Shown: in pieces, positions 1 through 64,000 of the stretch | Position numbering within the stretch: the first letter of the stretch is position 1 | Layout of the letters: every line of letters begins with the position of its first letter | Assembly (NCBI RefSeq): GCF_964275005.1 | Contig: NW_027307649.1 | Location: forward strand, 566,001-630,000 | Length of the DNA stretch: 64,000 nt | Direction: 5' to 3' | Source: Diadema setosum | Lineage: Eukaryota; Echinodermata; Echinoidea; Diadematoida; Diadematidae | Notes under the pieces: model-generated | Database searches by the model: none | Told to the model about the DNA's origin: nothing | What the model saw: only the letters and a program-made list of their open reading frames with translations | Program-made: the position numbers and the translations under genes

Positions 1-463
1 CATAATACCTTCTGCTGGATAAGTAATCAATATCCATGAACATTTAAAACCGCTTACGTTATATCTTTTCAACATGTAGTCAAAATGAATCATGACCTAT
101 TGTGGCAATCGATTCCAAAAGATCCATATATTCCAATAACATCTTCATTAATTGCAAATAATTCAGTAATTTTATCTAATAGTTATTGCCAGGTCGGTGG
201 AATATCCCTTCTAAAAAAAAGATATGAGTTGATCATTCATAACTATGTAAACTGAAAAATTTATAAAAGTGACCAAAATTTAAGAATAATTCGTCAAGGG
301 TATCTCGAGAGATATTAATGGAGTGGTAACACTTAGTCACTGGATTTAAGCACTGGACGGAATATCTTGTTGAAAAGCCGAAAGCACTGTCGCCTATTTC
401 ACATGTCACAGTGCTCCCTAGGTTTGTAGCTTGAAATAAACTCTATATACATATTACCTCCAG
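1..463. other. End of copy A intron 2
   Basis: AT-rich non-coding sequence before the acceptor CTCCAG at 458-463. The stretch around 280-400 resembles the end of intron 2 in copy C (about 35150-35260), including a shared segment near AAGAATAATTCGTCAA. No other feature is visible. Confidence 0.6.
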
Positions 464-3400
464 GTATCACCTTGGTTTCCAGTGGCTACGGATGTTCAGA
501 GGGGCTGCTAATGGGGATCTCCATTTGGGCGTGGGACGAACAACAGGATTTGCTCTTTTTTCCTACTATAAACTTTTTCGAGTTTATCAGGCTGCAGAAC
601 ACGTAAGTTTGTATCACCTGCTGCTCTATGAGTACATCGCATGTGGCAGTTGATCAAACAGTATGAGCTTTGCTAACATCGAGTTAGAGTTAGTTAAAGT
701 AGAGAAAGTCTGGCTGCGGGCTGCATGCCGTAATATTTCGCCGACTATGACATTTCACTTCCGAAAGATGATATCAGAAATCACTGTAATTACTTTATAG
801 TAATCAGGTGCAAAAACTACAGAATGACAATGCGACGAATTAAAGTGACGAAAACACAAGCGAAGGGATAATTGGAATATCATTGTAGTGATGGATGGCA
901 ATAGGATAGAATCTGGGTACGTTTGTTGATGTAATGCGTAAAATACTTCCCCTGTTCACGTACATGCCTTTATTTTTCATCGAGAAGAAAAAATCCTGTA
1001 TTGATTTCCTCGAGAAATGATAATTGAAACTAAGCTGACATCAATTATATGTTGATTGGCTGATTGAGGCTTCACGATTGCGATGCTTCATTTAGAATTG
1101 AAGAGATGAAAACTGAATGTCTACAGAAGCTTAGATGAGGATTTTAGTTTAGTGGAAAATGACTACGTATGATTGTGTTATGTGCTGTTTTTCTTCTACT
1201 TAAATCAGTCATGAGAGTCAGCCTGAAACGCTGTTCCTCGACGAGCTCGAGATTGGCCAGGAGTACGAGGTCGTCATCACCCAGGCATGTGGACTCTATC
1301 GATACAGACTGGGAGACATCATTCGAGTCACTGGTTTCCATGACAACTGTCCTTCATTTCAGTTCTTGTACCGGTGAGTGCAAATATTTATGTAGCCTTT
1401 GTCACTGTGTGACATGCGCGACGCGTCGCACATTTCAAACCGTCACGACGGTTTGCAAGATCGAAATCTTTTACCTTCAACTGTTTTACCACTTGCACAT
1501 AAAACAGAACGCACTAAACGGTCATCCTATAAACATGATCCATCAAGGCCGTGATTTTCCAGCACGCAGGAGAATTTTCCGTGGGTTGACAAGGATGCTT
1601 GCGAGTTTTGCACTTGTTTCTTACCACTAGACGCGTGCTACTTACCTTCTACTTGCGTGTATTCCGTGTGACCTGCGTGAGAGCTTTGAAACCGATCCGT
1701 TTTCTGTTAGGAGCGACTTATAGATACTGAGAAGTACCTGCGTTGGAGTTGCCGGGGAGGTGCTGCCGGTAAGAGTCTCCTACTGGTGTTCTGCGTGTAC
1801 CTCTGCGAGCGAACTCCCACGACTCACTAGGAACACAGAACAAGTTTTGAGCATGCTCAAAGCCTTTTCACACCGTATCTGGGAAGTTTTGCGGCTTGAC
1901 TTGCGGGGGAAACATATTCATTTGCTACCCGGAGCTCTCCGCACCTGACAGTACCTAGCGCGTATCTTGCTTGTAGTTGCCCGGAGATGCACACGCAAGT
2001 CCGAATTAACCGCAGCCCAGTTTTGAGCATGACCAAACTTTTTCCGGGTGAGTCGCGGGGATGGCGGAGAGGTCCACGCAGAACGCCAGTAGGAGGTCCT
2101 AGCAGCATCACTTCGCAGACAACTCCCACGCATCCACATTGTACTTCGCAGTCCCCGTATGCAGCCAATATAATGACATTCTGTGGGACTTTTGCCTTTC
2201 CTTCAGAGGAATTCCTTCACTGAGTTGTCAGCCCTAACGCACCTGGCACACAGGTCACACAGTATACCCGCAAGTAGATTTAAATAGAACGCGTCCAGCA
2301 AGTAAGACACATGCACCGACTCGCCAAAATCCTTGTCTGCCATCAGAAATTGGCCGGTGTGCTGAAAAATCCCTACACGCAACAAGCCCGCGTAGCTTGC
2401 CCGGAAAGGTGTGACAGGGCCTAAACATGGTTGCCGGTTAAAAGATTTGCGTGCGCACCTCGGGCGACTACGGGTGAGATACGTACCAGGTGCTGTCATC
2501 TGCGGGTCATCTGCGGGGACCTCCGGGTAGTAAAAATTGTTCTTCGCAAGTCGCACGCAAGGCTTGCCCGGAAAGGTGTGACACTGCCTCATGTGCATTC
2601 TCGACACAAGTGGTTACGTGAAAGCTTTGATTTCAGCTTTGCGATATATTTCATGGTTAAATCAAAGTTGTTGATGGAATTGTTTGTCTGCTTGTTTGTT
2701 TTTCTTAGGTTTAATTCAGTGTCTTTTGTGCTAGTGTGAGCTTGTCTGTGATCTTTATCGTGTTTTCATTCAATAGCACATTCTGGCAAATTACAATCGT
2801 ATAAGATGAGTATTGTAAATATGAATTCGGGACATGCTCATGATTACAGTATATAGTGCCGAGAAAATTTGATTATCTGCGACGTACATCTACAGCCAAG
2901 GAACAAATACAGTAGCTTTACCCAGAGCTATGACCGTGATGTACCATTCTCATATCGACTTGACCCTTTCTCTGTTACTTTCACTTTGTGCCATTTTCAG
3001 TCTTGGCCTGATGTTGAATTTACGATACGAGAAGATAGACCAAGGCGTCGCACTCCAGGCAATTCAGGCCGCCGTGAAGCGCTGGCCGAACCGGGTCAAA
3101 CTGACTGAGTTTGCTGCCGCCGAAAGTACCTTGCTTTCAGAAACATGCGCTGGTGAGTATGCAAAGAATACACCAAGTTGCACTAAAACTGATTTATAGG
3201 GATATTGCATGTCCTAATGAGTCGAATCAGTTGGTGATAACTGTAGAATGCTATTGATAAACCATTTAAAAACGAGAGCTGCATTTAAGCGTGGGTCAAG
3301 GCGACTAAACTCTGATTAATGATAAATCATGACTGGATTGTGACGAGTCCTGTATCTAACGCACTGCATGGAAAAAGGCACCTTAATTCAGTTTTCTGCT

Positions 3401-6400
3401 CCTCCCTTTCTGATCCCCTCCCCTCTCCCCTTCTTTCCCCTTATTTCCCCTCCCGGCCCTACTTCCCCTTTCCCACTCCCCATTCCACTCCCCTCTCCCT
3501 TTACCCATCCATTCCCTCTTCTCTCTTTTCTCACCTCCCCTTCTATCCTTCTCTTTCCTTTCTATCATCCTCTCTTTCTTATTCCCTTTCCCTTTCTTAT
3601 CATCTCCCTTTCTTTCCCCTGTCTTTCCCCCTCCACTCTCCTCTCCCTTTCACCTCCTTCCCAACTCCATTTCTCCCTTCCCTTTACCATCTTCATTTAC
3701 CCTGCCTTCCACCTCCCCTTTCCTCACACCCTTTGCCATGGAACCTTTGGAAATACTGGACTTACTGGTTCAGTGACCTTAAATTAACTTAGCAGATGAA
3801 TGATTTTCATCGTGCTTCAAGATTCTTCTGTTGTATATTGCAAAACAAATCGGAGGGGGGGGGGGAGGATCATGCTTGCCTCATAGGTTTATATCCAAGC
3901 TGCTGATCCAGTTCAGTTGAGCATCATTTAGTTTGCCAAGTTCTGTAATGCCTCCTGGAAACTTTTAAGGGTGGCAGTCCTCCACGATATGACGCAGGGT
4001 TTGGTCGGGATGGCGGCATTCACACGTCGGAGAGTTACCTGTTGTTAACTTGGAGGGTTCGCTGATGCGGTGTAGCAGGGTAAGCCACTGTTTCCGAAGA
4101 AGGTTAAACCTTTTGGTTCTGTTGTCGGGTTAGTGTTAGCGTTGCAGCTATACGTTGGATTGGAGACGGCATCAGACCAGCATAAGTTTTGAAGTCGAGG
4201 TTTTCCCGTGACTGAAGGGACATCCACAATAGTTTTAGGGATTTCCAAGATTTCATACGCATTGACGGGAGGTCGTTCAGGTACTGTGGATTACAAGGTC
4301 AGTTTCTAACTGCATTGATGTCACTGGTAAAACTTGCCATCCTTTCCTTCTTGCGTAGGGAGGTGGAATTATATATGCCAAAGGAGATAGCCAGTGAAGG
4401 GTGGGCACTTGAGTGTGCCTAAGACTACCTGTATGAATGAGTTCAGGACCGTCGTATCAACACGTTTCATGTGGCAGCTGTTGACACATGATGATGGGCA
4501 GTACTCCGCAGTCGAGTAGATGATGGTTATGGTAGCAGTAGGCCTATGAGAAGTAGGGTCTACTTGCTTTTCAATTCCAATTGTTGCTTGTGAATTTCGA
4601 GATGATGTAACGCCGTGGTTTCAATCTGTCTGCAACTCTCTTCAGTATGTAAGACTGCGGTCTAACGTACCTCCAAGGCACTATCCTCGTTCTTGACAGG
4701 CATTATACCACCCACATAATTATGAAAAGGAACGGAGCCAACATAGAATCCAGGGGAAGTCCTAACATAGCTCGTCTGGACACCCATACTGATCTTGAAT
4801 CTGCGATTTAATTGCTGACGATTACAGACAAGCAGCGCAAATTTGTCTGGCAATTAAGGATCATGGACATTTTCGCAGAAGCAGACCATGCAAGATCCTT
4901 TTTTTTTTTTTTTGAAGCCTTGTTGGATGCCGGCTTTGATGCTACTGATTATGCCTGTGACTTGGTCAGCACAACTCTTGCCTGGTCTAAAACCTTTCTG
5001 TTCCTTCGGCAGGATGGGCTCGTCCAAAGGAGAGTGATTGACAAGGAGGAGTCGTTCAGAAAGTGGTACACAACGGCGAGATAGGTCTGTAGCTGGCAGG
5101 GTCTTGCTTGGCGTCATGAAGAAGGAAGCGGTCATTGTTAGGCGCCCAATCATCCAGAACTACGCCGTTGTTGTCGTTGGCAGAATAGCCCTGAGAAGAG
5201 TGGTGACCGTTGAAATCTCCTGCGTATACCTCTGGGTGTAAGAAAATTGGCAGCACTGGGACAGGTCATGTGCCCCCCCCCCCCCCCTCCCGTGACGTTG
5301 ATGTCACCAACCCTGACAGATGCGACAAGTACATCAAGAAAGCTAGAATCCTGGGGACAGAAAATCTTCCAGACAATGCCTAAAGTATAGGTAGCAATGT
5401 CATATTTTTCATGGCTAACACACGCAATAAGCTTGAAACCAAGAATGTGTCTGCGATATGCGTCTCTTGGAGGTCGGAGAACATCAACATCAAGATCTTT
5501 GACAGTTCGAGAAATATTGACATTCTTTGTAGAGACATCCTCCACATTCTGCCGGAGGATAATGTAGGGATTTCCTGACATTACGGGTGTGTTGGCCCTG
5601 AGAAGGGCCGCTTGAGTTGATGGTCACAGTCGCCATGGCAAGGGTGACGTAAGAAAGTAAAATCTAAGTTGTATACTTAGTATGCTTTCTACAGAGAAGA
5701 GTACAAAGTTGTATTGCATCGTGTAAGTTGCATCAGCAAACAACAGGGTGGACCACGAGAAGGTTGAAGTCTCCCATTCCGCTTCAAGATGGGATTAATG
5801 GAATGGGAACGATGTCATTTCCTTTTTTTCTTTGTCCATAAGACATTTAGAAAGCGAGCGTCTCTAGGATGTCGTTTGCCGATACAATGCTTTATATTTT
5901 CTGGTTTTTAACTTACTCCTTTTTCCCCTCATCCAGCCTTCGAGAGGAACGAAATTATGCCATACTACTTGCTCTTCGTAGAGTTGGAGTTCACATCTGG
6001 AAATGAGTCATGTGAAGAGATCACACAAGAACACAAGGCACTGGTAAATGTCCGCTTAACGTCTTTCTATTATCGACTTTTGTTCCCCTTTTTATAATCA
6101 AAGTCAAAATTTCGTCAGTCGCACACCATACCCTAACTTAGCACAAGAGTGGAACTTTCCCATTTTATGCAGTGCTCTCCCATTATAACGAACATGGTTA
6201 TAACGAAACTCCGGTTACAATGAAGTGAAAATTCAGGCCGCAAAGTATCTGTGTTGGAGTTGCCTGGGAGGTGCTGCCGGTAGGGGTCTCCTACTGGTGT
6301 TCTGCGTCCACCTCTGCGGGCGAGCCCCCGCAACTCACTCAGAACAAGTGTTAAGCATGCTCAAAGGCTTGTCATCTGTATCTGGGGTAGTTTTGCGGGT

Positions 6401-8120
6401 TGACTTGCTGGGAAACAAATTTGCTACCCGGAGCTCCCCGCAGTTGATAAGCACCTGGCAGTACCTAGGCGCGTATAAATCATCTCGCCCGTAGTTGCCC
6501 GGAGGTGCTCATGCAAGTCCGATATACCCGCAGCCAAGTTTTGAGCATGACCAAATTATTTTTTCCGGGTGATTGCCCGCAGAGGTCCACGCAGAACGCC
6601 AGTAGAAGACCCTAATAGCGGCAGCACCTCGCAGGCAACTCCCACGCAGGTACTTCGCAGTCCCCTTATGCAGCCAAGATAATGACATTCTGTGGGACTT
6701 CTGTCATTCCTACAGAGGAATTCCTTCACTGAGTTGTCAGCCCCCACGCGCCTGGCACGCAGGTCACACAGAATACTGAATACATGCATTCAGTTTTTAC
6801 TTGGTTGTTCATTCATTTGAGGCCGTGTCACTCCTTTCCGGGCAAGCCTTGCGTGCGACTTGCAAAGAACAATTTTTACTACCCAGAAGTCCTCGTAGAT
6901 TAGCCGCACATGACAGTACCTACCACGTATCTCACCCGTAGTCACCAGGAGGTGTGCAGGCAAATCATTTCACCTGCAACCAACCTTAGGCCCTGTCACA
7001 CCTTTCCGGGCAAGCTACGCAGGCTTGTTGCGTGTAGGGATTTTCCAGCATAACGGACAATTTCTGAGGGCGAACAAGGATTTGGGCGAGTCAGTGCATG
7101 TGTCTTACTTGCTGGACGCGTTCTACTTAAATTCTACTTGCGGGTATACAGTGATACCTTTGTACCAGTCGCATGGGGGCTGACAACTCAGTGAAGGAAT
7201 TCCTCTGAAGGAAAGGCAAAAGTACCACGGAATGTTTTTATCTTGGCTGCATTTGGGGACTGCGAAGTGGGCCTGCGTGGGAGTTGCCTGCGAAGTGAAG
7301 CCGCTAAGGGCCTCCTACTGGCGTTCTGCGTGGACCTCTCCGGGCATCCCCGCGACTCACCCGGAAAAAAATTTTGGTCATGCTCAAAAACTTGGCTGAG
7401 CACCTCCGGGCAACTACAGGCGAGATACGCGCTAGGTAATGTCAGGTGCGGTGCGGAGAGCTCCGGGTAGCAAATTTGTTTCCCCGCAAGTCAAACCGCA
7501 AAACTTCCCCGGATACGGTATGACAAGGCCTTGAGCATGCGCAAAACTTGTTCCGAGTGAGTCGTGGGGGTTCGTGAGGTACTCGTCGCAGAACACCAGT
7601 AGGAGACCCTTGCCGGCAGCACCTCGCAGGCAACTCCAACGCAAGTACTTCTCAGTACCCATAAGTCGCTCGTAACAGAAAACGGATTGGTTTCAAAGCT
7701 CTCACGCAAGTCACACTGAATACACGCAAGTAGGTAAGAAACAAGTGCGAAACTTGCAAACATTCTTGTTCGCCCTCGGAAAATCTTCTGCGTGCTGGAA
7801 ACTACCTCCTCGCCACAAGTCCGCGTAGCTTGCCCGGAAACGTGTGACACGGCCTTTACAGTTTTATTGGTTTATTCATGTACTGTTTCTTTTACCATCA
7901 GCTCGATCGGGAACTGCGTGACCGCAATAGCGACTACGACCGGCTGCGCCGGGAAGGTGCCATTGCGCCCCCTCGAGTTCACATCGTGAAACCTGGAGCG
8001 TTCGAGGCACTGAAGGCTCACATTCTGGCCAACACCAGCACAACCGCTAACCAGTACAAAGTACCGCGCAAATTGCGGACCGAAAGCCTGGTCGAGTTTT
8101 TACTTCATCAAGTCATGTAA
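464..8120 (+). CDS. GHDC-like: GH3-domain protein (GHDC-like), copy A, 3' part only
   Basis: Five coding exons: 464-602, 1209-1373, 3001-3152, 5937-6043 and 7902-8120 (TAA stop). All have AG/GT borders and phases that join into one reading frame of about 260 residues. The first exon completes a split Gly codon, so at least two 5' exons lie left of the window, as copies B and C confirm. The protein has GH3 motif II (SSGYGCSEG in exon 464-602) and motif III (YRYRLGDIIRVTGF in exon 1209-1373), which in plant GH3 acyl-acid amido synthetases bind the ATP/AMP. The C-terminal lobe includes NLRYEKIDQG and PRVHIVKPGAFEALK; the latter resembles the C-terminus of vertebrate GHDC. Introns 4, 5 and 6 hold transposon relics. 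Family assignment is firm; substrate and reaction in animals are unknown. Confidence 0.88.
1546..2589. mobile_element. Foldback/MITE element, copy 1 (intron 4 of copy A)
   Basis: The two halves are imperfect reverse complements. For example, the block CTCCTACTGGTGTTCTGCGT near 1778 reappears inverted near 2075. The right end reads GGAAAGGTGTGACACTGCCT; the left end starts AGGCCGTG but is truncated. An internal terminal-like motif (GGAAAGGTGTGACAGGGCCT) occurs near 2404-2423, so the element may be a composite. No transposase ORF is present, and short ORFs inside it are chance. It is related to the elements at 6235-6812 and 6820-7855. Confidence 0.65.
3395..3735 (+). repeat. Pyrimidine-rich (CT) tract in copy A intron 5
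   Basis: About 340 bp of almost pure C/T sequence on the + strand. It gives a spurious Pro/Ser/Leu-rich ORF. A shorter homologous tract sits in intron 5 of copy C (41125-41300). Such tracts can form triplex DNA; no function is claimed. Confidence 0.85.
3860..5640 (-). mobile_element. Jockey/CR1-like LINE relic in copy A intron 5
   Basis: Minus-strand conceptual fragments, in order from 5640 down, match a non-LTR retrotransposon. First come endonuclease (APE) pieces including AGDFNGHHSSQGYSAND. Next is a reverse-transcriptase start with EQKGFRPGKSCADQV. Last is a terminal zinc-knuckle-like region (QTLRHIVEDCHP then LNWISSLDI, near 3890-4020). The frame is broken repeatedly by stops, frameshifts and poly-T/poly-C runs. 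It is collinear with the relic at 19880-21910 in copy B, so one insertion probably predates the A/B duplication. Confidence 0.8.
6170..6236. mobile_element. 5' fragment of TA-flanked MITE (copy A intron 6)
   Basis: CAGTGCTCTCCCATTATAAC followed by repeated TATAACGAA-type motifs matches the left half of the complete element at 22255-22431 in copy B, at the same distance (about 125 bp) after exon 6. It is interrupted at about 6236 by foldback sequence, so this is a nested insertion. Confidence 0.65.
6235..6812. mobile_element. Foldback/MITE element, copy 2, partial
   Basis: Starts within a TA-flanked MITE and repeats the blocks GTTGGAGTTGCCTGGGAGGT and CTCCTACTGGTGTTCTGCGT. Their inverted counterparts lie near 6580-6650. 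Typical terminal repeats are missing, so the element is truncated. Host intron sequence resumes at about 6779. Confidence 0.6.
6820..7855. mobile_element. Foldback/MITE element, copy 3, complete
   Basis: A 1036-bp element with matching ends: AGGCCGTGTCACTCCTTTCC on the left and the inverted form GGAAACGTGTGACACGGCCT on the right. The arms are long imperfect inverted repeats. Copy B carries the empty site (ATTCATTTACAGTTTTATTG at 23391-23410), which dates the insertion after the A/B duplication. It ends 46 bp before the acceptor of the last exon of copy A. No transposase is encoded. Confidence 0.75.
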
Positions 8121-8944
8121 TTGTATGGACCACAAGATGGCTCAGATGAATTATGTACCAGCACCTCTCTTATTCTGATGACGATAATATAATAGTAATA
8201 CGCACCAAATGGGTAGCTGTGACATGGATGGATAACTATGATTATGTTCCCATTAATTAAAGCTCTGTGGACATCAAGAGGTGAATTTTTGTGGTATACA
8301 GTATTGTAAGTCGTGTGGATATTTTGGATAGTGATGATGCTGATACTGATACTAATGAATACCACTACTATACCATAAACAGATAACACGCCTTTGTGTG
8401 CACATTAACATGATATCTTTTAATTGGTAACAAAATCGCATGTGTAGTCAAGTGCATCATTAATTCGAGTGCACTGGCACGCAATCCTTTGAAGAGAAAC
8501 TATGCTTTGCTTCCCACGAGATATGGTAGCTCAAAGCAAGGAGCCTCAAAGCAGGTTCTGATAATCATCCGCTCATGCGGAATCAAACAGAAGCTTTTCA
8601 AAACATTTCAAGAGGCATTCCGTCCTTTTGAATTGAAGGTTGACAACAATAAGTCTAATGTGAAAAGCAATTCAAAGGCCAACAGCAATATACCCTCACA
8701 TTTCTCGACATCCCAGCATTTTGATAAAAACATTCCATATATTCTCATGATGGAGAGGGTAAAAAGGGGGACATAAAAAGAAATCCAGCATTTCAAGAAT
8801 GATTGTAATATCTGCCTTGACAACACACTGGAGCTGCATGATTCCATGTGAAATAAATTATAAATATATATATATATATATTTTTTTTCTCTATTTTTCT
8901 TATATGAGCATAAAATTTAAAATGTGGAATATGCTGAAAATTAT

Positions 8945-9245
8945 GGGTGCACGTCATGAGACAGACACCCACGAGTCATACAGCTCAAAAGTCATACAGC
9001 CCACGAGTTAAACAGCTCACAAGTCATACAGCCCATTAGTTCGACACTAAGCTAACAAGGCCCACGAGGACCGACACATTAAACCCCGTGCTGTATATGT
9101 CGAACTCGTGGGCTGTTTTCACCTAGTGTCGAACTCACGGGCTTTATTTGCCTATTGTCGAACTCGTGAGCTGAATGACTCATGGACCTTATTTCCCTGT
9201 CGAACTCGTGGGCTGTATGACTCGTGGATGTCGATCTAGTGGGAA
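8945..9245. repeat. Palindromic array of CAGCCCACGAGT-type units
   Basis: The left arm has tandem units such as AAGTCATACAGCCCACGAGT. The right arm has the reverse complement repeated (TGTCGAACTCGTGGGCTGTA and variants). The whole is a multi-unit inverted repeat with a centre near 9065-9085. It lies in the A-B intergenic space and encodes nothing. It is probably a non-autonomous hairpin element. Confidence 0.7.
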
Positions 9246-10015
9246 GACCACAAAATTATCATGTTCTTAACTTGTCTGCTGAGAATAACGAGGGGGGTAA
9301 GTTGCTTTAAACACTGAGTGGCAACTTAACGCTCTTATCATTCTCAACTGACGAACTGTAAACCTCTTGCAGCATATGTTTTGACTGGAATTACTTTAGA
9401 TATAAGTTGAGCGTAAAATGTTTGTTTAATTGGATTTGTCTGTTTTCTGATTTGCTTTGATTTGCATGAGGCTAATTTCAGTACTAGCGAATAAAATGTT
9501 TGGGTATGGGGCTACTGTATGTATCTTTATCTATTTGAATTCAATTGTACGCTAATGCTCAATCGAAGGGGGCGTGCCTAGCAGGTTAGGCTACTCAATG
9601 CAATCATGTACAATGTCATAGAAAATGTATGTCTTTTAATCTGAAGTAATTACTTTCGTATTCCTAGACAGAACACAACTGTTTCATAACTTCATTCCTT
9701 TATTAAATCACGATTACACTGTAAGCGTTTTTTTTCTCATGTTGATCTTGGTTTGAATAGAAACAAGAATAGATTTTGTTTGTCAGCTGCTAATAGAGAA
9801 GTTGTACTTAGCTCTCGCTGGGTTTGTTTCTCAAGCTGTTGGGGGCGGGCAATGCTGCTGGGGGCATCATTTTACGGCCGTCGTTGCGTTTTAAAAGTGG
9901 GTGAGGGGCAGTTTACATTTTTGGTGCCACTTCCGGGTTTCGATCATTAGCTGAAATATTTTACACGCCCCGCAAAAAAAAAAGTAGAAAGCCCTTCAGC
10001 GCAAGCTTTTTATTT
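9246..10015. other. A-B intergenic sequence without recognised features
   Basis: AT-rich unique-looking sequence. Short ORFs have no recognisable domain. Nothing supported is seen. Confidence 0.5.
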
Positions 10016-10102
10016 CATTTATTTTTATTTTTATTTTTTATTTTTTGAGGGGGGGGGGGGTTCATCAGCTGACCCCCCCCCCCCCAAAAAAAAAAAAAAA
10101 AC
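10016..10102. repeat. T/G run facing C/A run, homopolymer hairpin
   Basis: A T-rich stretch and about ten G are followed by a short spacer (TTCATCAGCTGA), then about thirteen C and a long A run. The two halves are complementary and could form a strong stem. Run lengths in such tracts are prone to sequencing error. Confidence 0.7.
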
Positions 10103-10455
10103 AACTGGTGCAACTTCCTTGATAGAGAAAATGAGGGCCCCAAAATGGTTTGACCGTATGTATTACTATGCTTTATGCAAAAAAAAAAGTGCCCCGGTGC
10201 CCCCTCCCCCGGTCGCGCCGGGCCTGTATCAATGTCATTTAACAAAGTCCCTTTATAAGCAAGTGTTGACTATTTACAGGGCAGCGATGCGATTGGAACA
10301 GACAATTGTTTTCTTATAGCTATGGTCAGCATATATGATTTGGGGTCACATTGCAATTTATGTTTGTAATAAAACTGTTTGGTCATCGCTGAATCTCGTA
10401 ACGAAACTACGATTGTCCCGACTGCTTTGATATAACAGCAATAGCAGAATGTGAT

Positions 10456-10458
<3 letters not shown>

Positions 10459-10491
<33 letters not shown>

Positions 10492-10536
10492 TGTGTGTGT
10501 GTGTGTGTGTAAGTGTGTGTGTGTAAGTGTGTGTGT
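10459..10536 (+). repeat. (TG)n microsatellite upstream of copy B
   Basis: An interrupted GT/TG array about 180 bp before the exon 1 ATG. The equivalent array precedes copy C (30182-30234), and B/C similarity starts at about this point. Confidence 0.95.
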
Positions 10537-10539
10537 TCT

Positions 10540-10711
10540 TGTCTGGCTTATTTGAAAGAGTTTGCTTCATGATCGTCATGTGTCACTGCGCTGTGAAATT
10601 GCTGTTTATGCTGATTTGTGTTTCTCCAACCCCATGAACAGAGACGCCATACCTTAAATGCAATTATTGATGCTCATATCGTCTGACTTGCACACTGCTG
10701 AAAGATCGGCT
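10540..10711 (+). promoter_or_regulatory. Conserved 5' flank / 5' UTR of copy B
   Basis: Sequence from the (TG)n array to the ATG is nearly the same as 30240-30412 before copy C (for example GAGTTTGCTTCATGATC and TGCTGATTTGTGTTTCTCCA). No clear TATA box is seen. The stretch probably includes the 5' UTR and core promoter; this is inference from position and paralog conservation. Confidence 0.4.
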
Positions 10712-13700
10712 ATGAATATGGCGCTCCTGAATCTTCACACGAAGTTGTCGCTGTTGTCGACAATCTTTCTGGTCGTGTCGCTGCTGCTTGCCCAGGCGAC
10801 TGGTCTGGCGGAATCTGGGAGAATAGCGTACATGAGTTTCGGTGAGCTTTAAAGTAGTACAATAATAAGCTGGTCATTAATCTCCGCGGAATGCGAAACC
10901 ATTTAGTTGCAGAGAATAAATCACATTAATAATGATCGAAATCAACAACTAAGCTTCTATAATTGTCTTTCTTAGTGTCACGTTGAAGTTCAGGTGATAT
11001 CTTTTTTTTTTTCACGTAGCCATGGTCTTAAATAAACCTATCTCCCGGCCTCCCCCGGTGAAGATCAGGACGACTATGTTCGCAAATGTACCGAAGATAT
11101 TTATTTTCTATTAGAAATTCAGAATGTTTATTGGCCCTACGTGTAACGCTGTTGACAAGAAACATGGAGGGCCTACTGACATACTTAATGACTGTTAAAA
11201 CTATCACATAATTCAGTCGGTAGAAATCTTATCGTGAAAACAGCGTGATATTAAGGAATTTGCAGTGTTTGGAATTGCACGATGTAAAGATTTTAATTTT
11301 CCTCCACCTTTTTCTTTGTCATGATGTAAAGAATGCAAAGATTTTCCTCTATATTTTTTGTACGATCACGATGAATGCAACTGCTTGCTTACACAAAATT
11401 CTTAGAAACTGGAGCCTACCGATAATCAACTTTTATAGTGAAACAGTTCAGTTTTTATCAACGGCCAATCGTGTATGCAGTCGTATTATAATTGATACGG
11501 TCGAGTTTGTTCTCTCACAATACTTACACCTGTTCATAGGTAGGCACGCATCGGCTTGACAGAAAATTGTCCATAAGCTTTGGTCCGCATGAGTCTGTTT
11601 GGTGTCTCACCAGTATTGCTGAATTCTAATGAAGAGGCCATGATCTCATTCCACACACACATAACCACCACCACCACCACAACAACAACACACACCACCA
11701 CACACAATCACTCCTAAGCAACTAAAAGGTATCAATATTATAAAGGAGAAGTCCAGGCGATTTTCATAATTTCACATCATGTAGTACATTATAAATTGAC
11801 AGCTACACACTCTATAGATTTGTGGAATTTATTGTGGTCCTAAATCGGAGAAACTTATACTCTGGAAAATTCAATACAAGTTGCACTAAACAAAGATGAT
11901 GACATAGGAGATTCACATATTTTATCATCCTTGTTCATTGTAATTTGTTTTAGAATTGTGAAAACATTCATATTCCTCGTTCCAATCACGGTAAATTCTT
12001 AGACTCTGTACCGGGTGTCACGACTTTATTGTTGTAGGTCTAAACGTAAAAGTCTGAAAATCATCCTGAGTTCTCTCTTAATGTAATCAATGAGACTATG
12101 TAAACATAGACTGCTTTAAAAGGGCCTATACCACATCATCCACCGCGGAGAATGCACTTTTTTTCCCGTAAGACCCCCGCTTCATAGAGATTTCTTTTCT
12201 TATTTGTCATTCGTCGTGAACGAAGTTTGTTGCTTCCGGCCACCCACCGAAGTGAATGGGATCGCAGTCTAATGAATCCGACTTGATTGGTCCACTATCA
12301 GGTGAGTGTCAGATATATCGCTCGTGTTCCTTATCGGATCACGCTCGAAATGTCTGACACTGACCTGATAGTCGATCCAAGCTAGCTGATCCACTGGACT
12401 GCGATTCGATACACTTCGATAAGTGGCCGGCAGCGATGAATTAGCTTCCGATGAGTGACCGATGAGAGAAAATCTCTGTGGAATGAGCGTGCACCGTATT
12501 CAGAATGATACATCCTCCAGCAGTGTAATTATACCAGGGAGCCACGGCATGCTTTTGTCTCTGTTTAGCTTTGCTTTGTAAGTCTCAATGGCAAAGCCCG
12601 GCTCTGATGTTCTCTACCCGCTGAAAGGTTTACATTTTACAGAAACACAAAACATTCACAACAAAGTTCAAAAGTGAATAAACAACAGAGAGGAAAAAAT
12701 TATGATAGAACCTGAAGTTCTATTTCATTGTTTGCGTTGTAACAAAGAGCATTATCTACACACACATGTTATACACACACATACAATAAATGATAATCAT
12801 GACTCACGAATGGCGATACCGAAAGAAGAGGAACCCAGCAAACACAGAACGTTTTCAAAACGTTTCCTAAACGTTTGTTGGAGCAAGTTTGAGGTTCCAT
12901 ACGTCTTCGTATAAATGGACGCTTTTAAAACGTACATACAACGTCAAATTGGGGACTTAGCATTTACTGCAAAGCACAGGTTTTTGGAGAACGTTTTAGA
13001 AACGTCAATGGACGTTACAATACGTTGTTATTATCTCTGCAATGTCTTCATCCTTTGTAAACGTCCACAAAACGTTTTTATTAGGTCTGCTACGTCGACT
13101 TCGTTTTTAATGAACGTTTAAAAAAACGTATTTATTTCGTCCTCTGTCCGTCTCTTTATTATGAATATAACTCATGCATGATTATGAATATTCAAATTAA
13201 GGTGTGTGTGATATAATTTTAGTAACCATGTCTTCATGCATCACAATATTTTGGTGGTATATAAAAGAATGTGATACAGATTCATCAATGGTAACGGGCT
13301 GACCCTATGTCAGAGAGAGGAGTTCAGCACCCTCCACCCCCCTAGCTGTCTGTCTTCTCGTTCTGTCTTCACCCTTTCCGCTATTCTTCTATCAACACTT
13401 CTCTTCCACGATGTCTCTGCCTACCAGGCTAATAATAATTAACACCTAGGCCGATAAGACAACTAGAGGCGCCTGACCCCGGGAAAGGCCAAGACATCAC
13501 CGGCGTCGGCGGGCGGGTCCTATACCTGCTTTGCCGACGGGAACGGCGCGGCGTAACCCTGCATTTCTCTCGATGCAGGAGTAGGCAGATGACATCATTT
13601 CCGGAACCCTGTCCCCTTTCCTTCCGATGTATATATAAATATCATTGTAAATATAAAAATAAATGTTATTGGGTTTTTTGTAAATAATTAAAAGTATTTT

Positions 13701-16700
13701 AGGTTTTTATAATTAAATTTAAGGCATATCTGAATAATTATATTTTTTGGAGCAAATTGCCCACCCGGCAGAGAGCTCCACAATCCAAAAGAACAACAAC
13801 AACATTCATCAATGAGGAATAGGGTGTAGTATAGGTGGTAGGACACTAGGAATATGTTAGGATAAGATTATATAGGATTAGAATACATTAATCTCAGATT
13901 GCGTCTATAATGTCATAACTATAATATTTTTTCTTGAATATCGTATAGAAAATAAACAGACATTCTTAAAAGGTTTTCTGGACGTTCTAGACGGATATGG
14001 AAGGTTCTATGAACGTTCTGGAAAGGGTCATAAGACTTTTTAGACGTTCTTAAAAAGGGTTTTGAACGTTCTAGACGGTTTTCAAAGGTTTTCTGGACGT
14101 CCGCAAAACGTCCAAAGAACGTTTTGAATATTCTTAAAAGGTTTTACTGACGTCCACAACGCTCAAAAGGTCTTATAGGTACTTAGAAATTCCGAAAGGT
14201 TTTTTTTTATTTGTTTTAAAAGTTTAAAAAACGTTTTTATAACGTCCATTTGAAACGATTTAAATACGTCGAAAACCTTCCATAAAAAGACGTTCTGAAA
14301 ACGTTTTGACAAAACGTCCAAATAACGAACTTGGAATGTTTCAAGAACGTGCAGAAAACGTCCTTGTGTTAGCTGGGAAGGGCCTGGACTGCAGCTCAGA
14401 GGGTTCTACTTAGGAGGTGCCATATAGATAAGCCTATAGTTCCTCCTTGGTTCCGAGGGTTCTGCCACAGATTTTCTTCCCATCTCGTTGTTCTTTTGTC
14501 TCCCTCTCTCCCTCGCTCTCTCTCTCTCATTCCCTCTTTCTCTTTTTGTTGGCTCTTTATTTCCCCTCTCTTTATTTTTCTTTCCAGTGCTTGTTGCTGT
14601 TGTTGCTACTTGTCTCTCTTTGCTATTTTTGACTCTCCTCGCTCTTGGACCTGCGCCCAATGACGGGATAAAGTCCACTCTGAGTTGTTTCTCATCGTCC
14701 ACGATGGCGCTCTTGCGAGGGAAGATCGCCCTCTATCGTCTGCAGAAGCACTGGAAGAATCCTCGCCGGGCCCAGGATCGCCTCCTCAGACACATTCTCC
14801 TCGAGAATGGCGACACGGAGTACGGCAAACGATACCGACTTCGAGACATCAAGGACAGAGATGAGTTCAGGGCTCGCCATCCACTCACAACATACGAACA
14901 CTACCGTCCTTTCGTTGAAAGGGAGATTAATGGCGAGAGAAACATTATGACCCGGAAGTTCCAATCCAGTTACGTCAGGACTTCCGGTACGTCTGGTTGC
15001 GCCAAGTTGGTCCCTCGGAGGAATAGACTACGGAGAATAAGGAATTATTTGGATGTCCTTTATGCCATTGTTCACATGGCGCATCCCGATATAGGAATAA
15101 TTCAGAAACAGCTGTACCACTATGTTGCTCCTGTAGTCTCTAGAAGTAAAAATGGTGCGCTCATTGAAAGTGCCCTGACTATGGGAGATGATACAAGGTT
15201 GTATTACACCACACCTCCGGCTGGTTTTCGCATCCATTCCTACGAGGTTGCGAGTTACATCCATCTCCTTTTTGCCCTGCGTTACAGGAATCTTGGCTCA
15301 ATCTGCGTCTTGTTTCTGAATACGCTAGAGAGCTTGATTAAACAACTCGCACAGTGGTGGGAAGACATCGTCCATGATATCGAGTACGGAACCATCAGTG
15401 AGCGACTCAACCTTTCAGACGACATACGATCGGCACTGAAAGCTGAACTTTCTGGAGGTGACCGGCAGAGGGCGCTGGAATTACGTCAACATTTTGTAGT
15501 GGGGTTGGACAATATCTTGCCAAGGGTGTGGCCAAAGTTCAGAGTCATTATATCCGCGGACAGCACTGGAATCTGGCCAAGACTAAGAGAGAAATACTCA
15601 AGAGGTATTGTGTCGATAATGAATTCATACTCATAATAAACCCTATCAATCCGCAGTGCGTACCCTTGCAAACTTTGCTCCAGGCTGCTTCCCTATATCA
15701 CATTTTCATAGGAATCTCATGCAATCTTCCGCTTAGTTTTTTTTTACCTCCAATGAATCCTCTAGGCATAGGCGGATTGCTTGTAGTCTGTCCCACCGAA
15801 GTTGCAGCCGTATGGATTTTTAGAGAACACTCCCCATGCATCATAAACGATTGTTTTTATCTTGATAATTACGTAATTAGTTTTAAGAAATCTCCAGAAG
15901 TATACAAAATGTACACAGCACAGGATTATGCACGCTACCCGCACACTCCGTCCCTACAGCATCTAAAACCATTTGGGTGGAGCGTTACGTTGTCCTACAC
16001 CCCTCCCACCCCAAATTCCTGATCATCATTCCGACATCAGTCTTAAATCACTCCCGATAGCATACAGCACTGCTCTCTTCCATAATTATTTCCTCCCATC
16101 ATTGTAACGCCTGCATCGTGTTGGCGTGCAGTTACTGTTACTATAAATCATGAAGGGTAACCACTAAGCAGGATATCTTTTCAAGAGCACCGAGCATTTC
16201 CGATGATGTATGTGAGAGTGTTCCCTGCGTTTAAAGAATGAAATCCACTCCACCTACCGCCAGGTATCACTTTGCTATCCAGTGGCTACGGATGTTCGGA
16301 GGGACTTACCATGGGGATCTCCATTTGGGGGTTGGACGAGCGACCGGATATGCTCTTCCTTCCTACCACAAACTTCTTTGAGTTCATCAGACTGCAGAAC
16401 ACGTAAGTTTGAACCACTTGTTGCTCTTTGAGCACAGTACAGGACCTACAGGTGGCAATCGATCACACAGTTATGCGCTTGGCTTACGGCCATACAGTGA
16501 AAGCAGAGGATGTTTGGCTCCGGCTGCTGTAATGTCGCGCCCTCTGTAATGTTTTGTCACTTCTGAAAGATGGTGTCGGAATTCATCGTAACCGCGGTGT
16601 AGTAGGTGACGAGGCTAAGAAAAAAATAGGTAGTCCAATGCGACAATGTTTGATATGAGCTCAATCGTGGAGGCGTTATGAACTCCCTCGTGGAGACATC

Positions 16701-18184
16701 ATTTTGGTATATGTGATATTCTTGTTTGATATTCTTAAGATGTATTATGTTTGATATTTACGTCAGTATTGTCTGGGGCAAATTATTTGTTGTATAGGGG
16801 CCCCATTTTTTCTCTTTCTTTTCTTTCTTTAAAAAACAACAGCACGCTTAAGATGACGAACCCAAAGGGGAAGGGTATGGGAGGAGGTATCAATACCAAG
16901 TCGTACTACAAATTCATTGGGTCATAGTAGGGCCTTCTGTTCCCATGACTACCCTATAGATGCTCTCCCAACTAAGGGTAATGATCTCTTTCGTGGATGA
17001 ATGAGTATATAGGTTTCGTTTTTGAAGAAATGATCCCTTGGTAGCGATCTTCCACAAAATTTTCTCGAAAACAGGCTGTAAAGGACAGTGCTTGGGTAGA
17101 TATAGACACAATCAAAACACGCATGCGAACACACAACATTATATTATAGACAAAGTGCAGGTTACAGATGTCATAATCACATTCAAATGATTATCACTAT
17201 CTCAACATTTGTCCTTTCCTGTTGGAAAGAACACAGTTTCCCACAGTGTGAACATATTGTGAACGCAATGTCAAATTTCTTCGAACTGTTAAATTCAAGC
17301 ATTTTAGCAATGTGAACTCATTCAATGACTCGTCAATCCACACATGATTCACAGTGTGAAACAGAACATAACAATGTGAACTCTGTGAACAACCACAATA
17401 ATGACAGTGTGAAATCAAATTTGCGTTTTCATGTAGTCGACTAAGTGAACACATTGTGTGAGACACTGCGTTCTTTCAGCAGAGCTTCTCTCATTCGGCC
17501 TGTTTCTTCTTGTTTTATATCTTGTGTTTAAAATAATATTCAAGGGGAATTCATCAATTTTAACAGTACATCTTTCAATTTCTCTTGTACTGCGACAGGC
17601 CGCAAAAACAGCATGGTGGACTTTGTCCACTGTTAATGAAGACGGGTTTAGGCCTACTTCTCCTGTTTCGGTAAAGCCCTCTATTTCTCAGCAAGCCTGC
17701 TCATGCCGTATTGTTTTCCTCGTGGATAGTAAAAGAAAGAACGAGAAATAAAATGACATCAGTTTGTTTGTTAATTGGTTAATTGAGGCTTCAGAAATGG
17801 GATGATTTATTTCAAATCGACGAGATGATAATTATTGAATAATTTCTGAAGTTCAGATTAAGTGTTGTTGTTGTGTGTGTGCAGAGACTACAACCCAAAG
17901 TACCTTCTGATCTGGAGATTCTCCCGCCTGAAACCCCTAGCAAACGGGAGACTCAAAGTTGATGTGTGCGAAGCGCGAAATTCCCAGGGTTCTAGATGCT
18001 CTCTGGTGCTATCTAAGACTTATTTTTTCAACATAACGATAGAAATGTGTAAGAAATCATTTCCAACGGGAGACAAAGAGCCAGGGCGGGAGAAATTAAA
18101 TCTCAAACGGGAGAACGGGAGATTTTGCAAAAATGGGTTTTCGGCGGGAGATCTCCCGTCGAAAACGGGAGAGTTGGAGTCTCT

Positions 18185-18219
<35 letters not shown>

Positions 18220-21200
18220 GTCCCGACGATAACATGTACGTATTATTGCTTTAATCATATATGCTGTTTTCTTTTCTGCCTAAATCAGTCACGAGAGTCA
18301 GCCTGAAACGCTGTTCCTTGATGAGCTCGAGATTGGCCAGGAGTACGAGGTCGTCATCACCCAGGCCTGCGGACTCTATCGATACAGACTGGGAGACATC
18401 ATTCGAGTCACTGGTTTCCATGACAACTGTCCTTCATTTCAGTTTTTGTACCGGTCAGTGCAAAACACCCATGCACTCTTTGTAGTAAACTGTGACGAGT
18501 GTGACAGTGTGCAAAATAGATACCTTTCACATTAGTGTATATTTTCATCTCTTTAAAAAGAAAAAAAAAGGTTGATATAATGACAGCAAATCTTGCAGGG
18601 GGTGGCAAGTGCTTTGTTTGTTTGTTTGTTCATTTCCATCTGAGAAGATGGCTGGATAGCCCATATGCAGCTATGCTAAGCTGGTCTTCCATGGGATCCA
18701 GTTGGATGTGAGGTGGGACCACTTCACCGGGTTAAACACCCTGCTCTTTGCGATGAATGAATGAAGCGGGATCTTTTACGTGCACGAGTTGTGACTCTCT
18801 CATACACGGGACCTCCATTTTATGTCCTATCCTAGGGACAGAGTGTTTTACCTCTTGGTAGAGGGGACGGTATGATTACATACAACATTGCTAGGTCCAG
18901 ATTCGGGCTCAAACTGGGGTCCTTAGGATCGTGAGGCAGACGCGCTATACCAACTGAGCCAACTCATCGCCCTAACAGTGCCATGTTAACGATAAGAATT
19001 TAAGTTCCTGAATGACTGTAGCTACGAGAAGCAGCTATACTAGCTAGATATCCTAACCTTTTCTTTTAATGAAATGGGACCCAGATAGATTCGTAATTTA
19101 CAATTTTCAGTGATTATGCCATTTGCACGGAACGAACTACACGGCTTCCTTGTAATCCTGCTCTTTCAAAGATTCTTACTTTTTCATGATTAATTTTCTC
19201 TTAATACATGGTATGGGCGTTTAAGCAGAAGCATTGCGATATTTCTTAGTAATATCCTAATTTGTTTGTTTTTCGTCTGTTTGAGTCAGCTCTCTTTGTA
19301 CTAGAAAAAACTTGTTAAATTTCTGATATATAGGCCTATCATCGGGTTTCATAGATAAAAGAAAATATACCATCGTTTAAGTATTGTCATTATAATCATG
19401 GAGGCCCTACACTAGTACACTTTTACCTCTGTAACTTTTACTTTCTGTCGTTTTCAGTCTGGGTCTGATTTTGAACTTGCGATATGAGAAGATTGATCAA
19501 GGCGTCGCACTCCAGGCATTTCAGGCCGCCGTGGATCGCTGGCCGGGCCGGGTCAAACTGACTGAGTTTGCTGCTGCCGAGAGTACTTTGCTCTCAGAAA
19601 CATGCACTGGTGAGTATGCAAAGAATACACCAAGTTGCACTTTAAATGATTTATATGGTCCTAAACAGTCGAACCAATACAAAGAATGATTATAGAATGG
19701 TGAAATGATTAAAATACGTTAACAAATGACAGCTGCATCTAAGCGTGTGACAATATGAATAAACTCTGATTAATGATAGACCATGTGATCCAGACTAGCT
19801 TGCGGAACTTAATACTCATTAAACCCGTTTCATACGGAGACCTAGTGATCTATGTATTAACCCTATGGGGATTTCGGAATTCAGTTTGGAAAGGGTTAAG
19901 GGAGGTTCTTCAGGCATCGTGGATTGAAAGGCCAGTGTCTCCATTGATGACAATGGCGAACCTTGCCATCCTTCCCTTCCTGCGTAGGGATCGGGAGAGT
20001 AATGCGTAAAAAAACGGCCCTAGGTTGTTTCTTATGGCGGCTGTTGACCCATGATGATGAGCAGTACTCTGCAGTCGGGTAGACGAGAGCTATGGTAGCA
20101 GTAGACCTACAGAAAGTACTGGCTTTTGAATTCCAATTGTTGCTTGCGAATTTCCTGATGATGTAACCCCGTGATTTTAGTTTGTATGCAACTCTCTTCA
20201 GGTGTTCTCGGTTTCCTCTCACCTCCCTGGTTTATGTGAGATGCGGTCTAACCAGGGAGCTCCCTGGTCTAACGTACCCCCAATGTACTTGGGGAACTTC
20301 TCGTGCTTGACAGGCATACCACTCGTACAGTTAAAAAGGAATGGAGCCAATACAGAATCCTGGGGGAGGCCATTATTCAGAGTCCTAACAGAGTTGGTCT
20401 GGTTACCCAGAGTGATCCTGACTTTGCAATTAAAGACAATAAGCAGCGCAAAGTTGTCTGGCAATTGAGGATTATGGACGTTTTCAGAAGCAGACTATGT
20501 CTCCACACTATGTCATATGCTTATGAAAGGTTTACGAGTGCAACGCCTGTGTTTTAAAGCCTCTTTGGATGTCAGCCTCGATGCTATTAAGCAGGAATAT
20601 GAATTGGTCAGCACATTTCTTGCCTGGTCTGAAACCTTCCTGTTCTCTCGATAGGATGAGCTTTTCCAAAGGAGAGGGCCTGACAAGGAGGAGTCGTTCA
20701 AATAACTTGAATGTTGTACACAACAGCGAGATACGTCTGTACCTGGCGGGGTTTTCAACAGTTAGCAAAGGCTTTCCACGGCTCCTTTCCGAGCTTTGGG
20801 AGTAGTTCGAGTTGAGTGGACATGGGGAAACGAGATGCCATCTGTATGCGGCCCTTGCGGTCAAGGCTCTTCAGGAACACCTCGTAGATATTATACCATT
20901 GATTCCGACCGCTTTGCCTGACTTGATGGCGTACAGGCCTATATCCATCTTTGCATGGGATTAGGGACAGCAGAGACCACTCGTCAGTTGCGAGGATAAG
21001 TAGGATTCTCTCAAGCCCTTTGTAGCAACATTCTTTCGAGCTTCCTCAGAAGAGAAGACCGTTGATTTGGCAACCAAACGGAAGGCATCTTCGTTGTCAG
21101 ATACCTTACGAGGCTGATGCTGGGCTAGTGGGGCTGAACCGTGGTGACGGAGGAGGTGCCATTTCTTTGTGCTGGAGTAAATGAAATTCATATCATCAAC

Positions 21201-23662
21201 CGGTTTTTGCTACCGTTGGCGTCTTGCTGTGTCTAGTCTCTGTTGATGTCGCGTCTCCCGTAGATTCGTAAAGCTCCAGTAGTTCTGCAGACTCGATCGG
21301 ATTACCAGCATAATAAATGTGGAGTGTAGGTCTTTCTCAAAAATCCAGAGATGTGCTTCCTTGACGCTTTTTTTCAGGATACATCAGAAAGATATAGTTC
21401 CTTGAGACTAGCTGGTCAGCAATCGATTCTTCCACCCAGCCCTTATTTGTAATTTTCCCAATCAGCTTTCCTGAAATTCCATCGTGAGTTGGGCTTGAAT
21501 AGCAAAATTAAAATTTGCAGCCCAGTGTGGATGTTGGCTGTGAGGGAAATGAGGGAGAATCGTCGGAGAAGCAAGAAGGGGGAGGTCATTTGCTGGTCTT
21601 TGAAGTGAAACAAAGGTCTAGTTTGAGTTTCCTTTCCGTTTACCAGAGTGGAAAGTGCCAGGTTGCTTGGCATCATGAAGAAGGAAGCGGTCGTTGATAG
21701 ACGCCCAATCATCCAGGACTTTTGTTGTCATTGGCAGAATAGCCCCGGGAGGAGTGGTGACTGTTGAAATCTCCTGCATAGTAACTCTGGGTGGAGGAAG
21801 ATCGGCAGCGCTGGGAAAGGCCATGTGGCGCCATAAGGGGGTTGTACATAATTAGTGACGTTGATGTCACCAACCCTGAGAGATGCGACAAAAACATCAC
21901 CAAATCTAGGCTCTCTGATGCGTTTCTTTTTAGGTATGCCCCTGTTTTATTAGGAGTCTCTGTAAATGCTCGATATTTTCTGGTCTTTAACCAATTGCTT
22001 TTTTTTTCTCTGATCCAGCCTTCGAGAGGGACGAAATGATGCCATACTACTTGCTCTTTGTGGAGTTGGATTTCCCATGTGGATATGAGTCATGTGAGGA
22101 GATCACACAAGAACACAAGGCACTGGTAAATATCCGCCTAACGTCTTTCTATTATCGACTTTTGTTCTCCTTTTTTAATATCTAACAAGGTCAAAGTTTC
22201 GTTAGTTACACACCATACCCAAACTAAGCACAACAATGGAACTTTCCCCTTTAATACAGTGCACTCCCGTTATAACGAACACGGATAATATGAAATTCCG
22301 GTTATAACGAAGTAAAAATTCAGGCGCAACATTATCCACTCTATGTATTTTCTTATACATTTGCTCGGTTATTACAAAAGAAAACTGCCGGTTCGTAGGA
22401 CTTTGATAATACTACGGGAGTCCACTGGATATGTAACGATTTCCAAACTGTAATTCCAAAGTCATCCCCGCACTACTTTGATAAAAGTTTTCCTTCGAAA
22501 CAGAAGAGCTCGTGTAACGATTCTCAAGGCATATACCGTACTATTAAATGCCATCGTAGACAACTCGTGCCAATGAGAGAAAGGGATGATACAGCTCGCA
22601 CACATCAAGGGGCAACATCGGCCGCAAACATCAACAACTACCAAACACGTGGGTACACACATACCATGCAGTACAGGCTATCCCGAGGGCGCACTTTACA
22701 CAGAATGGAATGATTTAAACCTCCTCTTCACTGTAGGCGGGTTTCATGTGAACCCTTTTACAACATGTAATCTGACTGCATTCGTCAATATCTATACCCA
22801 CTTTGAATGTAGTCCAAAGCTCTACAGTCGTACGTCAGATTCTTTATTGCACTCAGTATATACAATGTATTTCTCAAAAAGCTCTTTTCCACGCTGTTAG
22901 CGTGCCCCAATTACATATTGGATTCTCCTGTTTTTCAATAGGTCATATTGATGGTATTTATACGACTTGCATACCATTTTGAATAATCGGTTGTTACTAT
23001 AATAATTTTCCTTAACGTAAAAAAAAAATGTGATATGGATAAATCCCTCTGATCCCTCCTGTGCAGTTTGGGAAAAGTCTGCTTAGAAATTTTGATACTA
23101 GATATGAGTCCTAAGGAGCTTCATATTCTCTAAAAAATAAATAAAATGAGATATATAATTTATAAATTGCCTCTAGTAGCGTTGCTCCTGCTTTCTGTGG
23201 GTCCGTAATGAGCATCGACAGCTTTTCAAAGATTTTCGTTTGACGCATTAACTTACTCACCTATCAGCTAATTTCTAAACTGATCAATCAAACAACCAAT
23301 CAATCCATTGTCCATTCGATTGACGAATATTGCTAGCAAATTGATAGGTAATCAATGAATATACATGCATTCAGTTATCACTTGGCTGTTCATTCATTTA
23401 CAGTTTTATTGGTTTATTCATGTGCCGTTTATTTTACCATCAGCTCGATCAGGAACTGCGTGACCGCAATAGCGACTACGAACGGTTGCGCCGGGAAGGT
23501 GCCATTGCATCCCCTCGAGTTCACATCGTGAAACCTGGAGCGTTCGAGGCGTTGAAGGGCCATATTTTGGACAACACCAGCACCACTGCTAACCAGTACA
23601 AAGCACCGCGCAAACTGCAGTCAGAAAGCCTAGTCGAGTTTTTACTTCATCATGTCATGTGA
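10712..23662 (+). CDS. GHDC-like: GH3-domain protein (GHDC-like), copy B, complete
   Basis: Exons: 10712-10841, 14588-15604, 16264-16402, 18289-18453, 19458-19609, 22019-22125 and 23444-23662 (TGA). They total 1929 nt, or 642 residues, with consistent phases. Exon 1 starts MNMALLN and encodes a signal-peptide-like hydrophobic stretch (STIFLVVSLLLAQATG). Exon 2 adds a second hydrophobic segment (VLVAVVATCLSLLFLTLLAL) and then the GH3 N-lobe. Motif I is TSGTSGCAKLVP, motif II SSGYGCSEG and motif III YRYRLGDIIRVTGF, so the adenylation site looks intact. Mammalian GHDC, from memory, has lost motif I. The exon 2 donor (GTATTG) is weak. A second in-frame ATG at 14704 (MALLRGK) could give a form without the hydrophobic leader. 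Length is close to plant GH3 enzymes (about 600 residues). Likely an acyl-adenylate-forming enzyme; substrate unknown. Confidence 0.9.
11640..11715 (+). repeat. CAC/AAC/CA-rich low-complexity block in intron 1 of B
   Basis: Repeats of CCACCA, ACAACA and CACACA. The same block lies in copy C intron 1 (31276-31345), showing collinearity of the two introns. Confidence 0.8.
12175..12490. mobile_element. Hairpin MITE in copy B intron 1
   Basis: A long imperfect inverted repeat centred near 12335. GGATCGCAGTCTAATGAATC and TCAGGTGAGTGTCAGA on the left pair with TCTGACACTGACCTGATAGT and GGACTGCGATTCG on the right. Outer arms carry the AGAGATTT/AAATCTCT and ATTCG..GAACGAAGTTTGTTGCTTCCGGCC type ends. 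Related elements lie at the same place in copy C, once as a tandem pair. Confidence 0.7.
12834..14377. mobile_element. Inverted-repeat DNA element with AACGTTTT sub-repeats
   Basis: The ends are CCCAGCAAACACAGAACGTT and its near-complement at 14350-14377 (ending TGTGTTAGCTGGG). Both sub-terminal regions are packed with AAACGTTTT / GAACGTTCT motifs for about 300 bp. Copy C intron 1 has the empty site (GAAAGAAGAGGGAAGGCCTG, about 33020-33039). AA flanks both ends (12832-12833, 14378-14379), a possible 2-bp target duplication. No transposase is seen. The superfamily is not identified. Confidence 0.75.
13291..13803 (+). mobile_element. Retroposon with 11-bp target-site duplication
   Basis: A 513-bp GC-richer insert ending in a short (AAC)n tail is flanked by perfect copies of ATTCATCAATG (13280-13290 and 13804-13814). 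A long target-site duplication plus a simple-repeat tail is the signature of target-primed reverse transcription. It is nested inside the 12834-14377 element. It could be a 5'-truncated LINE or a SINE; no coding domain is recognised. Confidence 0.7.
17229..17474. mobile_element. MITE with CACAGTGTGAAC sub-repeats (copy B intron 3)
   Basis: The ends are roughly inverted (GAACACAGTTTCCCACAGTG on the left, CATTGTGTGAGACACTGCGT on the right). Internal repeats of CACAGTGTGAA / ACAATGTGAAC occur in both orientations. There is no ORF of interest. Confidence 0.6.
17925..18180. repeat. CGGGAG-rich palindromic segment (copy B intron 3)
   Basis: Many copies of AACGGGAGA and its complement TCTCCCG, including the palindrome-like GGCGGGAGATCTCCCGTCG. 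It ends beside a (TG)n run at 18186-18216. Probably a small non-autonomous element. Confidence 0.5.
18612..18971 (-). mobile_element. tRNA-derived SINE (copy B intron 4)
   Basis: Read on the minus strand, the element begins near 18971 with a tRNA-like promoter: GGCTCAGTTGGTATAGCGCG (A box) and, further on, GTTTGAGCCCGAATCT (B box). It ends near 18612 in an (AAAC)n tail. Such an A/B-box head with a simple tail is typical of tRNA-derived SINEs. It is not a functional tRNA gene, because the folded 3' half of a tRNA is absent. Confidence 0.75.
19880..21910 (-). mobile_element. Jockey/CR1-like LINE relic in copy B intron 5
   Basis: Minus-strand fragments, 5' to 3': endonuclease piece (DDWASINDRFLLHDAKQPGT, about 21620-21715), RT start (YRRISLLCTTFKLFERLLL and EQEGFRPGKKCADQ, about 20600-20800) and RT core (NNGLPQDSVLAPFLFN, about 20310-20370, where the family has GLPQGS). 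Several frameshifts and stops break it. It is collinear with 3860-5640 in copy A but lacks the 3' terminal part. Confidence 0.82.
22255..22431. mobile_element. TA-flanked MITE (copy B intron 6)
   Basis: 177 bp: TACAGTGCACTCCCGTTATA at the left, ACGGGAGTCCACTGGATA at the right, flanked by TA. The inner part repeats TATAACGAA. TA target sites and CAGTG ends fit a Tc1/mariner or pogo-type non-autonomous element. The copy A equivalent is truncated at 6236. Confidence 0.7.
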
Positions 23663-23950
23663 TTGTATGGACCACGTACACGATGACTCCGATATAGATA
23701 ACGTTGTTCTGATGACGATAGTAAATAAGAATAATGTGGACCCTAAAATACACATAATTATTCATACATCAATTCAAATACGAACCAAATAAGTACCTAC
23801 GACATTGTTAGATAACTATGATTATGTACCATGTCAGAGCTCTAGACATCAGAGGCGAATTTTTGTCGTCTAAAATTGTATATCGTAGGCATAATTATTC
23901 TTGATAGTGATGATGATAATAATGATAATAATGATAATGCTGATACTGCT

Positions 23951-24012
23951 ACTACTAAATACTACTACTACTACTACTACCATTACTACTACTACTACTA
24001 CTACTTCTACCA
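23951..24012 (+). repeat. (ACT)n microsatellite after copy B
   Basis: A near-continuous ACT/TAC array about 290 bp downstream of the copy B stop. Short Tyr- or Thr-rich ORFs here are artefacts. Confidence 0.95.
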
Positions 24013-24269
24013 TTTCTTCTACTATCAATATTACTTCCATAAATTGTGGCTACCCTTGTATAATGTACAGGTCAAAGGCCAAAGTCCATTGTGACTAATT
24101 TACTCATTTAATCATGAGAAAACGAATGGATTGGCATGACGCAGCAGCTTAATGTTTTTAACAGAGATTTGGACATGTCTACTTAACAAGTGCAAATGAA
24201 ATTTAATGATTATATATATGATCAAAGTTGCTAAAGACAAGGGTCATATTGTTTGGGCCGAGAAATAAA

Positions 24270-25400
24270 GTCAGGTGAAAAAAGAGAGTCCTGAAACAGT
24301 TGCAGCAATTAGATATTTAGGTGTAATTTTAGACTCTCACTTAAGTTGGTCTAGTCACATAGATCACATTGTAAAAGACAAAAATACCCAAATCATATGC
24401 ACGCCTCCCCAAAATTAATCCCTGCGTTAGTTAGAAAATGTTAATTGATTTGTATTTTTTTCTAATTGTCCTCTGTCTGGACTACTGCTGTCCGGTATGG
24501 GGTAACAAGACTAAAACAAGTACGCAAAAACTGCAGAGATGCCAGAATAAATTTGCTCGTCTGGCCTTAAATGCCGATAAATTCTCATCTTCTCCTCGGC
24601 TGAAAACGCTTTAGAGGCAATGAATTGAACAGAGACTTAAATACCAGCTATGAGTTATGGTATACAAGATCGTAAATGACAGAGTGCCGTCTTACTAAAA
24701 CCTCTCATTACCAATAGACCAATATACTACCATACCAGATACGCAATCAATAGCCCCCTCTTTGTGCCTGCGCCACAGACAGAATACATGTAAGCATCCT
24801 TTTCTTAGCAGGGAAGTGACGGTTATATTCAACACTGTATTCAGGCAGCTGTTATTGCAAATTAGCCCCCCCCCCCCCTCTTGAAAGATTGAGAAAATGA
24901 TGCCGTCGGTTGAGTTATACCTTCTATACAAATATTCATTATTGTCACACAGTGGTGTTACATTGATAGTTTTTACATTTCTTTTTAACTGTCTGTTTAT
25001 TTCTTAAATTATAATTCATATTTTTTCTGTATGTAAACAACCTTTGTTTTTGTATTTTAAACTTTAAAGCTTTTACTTACGGTACGCCATCACAGTAATT
25101 ACACATTAAATCTATGTATGTTTTTATGTTTGTATCTTTGTTTGAATAATTCACTTCGTCTATCATGTCTACGCTGATTTCGGTATGCCAGTGTCGTATC
25201 TTTTGCAAGCGTGTATTGTTTTGTGTATGTGTGTTTATACTTGTATGTGATTTTTATGAAGTCTATATAATTGTATTCCAGTGTTTTATCATGTATTTGT
25301 GCACAGGCTCCCCGGGAAAGCAGTTGCGAACCTAAGGGGACTTTCCTGTTTGAATATGACGGAAAAATGAATGAATGAATGAATGAATGAATGAGTGAAT
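24270..25400 (+). mobile_element. CR1-like LINE 3' end
   Basis: Conceptual fragments in shifting frames match the C-terminal part of a LINE reverse transcriptase: RYLGVILDSHLSWSSHID (about 24320-24370), then LDYCCPVWGNKT (about 24475-24515), then KPLITNRPIYYHTRYAINSP (about 24700-24760). A 3' UTR with GGGACTTTCCTGTTTGAATA and a (GAAT)n tail near 25365-25400 follow. It is 5'-truncated and frame-broken. Confidence 0.7.
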
Positions 25401-25496
25401 GACTGAAAAAAAAATTAAAAAAATAAAAATAAATAAATAAATAAATGAATAAATAAATAGATAAATAAGAGCTGGTGCTCATAGGCAAGCCAGGCA

Positions 25497-25735
25497 CTCT
25501 TACCGTCCCGCCATTGTGTTTCCAACCTAATTATGATTGACCATGTCAATGAAGAACAATGAAGAAACTATTATGTGGACTGATCTTCGTCTGGTACTAT
25601 ATCTTTAAGTAGAAAACGAATTACATCGATAGACCTTTTTGATTAAATAAAAAGTGGGAAGTTTGACATGACGAGGAAAAGAGCATGACGTTATTTAGCT
25701 CTTACCAAACAAGGCTGTTGTCTTATCGACATTGG
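25497..25735 (+). repeat. Flank shared by copies B and C
   Basis: Blocks such as GACCATGTCAATGAAGAACA and GAAGTTTGACATGACGAGGA resemble 44400-44646 after copy C, and GTCTTATCGACAT recurs at 45355. The tandem duplication unit therefore extends about 2 kb past the last exon. Confidence 0.6.
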
Positions 25736-26521
25736 TGTTGTTGTTCTTTTGTTTTTGTTTTTGTTTTTGTTTTTGTTTTTTGCAGAGGAAATCTGCCTGA
25801 ACGCTATTTCTGGGCCTAAAAATATATTTTACCTATATTTTGCAGAAAATTCTATTCAAATGGTTAAGCGGTCACAGAGGAATGTGGATCGTTGTAAAGC
25901 ATGTCATGGGTCGGTTTTCTTCGAAGTTTAGCTCTTGGATGCTCTTGGAACTGCATATTAATGTGTGAACACAATGGACAGAACTTGGAAGAAAGGAATT
26001 CCTGACATGCTCTACAAAAATTATCATTTCACTTACATTCATTCATTCATTCATTCATTCATTTTTCCATTTCCAACACAAACATGGATATATTTTACAG
26101 AATTGAATTCATAAATTTCATCATGATGCAAAATAAAGGATAAGTTTACAAAATATTGTAAGTATACGGAAATGCTGGAAATGGGGAGGAATGCTAAAAT
26201 GCAGTGCTTGTAGGGTGCATTCCCCCCCCCCCCCACAAACACACACACAAGTAATACAACAAATTATATCATTGATTGACTGATATACATAAAAAGTGGA
26301 AGAAACAAAAGAAACTAAGACATAGAGACCTATAGCTAACCTAACTAATCCGAAAACTTGGAGACTGAAGACACGGAGACCTATAACTAACCTACCTAAC
26401 CCGACTAACTTTGACCACTGAAGCAAATCGGATGGGGTTTTCTGCAAGATGTGGGTAACAAGTTATAGTTTCATAGCCTGAAACAAGGACTACCAGCTTT
26501 TCCGTACCTTGTTTCAACATT

Positions 26522-26779
26522 GTGCTGCTGACCTCAAAGAGATGTTTTTACCAACTCAATCAAGCCATGATTAATGCACGCGAACGTAACATGATCAAGG
26601 GCTGCATTAATGCACAGAGGGCTTGGCAAGTACTTGATGGGAAGTACGGAGACCAGGACAGAGTTGTCGATAGTCTTCTTCGTAACTTGGAGAATCTGAA
26701 GTCGTACGGAATCAAGGGCAAGATTAGTCTAAGCGCCATGAATGGATTTGTTCAAACCTTACAGGTGTTTGAGGTGTAG
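26522..26779 (+). pseudogene. BEL/Pao gag-like fragment
   Basis: About 80 residues with AQRAWQVLDGKYGDQDRVVD, similar in style to the Pao gag (DUF1759) region where an ...L..KYGD.. motif recurs. A stop at 26777 ends it. No other gag domain is present. Confidence 0.55.
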
Positions 26780-26939
26780 GCCGAAACGATCGGTCTCTCC
26801 TGGGAGTTGAATAATAAAATCATGCTGAGTCAGATCAAGCAAAAGATGCCTGAGGGACATCGCATTGCCTACTACAAAGATGTCAGAGAAGAGCATATCA
26901 GTGACTCCCTCGGAGGCTTGGTCAAATAGCTCCATAGTT

Positions 26940-27234
26940 GTTTCCACTTCTTTTTTCATCCCGCACATTTGTAGTTAAGTTTTCACCTTTTTTTCCTCCT
27001 GTGAGGTGCCCACGTCGTACAAGCCTAGTCTTATGAGTGGGTACCTCCACTTTTTTTCGCAGAATGTATAAATATGTCTGTATGAAAAATGCCTAATATT
27101 GTAATGACTATTGGCAAATGTTATTCTTTGCTATCTATGTATCATTCATTCAAACGCATGTCGAATCTATATTTTTTGTACATTCTGTTGAAAGAAGTGA
27201 AAATAAAACCTTTGAACTGAATTAAATTGAATAG
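26940..27234 (+). mobile_element. 5'-truncated LINE 3' tail nested in BEL/Pao
   Basis: Non-coding stretch between the gag-like and protease-like parts. It ends AAAATAAAACCTTTGAACTG and then an (ATTGAAT)-like tail, as in LINE 3' UTRs. The left limit is approximate. Confidence 0.4.
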
Positions 27235-27261
27235 ATTCCTACTTCTCTGCTATCTGCCCTG

Positions 27262-28089
27262 TTGTGTTATGGAGAAAGAGATCAAGGCTCTTCATTTCCC
27301 CTGGATCACAATGCACCACCAACACGTTCCAACATCACTTCAGCGAGTGTGAAGACGGTCGCGAACAAGGATGCAGGCACACTACAGAGCGTCGTACCTA
27401 CTGTCATAGGATATCTGCGACATGGAAATGACCGTCAGCTGGTGCGGATTCTCTTAAATGGTGGAAGTCAGGCCACCCTGGTAAGAGAGGGAATCTTCTC
27501 CAAGACAGAGAAAGACATCTACCAGGATCATGATCTAAGTCTGGTAGGAGGCACCAGGATCAGGAGAAAACTTCGACTGTTGCATTGTTACATCGAAGAC
27601 ATCGAGGGAAACTTGTCTTACCCAGTAACCGTCACAGAAATATACAAGCCTTGTGGAGAAGCCCCTGTTGTGCAAGCAGAAGACCTCCAGCAGTATCACA
27701 TCCTACATGAAGTTGATATACATGCTGCCTCTTCTGAAACTGTCGGCATGTTGCTGGGCGTTGACAACACTCATTTGATGATATGGGAGGAATACATCCT
27801 TAGAGAAAAACCTGACGAGCCAGTAGCAGCGAGATGCTCCTTGGGATGGTTCATCCAAGGAGGATGGTCAGGAGGCTCTGCAGCGCTGCTTAACTATGTC
27901 AACGTGTCGGCAATCAGTACCCTGGAGGAGTTCCTCGGCATGGAAACAGCAGCCTTGCATCCGAGAAGATGTAAACGCTCATCAAAGCTCTTGGACAGAG
28001 GAGCAACTGAAGCAATGGAGAAAAGTGTTACTCAGGGTCAGGACGTCGGCTCGTACGAAATCAGGTTGCCGTGGAAGAAGTCCCCTTAA
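27262..28089 (+). pseudogene. BEL/Pao aspartic-protease-like ORF
   Basis: A 275-codon open frame. VRILLNGGSQATLVREGIF is the Pao protease active-site region, where active members have D-S/G-G-S in place of the first Asn seen here (N-G-G-S), so the catalytic Asp appears lost. MLLGVDNTHLMIWEE and CSLGWFIQGG match the later protease/linker segment of the family. The open frame survived, but the flanking domains are broken. Confidence 0.7.
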
Positions 28090-28271
28090 AGTCTTCCGGA
28101 CAACTACAACTACACCTTGAAGAGACTGTATAGCTTAGAGAGCCAGTTCAGAGACAGGCCTGAGGAGTGGGATGTGTACTGCAAGCAGATGAGGAATCTG
28201 CAGCACAGAGGTGTCTTACGTCGTGTCAGTGACGCAGAAATTTGACAAGACAGAGAAGCTGAAAGAAACAT

Positions 28272-29026
28272 GTGGTTCTTGCCACATTTTGCTGCAAAGA
28301 AATATTCAGAAACCGCCCCAGTCAGATCGTCTACAACTCAAAGGCGAGATTTCAAGGTCACTCTTTGAATGACTACCTCGTGAAGGGTGAAGACCTGAAT
28401 TCTGACCTGTTCAACGTGGCTCTGCGTTTCAGAGAGAACGAAGTAGGCGTCATCGCTAATATTCGGAAAATGTTCCGTGCAATCAAGATGCAAGGTTTCA
28501 CCGGTATGTTTTTCGCGAAACCCCGTACCAACCCATTCAAGTCTATGAACTCACCACTATGACATTCAGAAACAGGCCTTCTCCAACGGCGGCAATTGTC
28601 ACCCTCAGGCACGTCACAGATCAACATGCACCTGGTGATGAGCATCTGAAGAAAGTTGTCTCCGATCAGTTCTACATGGACGACCTGAGTGAATCCGTCA
28701 CCAATGTCGAGGAAGCCGTCAACCTGAAAGCCAAGCCCAAGAAGGACGTTGTCCTGACCAAACGCAAGTTGTTTGCCCACACCGCATCATACTGTGATGT
28801 GTTTGGTATGCTTTCTGGAATCTTAATCTGGCCAAATATTCTACTCCAGCAACTGTGGCAGTTAAATGTCGACTGGGACACGCCACTCAACGACAGACCT
28901 GAGCTCTGTCGAATCGTCAGTGAGATCAAGGTAGATCTGAAAGCAGCATCTGCCATTGAGATTCCACGATATCTCATTCCTCAGACGTTGCGAGGGAAAA
29001 GGCCAACGAGATCTTCCGAGCCCTGA
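28272..29026 (+). pseudogene. BEL/Pao reverse-transcriptase remnants
   Basis: LNDYLVKGEDLNSDLFNVAL and RFRENEVGVIANIRKMFRAI (28360-28490) correspond to the family's conserved SLND-L and RFR---VA--ADI-KMF segment. DQFYMDDLSES (about 28665-28697) corresponds to the catalytic Y-DD box. TKRKLFAHTASYCDVFGMLS fits the following Pao segment. At least one frame change lies near 28560. Confidence 0.7.
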
Positions 29027-29039
29027 TCTTCATTGTGCG

Positions 29040-29375
29040 CCGTACAATGGAGACTTCAGGAAAAGGAGAGAGCTGCATGTGTATCGCAATGATCGACAAG
29101 TTCTGGGCGCGTTGGATGGACTGCATTCAAAAGCTCTCACCATCAAACGTGCAGCAGAGAACTTAGAAGCGGGTGACGTTGTGCTAGTCATCGGAGAAGA
29201 CAATGAGGCGCTGCATTTGGCGAATGGCAGAAATCGTGAGGACCTTCCCTAGAGACGATGAGCAGGTTCGCGTCGTCGAGATTCCATACGCAGATCAGAC
29301 ATGCGCAACGACCTTTGACCAAACTGATTCTCCTCATGAAGAGGACACAGAGAGAGAATGGACATTTAATGTGTG
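29040..29375 (+). pseudogene. BEL/Pao integrase C-terminal remnant
   Basis: IDKFWARWMDCIQKL, then in other frames GDVVLVIGEDNE and WRMAEIVRTFPRDDEQVRVV. These are the typical end of BEL/Pao polyproteins (FW-RW..., GD-VL, W-L-RV...P--D---R-V). Frameshifts separate the parts. Confidence 0.65.
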
Positions 29376-29675
29376 ACTGCAGGACTGAGTAAATAATTGC
29401 ATTCATCTGAGGAAAGGACGTAGTGTAGCATTTTGATTTTCTCGTCTGCTTAGAATATTTTCGGATACTTGATTTGTGCTATTGAGTCGAATAAACGAAT
29501 TCTTGCCATTTGTGTGGAAACAATGAAACTCAGTCTTAGTTTGTTTGGACATTTGAAATCATTCCATTCGAGTGTTCGTTTGCTGGTTTGCATCTCAGCT
29601 TTGGATCTATCAAGGTCTCAACCTTTGAGCAGTTATCTATTCGTTGTTGTGTAAATAACGTTGAAGGGGGCAGGA

Positions 29676-30005
29676 TGTCGTGGAATGATACAATTTAGTA
29701 CGAGTTGAGAAATTAGAGTCTGAATTGAAGACAGTCAGCAAAAAGTTCCGGCCAGTCGTCTCAAAAGAGCAGCAGTTAGCTACAGCAGCTTGCTTGTAGT
29801 TTAGTTTTCTTGGACAATCTAATGCTGTGCAACAATCCAAGGAACTACTCATTCCTACACAGCTGTTGAATAGACTAGACTAGACTAAACTAGCTAACGC
29901 AAGTTTGCAGTACACACGGTATATTATCGCCGATATATACTGTGTAACAGAATAAAGATCCACATCAAGTTAAACCAAGGATTTCTTTGTTCCTTTTTTG
30001 CAACA
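29676..30005 (+). repeat. Probable BEL/Pao 3' LTR
   Basis: A purine run (GAAGGGGGCAGGA, 29663-29675) is directly followed by TGTCGTGG. The segment ends TTTTTTGCAACA and contains AATAAA near 29950. TG...CA ends and the adjacent polypurine tract fit an LTR. No second LTR was found, so the limits are inferred. Confidence 0.5.
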
Positions 30006-30181
30006 ACGTGTCCAGATATCGTTTGATAAGATTGCATACAAATCCATCACATGCCCCCGTTATAATTTTGGGGTGGACACTAGGGACCTACGTTAATGTT
30101 TCTTTTCTCTCTGTGCGTCTGCGGAGGTCAGCGTGTGTGTGTATGCGTGCAAGTGATAAGGTTTATATACATTGAAATGGG

Positions 30182-30182
30182 G

Positions 30183-30224
<42 letters not shown>

Positions 30225-30234
30225 TGTGTGTATG
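30182..30234 (+). repeat. (TG)n microsatellite upstream of copy C
   Basis: Counterpart of 10459-10536. Similarity between the B and C 5' flanks starts here. Confidence 0.95.
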
Positions 30235-30239
30235 TTCTT

Positions 30240-30412
30240 GTCTGCCTTATCTGAAAGAGTTTGCTTCATGATCATCATGTGTCACTGCGCCGCGAAATTG
30301 ATGTTCATGCTGATTTGTGTTTCTCCAAGCCCATGAACAGAGACGTCATACCTTAATTGCAGTTATTGATGTTCATATCGTCTGACTTACTGTTGAAAGA
30401 TCGGCTTTGAAT
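30240..30412 (+). promoter_or_regulatory. Conserved 5' flank / 5' UTR of copy C
   Basis: Closely matches 10540-10711. The upstream-most ATG of copy B is TTG here, which shifts the likely start 6 bases downstream. The BEL/Pao 3' LTR ends about 180 bp before the TG array and about 400 bp before the ATG. Confidence 0.4.
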
Positions 30413-32903
30413 ATGGCACTCCTGAATCTTTACACAAAGTTGTCGCTGTTGTCGACATTCTGTATGGTCGTGGCGCTGCTGCTCGCCCAGGCAACTGGTC
30501 TGGCTGAATCTGGGAGAACAGCGTACATGAGTTTCGGTGAGCTTTACAGTACAATTAGGCTGCTCAGTCATTTCAGTCTGTCCTCTGCGGAATGCCCAGT
30601 TATGTAGGCCTAATTGCAGGGATGTCACTTTTGTAATGAAATGAACAACTCGGCTTCTACCTTTCTTTCTTAGTGTCATGTTGAAATTCAGGTGATATCA
30701 TTTTTGCCAGATGTAGCCACAATCCTGAATATTCCCATCCCCCGGCCTCCCCCATTGAAGAGCAGGACGACTATGTTCGTGACTGCTTGACTGCCGAGGA
30801 TATTTTTCCTGTTAGAAATTCAGTATGTTAATGCGTGCAACGCTATGGACAAGAAACATTGAGGGCCTATTGAAGAATGTTAAGGGGATTAAATATATCT
30901 GTACTTGCAAACGTAGGAATATTATCGTAAAAACAGCATCACATCATGGAATTTGTAGTGTTTGGATTTGCACTAATGTTCCACCATCATTTTCTTTTTC
31001 ACGGTGTAAAGAATGTTAAGATTTTTCCTCCATCTCTTTAACCATCACGAATGAATACGAGAACGTGTTGCACAAATCTCTTTAAAAACACATATGATTC
31101 AACATTCAGCCTATAGTGAAACGGTTCAGTTTAAATGAAATACCAACCGTGCATACAGTTGTATTATAATTCACACGGTCGAATTTGTTCATCGGTAGGC
31201 ACACAGCGGCGTGAAAGAAAATTGTCAATAAGCTTTGGTCTGCATGATTCTGTTTGGTGAAGCCATGATCGCATTTCACACACATGCACACACCACCACT
31301 ACCACCACCACCACCATAAGTACCACCGCACACCACACACACAATCAATCGCACGCAACTAGATGGTGTCAATGGAGTCCACAGGCGATTTTCATAATTT
31401 CACATCATAATTGTCTATAACATAAATCGACAGCTCCATGTAAAGATTTGTGGAACAAATTGTGGTCCCTGGGCAGGGAAATTAATACTCTGAAAAGTAT
31501 CAAACAAATTACACTGAACAAGGATGATGACATAGGAGATTCACATATTTCAGAAATGTAGCAATGTAATTCCATTGTAATACTGCTCACTTGACAAGTT
31601 CACCTGTGTAGAATTTACAGAAGCTTTCTTCTTTTGGTCAGCTTCCTTGAGCCCCCATAGTATAATTCATGCATCCTTATGGTGAAGCTGTTGTGTCATC
31701 ATTCTTGTTCATTGTGATTGGTCGAAAATTTTGAAAACGTTCATGTTCCTCATCCCAGTCACTATGAATTATAAAACTCTGTACCCAGTATCACCACTTT
31801 ACAGTTGTTCAAAAATGTAAAAGTCTGAAAATCATCCTGATTTCTGTCTTAACGTAAACAATGAGATGATATACACAGACCGTAGAAGAGCCTATACCAG
31901 ATCGTCCACCGCGGATACTGCGTTTGTCTGTTTAAACCCCCATTCCGCAGAGATTTTCTCTCATCGGTCGCTCATCGGAAGCAAAGTTTATCGCTTCCGG
32001 GCACCCACCAAAGTGTATCGGATCACAGTCTGATGAATCTGACTTGTGTTGGACGACCGTAAGTTCAATGTCAGACATGTCGGGCGGTGATCCGAAGAGG
32101 CAAGATCGTCCGATGAGGATCACGTGCGACATGTCTGACACTCACCTGATAATTGACCGATCAAGTAGGATTCATTAGACTGCGATCCGATATAATTCGG
32201 TTGATGGCCGGGATCAACAAACTTTGTTTCCGATGAATGACCGATGAGAAAAAATTTCTGTGGAATAGGGGTATAATACAATTTCTCATCGGCCACTCAA
32301 CGGGAACAAAGTTTATTGCTTCCGGCCACCCATCGAAGTGTATCGGATGGCAGTCTGATAAATTTGACTTGTGTTGGTCGACTATCACAGGTCAGTGTCA
32401 AACATGTCGCGCGCCATGGATCCTCATCGCACGATCTTGCCCTGTCGGATTACGCCTCTCTTACGTGTCTTGCACGTGACTGACCTGATAGTCGACCAAC
32501 ACAAGTCGGATTCATCAGACTGCGATCCCATGCATACACTCATAGTTGATGGCCGGAACGAAAAAAACAAAGGCTTTGCTTAGAATGATGAGAGAGAGAC
32601 AAAAAAAAATCCCTTGAACGGCTGTATTACCCTACATCGAAAAGATACAACCTCCCACAGTGTAATACCATGGAGCTACTGCATGTTTTTGTCTCTGTTC
32701 AGCTTTGCTTTGTAAGTCTCAAGGGTAAAACCCGGCTCTGATGTTCTCTATCCGCTGAAAGCTTTATCATTTCATCTTGCAGGAGCATAAAAACATTCAC
32801 AACAAAACTTAAGGTGCATAGAAATGATATAGAGGGTAAAATTATGATTGATCCCGACATTTACTTCCATTATTTCCATTATCAGTGTAGCAACTAAGGG
32901 TAT

Positions 32904-32979
<76 letters not shown>

Positions 32980-35900
32980 TGATAATCATAAACTGTAATG
33001 CAAGGGCCGCGAAACCGAAAGAAGAGGGAAGGCCTGGGCTGCAGCTCAGAGGGTTCTACCAAGGAGGTACTAGGCGAGCCTAGTACCTCCTTGGTTCCAC
33101 CACTTCCGAGGTTTCTGATATAGTCGTATTCTCTCTAGGGTTCTACCACAGATTCATCCTATCTTTTTGTTTTTGTTTCTCTCTCTCTCTCTCTCTCTCT
33201 CTTTTGTTTGACTCTTTGTTAATCTCCCCCCCCCCCATCCTCTCTTTTTCTTTCCAGCGCTCATTGCTCTTGTTTCTACCTGTCTCTCTTTGATATTTTT
33301 GATTCTCCTCGCTCTTGGCCCTGCGCCAAATGATGGGGTGAAGTCCACTCTACGTTGCTTAGTGTCGTCCATGGTGGCGCTCTTGCGAGGGAAGATTGCC
33401 CTCTATCGTCTGGAGAAGCACTGGAAGAATCCTCGCCGAGCCCAGGATCGCCTCCTCAGACACATTCTCCGTGAGAATGGTGGCACAGAGTACGGCAGAC
33501 GATATCAACTTCGAGACATCAAGGACAGAGAAGAGTTTAGGGCTCGCCATCCATTCACAACATACGAGCATTACCGTCCTTATGTTGAACGGGAGATGAA
33601 TGGCGAAAGAAACGTTATGACCCGGAAGTTTCATTCCAGTTACGTCAGAACTTCCGGTACGACTGGTCGTGGCAAGATGATCCCTCAGACAAATAGACTC
33701 AAAATAATGATAGACTATCTCGATCTTCTTTACGCCATCGTTCGAATGAAATTCCCTCATATGGGTATATTTCAAAAGCAACTTTTTGTCTACATAGCCC
33801 CTGTAGTTTCTAGAACTAAATATGGCGGGGTCGTCGAGAGTGTCCTGGCTATAGGAGATGACACAAGGCTGTATTACACCACACCTCCGGCTGGTTTTCG
33901 CATCCATTCCTACGAGGTTGGGAATTACATCCATCTCCTTTTTGCCCTGCGTGATAGGAATCTCGGCTCTATCTGCGTCATCTTTTTGAGCACGCTCGAG
34001 AGCATGATGAAACAACTCGCACAGTGGTGGGAAGACATCGTCTTCGACATCGAGTACGGAACCATCAGTGAGCGACTCGAACTCTCAGACGACATACGGT
34101 CAGCACTGACAGCTGACCTTCGTGGCGGCGACCGGCAGAGGGCGCTGGAATTACGGCAAAATTTTGTAGTTGGACTAGACAACATTTTGGCAAGGGTCTG
34201 GCCGAGCCTCAGAGTCATCATATCCGCGGACAGCACTGGAATCTGGCCCAAAATAAGAGAGAAATATGCAAGAGGTGCCGTGCTTCTTTCCTAACATGAC
34301 TTTTCCTAATGATTCGCTAGCTATTGGTCACTTATTTGATATCTCCAAAGACTACCGCATGTGTATGTTAATCGTTTGTCAGTCCATCCAACCGGTCATT
34401 CTAAATAATATCGTTGTCACGACTAAAGGGAAACTAAACTTGTTCAGTAGTTTGTTAATTACTAATGTCTGGCCGAGCATGATTTGTCGGTTGTATTTTT
34501 ATGCACTATCTAAATTTCGGGCCAAATTCCCTGGCCAAAGTCTTCAAGGCAGGTTGAAGATCTTGAATGAAATGTTTTGCCATGCGGTGACGGTGAACAG
34601 GGGCTATATTTATTTTGATGTATTAACTTTTATCACATGACAGGTCACTATTTAAGCTCAAAACTCAAGGAATAAACGATTAATATCAATTGCCTGAAAA
34701 GACAGGGGAAAAATTGACGGTCAAAGATCACGGATGATCTAATAAAATTGTCATTGCCGGCCACAACTTCTACTATGAAAGAATATCTAATAACGTGAAA
34801 ACATGACGTCATTGGTAAAAGTGAGGCGGAAAATATTGGAATGTGTGCAGGGAGCTTTAAACATCAGTCCTCGAGATCGACGGTCAAGATCAATGAACTT
34901 CATTAAAACGTAGGCCCACATGAACAGTCATGCACATTAATGATGATATCAGGAAGTGGCTGGAAAAGAAATCGAAAGGATTAAAACTTCACGGTCGACC
35001 TTGCGTTGAAATCGATGTCGATTGAAGTCGATCAAGTTGGCATTGTAGGCCGGTAGAAAAAAAAATGTTCTATCGAATGCTTTGAAATAATCATCGTTCT
35101 ATTAGCTGATGTCCTTTGCCACAAGAAAATTTTATTCTTAAAAAAAAAGATGCGAAGGTAATGTGCAAAATTTAAGAATAATTCGTCAACGGTATCTCAG
35201 GGTGTTAACACTTTGTGCATGGATATAAGCAATGGGTAGGATATTTTGTTTAATATCCAAAAGCATAATTATCACATATTTCACTGTTACTTTTGCATTA
35301 ATAGCCTGAAATCCACTTTAACTACCGCCAGATATTACTTTGGTTTCCAGTGGATATGGAAGCTCAGAGGCGATTCTCATGGGAATCTCCATTTGGGCGT
35401 GGGACGAGCGACCGGATATGCTCTTTACTCCTGCCACAAACTTCTTCGAGTTCATCAAACTGCAGAACACGTACGTACTTTGTATCACTTGTTGTTCCGT
35501 GAACACAGTGCAGGTGGTAATAGATCAGACGGTATGAGCTTGGTTACAGCTAAAGTAAAAGTAGAGAAAGTTTGTTTGCGAACAGCTGTAATGTTTTGCA
35601 GTGTATGATAATTCACTTCCGGAAAAAAAAAAATCAATTCTTTGGAATGGCGGTATAGTAGGTGATGAGTGCAGTACCCAAGATAAAACAGAAAGACAAT
35701 GCGACGAATTAAGTGGAGAGCCCCTAAACACAACACAACATACAAACACACACGCAAACACATACACACGTACACACACAAACGCACATACACAAACGGC
35801 AGGATAGATGATATCCACGTTTTAATAGTCATAACAATCTGAATATTCGTCCTTTTTAGTTCGAGACGGCTCTCACTGATCTCTTGCAAAAAAAAAAAAA

Positions 35901-36740
35901 AAAAAGACACGAGAAAAGAAAAAAAAGTTTTGTCAGTTCATCTGTCAATTTCTCTTTGGACCACAGAATGGCAGACTGCCCACAGTTCATGAAGACACAC
36001 CTAAACAACTTCTCCTGCCATTGCCTGCAACCAAATTCCTCTACTTTTCAATGAAACTCTGAAAATTATGCAACACGCAATAAAAACACAGAACTGAAAC
36101 CAAAACGACACATTTATTTCATTGATTGGTTGATAAACAGCTGATAAAGGTTATACAGACTTCTGGCGATTATTTCAAATTGACAAGTTGATAAACAAAA
36201 TGTGTATAGAGATACAGATGAAGCCTTCTTGTTTTCTTTTGTTTTTAAGTAATGATTCCGTGTCATCGTTTGTGATTATGTTGTTACTGATTTTTTTTTT
36301 TCTGCTTAACTCAGTCATGAGAGTCAGCCTGAAACGCTGTTCATGGACGAGCTGGAGATTGGCCAGGAGTACGAAATTGTGATCACCCAGGATTGCGGGC
36401 TTTATCGGTACAGATTGGGAGACATCATTCGAGTCACTGGTTTCCATGACAACTGTCCTTCATTTCAGTTCTTGTACCGGTCAGTGGAAACTATGATTTA
36501 TCACTTTTGTAACTGTGTGACTAGTGTAAATATCTGCGAGATAGAAATCTCTCGCACTAGAGTTTATCAGATTAATGGTCGTCAGTTGCTTTTCCTCGTG
36601 CACATTAACGCAGCCTATATGTCTTTAGACCTACATTACCTTTCATGATTTCTTTGATCGGTATGAGCAATTTAAGCAGAAGCTTTAAATTCAATACTTA
36701 CTTGTTTTGTTATTTCATGGTGATACCTAAGTTGTTGTCG

Positions 36741-36793
<53 letters not shown>

Positions 36794-39700
36794 GCTGCTA
36801 CTGCTGCTGCTTTTTCTTGGGGTACATTTTAATTCAGTGGTCTTTGTACTACTGAGTTTCTCTTTATGATCTTAATCAACAATATGCTCTGCTCAAAATA
36901 GCATTCTAACAAAGTATGACCATAATAGTGATTTATCAATATGAGTAAGGGAATTGGTTAGTTACTGCATGTATCCTACCGCCAAAACGCACAGCGCCGT
37001 TGTAAAGCCATATCATAGATGCACAGTGGGATGATAACTCGGTAAGAGACCGCGTTTACAGTGATTGAAAAGGCCGGCCTCGGCCCGGGCCGAACCCGGC
37101 CTTCCTTTCACTGTAAACGCGCAAAAGGCCAAATGCGGTAAAACGGCCGCGCATTTGGCCAAGCTCTGGAGGTAGTCTCGGCCCGGGCTCGGCCTGGCCT
37201 TTTCTCACTGTAAACGCAAACTGGGCCAAATACGGTATGTTAAATTGCGACCGGCGCGCTCCCAATAATGATCGTTTGTTTCAGAGCCTTTGTTTACAAG
37301 CAGAGCGCCACTGCGACAAAATATTGAAAGGTTTGAATGAAAAGCCCGGGCCGAGCCCTCCACTGTAAACGGACAGAATTGCGGGGCCGAGTAACATAAT
37401 TGAGGCCGGCCTTGCAGAGACTATACCTCGTCTTTTGTCTTTTTTTTTAACCATATGCCGAATGGTTTTTGATGGTTTTACCTATCTATCCCTTGAGGGT
37501 TTTAAGATATTCAAGATTGCCGCCAAGAATTGAAAATATAACCCATATGTTTTGTTCCAAATGGTGAGAAGTGAAAAGGTCTTAACCTGTTTCGAGATTG
37601 CTGAACTGGAATCTGGATGAGACAACGTTTGCATTCCTGGGGGTTATGAGATACCTAAAATGGCCACCAAAAGTGGAAATTCCAATAGAAGTAGGCCTAT
37701 TACAGTCCATAGAAATGGTGACAAAATTGGAAAAAAAAAGTGGTGGCTTTTTCCTCCTTCGTAGATCCTTAATCCGAATCTGATTGATGCAACTCTAGCA
37801 CCCTTGAGGGTAGTTGAAATATTTAAGATGCTTACCAACACGGCCATTAAAAATCATGAATACCTTAAAACCCTGAACGTCGGATTCCCAAGTCTCATCA
37901 ACCAGCCTCGGATTCAGTGCCTTGGAAATTGGGTAAACTCATCAATTTCCTTTCAATGTATTCACCATAAATTCACAAGGAGATGCCTATGTAGGTATCG
38001 TACTATTTTAGCGGCCATATCAAATCCTCAATGATGCGAGAGTTGCATCAACCACATTCAGATTGAACAACCGGGGGAAGAGGGTCAAATCCAATTTATT
38101 TTCAATTTTCCACCATCTAAGGAAAAACAATTGTTTCAAATTTTCAACTTTGGCTTCTATTTTGAATATCTCAAGGCCCTCAGTGTCAGGGGTGCAAGAG
38201 TTGCTTCATCAAGGTTCAGCTCCAGTACTCTCGAAATAGGGTGAAACCATCATTTTTTTCCCTAATAATATAGGAAAATAAGGCCTATACATGGGAATTC
38301 ATCCATCTTGATTATATTTCAAATTCCTCAAGTCGAGTCGCATCATCCAGGTTTGGATTTAGCCCCCTTGAAATAGACCTAGGTTAAAATAATTTCTTTC
38401 TTTTCGATTTTTTTCCCACCATTTATAAGGAAATCTTTTGAATATCAGATTTTGAGTATATCAAAACCTTCAAGGAAGCAACAGCTGCATGACCCAGATT
38501 ACAATTCAGCACAGGTCTTCGATGTAGGGTAACACCATTGGTTAACTTTTAGGAGGACTGTGAAACAAGGTTAGGCCCAAAACCTGACTTAGGCATCCAG
38601 ACTGGTCTACAATGTCCGGTTATCTTCGTCCCCATGCAATGCAGTGCAATCAATGTGTGCATTTTGTTCATTTTTGCTCTTATCCTCGATTTGAATTTGG
38701 CGTTAAAAGAGTTCACAGGTTTTCATTTTGACTGATTTGAGGCTAATTAAAGTCGTGGGTCGTCACTGCGATGCTGCAATACGCTGGTCAGAAGATGATA
38801 AGCAAAATAACAACAACAGCAGCAGCAGCAACAACAACAACAAAATACCACTTGATGAAAGACGTTATCCTGGTTGGTCGGTGGAGTAGTGCTTTTTCTT
38901 TTCCTACCCATCTGATCTCGATCACACGTAATATTCAAAGGCTGCTCGCGCCCTGGTCTGAACAGGGAGGTGAGACAAAATAAGCCTGTGTCAAGCTTAC
39001 GAACAAAAAGCCTACCCACAGTAAATGAACACACTTGTGGTACCCTTCACCATTTTACTGCAGCGGTTCTTAGTTTGCCATTAACCCACCGGCAAGGTTC
39101 GGTGCTGAAAGGCCTGGTTTTGTTTTGTTTTGTTTTGTTTTGTTTGTTTGTTTGTTTGGTTGGTTGGTTGGTTGGTTGGTTTTTGTTTTGTTTTTTACTG
39201 AGCAAGCGAATGATTTGCGAGGACGCTAAATGTCGAAAAAAAATGGCAAAGTCCAACATTCGGAAAAGATTTTCTCCGAATGTGTTTCCCACAACGGAGC
39301 CGAAAACCATTCTTGATTGCAAACTTTGTGCGTAGTTCTTCCGACCTATGTATGAGAATGTCGACTCTATACCATTGCTAAACTACGGCCAGTAACAAAC
39401 ACGAAGGACAGGCGGATGCGAACAACACAAATATTCCAATAATCACAGGAAAAAGAAAATGTTTCCTAAGAGGGTTGACAGCTGCCTCGAGTTGAAGTCA
39501 AATTTGTTCTCTTTCCCTTTTGATTATTCTCTCTCTTGTTTGTTGGTTTGTGCATGCACGCACGCCCGGTTGTGTGTGTGTGTGTGTTTGCGCACGCGCA
39601 CGTGTGTGCCGACTTCTTTTCCGAGGACCTACCCGCACAAGCATGTTCACTTAACTCTAGATTCCCCCTTCACACATTTTCAAAATAATAGATATAGGGC

Positions 39701-42700
39701 CTAGCGTACTTTCAAAGATTTCATTTTCTATACGGGTTTTTAAATTTCTTATCGTTCAATATGTAGATATTAGTCCCTATGTTGCAATTGGATGTGTAGG
39801 AAATCTAGTACAGTATACGAAATGAAAAGCAAATTATTATAAAGGCTGACACCCCGGTCTTGCCTTTTATAGAGATCAGACGTCACGTGGTGCATATCTA
39901 TATTCTAGATTATATAGATTTATTGAATTGGACATTCCCATCACCACTTGTTCCTCTGTATTAAACTTTCACTTTCTGCAATTTTCAGGCTGGGCCTGAT
40001 GTTGAATTTGCGATACGAGAAGATAAACCAAGGCGTCGCACTCCAGGCATTTCAGGCCGCCGTGGAGCGCTGGCCGGGCCGGGTCAAACTGACTGAGTTT
40101 GCTGCCGCCGAGAGTACCTTGCTTTCAGACACATGCACTGGTGAGTAGAATACACCGTGTTGCACCAAAATGATTTACAAGGGTTCCACATATCCTAACG
40201 GTCGAACCAATCGTGATAATCGTGTATGGAATGCCATAACTATGAAAAAAAAAACTAAATTGTATGGAATGCAAAAACAAAAAAACAACAACTAAAGTTT
40301 GATCAGTTTAAATTGAAAAAAAATACTGACAGCTATGTTTAGGCGACTGATAAGATTGTTATCTTCTAATTGATGACATAATATTCTGTACAATGAATGC
40401 CGTATCTAACTGAGTGCAAGGAAGGAAAGAGCAGAATCCCCCTGCTTCTGCTTTGAACAGTACCATCTCTCTTTTGCCAAGGCGTTGCTTAAAGGACAAG
40501 TTCACCTTCATAAACATAAGGATTGAGAGAATGCAGCAATATTAGTATAACACATCAGTGAAATTTTGAGGGAAATTGGACAATCGATGCAAAAGTTATG
40601 AATTTTTAAAATTTTTGTGTTGGAACCGCTTGATGAGGAGACTACTACAGTTTGTGAGTCATATGCGTACAACAGTATAAAGAAAATGTAAAGAAAATTC
40701 AGCATATTTTCACTTTTTCCGCACAATAAAAGAGCACTTGACTTGCCTCTTCCTAAAGGCAGGGGGAATAATATTACCCATAACATTTGTCGGTAACGAG
40801 TCGGGGGAATATGTACTTTTTTCAAAACATGACATTTTGTGAAATTCTCTTTATATTTTCCTTTATTGTTGTACGCATGTGACATCTAAGTTATTCACAG
40901 ACTGCAGTAGTCTTCTCATCCAGCGGTTACTGCACAAAAACTTCAAAAATTCATAACTTTTGAACGGATTGTCTGATTTTCCACAAACTTTCAATGATGT
41001 GTTCTACTAATATTGCTACATTCTCTCAATCCTTATGTTTATGAAGGTGAACTTGTCCTTTAATACACCTACCCATTGTGTTACTACTCCGCATCGGAGA
41101 GTCCTCTCTTAGGCCCCTCCCTACATTATGTAGATGACTCCCCCTACTCTCTTTTCCCCGTCCCTTTCCCCTTGTCTTCCCTCTCCAGTCATCTCTCCCT
41201 TTCCCCTCCCATCTCCCTCCCCCTCCCCTCATGTTCTCCTCCTTCCCCTCATTTTCTCCTCCCTCTATCTCATCTTCCCTTCCCGCTCATGCGCCCTTCG
41301 CCATACACAGTGCCTTTCCGTTATAACGAGCACGGTTATTACGAAAGTCCCGTAACTTAGTAAAAATTCAAGCCCCAATATTATCCGCTATATGGTCTTT
41401 TTTACTGTTTATTTATTCGGTTTTGACGAAATTTCGATATAACGAAAGTAAACTGTCGGTCCTAGGATTTTGCTATAACGGGAGTAGACTGAATAGGGCC
41501 TACAAGACATTTGTTTTTCCTTTTTTTGCGAACAATAATGAAGTCCCCTTCTTTACTTTTGAACCATTAACAGTAACCTATGAAGCCCAAATATTTACAT
41601 GGATTTGGTCACTAAAGAAATATCAGTAGAACGCATCAGTGAAGTTTGAGGAAAATCGGACAATCCCTTCAAAAAAAAATTCAAGGGTTTTTAGAATTTC
41701 GGCACCGCCATCGTAGGATAAGAAGACGGCAACTTTCTGATGTCGCAGTAGGGCGACAATGACAACAATCGTCCGATTTTCCTCAAACTGAAATGATGTG
41801 TTCTTCTGATAGTTCTGCATTCACTCAAGGCATATATAGTCGGGTTTCATTCCCTTTTGACACGTTAATATTTTTTTCTGACCACCATGAGTAAGCTGGG
41901 CTTTATGAAGTTGGTACGATGTCATTTATACCCTACTCATTTTTGTGAGTCGTCCACGGGACACTTGCGTGACTCTGTCATTTGCTTATAATCCTCTATT
42001 AGATGAGTCCCTCGTTTAAATATGATTTTCTGGTTTTTGACTTGCTTTCCTCTGATCCAGCCTTTGAGAAGGACGAAATTATGCCATACTACTTGCTCTT
42101 TGTGGAGTTGGATTTCCCATTTGGAAACGAGTCGTGTGAAGAGATCACGCAAGAACACAAAGCACTGGTAAATGTCCTCCTAACGGCTTTTCTATATCGA
42201 CTTTTCCTCCTTTCTTTTAATATTTAACAAGTAGCACCAGAAATATTGTTTGCGCCCCCCCCCCCCCTTTACGGAATTCCTGGATCCGCCCCTGCCCACG
42301 GTAATCGATAGTCATTTCTGCATAGCCTTTAAATGTTTTCTTTGTATCCCAAATAGTTTATTGTAATGTTTCTCATGGAATATCCACGACTAGCAAAAAC
42401 CCATGTGGACCGCTAACGTTGTTTACTGAAAGAAGACATGACATAGTTCAAATCAACATGGCCACAAACATCCAATTTTTCAAATACATTGGTGCACATC
42501 AGCTCTATGCCATTTTCATAGGCTATCCCGAGGTCACACTTTACACAATACTGAATGGAATTAGAGAAATATAACAATAATAATGACTCATACACTATCA
42601 TGACTCGTGTTTACTGAATTTTACTGTTTCTTCTTCAGCCTTACATGTAATCTTACTGCATTCTTCTATATTCTACATGTACATTATATTTTTGCAATTA

Positions 42701-43563
42701 AGTCATCCAAAGCTCTACCACATGTGGTCTAGCTATTGCACAAAATATCTATCTCGCTGCTTACCGTGTAAGATACATTAGATGCAATCTGGTATTCAAA
42801 TGTTTGTATTCGTGCAACCTGAATACCATTTTGAATAATCTCTAGTCACTTCCCTACTTTCACTCAACAACTTCAAACCCTCTCTGAACCCTTCAATTCC
42901 GTTCACGTATAATATGGAAGAGTCAGAATAACATGGGCTAATTTTCTACCATTAATTTTTGTATTTCTGTGCAGCGCTTCACATTATCATTAAGAATAAA
43001 ATAAAATAGATAAATTAACTGTCTCTAGCAACAATGTAGTTCCACCATTATCCCTGGTTCCAAAGAGTGAATCATCTTTGATATAATGATTTATTCATCA
43101 ATCAGTTAATCAATCTACCAATGAATCAATCTATCGATTGGATAATCAATCAGTTGATTGCCTATGACTGTCCGACATTTATTGCTTGGTCCGTAAATAT
43201 AATGAGTACATTTGTCATGTTTATTCCTTAACAATGTTTGTTTACTTCACTGTTTCGCACTCATTAAGTCATCCATCAGTTCATTGGTTTATCTACACTG
43301 TATTTGCCGTTTCATCTTTGACTCGATGTGCTTTTTACCGACAGCTCGATCAGGAGCTGCGTGACCGCAATAGCGACTACGACCGGCTGCGCCGGGAAGG
43401 TGCCATTGCGCCCCCTCGAGTTCACATCGTGAAACCGGGAGCGTTCGAGGCGTTGAAGGGCCATATTTTGGCCAACACCAGCACCTCTGCTAACCAGTAC
43501 AAAGTACCGCGCAAACTACAGTCAGAAAGCCTGGTTGAGTTTTTACTTCATGAAATCATGTGA
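30413..43563 (+). CDS. GHDC-like: GH3-domain protein (GHDC-like), copy C, complete
   Basis: Exons: 30413-30536, 33258-34274, 35332-35470, 36315-36479, 39989-40140, 42061-42167 and 43345-43563 (TGA). They give 640 residues. The first ATG of copy B is TTG here (30407), so translation should start at the next ATG, 30413. The N-terminus has the same two hydrophobic segments as copy B. GH3 motifs are TSGTTGRGKMIP, SSGYGSSEA and YRYRLGDIIRVTGF. Odd points: the exon 2/exon 3 junction codon is Asp (split G|AT) where A and B have Gly, just before motif II; the exon 2 donor GTGCCG is weak; exon 5 has EKINQG where A and B have EKIDQG. No stop or frameshift is seen, so it looks functional. Downstream, AATAAA near 43612 is a plausible poly(A) signal. 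Confidence 0.89.
31936..32271. mobile_element. Hairpin MITE, first of a tandem pair (copy C intron 1)
   Basis: An inverted repeat like that at 12175-12490: CGGATCACAGTCTGATGAAT on the left and TAGACTGCGATCCGATATAA on the right, with ATGTCAGACATGTCGG/GACATGTCTGACACTCACCT nearer the centre. It is in the same intron position as in copy B. Confidence 0.7.
32272..32581. mobile_element. Hairpin MITE, second of a tandem pair (copy C intron 1)
   Basis: Directly abuts the first element and repeats its arms: TTGTGTTGGTCGACTATCAC on the left pairs with GTGACTGACCTGATAGTCGACC on the right, and CATCAGACTGCGATCC closes the right arm. Absent from copy B. Confidence 0.7.
32909..32976 (+). repeat. (AC)n(AT)n compound microsatellite
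   Basis: About 40 bp of AC repeats followed by about 28 bp of AT repeats in copy C intron 1. Confidence 0.95.
34640..35140. other. Copy C intron 2 sequence without recognised repeats
   Basis: AT-rich non-coding sequence. Repeated short words such as GACGGTCAA occur, but nothing assignable. Confidence 0.45.
36731..36812 (+). repeat. (GTT)n microsatellite in copy C intron 4
   Basis: An almost pure TTG/GTT array that reads as poly-Leu in one frame. It lies about 250 bp after exon 4. Confidence 0.95.
37035..37425. mobile_element. GC-rich inverted-repeat MITE (copy C intron 4)
   Basis: Contrasts with its AT-rich surroundings. Repeated palindromic motifs CACTGTAAACGC and GCGTTTACAGTG, plus GGCCGGCCTCGGCCCGGGCC, occur in both orientations, and AGGCCGGCCT appears at both ends (about 37070 and 37403). 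No ORF. Confidence 0.6.
37860..38560. repeat. Degenerate ~150-bp tandem repeat (copy C intron 4)
   Basis: Four to five diverged units, each with a TATTTTGAATATCTCAAGGC-like start, a GCAAGAGTTGCTTCATCAAG-like middle, a CGAAATAGGGTGAAACCATC-like end and then a T-rich run. The period is near 150 bp. No equivalent is seen in introns 4 of copies A or B. Confidence 0.55.
39112..39200 (+). repeat. TTTTG/TTTG/GGTT simple repeat
   Basis: GTTTT, GTTT and GGTT arrays in copy C intron 4, low complexity. Confidence 0.9.
40489..41063. mobile_element. TTAA-flanked MITE (copy C intron 5)
   Basis: 575 bp with long near-perfect terminal inverted repeats. The left end TTAAAGGACAAGTTCACCTT is mirrored by AAGGTGAACTTGTCCTTTAA on the right, and the match continues for about 45 bp. 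TTAA lies at both ends. The inner arms also pair. No transposase. TTAA targets fit a piggyBac-type mobiliser, but this is inference. Confidence 0.8.
41125..41300 (+). repeat. Pyrimidine-rich tract in copy C intron 5
   Basis: C/T-rich run homologous in position and flank to 3395-3735 in copy A. The TTAA MITE inserted just upstream of it. Confidence 0.75.
41305..41495. mobile_element. TA-flanked MITE (copy C intron 5)
   Basis: Starts TACACAGTGCCTTTCCGTTA and ends ATAACGGGAGTAGACTGAAT. Same family as 22255-22431 but in intron 5 and not intron 6, so it is an independent insertion. Confidence 0.65.
41610..41830. mobile_element. Decayed inverted-repeat MITE (copy C intron 5)
   Basis: GAAGTTTGAGGAAAATCGGA on the left is complementary to TCCGATTTTCCTCAAACTGA on the right, with flanking ACGCATCAGTG / GATGTGTTCTTCTGATA. 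Ends are degraded. The inner arms resemble those of the TTAA MITE at 40489. Confidence 0.6.
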
Positions 43564-43834
43564 TTGTGTGGGCCACACGATGACCCTAATTACTGTTCTG
43601 ATGACAATAGAAAATAAAAATATGGTGAAGACTAAACTTTATCAGTATAACTTTTATGCATAGCCATGATATGAATCATATCATAGGGGCCTATACTCTA
43701 TCTGCTGAATTAAAAAATCAAATTACCTTGAAACATATGTTCTATTAAAGGTAATTTGGGGCATTATGCTCTCATCCCCAATGCACCCAAATTAGTACAG
43801 TGTATGCCTTCGAACTACAACTGTAGTCCTACAT

Positions 43835-44557
43835 AAGTCAGGGCTACGAATGACGAGGAATAGCACTGTGAATAGTATCAAGAGTCTTTGACCATCGGAG
43901 GCAGACCTTTCAGGCCTAAAAATGTACAGATGTTAGTCCAGATATCATCCATTCAATTTCATCTTCGAAAGAATTGCATGTGAAGTTCCATAATATCATG
44001 ATAATGACCATGTCAGTGAAGAGCATTACAGTGTACCATCACCAACTTTTATAGGGCACTTAATTTTTCACCCATTGAAGATGAACTGACTTTCCTCGGG
44101 GCCATAACATGCACTTCCCACCAGCCTGAGAATATTCAGGACGAGTTTTTATGGGTCAAGTCAGGGCTGCGAATGACGAGGAATAGAACTGTGAATAATA
44201 TCAAGAGTCCATGACCATCAGAGGCAGACCTTTCAGGTCTAAAAAATGTATGGAATGATGTCAGTCCAGATATCATCCATTTAATTTCATTTTCCCAAGA
44301 ATTGCATGTAAAGTTCCATGATAGATGATGATCGCACATAAGCGACATTCTCAAAGCATTCTACTGTTCTGCCACTGTGGGTTCTAACATAATCATGATA
44401 TTGAACATGTCAATGAAGAACACATAGCAGTCTATACTGACCTTTCTTCGGGCACTTCATCTTTAACCCATTGAAGATGGGCTGACTTTTCCATAACATG
44501 CACTTCCACTTAACCCAACCCTGAGAAATACTCAGGACTAGTCTTTGATGGGTTAAT
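43835..44557 (+). repeat. Imperfect tandem duplication (2 units)
   Basis: Unit 1 starts at about 43835 (AAGTCAGGGCTACGAATGAC) and unit 2 at about 44158 (AAGTCAGGGCTGCGAATGAC). They share the blocks AGACCTTTCAGG, CCAGATATCATCCATT, CATAACATGCACTTCC and CTGAGAA-ATTCAGGAC. No coding potential. It lies in the 3' flank of copy C. Confidence 0.7.
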
Positions 44558-44640
44558 CAGAAAGTTAATGATAATACTGATAAGAAGACCTACTACATGT
44601 ATCATTCAAAAGTGGAAAGTTTGACATGTTGAGGAAAATA

Positions 44641-44828
44641 ACATACCTGGGGGGTGTTTCATAAAGCTGTTCGTAAAGTTACGAACATCTTACGAGCGAC
44701 TGGTGATCAGTTCTTGTACTAAATTATGGCAATTCTGATATGTATAGCACATCACAACTGATCACCAGTCACTCGTAAGACGTTCGTAACTTTACGAACA
44801 GCTTTATGAAACGCCCCCCTCAGGTATG
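44641..44828. mobile_element. Hairpin MITE with GTTTCATAAAGCTGTTCGTA arms
   Basis: The left arm GTGTTTCATAAAGCTGTTCG and the right arm CGAACAGCTTTATGAAACGC pair over about 65 bp each, around a short centre. Flanks ACATACCTG / CAGGTATGT extend the palindrome. No ORF. Confidence 0.8.
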
Positions 44829-44829
44829 T

Positions 44830-45235
44830 TACTTAATTGGCCCTTACCTCATAAAGCTTAAAGTAATGGTGATGATAAAGTAATATGGTGGCCATAAAGT
44901 AATAATCAAAGTAACATGGTGACAACGAATCTTGTAAACATATTACAGGTGGCTATCTCGGTATGTTCTAATGTATTTTCTTTGTTTGTTTCTCTTGCTC
45001 TTTTTGCTCTTTTCTCCTTTACGTCCCACTCCTTTCCTTTCATAGTTTTCGTTATTAGGTTGTTTGTTTTTAAAGTAAGACTTAGACATTCATCTAGGGA
45101 TTCATCGTTGCTTTTTCGTGGGTCCCCCACATTTCATGTTTGTAAAATTGTCTTGTCTTCTTTAATCATGAAATTATATCTTGTCGTATGTTCTATCATG
45201 CTATCTTAGCATGATGTTTGTGTTTGAGATGTGGA
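44830..45235. other. Intergenic sequence, no recognised feature
   Basis: T-rich sequence before an (AAAAC)n array. Short ORFs on both strands have no recognisable domain. Confidence 0.4.
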
Positions 45236-45349
45236 ACAATCAAACCAAACCAAACCAAACCAAACCAAACAAAACAAAACAAAACAAAACAAAACAAAAC
45301 AAAACAAAACAAAACAAAACAAAACAAAACAAAACAAAACAAAACAAAA
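45236..45349 (+). repeat. (AAACC)n/(AAAAC)n array
   Basis: CAAAC units followed by more than 15 AAAAC units. Lys/Gln/Asn- or Phe/Val/Leu-rich ORFs across it are artefacts. Confidence 0.97.
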
Positions 45350-46780
45350 GCTTTGGTCTTATCGACATACAGTGTAGGCCCACTTGATGTTGTCCTGACT
45401 AAAATACAAGTAGAGTAAGTATCAAAACACATTCTTGCCAATAATAAACCTACACTAAATCACGCCCCATGACAATTTTGTTGTATCACTTTTTCTCTGT
45501 GTGTGTCTATGTCTGGGAGGTATGAAAACCTCATGTTTCTGTGCATGTATGCAGTTTATATACACTTGTACATGTGTACACACTCATATATATGAGATTG
45601 CTCATGACGGTACATGTGATTGTGTTTATACACTGTACAATTGTAAATGCACATTAAAATGGTTTACAAAACTGTATGTGTGTGAGTATGCGTGTGTGTG
45701 TCTTTGTGTGAGTGAGTATTAAGTTGTGCGTAATGCCTGTATGTTACATGTACAAATGGAACCAATACATTACAGAAACATAACAGTTATGAGAAATTAT
45801 TTTGACATTTAAAATAAGACTGATTTATTTTTATTCCACAACAATCATTGAAATTCTCATTGCAAACAACAGGTTGCATATCACTCTTGGTGCACTGTAT
45901 TTTGCATATATATACAATACTATCAGAAATGAGGACGATAAACTCCCTTTAATGTCAAGATGGAAAGACAGGGACCATCCAGCGTAATTTACACTTCTAA
46001 TAAAAAGACCATATCTACAACAATATGAAAACTGCAGCTGGCTGGCAGAGCAGTTACATATTTACCTTTCCATTTACAGACTAATGTATATAAACCTTCT
46101 GTAAGAACCTTTACAGAAATACATGTATTTACAATATGCATAGATTTACACTCTGTCAGCTGTAATATCGTGCAAAATATCTGAAAGTCATACATGATAT
46201 TTATTTACAAATTTACACATTGGAATGAATTATTTGGGACGGATTTGCAAGTTTTTCGACACAGCAGATATAAGACTTAGCCACTCTATTCTCTAGTCTC
46301 TCTCTATTCCATGATAAATAGAGAGCCTATATCATCTTTTCAAAATCTATTTTGCATAATATGAATGAATACAGTATACTGCATGTCTTTCCAGAGATTT
46401 ACTTGTAAGAGGAGATGCAGTGGTTTTATGCTCCTGTGTATATGTACATTGGATCTACACACCCTGCAGAATATCGCAGTGACAAAACTTACAGATAAAC
46501 AGTGACGTACAAAGTATGACTTTAACATCCTGGCATTACTTAAGTCGTCAATCTCACTCTATGCATTGAAGAATTCAAGGTGTTTTCTGCGGTGTCAGTC
46601 ATTCTATAGTGAACAAATTTAATACACCACACAATGAGAGGCTCTTGTTGAAATCATGAAGTCTGAGGTGACAGAAATAGCACTATTTTTGAGGGGCACA
46701 TCTTTTTAGAAAATAAGACAATTTTTGTCAACACAGAGTTCATAATTTAACTACAGGCTCGAAATACAGCACGATACTGT
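45350..46780. other. Intergenic sequence downstream of both genes
   Basis: AT-rich, with GT and CA short runs. It may contain part of the dynein-like gene's long 3' UTR (minus strand), because several TTTATT motifs (AATAAA on the minus strand) are present, but no end can be fixed from sequence alone. Confidence 0.35.
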
Positions 46781-46781
46781 A

Positions 46782-47699
46782 TACAGTGGAAACTCGATAT
46801 AACGAGATGGTCGGGACCGAGTCATTTTCCTCGTTATAGCCGATATCTCGTTATATCAGTAGGCATAAAAAAAGGCATAAAATAAAGACATTAATTTGCA
46901 CATGTGGGACTACCCATCATATTTCAATCAATACTGATAACTTGATATTGTGTGTGAGGGAATTACTCACCTTTATGGGTAAGAAGATGTTTTTCGCCAA
47001 GGAAATCCGGCAATTAATTGTAGATGTGTGAATTTGTAAATTTATATAGCTTGCGATTGTATCAAGATCGTCTGTGGATTGGTATGTGGTTATCGTATGG
47101 GTGTGTGTTGTGTGGAAAGCTTGAATATGGTCTGCACAATGCTGTGTGTGTATGTGACACATTCTGTATGTACATTATGACTGCGTGTGTGTGTGAAGAC
47201 GGGGAATTCCCAAAGTAGAAGGCCAATCACGGCATCAGATTGCCTCACACCTGCTAAACGTCATGATGATGTCATGTATACACATGGCCGACGGTCCCAC
47301 CACATTTTCTGCATACAGTGTGCGTGCACACACACACTTCACACGTACAACATGCAGTGCTAGCTGGAGTGCACTGAAGAAAATGATTATGTGTGTACAA
47401 GATAGTTTTTGGCGCATCAAGCTTTATAATCTCGGAAGATGATAGCACAGGCGAAGTAAAGCACTACCGAAGGCATTTTGCTTTACCTCGCTATAGCAGG
47501 TTTGATTTACTATGTTTTTCTTTGTTTGGAAGTCACAAAATTTATCTCGTTATAGCAGTTATTTCGTTATAGCCGATCTCGCTATAAGAGTAGCATTTTA
47601 CATAGACTTGTGTGGAAGGAAATTTGGGACCGAGAAAATTTCCTTGTTATAACCGATATCTCGTTATAGCAGTGTTCGTTATACCGAGTTTCCCCTGTA
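46782..47699. mobile_element. TA-flanked inverted-repeat DNA element
   Basis: 918 bp: left TACAGTGGAAACTCGATATA, right TATACCGAGTTTCCCCTGTA, TA on both sides. Sub-terminal repeats of CTCGTTATAGC / GATATCTCGTTATA occur at both ends. Larger than the 22255-22431 MITE but with similar TATAACGA motifs. No transposase frame is seen, so it is a non-autonomous Tc1/mariner- or pogo-like element. Confidence 0.72.
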
Positions 47700-48344
47700 T
47701 TTGTTTTCTGTCTTCAAGCACATCTTTTTAAATAAGATTACAAAACATTTCCACTTACATTTAGAAATTCCTCAACAGTTCTGTTGTTTGTTTTCATATT
47801 GCAGCACAGACAATCATGTAGTATACTATGTACAGTGGAGGTGATTAATAATGGTCTGAGGCTGATACCGATAGCACTCCACACACGCTATATCAATGAA
47901 TATACCATGAAAATGACGTTGGAGGTATGGCACATTTTTCTAATCTGCATCTTGTCGTCAATATAATGATCTTATGCTTTTTGATAGTCAGATGACAACA
48001 ATAGACCAATCAGCAAACAGGATTTCATTACTCCGTTGAAGACAAATCCCAAGTACGAGTACTCTCGGGCAGGTGTCTATGGGAAATGCCTGTTCAAACA
48101 AAATCAGCCCGTCTACAATGGGTTGTTGAAGGATATACAGGTAATGAACAAGAGGAAACCGTCTATTCTCAGATATGTTTTAAAAGAGAGAGGAAGAGAC
48201 ATCAATTTCAATAAGCACCTGTGAGGAAAGGTGTGATATAAAATCGGTGGCACTTGAATGAAAGACTCGGTCGCATATTTCTCTGCTGTACACACATTTT
48301 GCTTACAGTGTATGAGTCTACACAGACAATGGTTCATACACGCT

Positions 48345-48800
48345 ATTAAGACCCACCAGGATCCTGGTTCATAAAACTCTTTGGATCAATATACAGTTAG
48401 ATCCAGATTCATAATATCCATTTACACTAAGATCTCAAGTTCATAATATTCATATACATTTGGATTCAGGTTTGAATGATACACTAAAATCCACACACAC
48501 TAAAGATGCACAAAACAGGATCATGGTTCACATACAGTGAACACTTGGATCTACAATACACTAAGATCCCGGTTCATGTACACTAGGATCCATAAATACT
48601 AAGATCCATAAAACACGATCCTGGTTCACTATACAGTGTATGTACACTCAGATCCATAACACACTACAGTACGATCAAGGTTCACTTACACTGCAGTAGG
48701 ATCCATAAACACTTAAGATCCATACGCTCTAAATCAATGTTTATCTACACTAACATCCCAAAACACTCAGATCCAGGCTCACACACTTAAATCCATATTA
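48345..48800 (+). repeat. Degenerate minisatellite (ACTAAGATCC family)
   Basis: Repeated words CACTAAGATCC, ATCCATAAACACT, GGATCCTGGTTCA and variants, in about a dozen irregular units of 30-45 bp. Non-coding, about 600 bp past the dynein-like stop codon. Confidence 0.7.
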
Positions 48801-49405
48801 TATATATACTGCATAAAGCCAATAGGTCCAGAGTGCAGGCTGTGACCTAATGTGCTAAAAATATCCCATCAATACAATCATAACATCAGAGATCAACACA
48901 TCTTACTGGCATCCTTTCACAGTCTGCATCTCTATAGCACCTCAATGAAGAGTCCAAGGTGCTTGATATATTTTTGATACCAATGGTGCAATGTTGTACT
49001 GTTAATACCATTTAAAGGCCAATATCAACAAAAAGTAGGATTAATTGCATTTCAGACATGGTGTGAACTTTCTTATACACTAACATTGGATGAATCCAGT
49101 TTGTTTGACAGCATATATATGTCATGTTGTACCACTGGCATCCTTGCACCATGAGATTAAAAAATCTTGGTGTTCTCCAGTTATCATGTAACAAAACTAT
49201 AATGGCTGCAAAGTATGGTAGTGAAGGTGCAATGCTATACAATGGATACTCTGGTAACAAAAATGATCAATAGATCTTGGCTTGATGTTATTGTTTAACT
49301 ACAGGATATTGGGGGCAGCGTACATACAACTTTATGTTACCAAAGGTGCACAGTGACACCACAAATACCCAGTTAACCTTTGTGATCAACAGAAAGCGGC
49401 GTCCT

Positions 49406-52400
49406 CTACAGTCTGCACGTGGCGTAAACTCTCTTCTGCGTCCAGACGGAAGAGTCCAAGGTGCACGGAAGGTTCACTGTGAGGACTGGGTCACCCAGGA
49501 AGAGTTCTTCGGTGCTAACGTTCCCAACATATGCACGGCATGGATAGCTGGACGAGGAGGCGTGCTGCTCGTCACCGGCGGCCGAGTCGTGGTTGATGAC
49601 ATCTGGCTTGAGCCACAAGATGGGAAGGGCGGAAGAGTGACGGTTTGCCGTGGAGGATGGAGCGGAGGTGTTAGGGAGGTGGATGAGGGAGCGTCTGGAA
49701 TCCCAGTCAGCATTGTGGAGGTGGAAACCAGCGAGGTACACACCCTGGGCTGGGGGCTCTTTGGGGGGTTTCTCAATTCCAGTTATCTGATAGAGAAATG
49801 AGCAGGCGGAAATTCTGTTACATATTGTGGATTAAGTAAATCTGTACCAAGCATTATCTTAATCTTTGATACCTCAGATTTGAATCCAAAGGTTGCATCA
49901 CAACTCAAAAGTCATAAAGAGTGGGCATTTGGACTGCATGTTCTAATCTTCGAAGATCAAAAAACAAGTAAATTGGGTTAATCCCTCAATCATTTCAGGA
50001 GACAATCCGCAGTTTGTTTAAGTCCCAAGTTTACAAACTGATTCACATCTTTTCATGGGATGAGAATGTTGATTCTCTGAATGCAATTTCATGAACAGAA
50101 TTGTGCAGATAAATTCCCTATCAATAATAAATTAATAAGTGAACGTATATCTACAGTGTGCACACTTCTACCACGAAGATTCACAGGACTGTACTGCTTC
50201 ATAGCCAGCTCCTGACTACAAGCCTACTATCTCATCATCTGAAATTAAATCTGGTGCATTATAGAATCTGGAAGACTGCAATATCTAAGTCACCTCAATC
50301 CCCATCTTGAGTTGGTGCAGCTCAAGATACTCCTTCCTGGAGTGTTCCTGCAGCACGGTGTCAATGAAAGCATTGGGACGACTGAAGGCTGCCAATCTGT
50401 AGCACCCAGACACACTTTCACCCGCATCTTTGTAACTCAGCAGGAGCTCTACTCTGGTCTTGACGTCAGCCAGCCACTCCTTCACTGAGGTACGCCATGG
50501 TGGGACGCCCCCAGCTTCCTGCATCCAGTCTTCAGGGATGCAGTTCCTGCTCAGGGGCGAGAGTATCCTGTCGACGCCGGGAGTGAGGGCGGCCTCGCCC
50601 ACCACCGCCTTGAGCGCAAGGTCCACGTCGAACTGCACACGGTCAATGAGGGACCCAACGGCAGCGATCTCGGCACCGATGAAGTTCTGGAGGTGGTTGA
50701 GGGACTCGGGTGCCGGGGTCGGGAGGGCTGGGATGTCAGCCAGGGCTTCGTCCAAGGAAAGGATGTACTTGGGTAGGGTGGGAAGGTACCAGGTGTCAAT
50801 GGACATCTTGCAGCGAGCCAGGGCCTTGAGTGACTTGGAGAGGTACCTGCGAATTAATTACATTATCATAACATCAGCTTTGTAGTATATCAGCACAACA
50901 GGGTTGCTTTTATTTTACCACAACTCTCATAAGTGCATATAATTCTTTAAAAGAAACTTTTATGTAGAAAACATGTTGCTCTTCAACACCTCACAAACTG
51001 CACATCATGGTTGTATGTGTACATGTACATGGACCCCTTTTTCTAAAGAGGTAGGATTGATCTTATGCTTGCTTTATTGAGTGTAACTCAGCAAATCAAG
51101 CGTAAGATCAATCCTGATCTTACAATGTACATCTGCTTCATAAAGATACTAGTGCTTGATTTAATGCACAGATTTAGTGGCAGACTGAACATAAATTTTT
51201 TAAATCGCATCAATTGCCAGATCAATCCTACGATCAATTTGTATGAAACACGCCCATGGTGTTTCGCAAGCGGTATTACTGATCAATTAGGTCCAGGTCC
51301 TGCCTACCTGCTGGATCTTCTCTCCTGGAGTTCTCTAGCTACGGGAGAAAGTCCAAGATGAGGAGGCTCCACGTCATCCTTCATGGTGTCGAAGAGATGC
51401 TGGAACCGCCTGGCGACCATGTTACCCCCGGTGCTCCCGGACCGCCTCTCTCGCCCCATCTCGGCAACCAGGGAGGCGAGCAGGGAGGCGGCGCCCATGG
51501 AGGATGGCATCTTCTGTGAGGATGAGCAGAGAAAGTTGGCTAACTTCAATGTCATGATCCTTGACATTACACAGCAAAGGTCACATTTGCAGTAATAGAG
51601 ACTCAAATTATGCCGTTGAATATTCCTACTTGCGAATGACATTGCGGGCGACATTTTTTTCAGCTCTAGTTTATTAACTGTTGATGAATATTCACTGCTA
51701 TCTCCCGAAATGCTTTTGGTGTTGGTGTGTCTGGTTTTTGAAAGTTCGGAACCATCAATTCTGGATACAAGCGTCTGAAGTAGGTTGTTGGTGTTCACCA
51801 ATGAAGATAGCTTCATTGGTGAACACCGACAAAAAAAAAACATATTGAAAAAAATACCAGCTTACTCTTGAGGAATAAAACATTTGGACAATACTGAAAT
51901 ACCATCTAATGGTCTAGACACAACATATTGGCTTGCTGTCGAAGTAACATAAAACAAAACAAAACAAAACAAAACAAAACAAAACAATAGAAGATGAAAA
52001 AAAAGAAGAAATGAACGCCATCTGAAAACATTGCAGCATGCCATTAGTTACAATTCACCTCGTAAAAGAATGAGACCTAGCTTCTGTTAAATGCTCAGAT
52101 GGAACACCCGATAGTCTAACAGGGGACGAGTTTGGCCCGCCTTCAAGCAAAATCAAACAAAAACAAAAACAAATACAAAAACGACTTTGACACTGTTTAA
52201 TAATGGTTATATCATGACCCCCCCCCCCATTCAATGGTCTAGATGAAGTGATTCAGCTTGCCTTTAAGTTGCTCCATGGCTGCAGCAGACTGTCAATCAG
52301 AGCTCCCACCACATCAGCATCCTCCAAGACGTCGGTGTGCCCTCCATAGACCAGCTGCTCCACCATCACCCTGAGGGTCTGGATGTTCTCCCACGGGGAT

Positions 52401-55400
52401 ACGCCCTCCCCGCACCAATTCAGGGATGACATCATGGCTTTGAGGTCGGGGATTCCCCTGAAAGTAACATCACGGTGGCATGCATAGAGTATCAAGAGCA
52501 ATATCATGATATATCACACAGTTACATTGTGTATCATTTATGATTATCATTTATGTTTATTTGGCATTTCATCATAAAATACAAATAGACAGTCATATCA
52601 AATGATACAAAGAATCATGTGGTAATACTCGGTGCATACCACTAGTATGCACCTAGAATCTGATTATTGGCATTGCTACTTGCACTAATAGTATTACCAT
52701 ATTAGCAATAGTACTCGTATGTAGCTGAGAGGAGGAGGACAAGAAAAAGTCTGCTGGTTCTGTTTCCACTACTCTTACTACTACCACCAGTGTTATTACT
52801 TTGAATATCAACGCTATTATCAACAGCATTGATCTTAACCCGTTCCTTCCGCAATTCTCTGAGTGCCTTTAATGCCCCCAAACGAGATTCTTTTCGCCCG
52901 TCGACAGAGAGGCACACAGGTTGGTAATCCAGCTGTGTGAAGGCAGTCAAGCGGTTGCTTGAAAGTCGTTCTAGCAATGTCATGCATTAAAATTACACCA
53001 TGTACAGTGCTTGTATTATTTTCTAAAATAACCTACCAAATTTTTCACAAATTTCTACAGAAGTGTAAAATATTTTACAAAAGTAAATGAATAATTTTCA
53101 GCATAAGCTGAGTAAGAGATATGGAGAAAAAAAAGATGGATGAGCAGAGAAATATATAAATATATACAGCTGTACACACAATAGTGTATGCGGTATATAG
53201 TTACAGAGAGAGAGGGGAGGGGGAGGGAGAGAGCCATGAACAAACTTGAACCTGTTGTCACCAATCTGCTTTAGTCATAACTCTAGCTCTATCACTGCTG
53301 GTTCTAGAGAAGGACATTTTTTTTTTTTTTGAGGAAGGGAGGAAGGGAGAGAGAAGGCTCACCAGGAATAGTCCTTGCTATAGCCCAGGCGATAGAAAAG
53401 TCGCCGGTGGGATAGGACCGTATGTAGCAAGGCCATACAGAATACAAGCTCAGTCAGACTCTGTGGAGCATAATACAACATGCAAAGGAAAACATTTTTA
53501 GAGACATTCCTTGATTAAATACTATCACGTTTTGGTGGCTACTGAAATAATGTTCTCAATCCTCTTACTTCTTTTCTTTTATAAAAAATAATAATAATAA
53601 TAATCCCTCATTACCCTTGACTGTGTAACTATGTGTACATTTATGAATAATTAATATGCCATCATTGATCCCAAGAACTCATTGAAACTCTCCAACACTG
53701 TAGCCTAATTAAGCCCCTGGCTCCTAGATGTTGTAATTTCTCATGTGAAAAACATTTGGCATACCAAGTTCTTGGAAACGGTGGATTCAGTCCAGCAATT
53801 TCAAGACAGAAACTTTTGTCAGAGCAATCATTACATCTTTTTCTAGAGATTACAATCAAAGGTTGTTGTTTTTTTCTTTTTTTTTAAGTCATGGCTCCAT
53901 TCTGTACTCGTTTTATTCAACTGAAAGAATTTCATCCACTTAAGTCCAGTAATGGATGATTTGGGTTCTTTTGTTTGTTGAGTTTGTTTTCGTATTAAGA
54001 TGTAAAAGCCTTGAAGAACATTCCAGTTTGATGATCCCTGTCCAGTTATTGCATTCATCGGATCCTCTATGTGAATTAAGTGATGCATTCTCTGTATGAG
54101 AGTAAATGCATCTTGCGACTCAATAACTGGGTTTTGTGATGATGGAGACAGACTAAAAAAGAAGAAAAAAAATGGAATGATCTTGTTTTAGTCCCACAGG
54201 ATGTACACATAGACACTTTGACAACTTCCTGTTGTAAACTCTTATTGAAAGCAAAAAAAAACCCACAACAAAACAAAAAGAAGACAAATGAGACAAAAGA
54301 AAAAGGAAAGAATAAAAGCCATGAGTCTCACCTTGGCCTGTGTGGTAGTGACCATGTGACGATGCTGATCTACTGCTGCCATGGCCTGGTTGAAGTATGT
54401 CCTCAAGGTGGCTTTGAAGTTTGTGTTGGTTTCACAAGCCACCTGCATGCCATTCTGAATTACCAGACCTTTCGGAGGAGAAAGAGAGAGGAAATATTAT
54501 TGGTACAAACACATGATTACATAAAGATAGAGTAGCATTATATCTATTAAAGGTTCAATATGCCAATACAAAAGTATCATTTGTTATAGCCTTTTGCTGA
54601 AATCATTGTCAACTACTGGAAAAGTGGATATTTTCGCACGAGTAATTTTTCGTGCTCTGGTGTAACCAGGTGTAATCATAAAGTCTCAGTCCAAAAGGAA
54701 GGCCAAGGTGACACAATAGGAATCACGTATGATTGGGTAATCTCTTTTTATCGGTAGTTGGTTTCAAGATACGATTGTATCTGTGCTAATCAGCAAAGGA
54801 AGCACTCCAACAGGCACAATTCAACTTCACTCCATCTTTACACTTTCATTTGCTACATTGTAGTTTGTTCACTGTTGTATGCTAGTAGTGCACCTTCAGA
54901 TGGAATATGAATAAGCTGAATATGTCTTCATCGTCGATGCATCATAAAAAATATGGCATCCCGCAAAGCATACAAAGGAATTCTTGTTTTTATGACCCCC
55001 ACCCCTCCAATCTTTCCCAACGGCCATTGTGCTCATATGAAAAGCAACACTGGCTTTTTTGGGCAGAGTGCTTACCCAATCTTTGAGTTAATTGCCTATT
55101 CGACCGACCTTTAAAGCATGTAGTGTATGACTGCGTATACAGATGGTAACCATACAACTGTATAGCTTGCAACGAAAAGAAAATACAGAAATTTGAATAC
55201 ATTTCATAAGATGCATACATGATGATAAGGTTTTTCCTTCTCAGTAAAGCCAACACCCTCCCCCACTCATCACTCCCAACCCTTTGTCATCAACCACTTC
55301 TTCTCACCTGGGAGGGGTGTATTGCTGTCAGCCGTAGTGATGAAGATGAGCTTGAAGTCGGGGTGGACCTCCAAGCCCTCGTACACGCTGGACTGGCTGG

Positions 55401-58400
55401 TGGTCAGGTGGGACATCATCTCGGACATCAGGTCATCTCCCTTGGGAACCTTGTCCACCGGCTTGGAGGGCAGCGTCTTGTCAACGTACGTCGCCGGAGT
55501 GACAATGTGCTGGAGAAATCAAAAAAAGAAAAAGAGAACACATGAATATCAATCAAACCACACACAGATCATGTGATGGCAAATGTTGATGTTGATGTAC
55601 TAGAGACATGAGGGAGCAACCTGCAGAAATATGGACAATATCAATCAACAAGTTCGTCATTTCAGAAATTGTTATTTAACCTGGCTGAGAAAAAAAAAAG
55701 AGACTCAAAAAAAAAAAGATGAAGTACAGGAAACCGGGTACAGTGGAATGGATAGTGAATTTCTTTTATCTTTCTTGTCAAATGGCATGTAAAAGCCATT
55801 TGTTTGTTATCATGGGACTGTATGGTCACTTTCTCAAAGAACACATCATCATAGACTGCTTTTGATTTCTCACTGACATTTCTACTGGCATGCATTCTTT
55901 GCCAGTCAGCACGGATGTCCTTCAGCAATATGTAAGGGGAGAGAGATACATTAATTCCCCTCATTCTCCTACATCACAATAGCAATCAAGTGGGACTGAG
56001 ACAATTTTTTTCAGTTGAGTCTAACCTACAATACAGCAGAGTAATAAAGGAAAATAAGCAAGACAGTGCTATCTGACTTACTAAGACGGTTATGGTTATG
56101 TCTACAGGAATACATACAAGATAAAAGCCCAGGACAATATGAAATTACATCACTGCAAGAGAAAAAAAAATAACTCATTTCTTCCTCGTCTATCCAAGAC
56201 TAACCTGTATAAGATGGAGAAAGTCTGTGCTCCACTTGCCCACGGCCTGGCAGTTATTGAGCACCAGCCACTGACCGCTGGACATGCACTCGTGTAGGGC
56301 CAGCACCGCCTGCTTCATCTGCTTGGCGTTGCCCATGGAGACAGTGTTGACGACGGTGCCAACGCCCTCGCGCTTGCAGTAGAGGGCAATCTCCGAGAGA
56401 GGGTCAGCCACAGTGTGACCTAGCGAGGGATGAGGAGAGAAAGTCGCTATGATTGTCAGATTTTTTTGTAGTACATGGTGAGAAAATTCTGCGACCTCAT
56501 TGGTTGAGAGCTGTGCATCAATAAATAGGTAGCACGTTCGATATCAAATAATCACTGCAATCACTGGTAATACAGTAGATGCTGTAAACATGCTATTGTA
56601 GACTCGTAGCACTTGTGCACCTAGCAACAGATGGCTAGCCATGCATCCAGTAAATTTATTGTGCACCCAGTTATTACAATTGTAGTATTAGACAGTTTGT
56701 TACACCGTGAATCTTGGGTCAAAAAAGATTGCAAGTCCCTGGTCTGGTAGATACATGTATGACGCCTACCTACCATTAGGAGGTTGCTGGTTTGAGTTCA
56801 ACCAGAGTATATTTGCCCATGATATTTATCATGGCTACTACTAGAACACTGAACAATCTGTGTTCATTCACACTGATGAAAAGTAATTTGTCAATCAGTT
56901 GCGATACAAAAGACTTGACACAAGAATAATTCATCTACATGTATCTAACCTTCCATTCCTGTTGTCTCCCCATCGTGATATCCAGATGGCAGCACAAAGA
57001 CCAGCGGTACATTCTTCCCTGTCCTTTCCAACACATCAGCCACACTGTAGACCTCAGCCCGGGCCGTGTGGGCACCCAGCTGGTAGACCACTAGGTCCCG
57101 ACAGATGCGGGCCAAACGGTCAGGCAGGACCACTCGCCAGAGGAGGGCCTTCTGGGCCACCGTCAGGCTCTGCAGGTCAGGCCCGGGTACCGGGGCCAGG
57201 AGGACTGGGTTGCAGGAGAAGTACTCCTGCCACTGGCGGGAGTGCTGCAGCACGGACTGCCTCAGGCCCTGGTACACTGGGGCCAGCTGTTCCAGATGCC
57301 CACATTTGATCCATATCTGCAGAATGTGAACGGAAAAAAAGAGTAAGCATTCATGTTGGCAATTTTAAAACAATGAGAGCACCAAAACAATTCAATAACA
57401 ATGATAATGATGATTCAAAGCATTTGTATAGCGCCATGTATCTGTTTATACAAGATTAGCCTGCTTGACTCAAAAGTACAAGCAGCTCACTTGATTTTTT
57501 GTACATATAGTCAATAAGGGTCATCAAAAACCGTGCAAAGTAACATTTATTGCACGGCAAAGAATGAACTACTGTGCATATTTGTAACTTATCGATTTAG
57601 CAGAATTTTCTACTAATGTCAAAGCATCATTAACCCATTCAGTTTTCAGAGACAAACATGTCAACAAGCTTTCACAAACATGTTGACAATTCTTTGCACA
57701 TTGTCAAATGTACCTCATTTGTCAGCCAGTCAGGGACGACTGAATTATCGCTGGCACCATCAAACACAGATTCTCGCTCCCTGGAGACCACCGACTCCAA
57801 GCCATTCACAAAGAGGTCCAGCTCCAGCTCCGACATCTCCCCCGACAACCGCATCTTCTGCACGGCAACGAGAAACACGAAGAGGTCAGAGTGCTGCTGG
57901 AACAGGCCGCACGCCAACTTGGCGTGGACTTCCCCTGTGAGGGCGTTGCACAGCTCCACGGCCCGGGCCTTCAGCGAGGCAATGTCCGTGCGGTCCTTCT
58001 CCCGGGAGCGCACAGTGTGGGCGTACCAGCGGGCGTAGCGCCGGAAGGGGACGTAGTACGTGGGCAGCAGCTGCCAGATGCGCTTGATGGTGGAGTAGAG
58101 GAGGGCGCCGTGCTCAGCCACTGCCTTGTACGGCTCCTGCTTCTCCTGCAGCTGGTCCAAGAGCATCTGGCTCTCTTGGAGGAGGGACTCGGTGCCAAAG
58201 ATGGTCTGGTGGTAGAGCCCGAGGTAGTCTGGCCAGCCGGCATCCTCCAGGATGCCATGGTCTAGATCAAGGGTATTGTCCAACAGCTCCAGCTGGGGTT
58301 GGAAAGGTGTGTAATGAATGGTAAGAATCAGCCAGAGTAGTGGGATGGGTGATTGAAGACGAAATACATACTTGGATTTCAATCAAAAGCACAAATTTGC

Positions 58401-61400
58401 TCAAAGTATATCATTGTAGTGCCCCTTGTCTTGCCAGAAGATCATACCAATGGTGACGGTATCAATATGGATACTCCCTGCAATATTTGTACATTGTACT
58501 TCTGATATTGTTTTCAATCTCCTTAATGTACTGTATTCATGATTGTACAGTGTATATATTCAGAAACTGTAGACACAATGTGGTATAGCCAGTTCAAAAC
58601 ATGACAAGACATTGCTGAATTGACATTTTTTAGTCAAGAAGCAAAAGGTTTGGCATAAGAATAGAATAGAACTTTATAATGGTCTCCACAATACACAGTC
58701 TGTTGACTACAATAAGTCCTCTGTTGACATCACATGTCACATAAACAGTGTATGTTGTCTGCTCGTCAAAGCAAGCACATCAAGTCAAAAGCAAGCAGCA
58801 TTTTGATCAATGGTGAAAAGCCGTGGTAACGCAATAAAAAATTTGACATCAATGCTTGACGAATGCACAGTGCTCGTGCAGGACGGCCACCACAGCCTGC
58901 GACAAGGTGGCCGCATCAGAAATTGAATGGTCCCTATTGCCTGCCATGCCCAACACGACTCCAAAATGACTATTCGCGTGGTTTACCTCGGTATCCTGAA
59001 GCTTTTTCTTGTGCTCCCGAATGTCCGACCGAATGGACTGCTGGTGGTTGGCAAACTCTGGTCTCTCGGCCGCCATGACGTCGATCAGGAGTCTCGTGGT
59101 GTACCCTTCCAGGTTCACTGACATGTCAATCACAGAATACCTGTCCGTGTGGGGCTTGAGGAATCCCGCACCTGCAGCGATGAAGTGAAAAGATTGAACT
59201 TGACAGAATCGGAGGTGATGATGGAATGATAAGACATCGAGATACCATGTGTATTTCTAGAATTTAGGATGTATTCAAGTTAAAGACACAACAGTTACAT
59301 CATAGTTCATTCAAAATTAATGACATGCTCAAAAAGTACGGTGAAATAAAACAAAAAAAACATGCATAAAGTAAAGCATTTGATGCAAAAAAATATTCAA
59401 AGGAAATGATGAAAATGAGCACTTACATAAAATAAATGATATATTTCAAAGGCAAGAGTAATGACAATGAAATACAAGTAGAAATGCTATCAATCTGTGA
59501 GAGTCTTAGTTTGCCTGAAAAAGGAACTTAACCAATTTCCTGGCAATGAGAAAAGAGTTGTATTCAAATTGAAGGAAGTACAATGGACACCTAAAATGAA
59601 AAACACTTTTTTGTTAGCTAGTCACAAAATCAGGTAACGCTAATTGCAACTGAAATACATGTACTGATAGACCCATCTCAATCTTTGGTTTGAGATCGTA
59701 ATGGGACTTCTACCATGCCATTCAGTCACTATGGCCATAAGGTGTGTGAATAAGGTCATAATCACTTCTAGCACATGGACTAAACTAGTGTAAAAATAAG
59801 TATTGCAAAACTTGGCGTAATTGATGTAAATACGATTGATGCCTGTCCGTTGCAGCATTTCATCTCTACAATAGACTGCGACTACAAAACCTGTATTTAG
59901 AACTTTTGCAAGGCATAATTACATGTATGTGCTGCTACAATCTGTACCTTCAAGGGTGTCTTCAGTTCTCTGTGCCCCTCCTGCATAAAGACGGACATGG
60001 AAATACGTACCTTCCAGCTCAAGAGGAACGGCGGTGGTGAGATAGAGGGCAAAGCGCGGGTTGTAGTCGTAGAGGTGGCTGCCGATCCGGATCTGCCTCT
60101 CCCCGTCCTTGTCCTCCGCCACGTTGCGGGCCAGCAGGTCGTCAAACTTGGGGTCGAGGTCGCGTCGCTCGAGGTGGCTGACCACAACGGTCAGTCCCAT
60201 CGCCACGGACTGGATGAGTTTGACCTCCAGCATGTCGTCATCCGCGGCCACCACCCAGAGGTCACTGAACGGCCGCTCGCCATCCAGGTCGACGGAGTAG
60301 GCGTGGGTGACGGCCGACTGGTTGCTGGTGCCCGTGCTGTAGATGTCAAAGTCCTTCTCGCTAGCATTGTCCTTGTTGGGAGTCACCCCACCCATCCTGC
60401 AAAGACACGAAAGCATTCCATCAATGTGGGCTTGCTTGTTTCAAAACCTACAGTACACGTATAACAGAATTCTGTTTCCACTTCTTACAAGAACATGAAC
60501 AGGAAACTTTGCCTGATACTCCAACCGGCTACATTTGAGACAGTTTGTGTACCAAATATTGACTTTAGCAAGGATTTTTATCTACGGCTTCATATAATAA
60601 TAATAATAATAATAGTGGCTACTTGTATAGCGCACAGGTCCACTTTTCAGTGCTCATGGCGCTTCAAAAATGAAAAAATATCATATATTTACATGCATAT
60701 ACATATTCAAACATTTCAACAAAGAAAAAAAAATGGTAAACAAAAGTAAATATATACCAAATAAAGAATACAACATATATCAATTAAAAATACAATATTA
60801 ATCCAATATTAATGACATACAGCAATTACAGTCCTCAGTGTGAAAGGAACAGATAAGTTTTAAGTTTGGATTTGAATGACTCTGTAGATGACAGTTCCCT
60901 TAACTGAAGAGGTAACTGATATACAGCATAACAGAATTCTGTTTCCACTTCTTGCAGGAATATAAACATGAAACTTTTGCCTGGCATTCCAACCGGCAAA
61001 GTTTGTGACATTTTGTGTATCACAGATTGACTTTAGCAAGGATCTTTCCCTAGTATGGCTTCACATTCACTATCATGATGCAAAATGGTATCCCTAGGAC
61101 TACAGCACTATGGCATCTTACTAATACATATTTTACAAATACAAACTGTAGTTTGAACTGTCATCTCTCGTTGAAACAAACACATGTAGCTGTATACAAA
61201 ACAAAAGTTTGGGTACCAAATACATTTTGAAAATTGTTACGGCAAAGAATGTCTCACGTGGTGACCGTGCGAGGTGTTTCGGGGAACTCCGTGCCGTAGT
61301 CGGTCTCGGCCCCGATAGAGCTGTGATCGGCCCGGCTGAGGGCGAAGTTGGAAGTAGCCACGCTCTCAAGGTTTCGACTCTCCATCAGACGGTCCTCCGT

Positions 61401-63927
61401 CAGGCCTGACTGGCTCTGGCCCAGGGGCCCTTCCTCCAGCTCCCCCTCCTGGATCAGTGACATTTCTGGGGACGGGCATAGGGATGAACAGAGAGTGAGG
61501 TGTGAGAGTCACGAGTATGGTACTCATGGACTTTAAACCCATTAATCCAGGGGAATTTGTTGCGAATACCATCATCATCATACATGCCATTATTAAATTG
61601 TGAACCCTGAATATTTCATTGCACATCTTATACTAACTACAGGAAGAATAAATGAAATTGACTATTAAAGTCATTTACATGTAGTCTGCTTCGAAATCTG
61701 AAAGCAATTTATAACAGTGTGCAATTTGGCTGAAAAGAAAAGGGAACTTTACTCTTTTAAAAAAATCTGTTGCCAATTTAGGAAACTGTTATAGAGTTAG
61801 CACTTATGAGGCTTTTAAAAATTCTGCAACCACAACGCTTGTGTACAAACACTGAATATGTGAAGCCTTCTGGGAGTTTATGGGTTAATGACCACCCACC
61901 TTCATCACACTCATGAAATGTTCCTTGCCCAGTACTCCCAGTTATGAGATGCCCAATGTTAATCTTACTAATAAAACAACAACAAACAACAACAACAACA
62001 ACAACAACAAAAAAGCAATGAAATTGCATTCCAATGAAAACTTTTATATTTTCATGACATTTCTAACACAGAGGCTGTTTTTTTTTTCCTACCTACTGTA
62101 CGTTCTTTCTCTTGCAGAACTTCCCGCTGACAATTTCAAATGCACAAAAACTTTTGTGATAGATTTTTTTTTTTTTTTCAAAACACAATTATCATTTGTG
62201 TATCATGTAATAAACTGCGCTATACTAAAATCTGATGACACTGTATACTACGCTCCTAGACTCTCCTGGGCCCCTTTTTTCATGAAACATGTCCTTTAGG
62301 GCATATACAAATGTAGCAGTGGCAATAAATGCATGCAAGACTCAAGGAGTTTTGTGTGTCTACTCATGATTATCTCACACACCTGACTCGTCCTCTGCAT
62401 CCAGCCCGTTATGGAAGCTGACCACTGCCGACTCCTGCAGCTTGACCACCCAGGTGAGCGCCTGGTTGTCCGGGTCCACCAGGAGCGGCCACTGGCGCCG
62501 TCTCCCGATCACGCAGGCCCTGGCGTAGAGGGCGTTGGTGACAGAGAACTGGTCGCACACCATGCCGCTGCAGTGTCGCCATTCCGTGAGCTCCTCCTCC
62601 GTGCTGAGGATAGCTGGTGGGGGAAGAGGGAAGGGATACTAGCAGACCTCTCTTTTTAGGCTAATCTGGACGTAGCTAACTTACGCTGTAAAGCCAGAAA
62701 TTTTTCGCCCCCATGAAATTACTGCAAATTTTGCGAGGAGCCAAGATGCACGACATTCAAATGCACACTAAAGCACTTGTCTGCCCTGTGCATTGAATGC
62801 CAGTGGTAATAAAATTATTTGAATGCAAATCAAAATTGTCATGTATATCATGATCACTATTAAATTGAAAAAAAAAAGTGTTTATATTCATTTCTCTTAT
62901 GTGAAAAACAATGAAAAGTAGAACACACTACAGGTTTCTGAACTATGAAAATACCAAACATGTTAAGAGAATGCACAAACATGTGCAATTTGTAGCACTG
63001 CCCTAAACACTATACACGGTATCTAACTGGACCCTTTACTTTGGTTCCTGTTCAATGCCATTAAGGTTATCACTGATACCCCTCTACCTACTTTCAACGT
63101 TGAAGTTCTGTCGGATGGGCACCACTGAGGTTTCCTCCGACTCCGGCTGCTCTCTCCTGGACGTTGACTCAAGACTGCCCTCGCTTGGTGCCCGCTGGTC
63201 GTCCTCAGCCAGCCGGGCCGGTAGGTCCACCTCCACAGAGGGGCTGTCGTTCTCCGGGTACGGCTCCAGTCTGGCAGGGCCCGGTCCCGAATCGGACTCG
63301 GTGTTTGCCTCAATGACCTGGTGTGTAAAGGGAACATGTGTTGGTATAGGTCAAAGTGTAAGAAAAGACATGCATGCTTCAATGAGCAGATGTATACCAT
63401 ATTGGTTTGACTGAGCTGGATTTGAAAAATTTCGTAAGAATTTCGGACAAAATCTAATGAAGTTCTAATTATTAACCCATTGTAGACTGGTTCCAAGTAT
63501 ACTCCGGCAGGCATCTATGGGATACATGTGTGAAATAGCAAAATCAGCCTGTCCTAAGTTGGTTGCAAACTGATATGAATGATTTCAAGTAATACAGCTG
63601 TACACATGAAATTGATGTCAGACTCACCATATTCAGAGCAGGGCTCCCAGCCAGGGAGGGATCAGCCCCGCTCATCACGCTGGTCATCCCCGTCACCACG
63701 TGGTAGCTCCCGGTCTGACAGGCCCTGAGCCAATCGGACAGCAGCCTGACCCTGGCGGACTCATCCATTGGGCCCAGGTAGGTGGCACAGGCTGCTGCGA
63801 GGAGGGCATCGCCCGGTGCAGTCTTCAGCTGGCTGTTGGCTAGCTCCAGGCTGGTCTTCCAGCCCTCATACTGAGTCTCCATGTCCTCCATGAGGTCTGT
63901 CGCTGCCTTGATCTTGACCTCAATGGC
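49406..63927 (-). CDS. DNHD1-like: Dynein heavy chain, DNHD1-like, 3' 16 exons
   Basis: Coding exons in gene order: 63628-63927, 63092-63317, 62383-62613, 61258-61465, 60011-60396, 58987-59171, 57714-58292, 56950-57316, 56205-56419, 55308-55509, 54332-54468, 53363-53460, 52262-52457, 51308-51513, 50294-50846, 49406-49744. They sum to 4428 nt (1475 residues plus TAG) with every phase matching. Landmarks: GDALLAAACATYLGP (residue 39, end of stalk and AAA5 start), RRRQWPLLVDPDNQA (about 216, AAA5), KKLQDTE then GILEDAGW (about 505-530, AAA5/AAA6 linker), LVFVLPSG and SGQWLVLNNCQ (AAA6), LFYRLGYSKDYSW, and GVYLAGFHLHNADWD plus PILWLKP in the last exon (dynein C-terminal domain). Ser/Glu-rich inserts in exons 63092-63317 and 61258-61465 and general divergence favour DNHD1 over a standard axonemal chain. 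Human DNHD1 is linked to sperm flagellum assembly. The 5' part is off-window. Confidence 0.85.
51030..51262. mobile_element. MITE relic in dynein-like intron
   Basis: GGATTGATCTTATGCTTG and AAGCGTAAGATCAATCCTGA form an inverted pair, and the right end ATTTGTATGAAACACGCCC resembles the GTTTCATA...-type termini. Degraded. Confidence 0.5.
51790..51827. repeat. Perfect 17-bp hairpin in dynein-like intron
   Basis: Arms GGTGTTCACCAATGAAG (51790-51806) and CTTCATTGGTGAACACC (51811-51827) around the loop ATAG. An A run follows. Too short for a standard miRNA precursor. Confidence 0.85.
52260..52261 (-). other. GC-AG splice donor
   Basis: The exon 52262-52457 ends ...CTTAAAG and the intron begins GCAAGC. 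The reading frame requires the junction here (phase 0 to exon 51308-51513), and no GT fits nearby. AAG|GCAAG is the usual context for functional GC donors. Confidence 0.75.
58293..58986. other. Dynein-like intron, nothing recognised
   Basis: AT-rich intron between exons 58987-59171 and 57714-58292. I see no repeats or secondary genes. Confidence 0.4.
59172..60010. other. Dynein-like intron, nothing recognised
   Basis: AT-rich intron with no clear repeat. Splice borders: donor GTACGT at 60010-60005 and acceptor ending CAG at 59174-59172 (minus strand). Confidence 0.4.
60461..61080. repeat. Direct repeats flanking an inserted repeat (dynein-like intron)
   Basis: About 145 bp beginning ATAACAGAATTCTGTTTCCA (60461) is repeated at 60928 with about 80% match, ending in GACTTTAGCAAGGAT. 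Between them lies a dispersed repeat starting (ATA)n and GGCTACTTGTATAGCGCACA (60596-60925). Related TTTGTATAGCGC sequence is at 57422. Confidence 0.6.
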
Positions 63928-64000
63928 CTAAGAGGGCCAGAACAGAACAATTCGCTCGACAGTAAATAATAGTAACAACAACAACAATGATCAAAATGAT

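Follow-up and report, generated by a model that had tools for sequence, protein, structure and literature searches.

Plant GH3 enzymes join hormones to amino acids. The only named animal GH3 relative that we know of is mammalian GHDC (LGP1), which to our knowledge is encoded by a single-copy gene and has degenerate motifs and no known activity. GHDC presumably belongs to the same family as the animal proteins described below, with a hydrophobic N-terminal start and a similar-looking C-terminal end. Established routes to acyl-amino-acid conjugates in animals, such as bile acid and glycine conjugation via acyl-CoA and the PM20D1 route, are not known to include a GH3-type single enzyme. Among bacteria, the lyso-ornithine lipid synthetase OlsH provides a functional model, and its GH3 motifs are like those of the animal copies. 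The report on this protein describes ATP-dependent N-acylation in which fatty acids are joined to ornithine, and gives OlsH as predicted to be soluble (PMC12493201). A GH3 domain is named in a table of a coral genome paper (PMC6214176). No account of GH3 expansions in animals appears among the literature matches listed for animal GH3 and GHDC, in a search that mostly covered papers outside subscription.

We analyzed a window of 64,000 nucleotides from Diadema setosum (contig NW_027307649.1, positions 566,001 to 630,000), in which the original prediction placed three head-to-tail, plant-type GH3 paralogs. Motif scans, gene modelling and Pfam domains confirm the layout. Three complete GH3 genes, termed A, B and C, are arranged head to tail on the plus strand, where A begins upstream of the window and C ends exactly with its stop codon at position 43563. 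A Pao-type element and dynein exons share the window with the array.

The downstream part of copy A occupies positions 1 to 8120, with modelled coding exons at 464-602, 1209-1373, 3001-3152, 5937-6043 and 7902-8120. Position 464 is the start of its second catalytic exon, and its large catalytic exon is located upstream of the window, at -1448 to -545 in window coordinates. The catalytic model of A comprises 561 amino acids without a first exon, is free of stop codons and has GT-AG introns. Motifs I through III had been predicted to be intact in B and C, and motifs II and III in A. Scanning and modelling bear this out, and motif I of A (TSGTTGRSK) is also intact in the exon upstream of the window. 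An additional exon, suspected from a blastn match between 1028-1112 and 17746-17831, is unneeded given that the neighbouring exons join in frame.

With its first exon, copy B spans positions 10718-23662 of the plus strand. Exon 1 (10718-10841) is 124 nucleotides long, ends in phase 1, and carries the start codon and a first hydrophobic segment. Exon 2 (14588-15604) encodes a second hydrophobic segment, the N-terminal GH3 domain and motif I (TSGTSGCAK), and is followed by exon 3 with motif II (YGCSE; 16264-16402) and exon 4 with motif III (GLYRYRLGD; 18289-18453). The hinge and C-terminal domain are encoded by exon 5 (19458-19609), exon 6 is modelled at 22019-22125, and exon 7 (23444-23662) includes the lysine motif NQYKAPR and the stop codon. 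Copy C spans 30413-43563 on the same strand. Its start codon and first hydrophobic segment are located in exon 1 (30413-30536; 124 nucleotides), whereas exon 2 (33258-34274) encodes the second hydrophobic segment, the N-terminal GH3 domain and motif I (TSGTTGRGK). Motif II (YGSSE) and motif III (GLYRYRLGD) are found in exon 3 (35332-35470) and exon 4 (36315-36479), exons 5 and 6 are modelled at 39989-40140 and 42061-42167, and exon 7 (43345-43563) carries the lysine motif NQYKVPR and the stop codon.

Once the first exon is included, B and C are 640-amino-acid proteins with two N-terminal hydrophobic segments. Their best 19-residue means are about 2.0 and 2.8-2.9, and both segments are long enough to span a membrane in these complete models. 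The Met residue in MVALLRGK was rejected as the start codon because it is absent from another locus, C20_30.84, and the reading frame remains open upstream as far as a splice acceptor. Elsewhere in the genome, an exon resembling the first exon of B and C is present at L030:4461-4583, ahead of locus C20_22.59, and three genes of clade II (clade names I-VI were coined for the present analysis) have weak but positionally consistent first-exon matches upstream. Hydropathy of at least 1.6 is found in frame upstream of the catalytic block in 24 of 25 family loci, with C20_11.367 falling below, in a scanned region that may contain intron where the splice acceptor is not fixed. Plant GH3 chains from the PDB differ in that only 11 to 34 residues precede the aligned part, which leaves no room for such segments. 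Judging from hydropathy, the two segments of the animal proteins probably form a membrane anchor, either a hairpin or a signal anchor, with the catalytic domain in the cytosol.

All three copies were scanned with Pfam, and PF03321, PF23571 and PF23572 each score above the curated cut-offs in A, B and C. GH3 membership is thus upheld by the PF03321 search, with E-values of 6.5e-62 (A), 1.6e-56 (B) and 1.3e-58 (C). The best PDB match of copy C is a plant GH3 (E 2.4e-49), which covers residues 15-556 of a 561-amino-acid model. These values exclude a chance resemblance to GH3. The plant structures 7dk8 (OsGH3.8), 4b2g (VvGH3-1), 4epm (AtGH3.12), 6avh (AtGH3.15) and 4epl (JAR1) have the same three domains and align over the catalytic length. 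Plant and animal proteins have in common the [ST]E of motif II and the sequence NQYKxPR, and NQYKVPR of copy C aligns with NQYKVPR in 7dk8 and 4b2g. We take this C-terminal Q-x-K-x-P lysine motif to be catalytic in GH3 enzymes. A structure prediction for exon 2 of C only, with an alignment of the B exon and two cyanobacterial proteins, gave a pLDDT of 41.8, which is too low for the model to be informative.

The designation ‘plant-type’ may hold for the chemistry of these proteins, but it does not hold for their descent. Animal copies are about 27% identical to plant GH3 proteins and form a separate clade, and their C-terminal domain has about a dozen residues more. Motif I of the animal proteins (TSGTTG-xxK) lacks one residue relative to the plant version (SSGTSxG-xxK). 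The plant form was not found: in an alignment of eight animal rows the extra column is gapped, and the shorter form occurs in all 25 loci. In trees that included 23 of the 25 animal loci (C2 and C20_0.18 were omitted), the animal rows cluster in a clade of their own, separate from three plant chains, and do not descend from within the plant clade.

Two cyanobacterial GH3 proteins (L036 and L037), the only relatives among 43 pattern matches in a single scan, have the motif I sequence GTTG without the extra plant residue, like the animal copies. They also carry GASE, GLYRYR[LM]GD and QFKMPR, and share 30-32% identity with copy C across roughly 540 columns, versus 27-28% for the plant chains. The cyanobacterial genes are single and intronless, unlike the animal family. 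One tree places the animal clade as sister to the cyanobacterial proteins (80/79, weak), and so the two are possibly sister groups. The animal genes might go back to an ancient bacterial or cyanobacterial transfer. It is most improbable that they were recently acquired from a plant or alga by horizontal transfer and then amplified. The motifs are indeed plant-like, and motif III of JAR1, as printed in PMC12493201, is identical to GLYRYRLGD of the animal copies. However, the animal proteins group in a single deep clade, separate from the plant GH3s in the trees, which included no algal sequence. Moreover, introns are common to members of the family, and identity with copy C declines to 36-49%.

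The retention and multiplication of an active-looking form in an animal, as originally proposed, extends well beyond the window, with the array contributing only a few members to a larger family. We modelled 25 loci genome-wide, of which 23 look uninterrupted and two have doubtful gene models. The signatures T[ST]GT[TS]GxxK (motif I), [ST]E (motif II), [YF]R[YF]RxGD (motif III) and Q-x-K are each present in 25 of 25 loci, and Q-x-K-x-P in 24, although these counts are biased toward family-like exons because the loci were found via the N-terminal domain and then re-modelled with a family profile (from which four weaker models were excluded). GHDC, as a presumed single-copy gene with degenerate motifs, would differ in both respects. 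If the lack of known activity in this only named animal relative were typical, then the proteins might be structural or regulatory factors without catalysis. We consider this quite unlikely, because every locus has the Lys of motif I, the Glu of motif II, R-x-G-D in motif III and the C-terminal Lys. Such retention among members only 36-49% identical to C is not expected without catalytic constraint. A Ser-to-Ala change, S115A, abolished the activity of OlsH according to PMC12493201. The counterpart of this residue is the Ser of TSGTTG, which is present in A, B and C but is replaced by Thr in 10 of the 25 loci (clade II, clade III and three of the four members of clade IV).

The window resides on a contig of 1.2 Mb (C21), whereas the clade I relatives of the array are on C20. 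This distribution raises the concern that the array arose during assembly, by false haplotype duplication on an unplaced contig, or else from contamination. There is very little chance that this is correct. The mutual dS values of A, B and C are 0.26-0.37, those relative to the C20 counterparts are 0.20-0.37, and identity is about 79-84% across aligned blocks that combine exons and introns, which is too great a divergence for alleles. Spliceosomal introns are present in all copies, and similar loci reside on seven contigs of 35-49 Mb. The Pao-type element and dynein exons mark the window as animal DNA, in agreement with the host that had been proposed.

Recent copies are under purifying selection, with dN/dS of 0.12-0.30 among them. 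Replacements are concentrated just after motif I, at positions 103-150 (picked from the expected location of the acid pocket), where 28 of 48 sites are affected in clade I versus 157 of 513 elsewhere (p 0.0002), and 19 of 48 versus 102 of 513 in clade II (p 0.003). Within region 101-140, which was picked after this result was known, dN/dS in clade I is 0.42 versus 0.16-0.28 elsewhere. However, dS is raised there as well, and clade IVb shows no excess in this region (0.06). We therefore do not claim positive selection, and attribute part of the replacement excess to older divergence or reduced gene conversion.

We infer the enzymatic activity, substrate class, topology and biological role of the animal GH3s as follows. 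On balance, we favor a model wherein A, B and C belong to an animal GH3 branch that has expanded, and encode ATP-dependent acyl-acid amido synthetases that are tethered to membranes, face the cytosol and differ in acid preference. The enzyme would bind ATP-Mg plus a carboxylic acid and form an acyl-AMP. After adenylation, the C-terminal domain would swing, and the acyl group would be transferred onto an amino acid amine with no CoA involved. The membrane anchor would hold the catalytic domain at the cytosolic side, and therefore lipophilic, membrane-partitioned acids such as fatty acids, oxylipins and lipophilic dietary acids might be favored. The roughly 25 copies would probably differ mainly in the acid taken. 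An identity of about 27% to plant enzymes is compatible with various substrates and acceptors.

A less likely scenario, although one that deserves consideration, is that only the first half-reaction is GH3-like. Adenylated acids would then be transferred to an acceptor outside the proteinogenic amino acids, for instance taurine, ornithine, a polyamine, a thiol or the amine of a lipid. Sequence alone does not identify the acceptor site, a membrane anchor would suit lipid substrates, and ornithine is the acceptor for OlsH (PMC12493201). The OlsH equivalog model NF052613 also matches copy C, the one copy compared, but at 65 bits this is far under the cut-off of 620. Weighing against this scenario, the GH3 C-terminal domain and Q-x-K are kept as in the plant enzymes that conjugate amino acids.

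If amido synthetase activity is indeed retained, then acids may be conjugated to amino acids in animals by a route that has so far gone unrecognised. More tentatively, some animals might have a system of acyl-amino-acid synthetases, encoded by multiple genes, that is tethered to membranes and depends on ATP but not on CoA. This would be a counterpart of plant hormone conjugation in which the acid pocket has been diversified by duplication, and it would act on membrane-partitioned oxylipins, fatty acids or dietary acids. A family of 25 loci with kept catalytic-type residues makes GH3-type conjugation in animals directly testable, and the gene duplicates offer a natural series for studying acid specificity. 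Mammalian GHDC, if its motifs are indeed degenerate, may be what remains of a once active animal enzyme after decay.

Three head-to-tail plus-strand genes, here termed A, B and C, encode full-length GH3 proteins, as established by motif scanning and gene modelling. The catalytic part of each gene consists of six exons of 904 or 901, 139, 165, 152, 107 and 219 nucleotides, with lengths matched across the copies and GT-AG introns throughout. A custom spliced aligner with B as the query reproduced the exon boundaries of C. Matches to PF03321, PF23571 and PF23572 exceed the curated Pfam cut-offs in each of the three proteins. The original prediction of a tandem GH3 array is thus borne out, also by the PF03321 check that it proposed. 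Because the window start falls within gene A, the large catalytic exon of this copy is missing from the window. The exon is located just upstream and carries an intact motif I (TSGTTGRSK), which adds to the motifs II and III first recognized in A. Against plant GH3 crystal structures, C gives a best E value of 2.4e-49 over residues 15-556 of the 561-residue model that omits the first exon, and its terminal NQYKVPR is identical to that of the rice enzyme.

The methionine of the sequence MVALLRGK was rejected as the start, since it is missing in C20_30.84, a GH3 locus on another contig, whose frame continues upstream into a hydrophobic stretch. The corresponding stretch of A, B and C starts at an AG acceptor aligned among the copies. 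When the sequences ahead of B and C were searched for conserved segments running from an ATG to a splice donor, 11 candidates had the required phase. The chosen first coding exon (124 nucleotides, plus strand; 10718-10841 in B and 30413-30536 in C) is the longest of these and shares the best donor score with at least one other. The same exon, with 90% identity to that of B, lies upstream of another locus, C20_22.59 (L030:4461-4583). Weaker matches (E 0.14-0.37), all starting with ATG, precede three genes of clade II, one of our GH3 subgroups of this genome; reading these sequences by eye gave the same 124-nucleotide length and phase. The exon was seen in 6 of the 25 loci modelled in the genome, with upstream sequence reaching only about 1 kb for most other copies. 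Similarity between the regions upstream of B (10483-12785) and C (30182-32933) extends for more than 2 kb, at about 69-75%. Thus, the duplication unit takes in the first exon and probably also the promoter.

The complete B and C proteins each have 640 residues and carry two hydrophobic segments, the first spanning about residues 6-31 and the second about 36-65. The best 19-residue hydropathy means of these segments are 2.05 and 2.78 in B and 1.98 and 2.88 in C, and no mean exceeds 1.3 after residue 110 in either protein. In contrast to this leader, plant GH3 chains with structures have just 11 to 34 residues ahead of the aligned part. Basic residues following the second segment suggest that the catalytic domain is cytosolic. 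A segment with hydropathy of at least 1.6 is present in the in-frame region ahead of the catalytic block in 24 of 25 loci (the exception is C20_11.367), a region that may contain an intron in copies without a fixed acceptor.

The genome (912.7 Mb) contains at least 29 PF03321 matches, which we read as 21 long exons and eight pieces of four further genes, or at least 25 loci. As lower bounds, 12 are on contig C20, three each on the window's own contig and C13, two each on C12 and C7, and one each on C10, C16 and C2. Each of these 25 loci was modelled, and 23 appear uninterrupted. Several models begin without a methionine, as the search for first exons did not extend to them. The C2 model has a single stop within a poorly matched exon, and in that of C20_0.18 there are additional breaks and an end that runs on. 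Motif I (T[ST]GT[TS]GxxK), the [ST]E of motif II, motif III ([YF]R[YF]RxGD) and a C-terminal Q-x-K are present in every modelled locus, and Q-x-K-x-P in 24. The serine of motif I is replaced by threonine in 10 loci.

Two other features of the window, a retrotransposon peptidase and dynein exons, are consistent with an animal host. A Pao retrotransposon peptidase (PF05380; 28460-29026, plus strand) lies between B and C, as does a long open frame (27235-28089, plus strand) that matched no Pfam family. Downstream, Pfam and PDB matches identify exons of a divergent dynein heavy chain gene (49406-64000, minus strand). Five of the eight frames tested there match Dynein_C, Dynein_heavy or AAA_9, one match being below the cut-off, and one frame has weak PDB matches only, to axonemal chains (best E 1.2e-7). 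An (AAACA)n tandem array (21.6 copies, 99% matches) occupies 45242-45349.

A first tree included 23 animal rows (C2 and C20_0.18 omitted), three plant chains and two cyanobacterial proteins, and one branch separates all animal rows (support 100/99). Three bacterial proteins were added in a second tree, drawn from the 9 records that gave a match among 72,556 plasmid records. The animal clade is retained (96/98), cyanobacteria are its sister with weak support (80/79), and plants fall outside (94/93). The program flags the long branch of the Streptomyces row where it joins the Bacteroidota rows. Sequence identity of copy C is 27-28% with the plant chains and 30-32% with the cyanobacterial proteins. 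Plant motif I has one extra residue, whereas the animal form lacks it and resembles the general adenylate-forming (ANL) motif. Thus, the animal enzymes belong to the GH3 family, as in the original prediction, but within this small sample they do not descend from plant GH3, contrary to its label "plant-type" if read as ancestry.

Among the bacterial records, a cyanobacterial GH3 gene adjoins a gene that by eye resembles a glycosyltransferase (L036:1460-2731 and 2905-4659). On Streptomyces plasmid NZ_CP027299.1 (L038:1-4506), GH3 stands in a row with genes for an aminotransferase, a zinc-binding dehydrogenase, an F420-dependent oxidoreductase and a fumarylacetoacetate hydrolase family member, possibly a small-molecule amidation cluster.

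Within clade I (A, B, C and three C20 copies), dN/dS is 0.20-0.30 over 15 pairs, and it is 0.12-0.23 for other recent pairs. Aligned blocks of A, B and C share about 79-84% identity with the C20 copies (exons and introns pooled). The possibility that they are alleles of those copies was rejected given this identity and dS values of 0.20-0.37. Replacement sites are enriched directly after motif I in clade I (28/48 versus 157/513, p 0.0002) and clade II (19/48 versus 102/513, p 0.003). Jasmonate-binding residues of JAR1, as listed in PMC12493201, map into this stretch by a hand count from motif I, not a structural alignment. However, dS is also raised there in clade I (0.645 versus 0.25-0.45), and clade IVb has no excess after motif I. 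Therefore, the replacement excess may reflect older divergence spared from gene conversion. In B, C and their relatives in clades I and II, both dN and dS of the stretch just after motif I (residues 101-140 of the catalytic part) are above the rest, as though gene conversion had homogenised the remaining parts and spared this one.

GHDC is an animal GH3-domain protein that is known already. The domain is also named in a table of a coral genome paper (PMC6214176). Animal proteins with this domain therefore have precedents, but no account of an expanded animal family with intact motifs and a putative membrane anchor appeared among the papers listed in searches on GH3 and GHDC, which took in little subscription literature.

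According to PMC11253546, plant GH3 enzymes adenylate an acid and then hand it to an amino acid during rotation of the C-terminal domain. The bacterial GH3 protein OlsH uses ATP to join fatty acids to ornithine, and activity of its motif I variant S115A was not detected, according to PMC12493201. Motif residues for both the adenylation and transfer steps are kept in the animal copies, which would putatively carry out acid adenylation followed by transfer. Long-chain acyl-CoA synthetases have an N-terminal anchor, and by this analogy the putative membrane leader of the animal proteins would suggest lipophilic acids as possible substrates. Candidate acids would include endogenous signals, lipids or dietary toxins.
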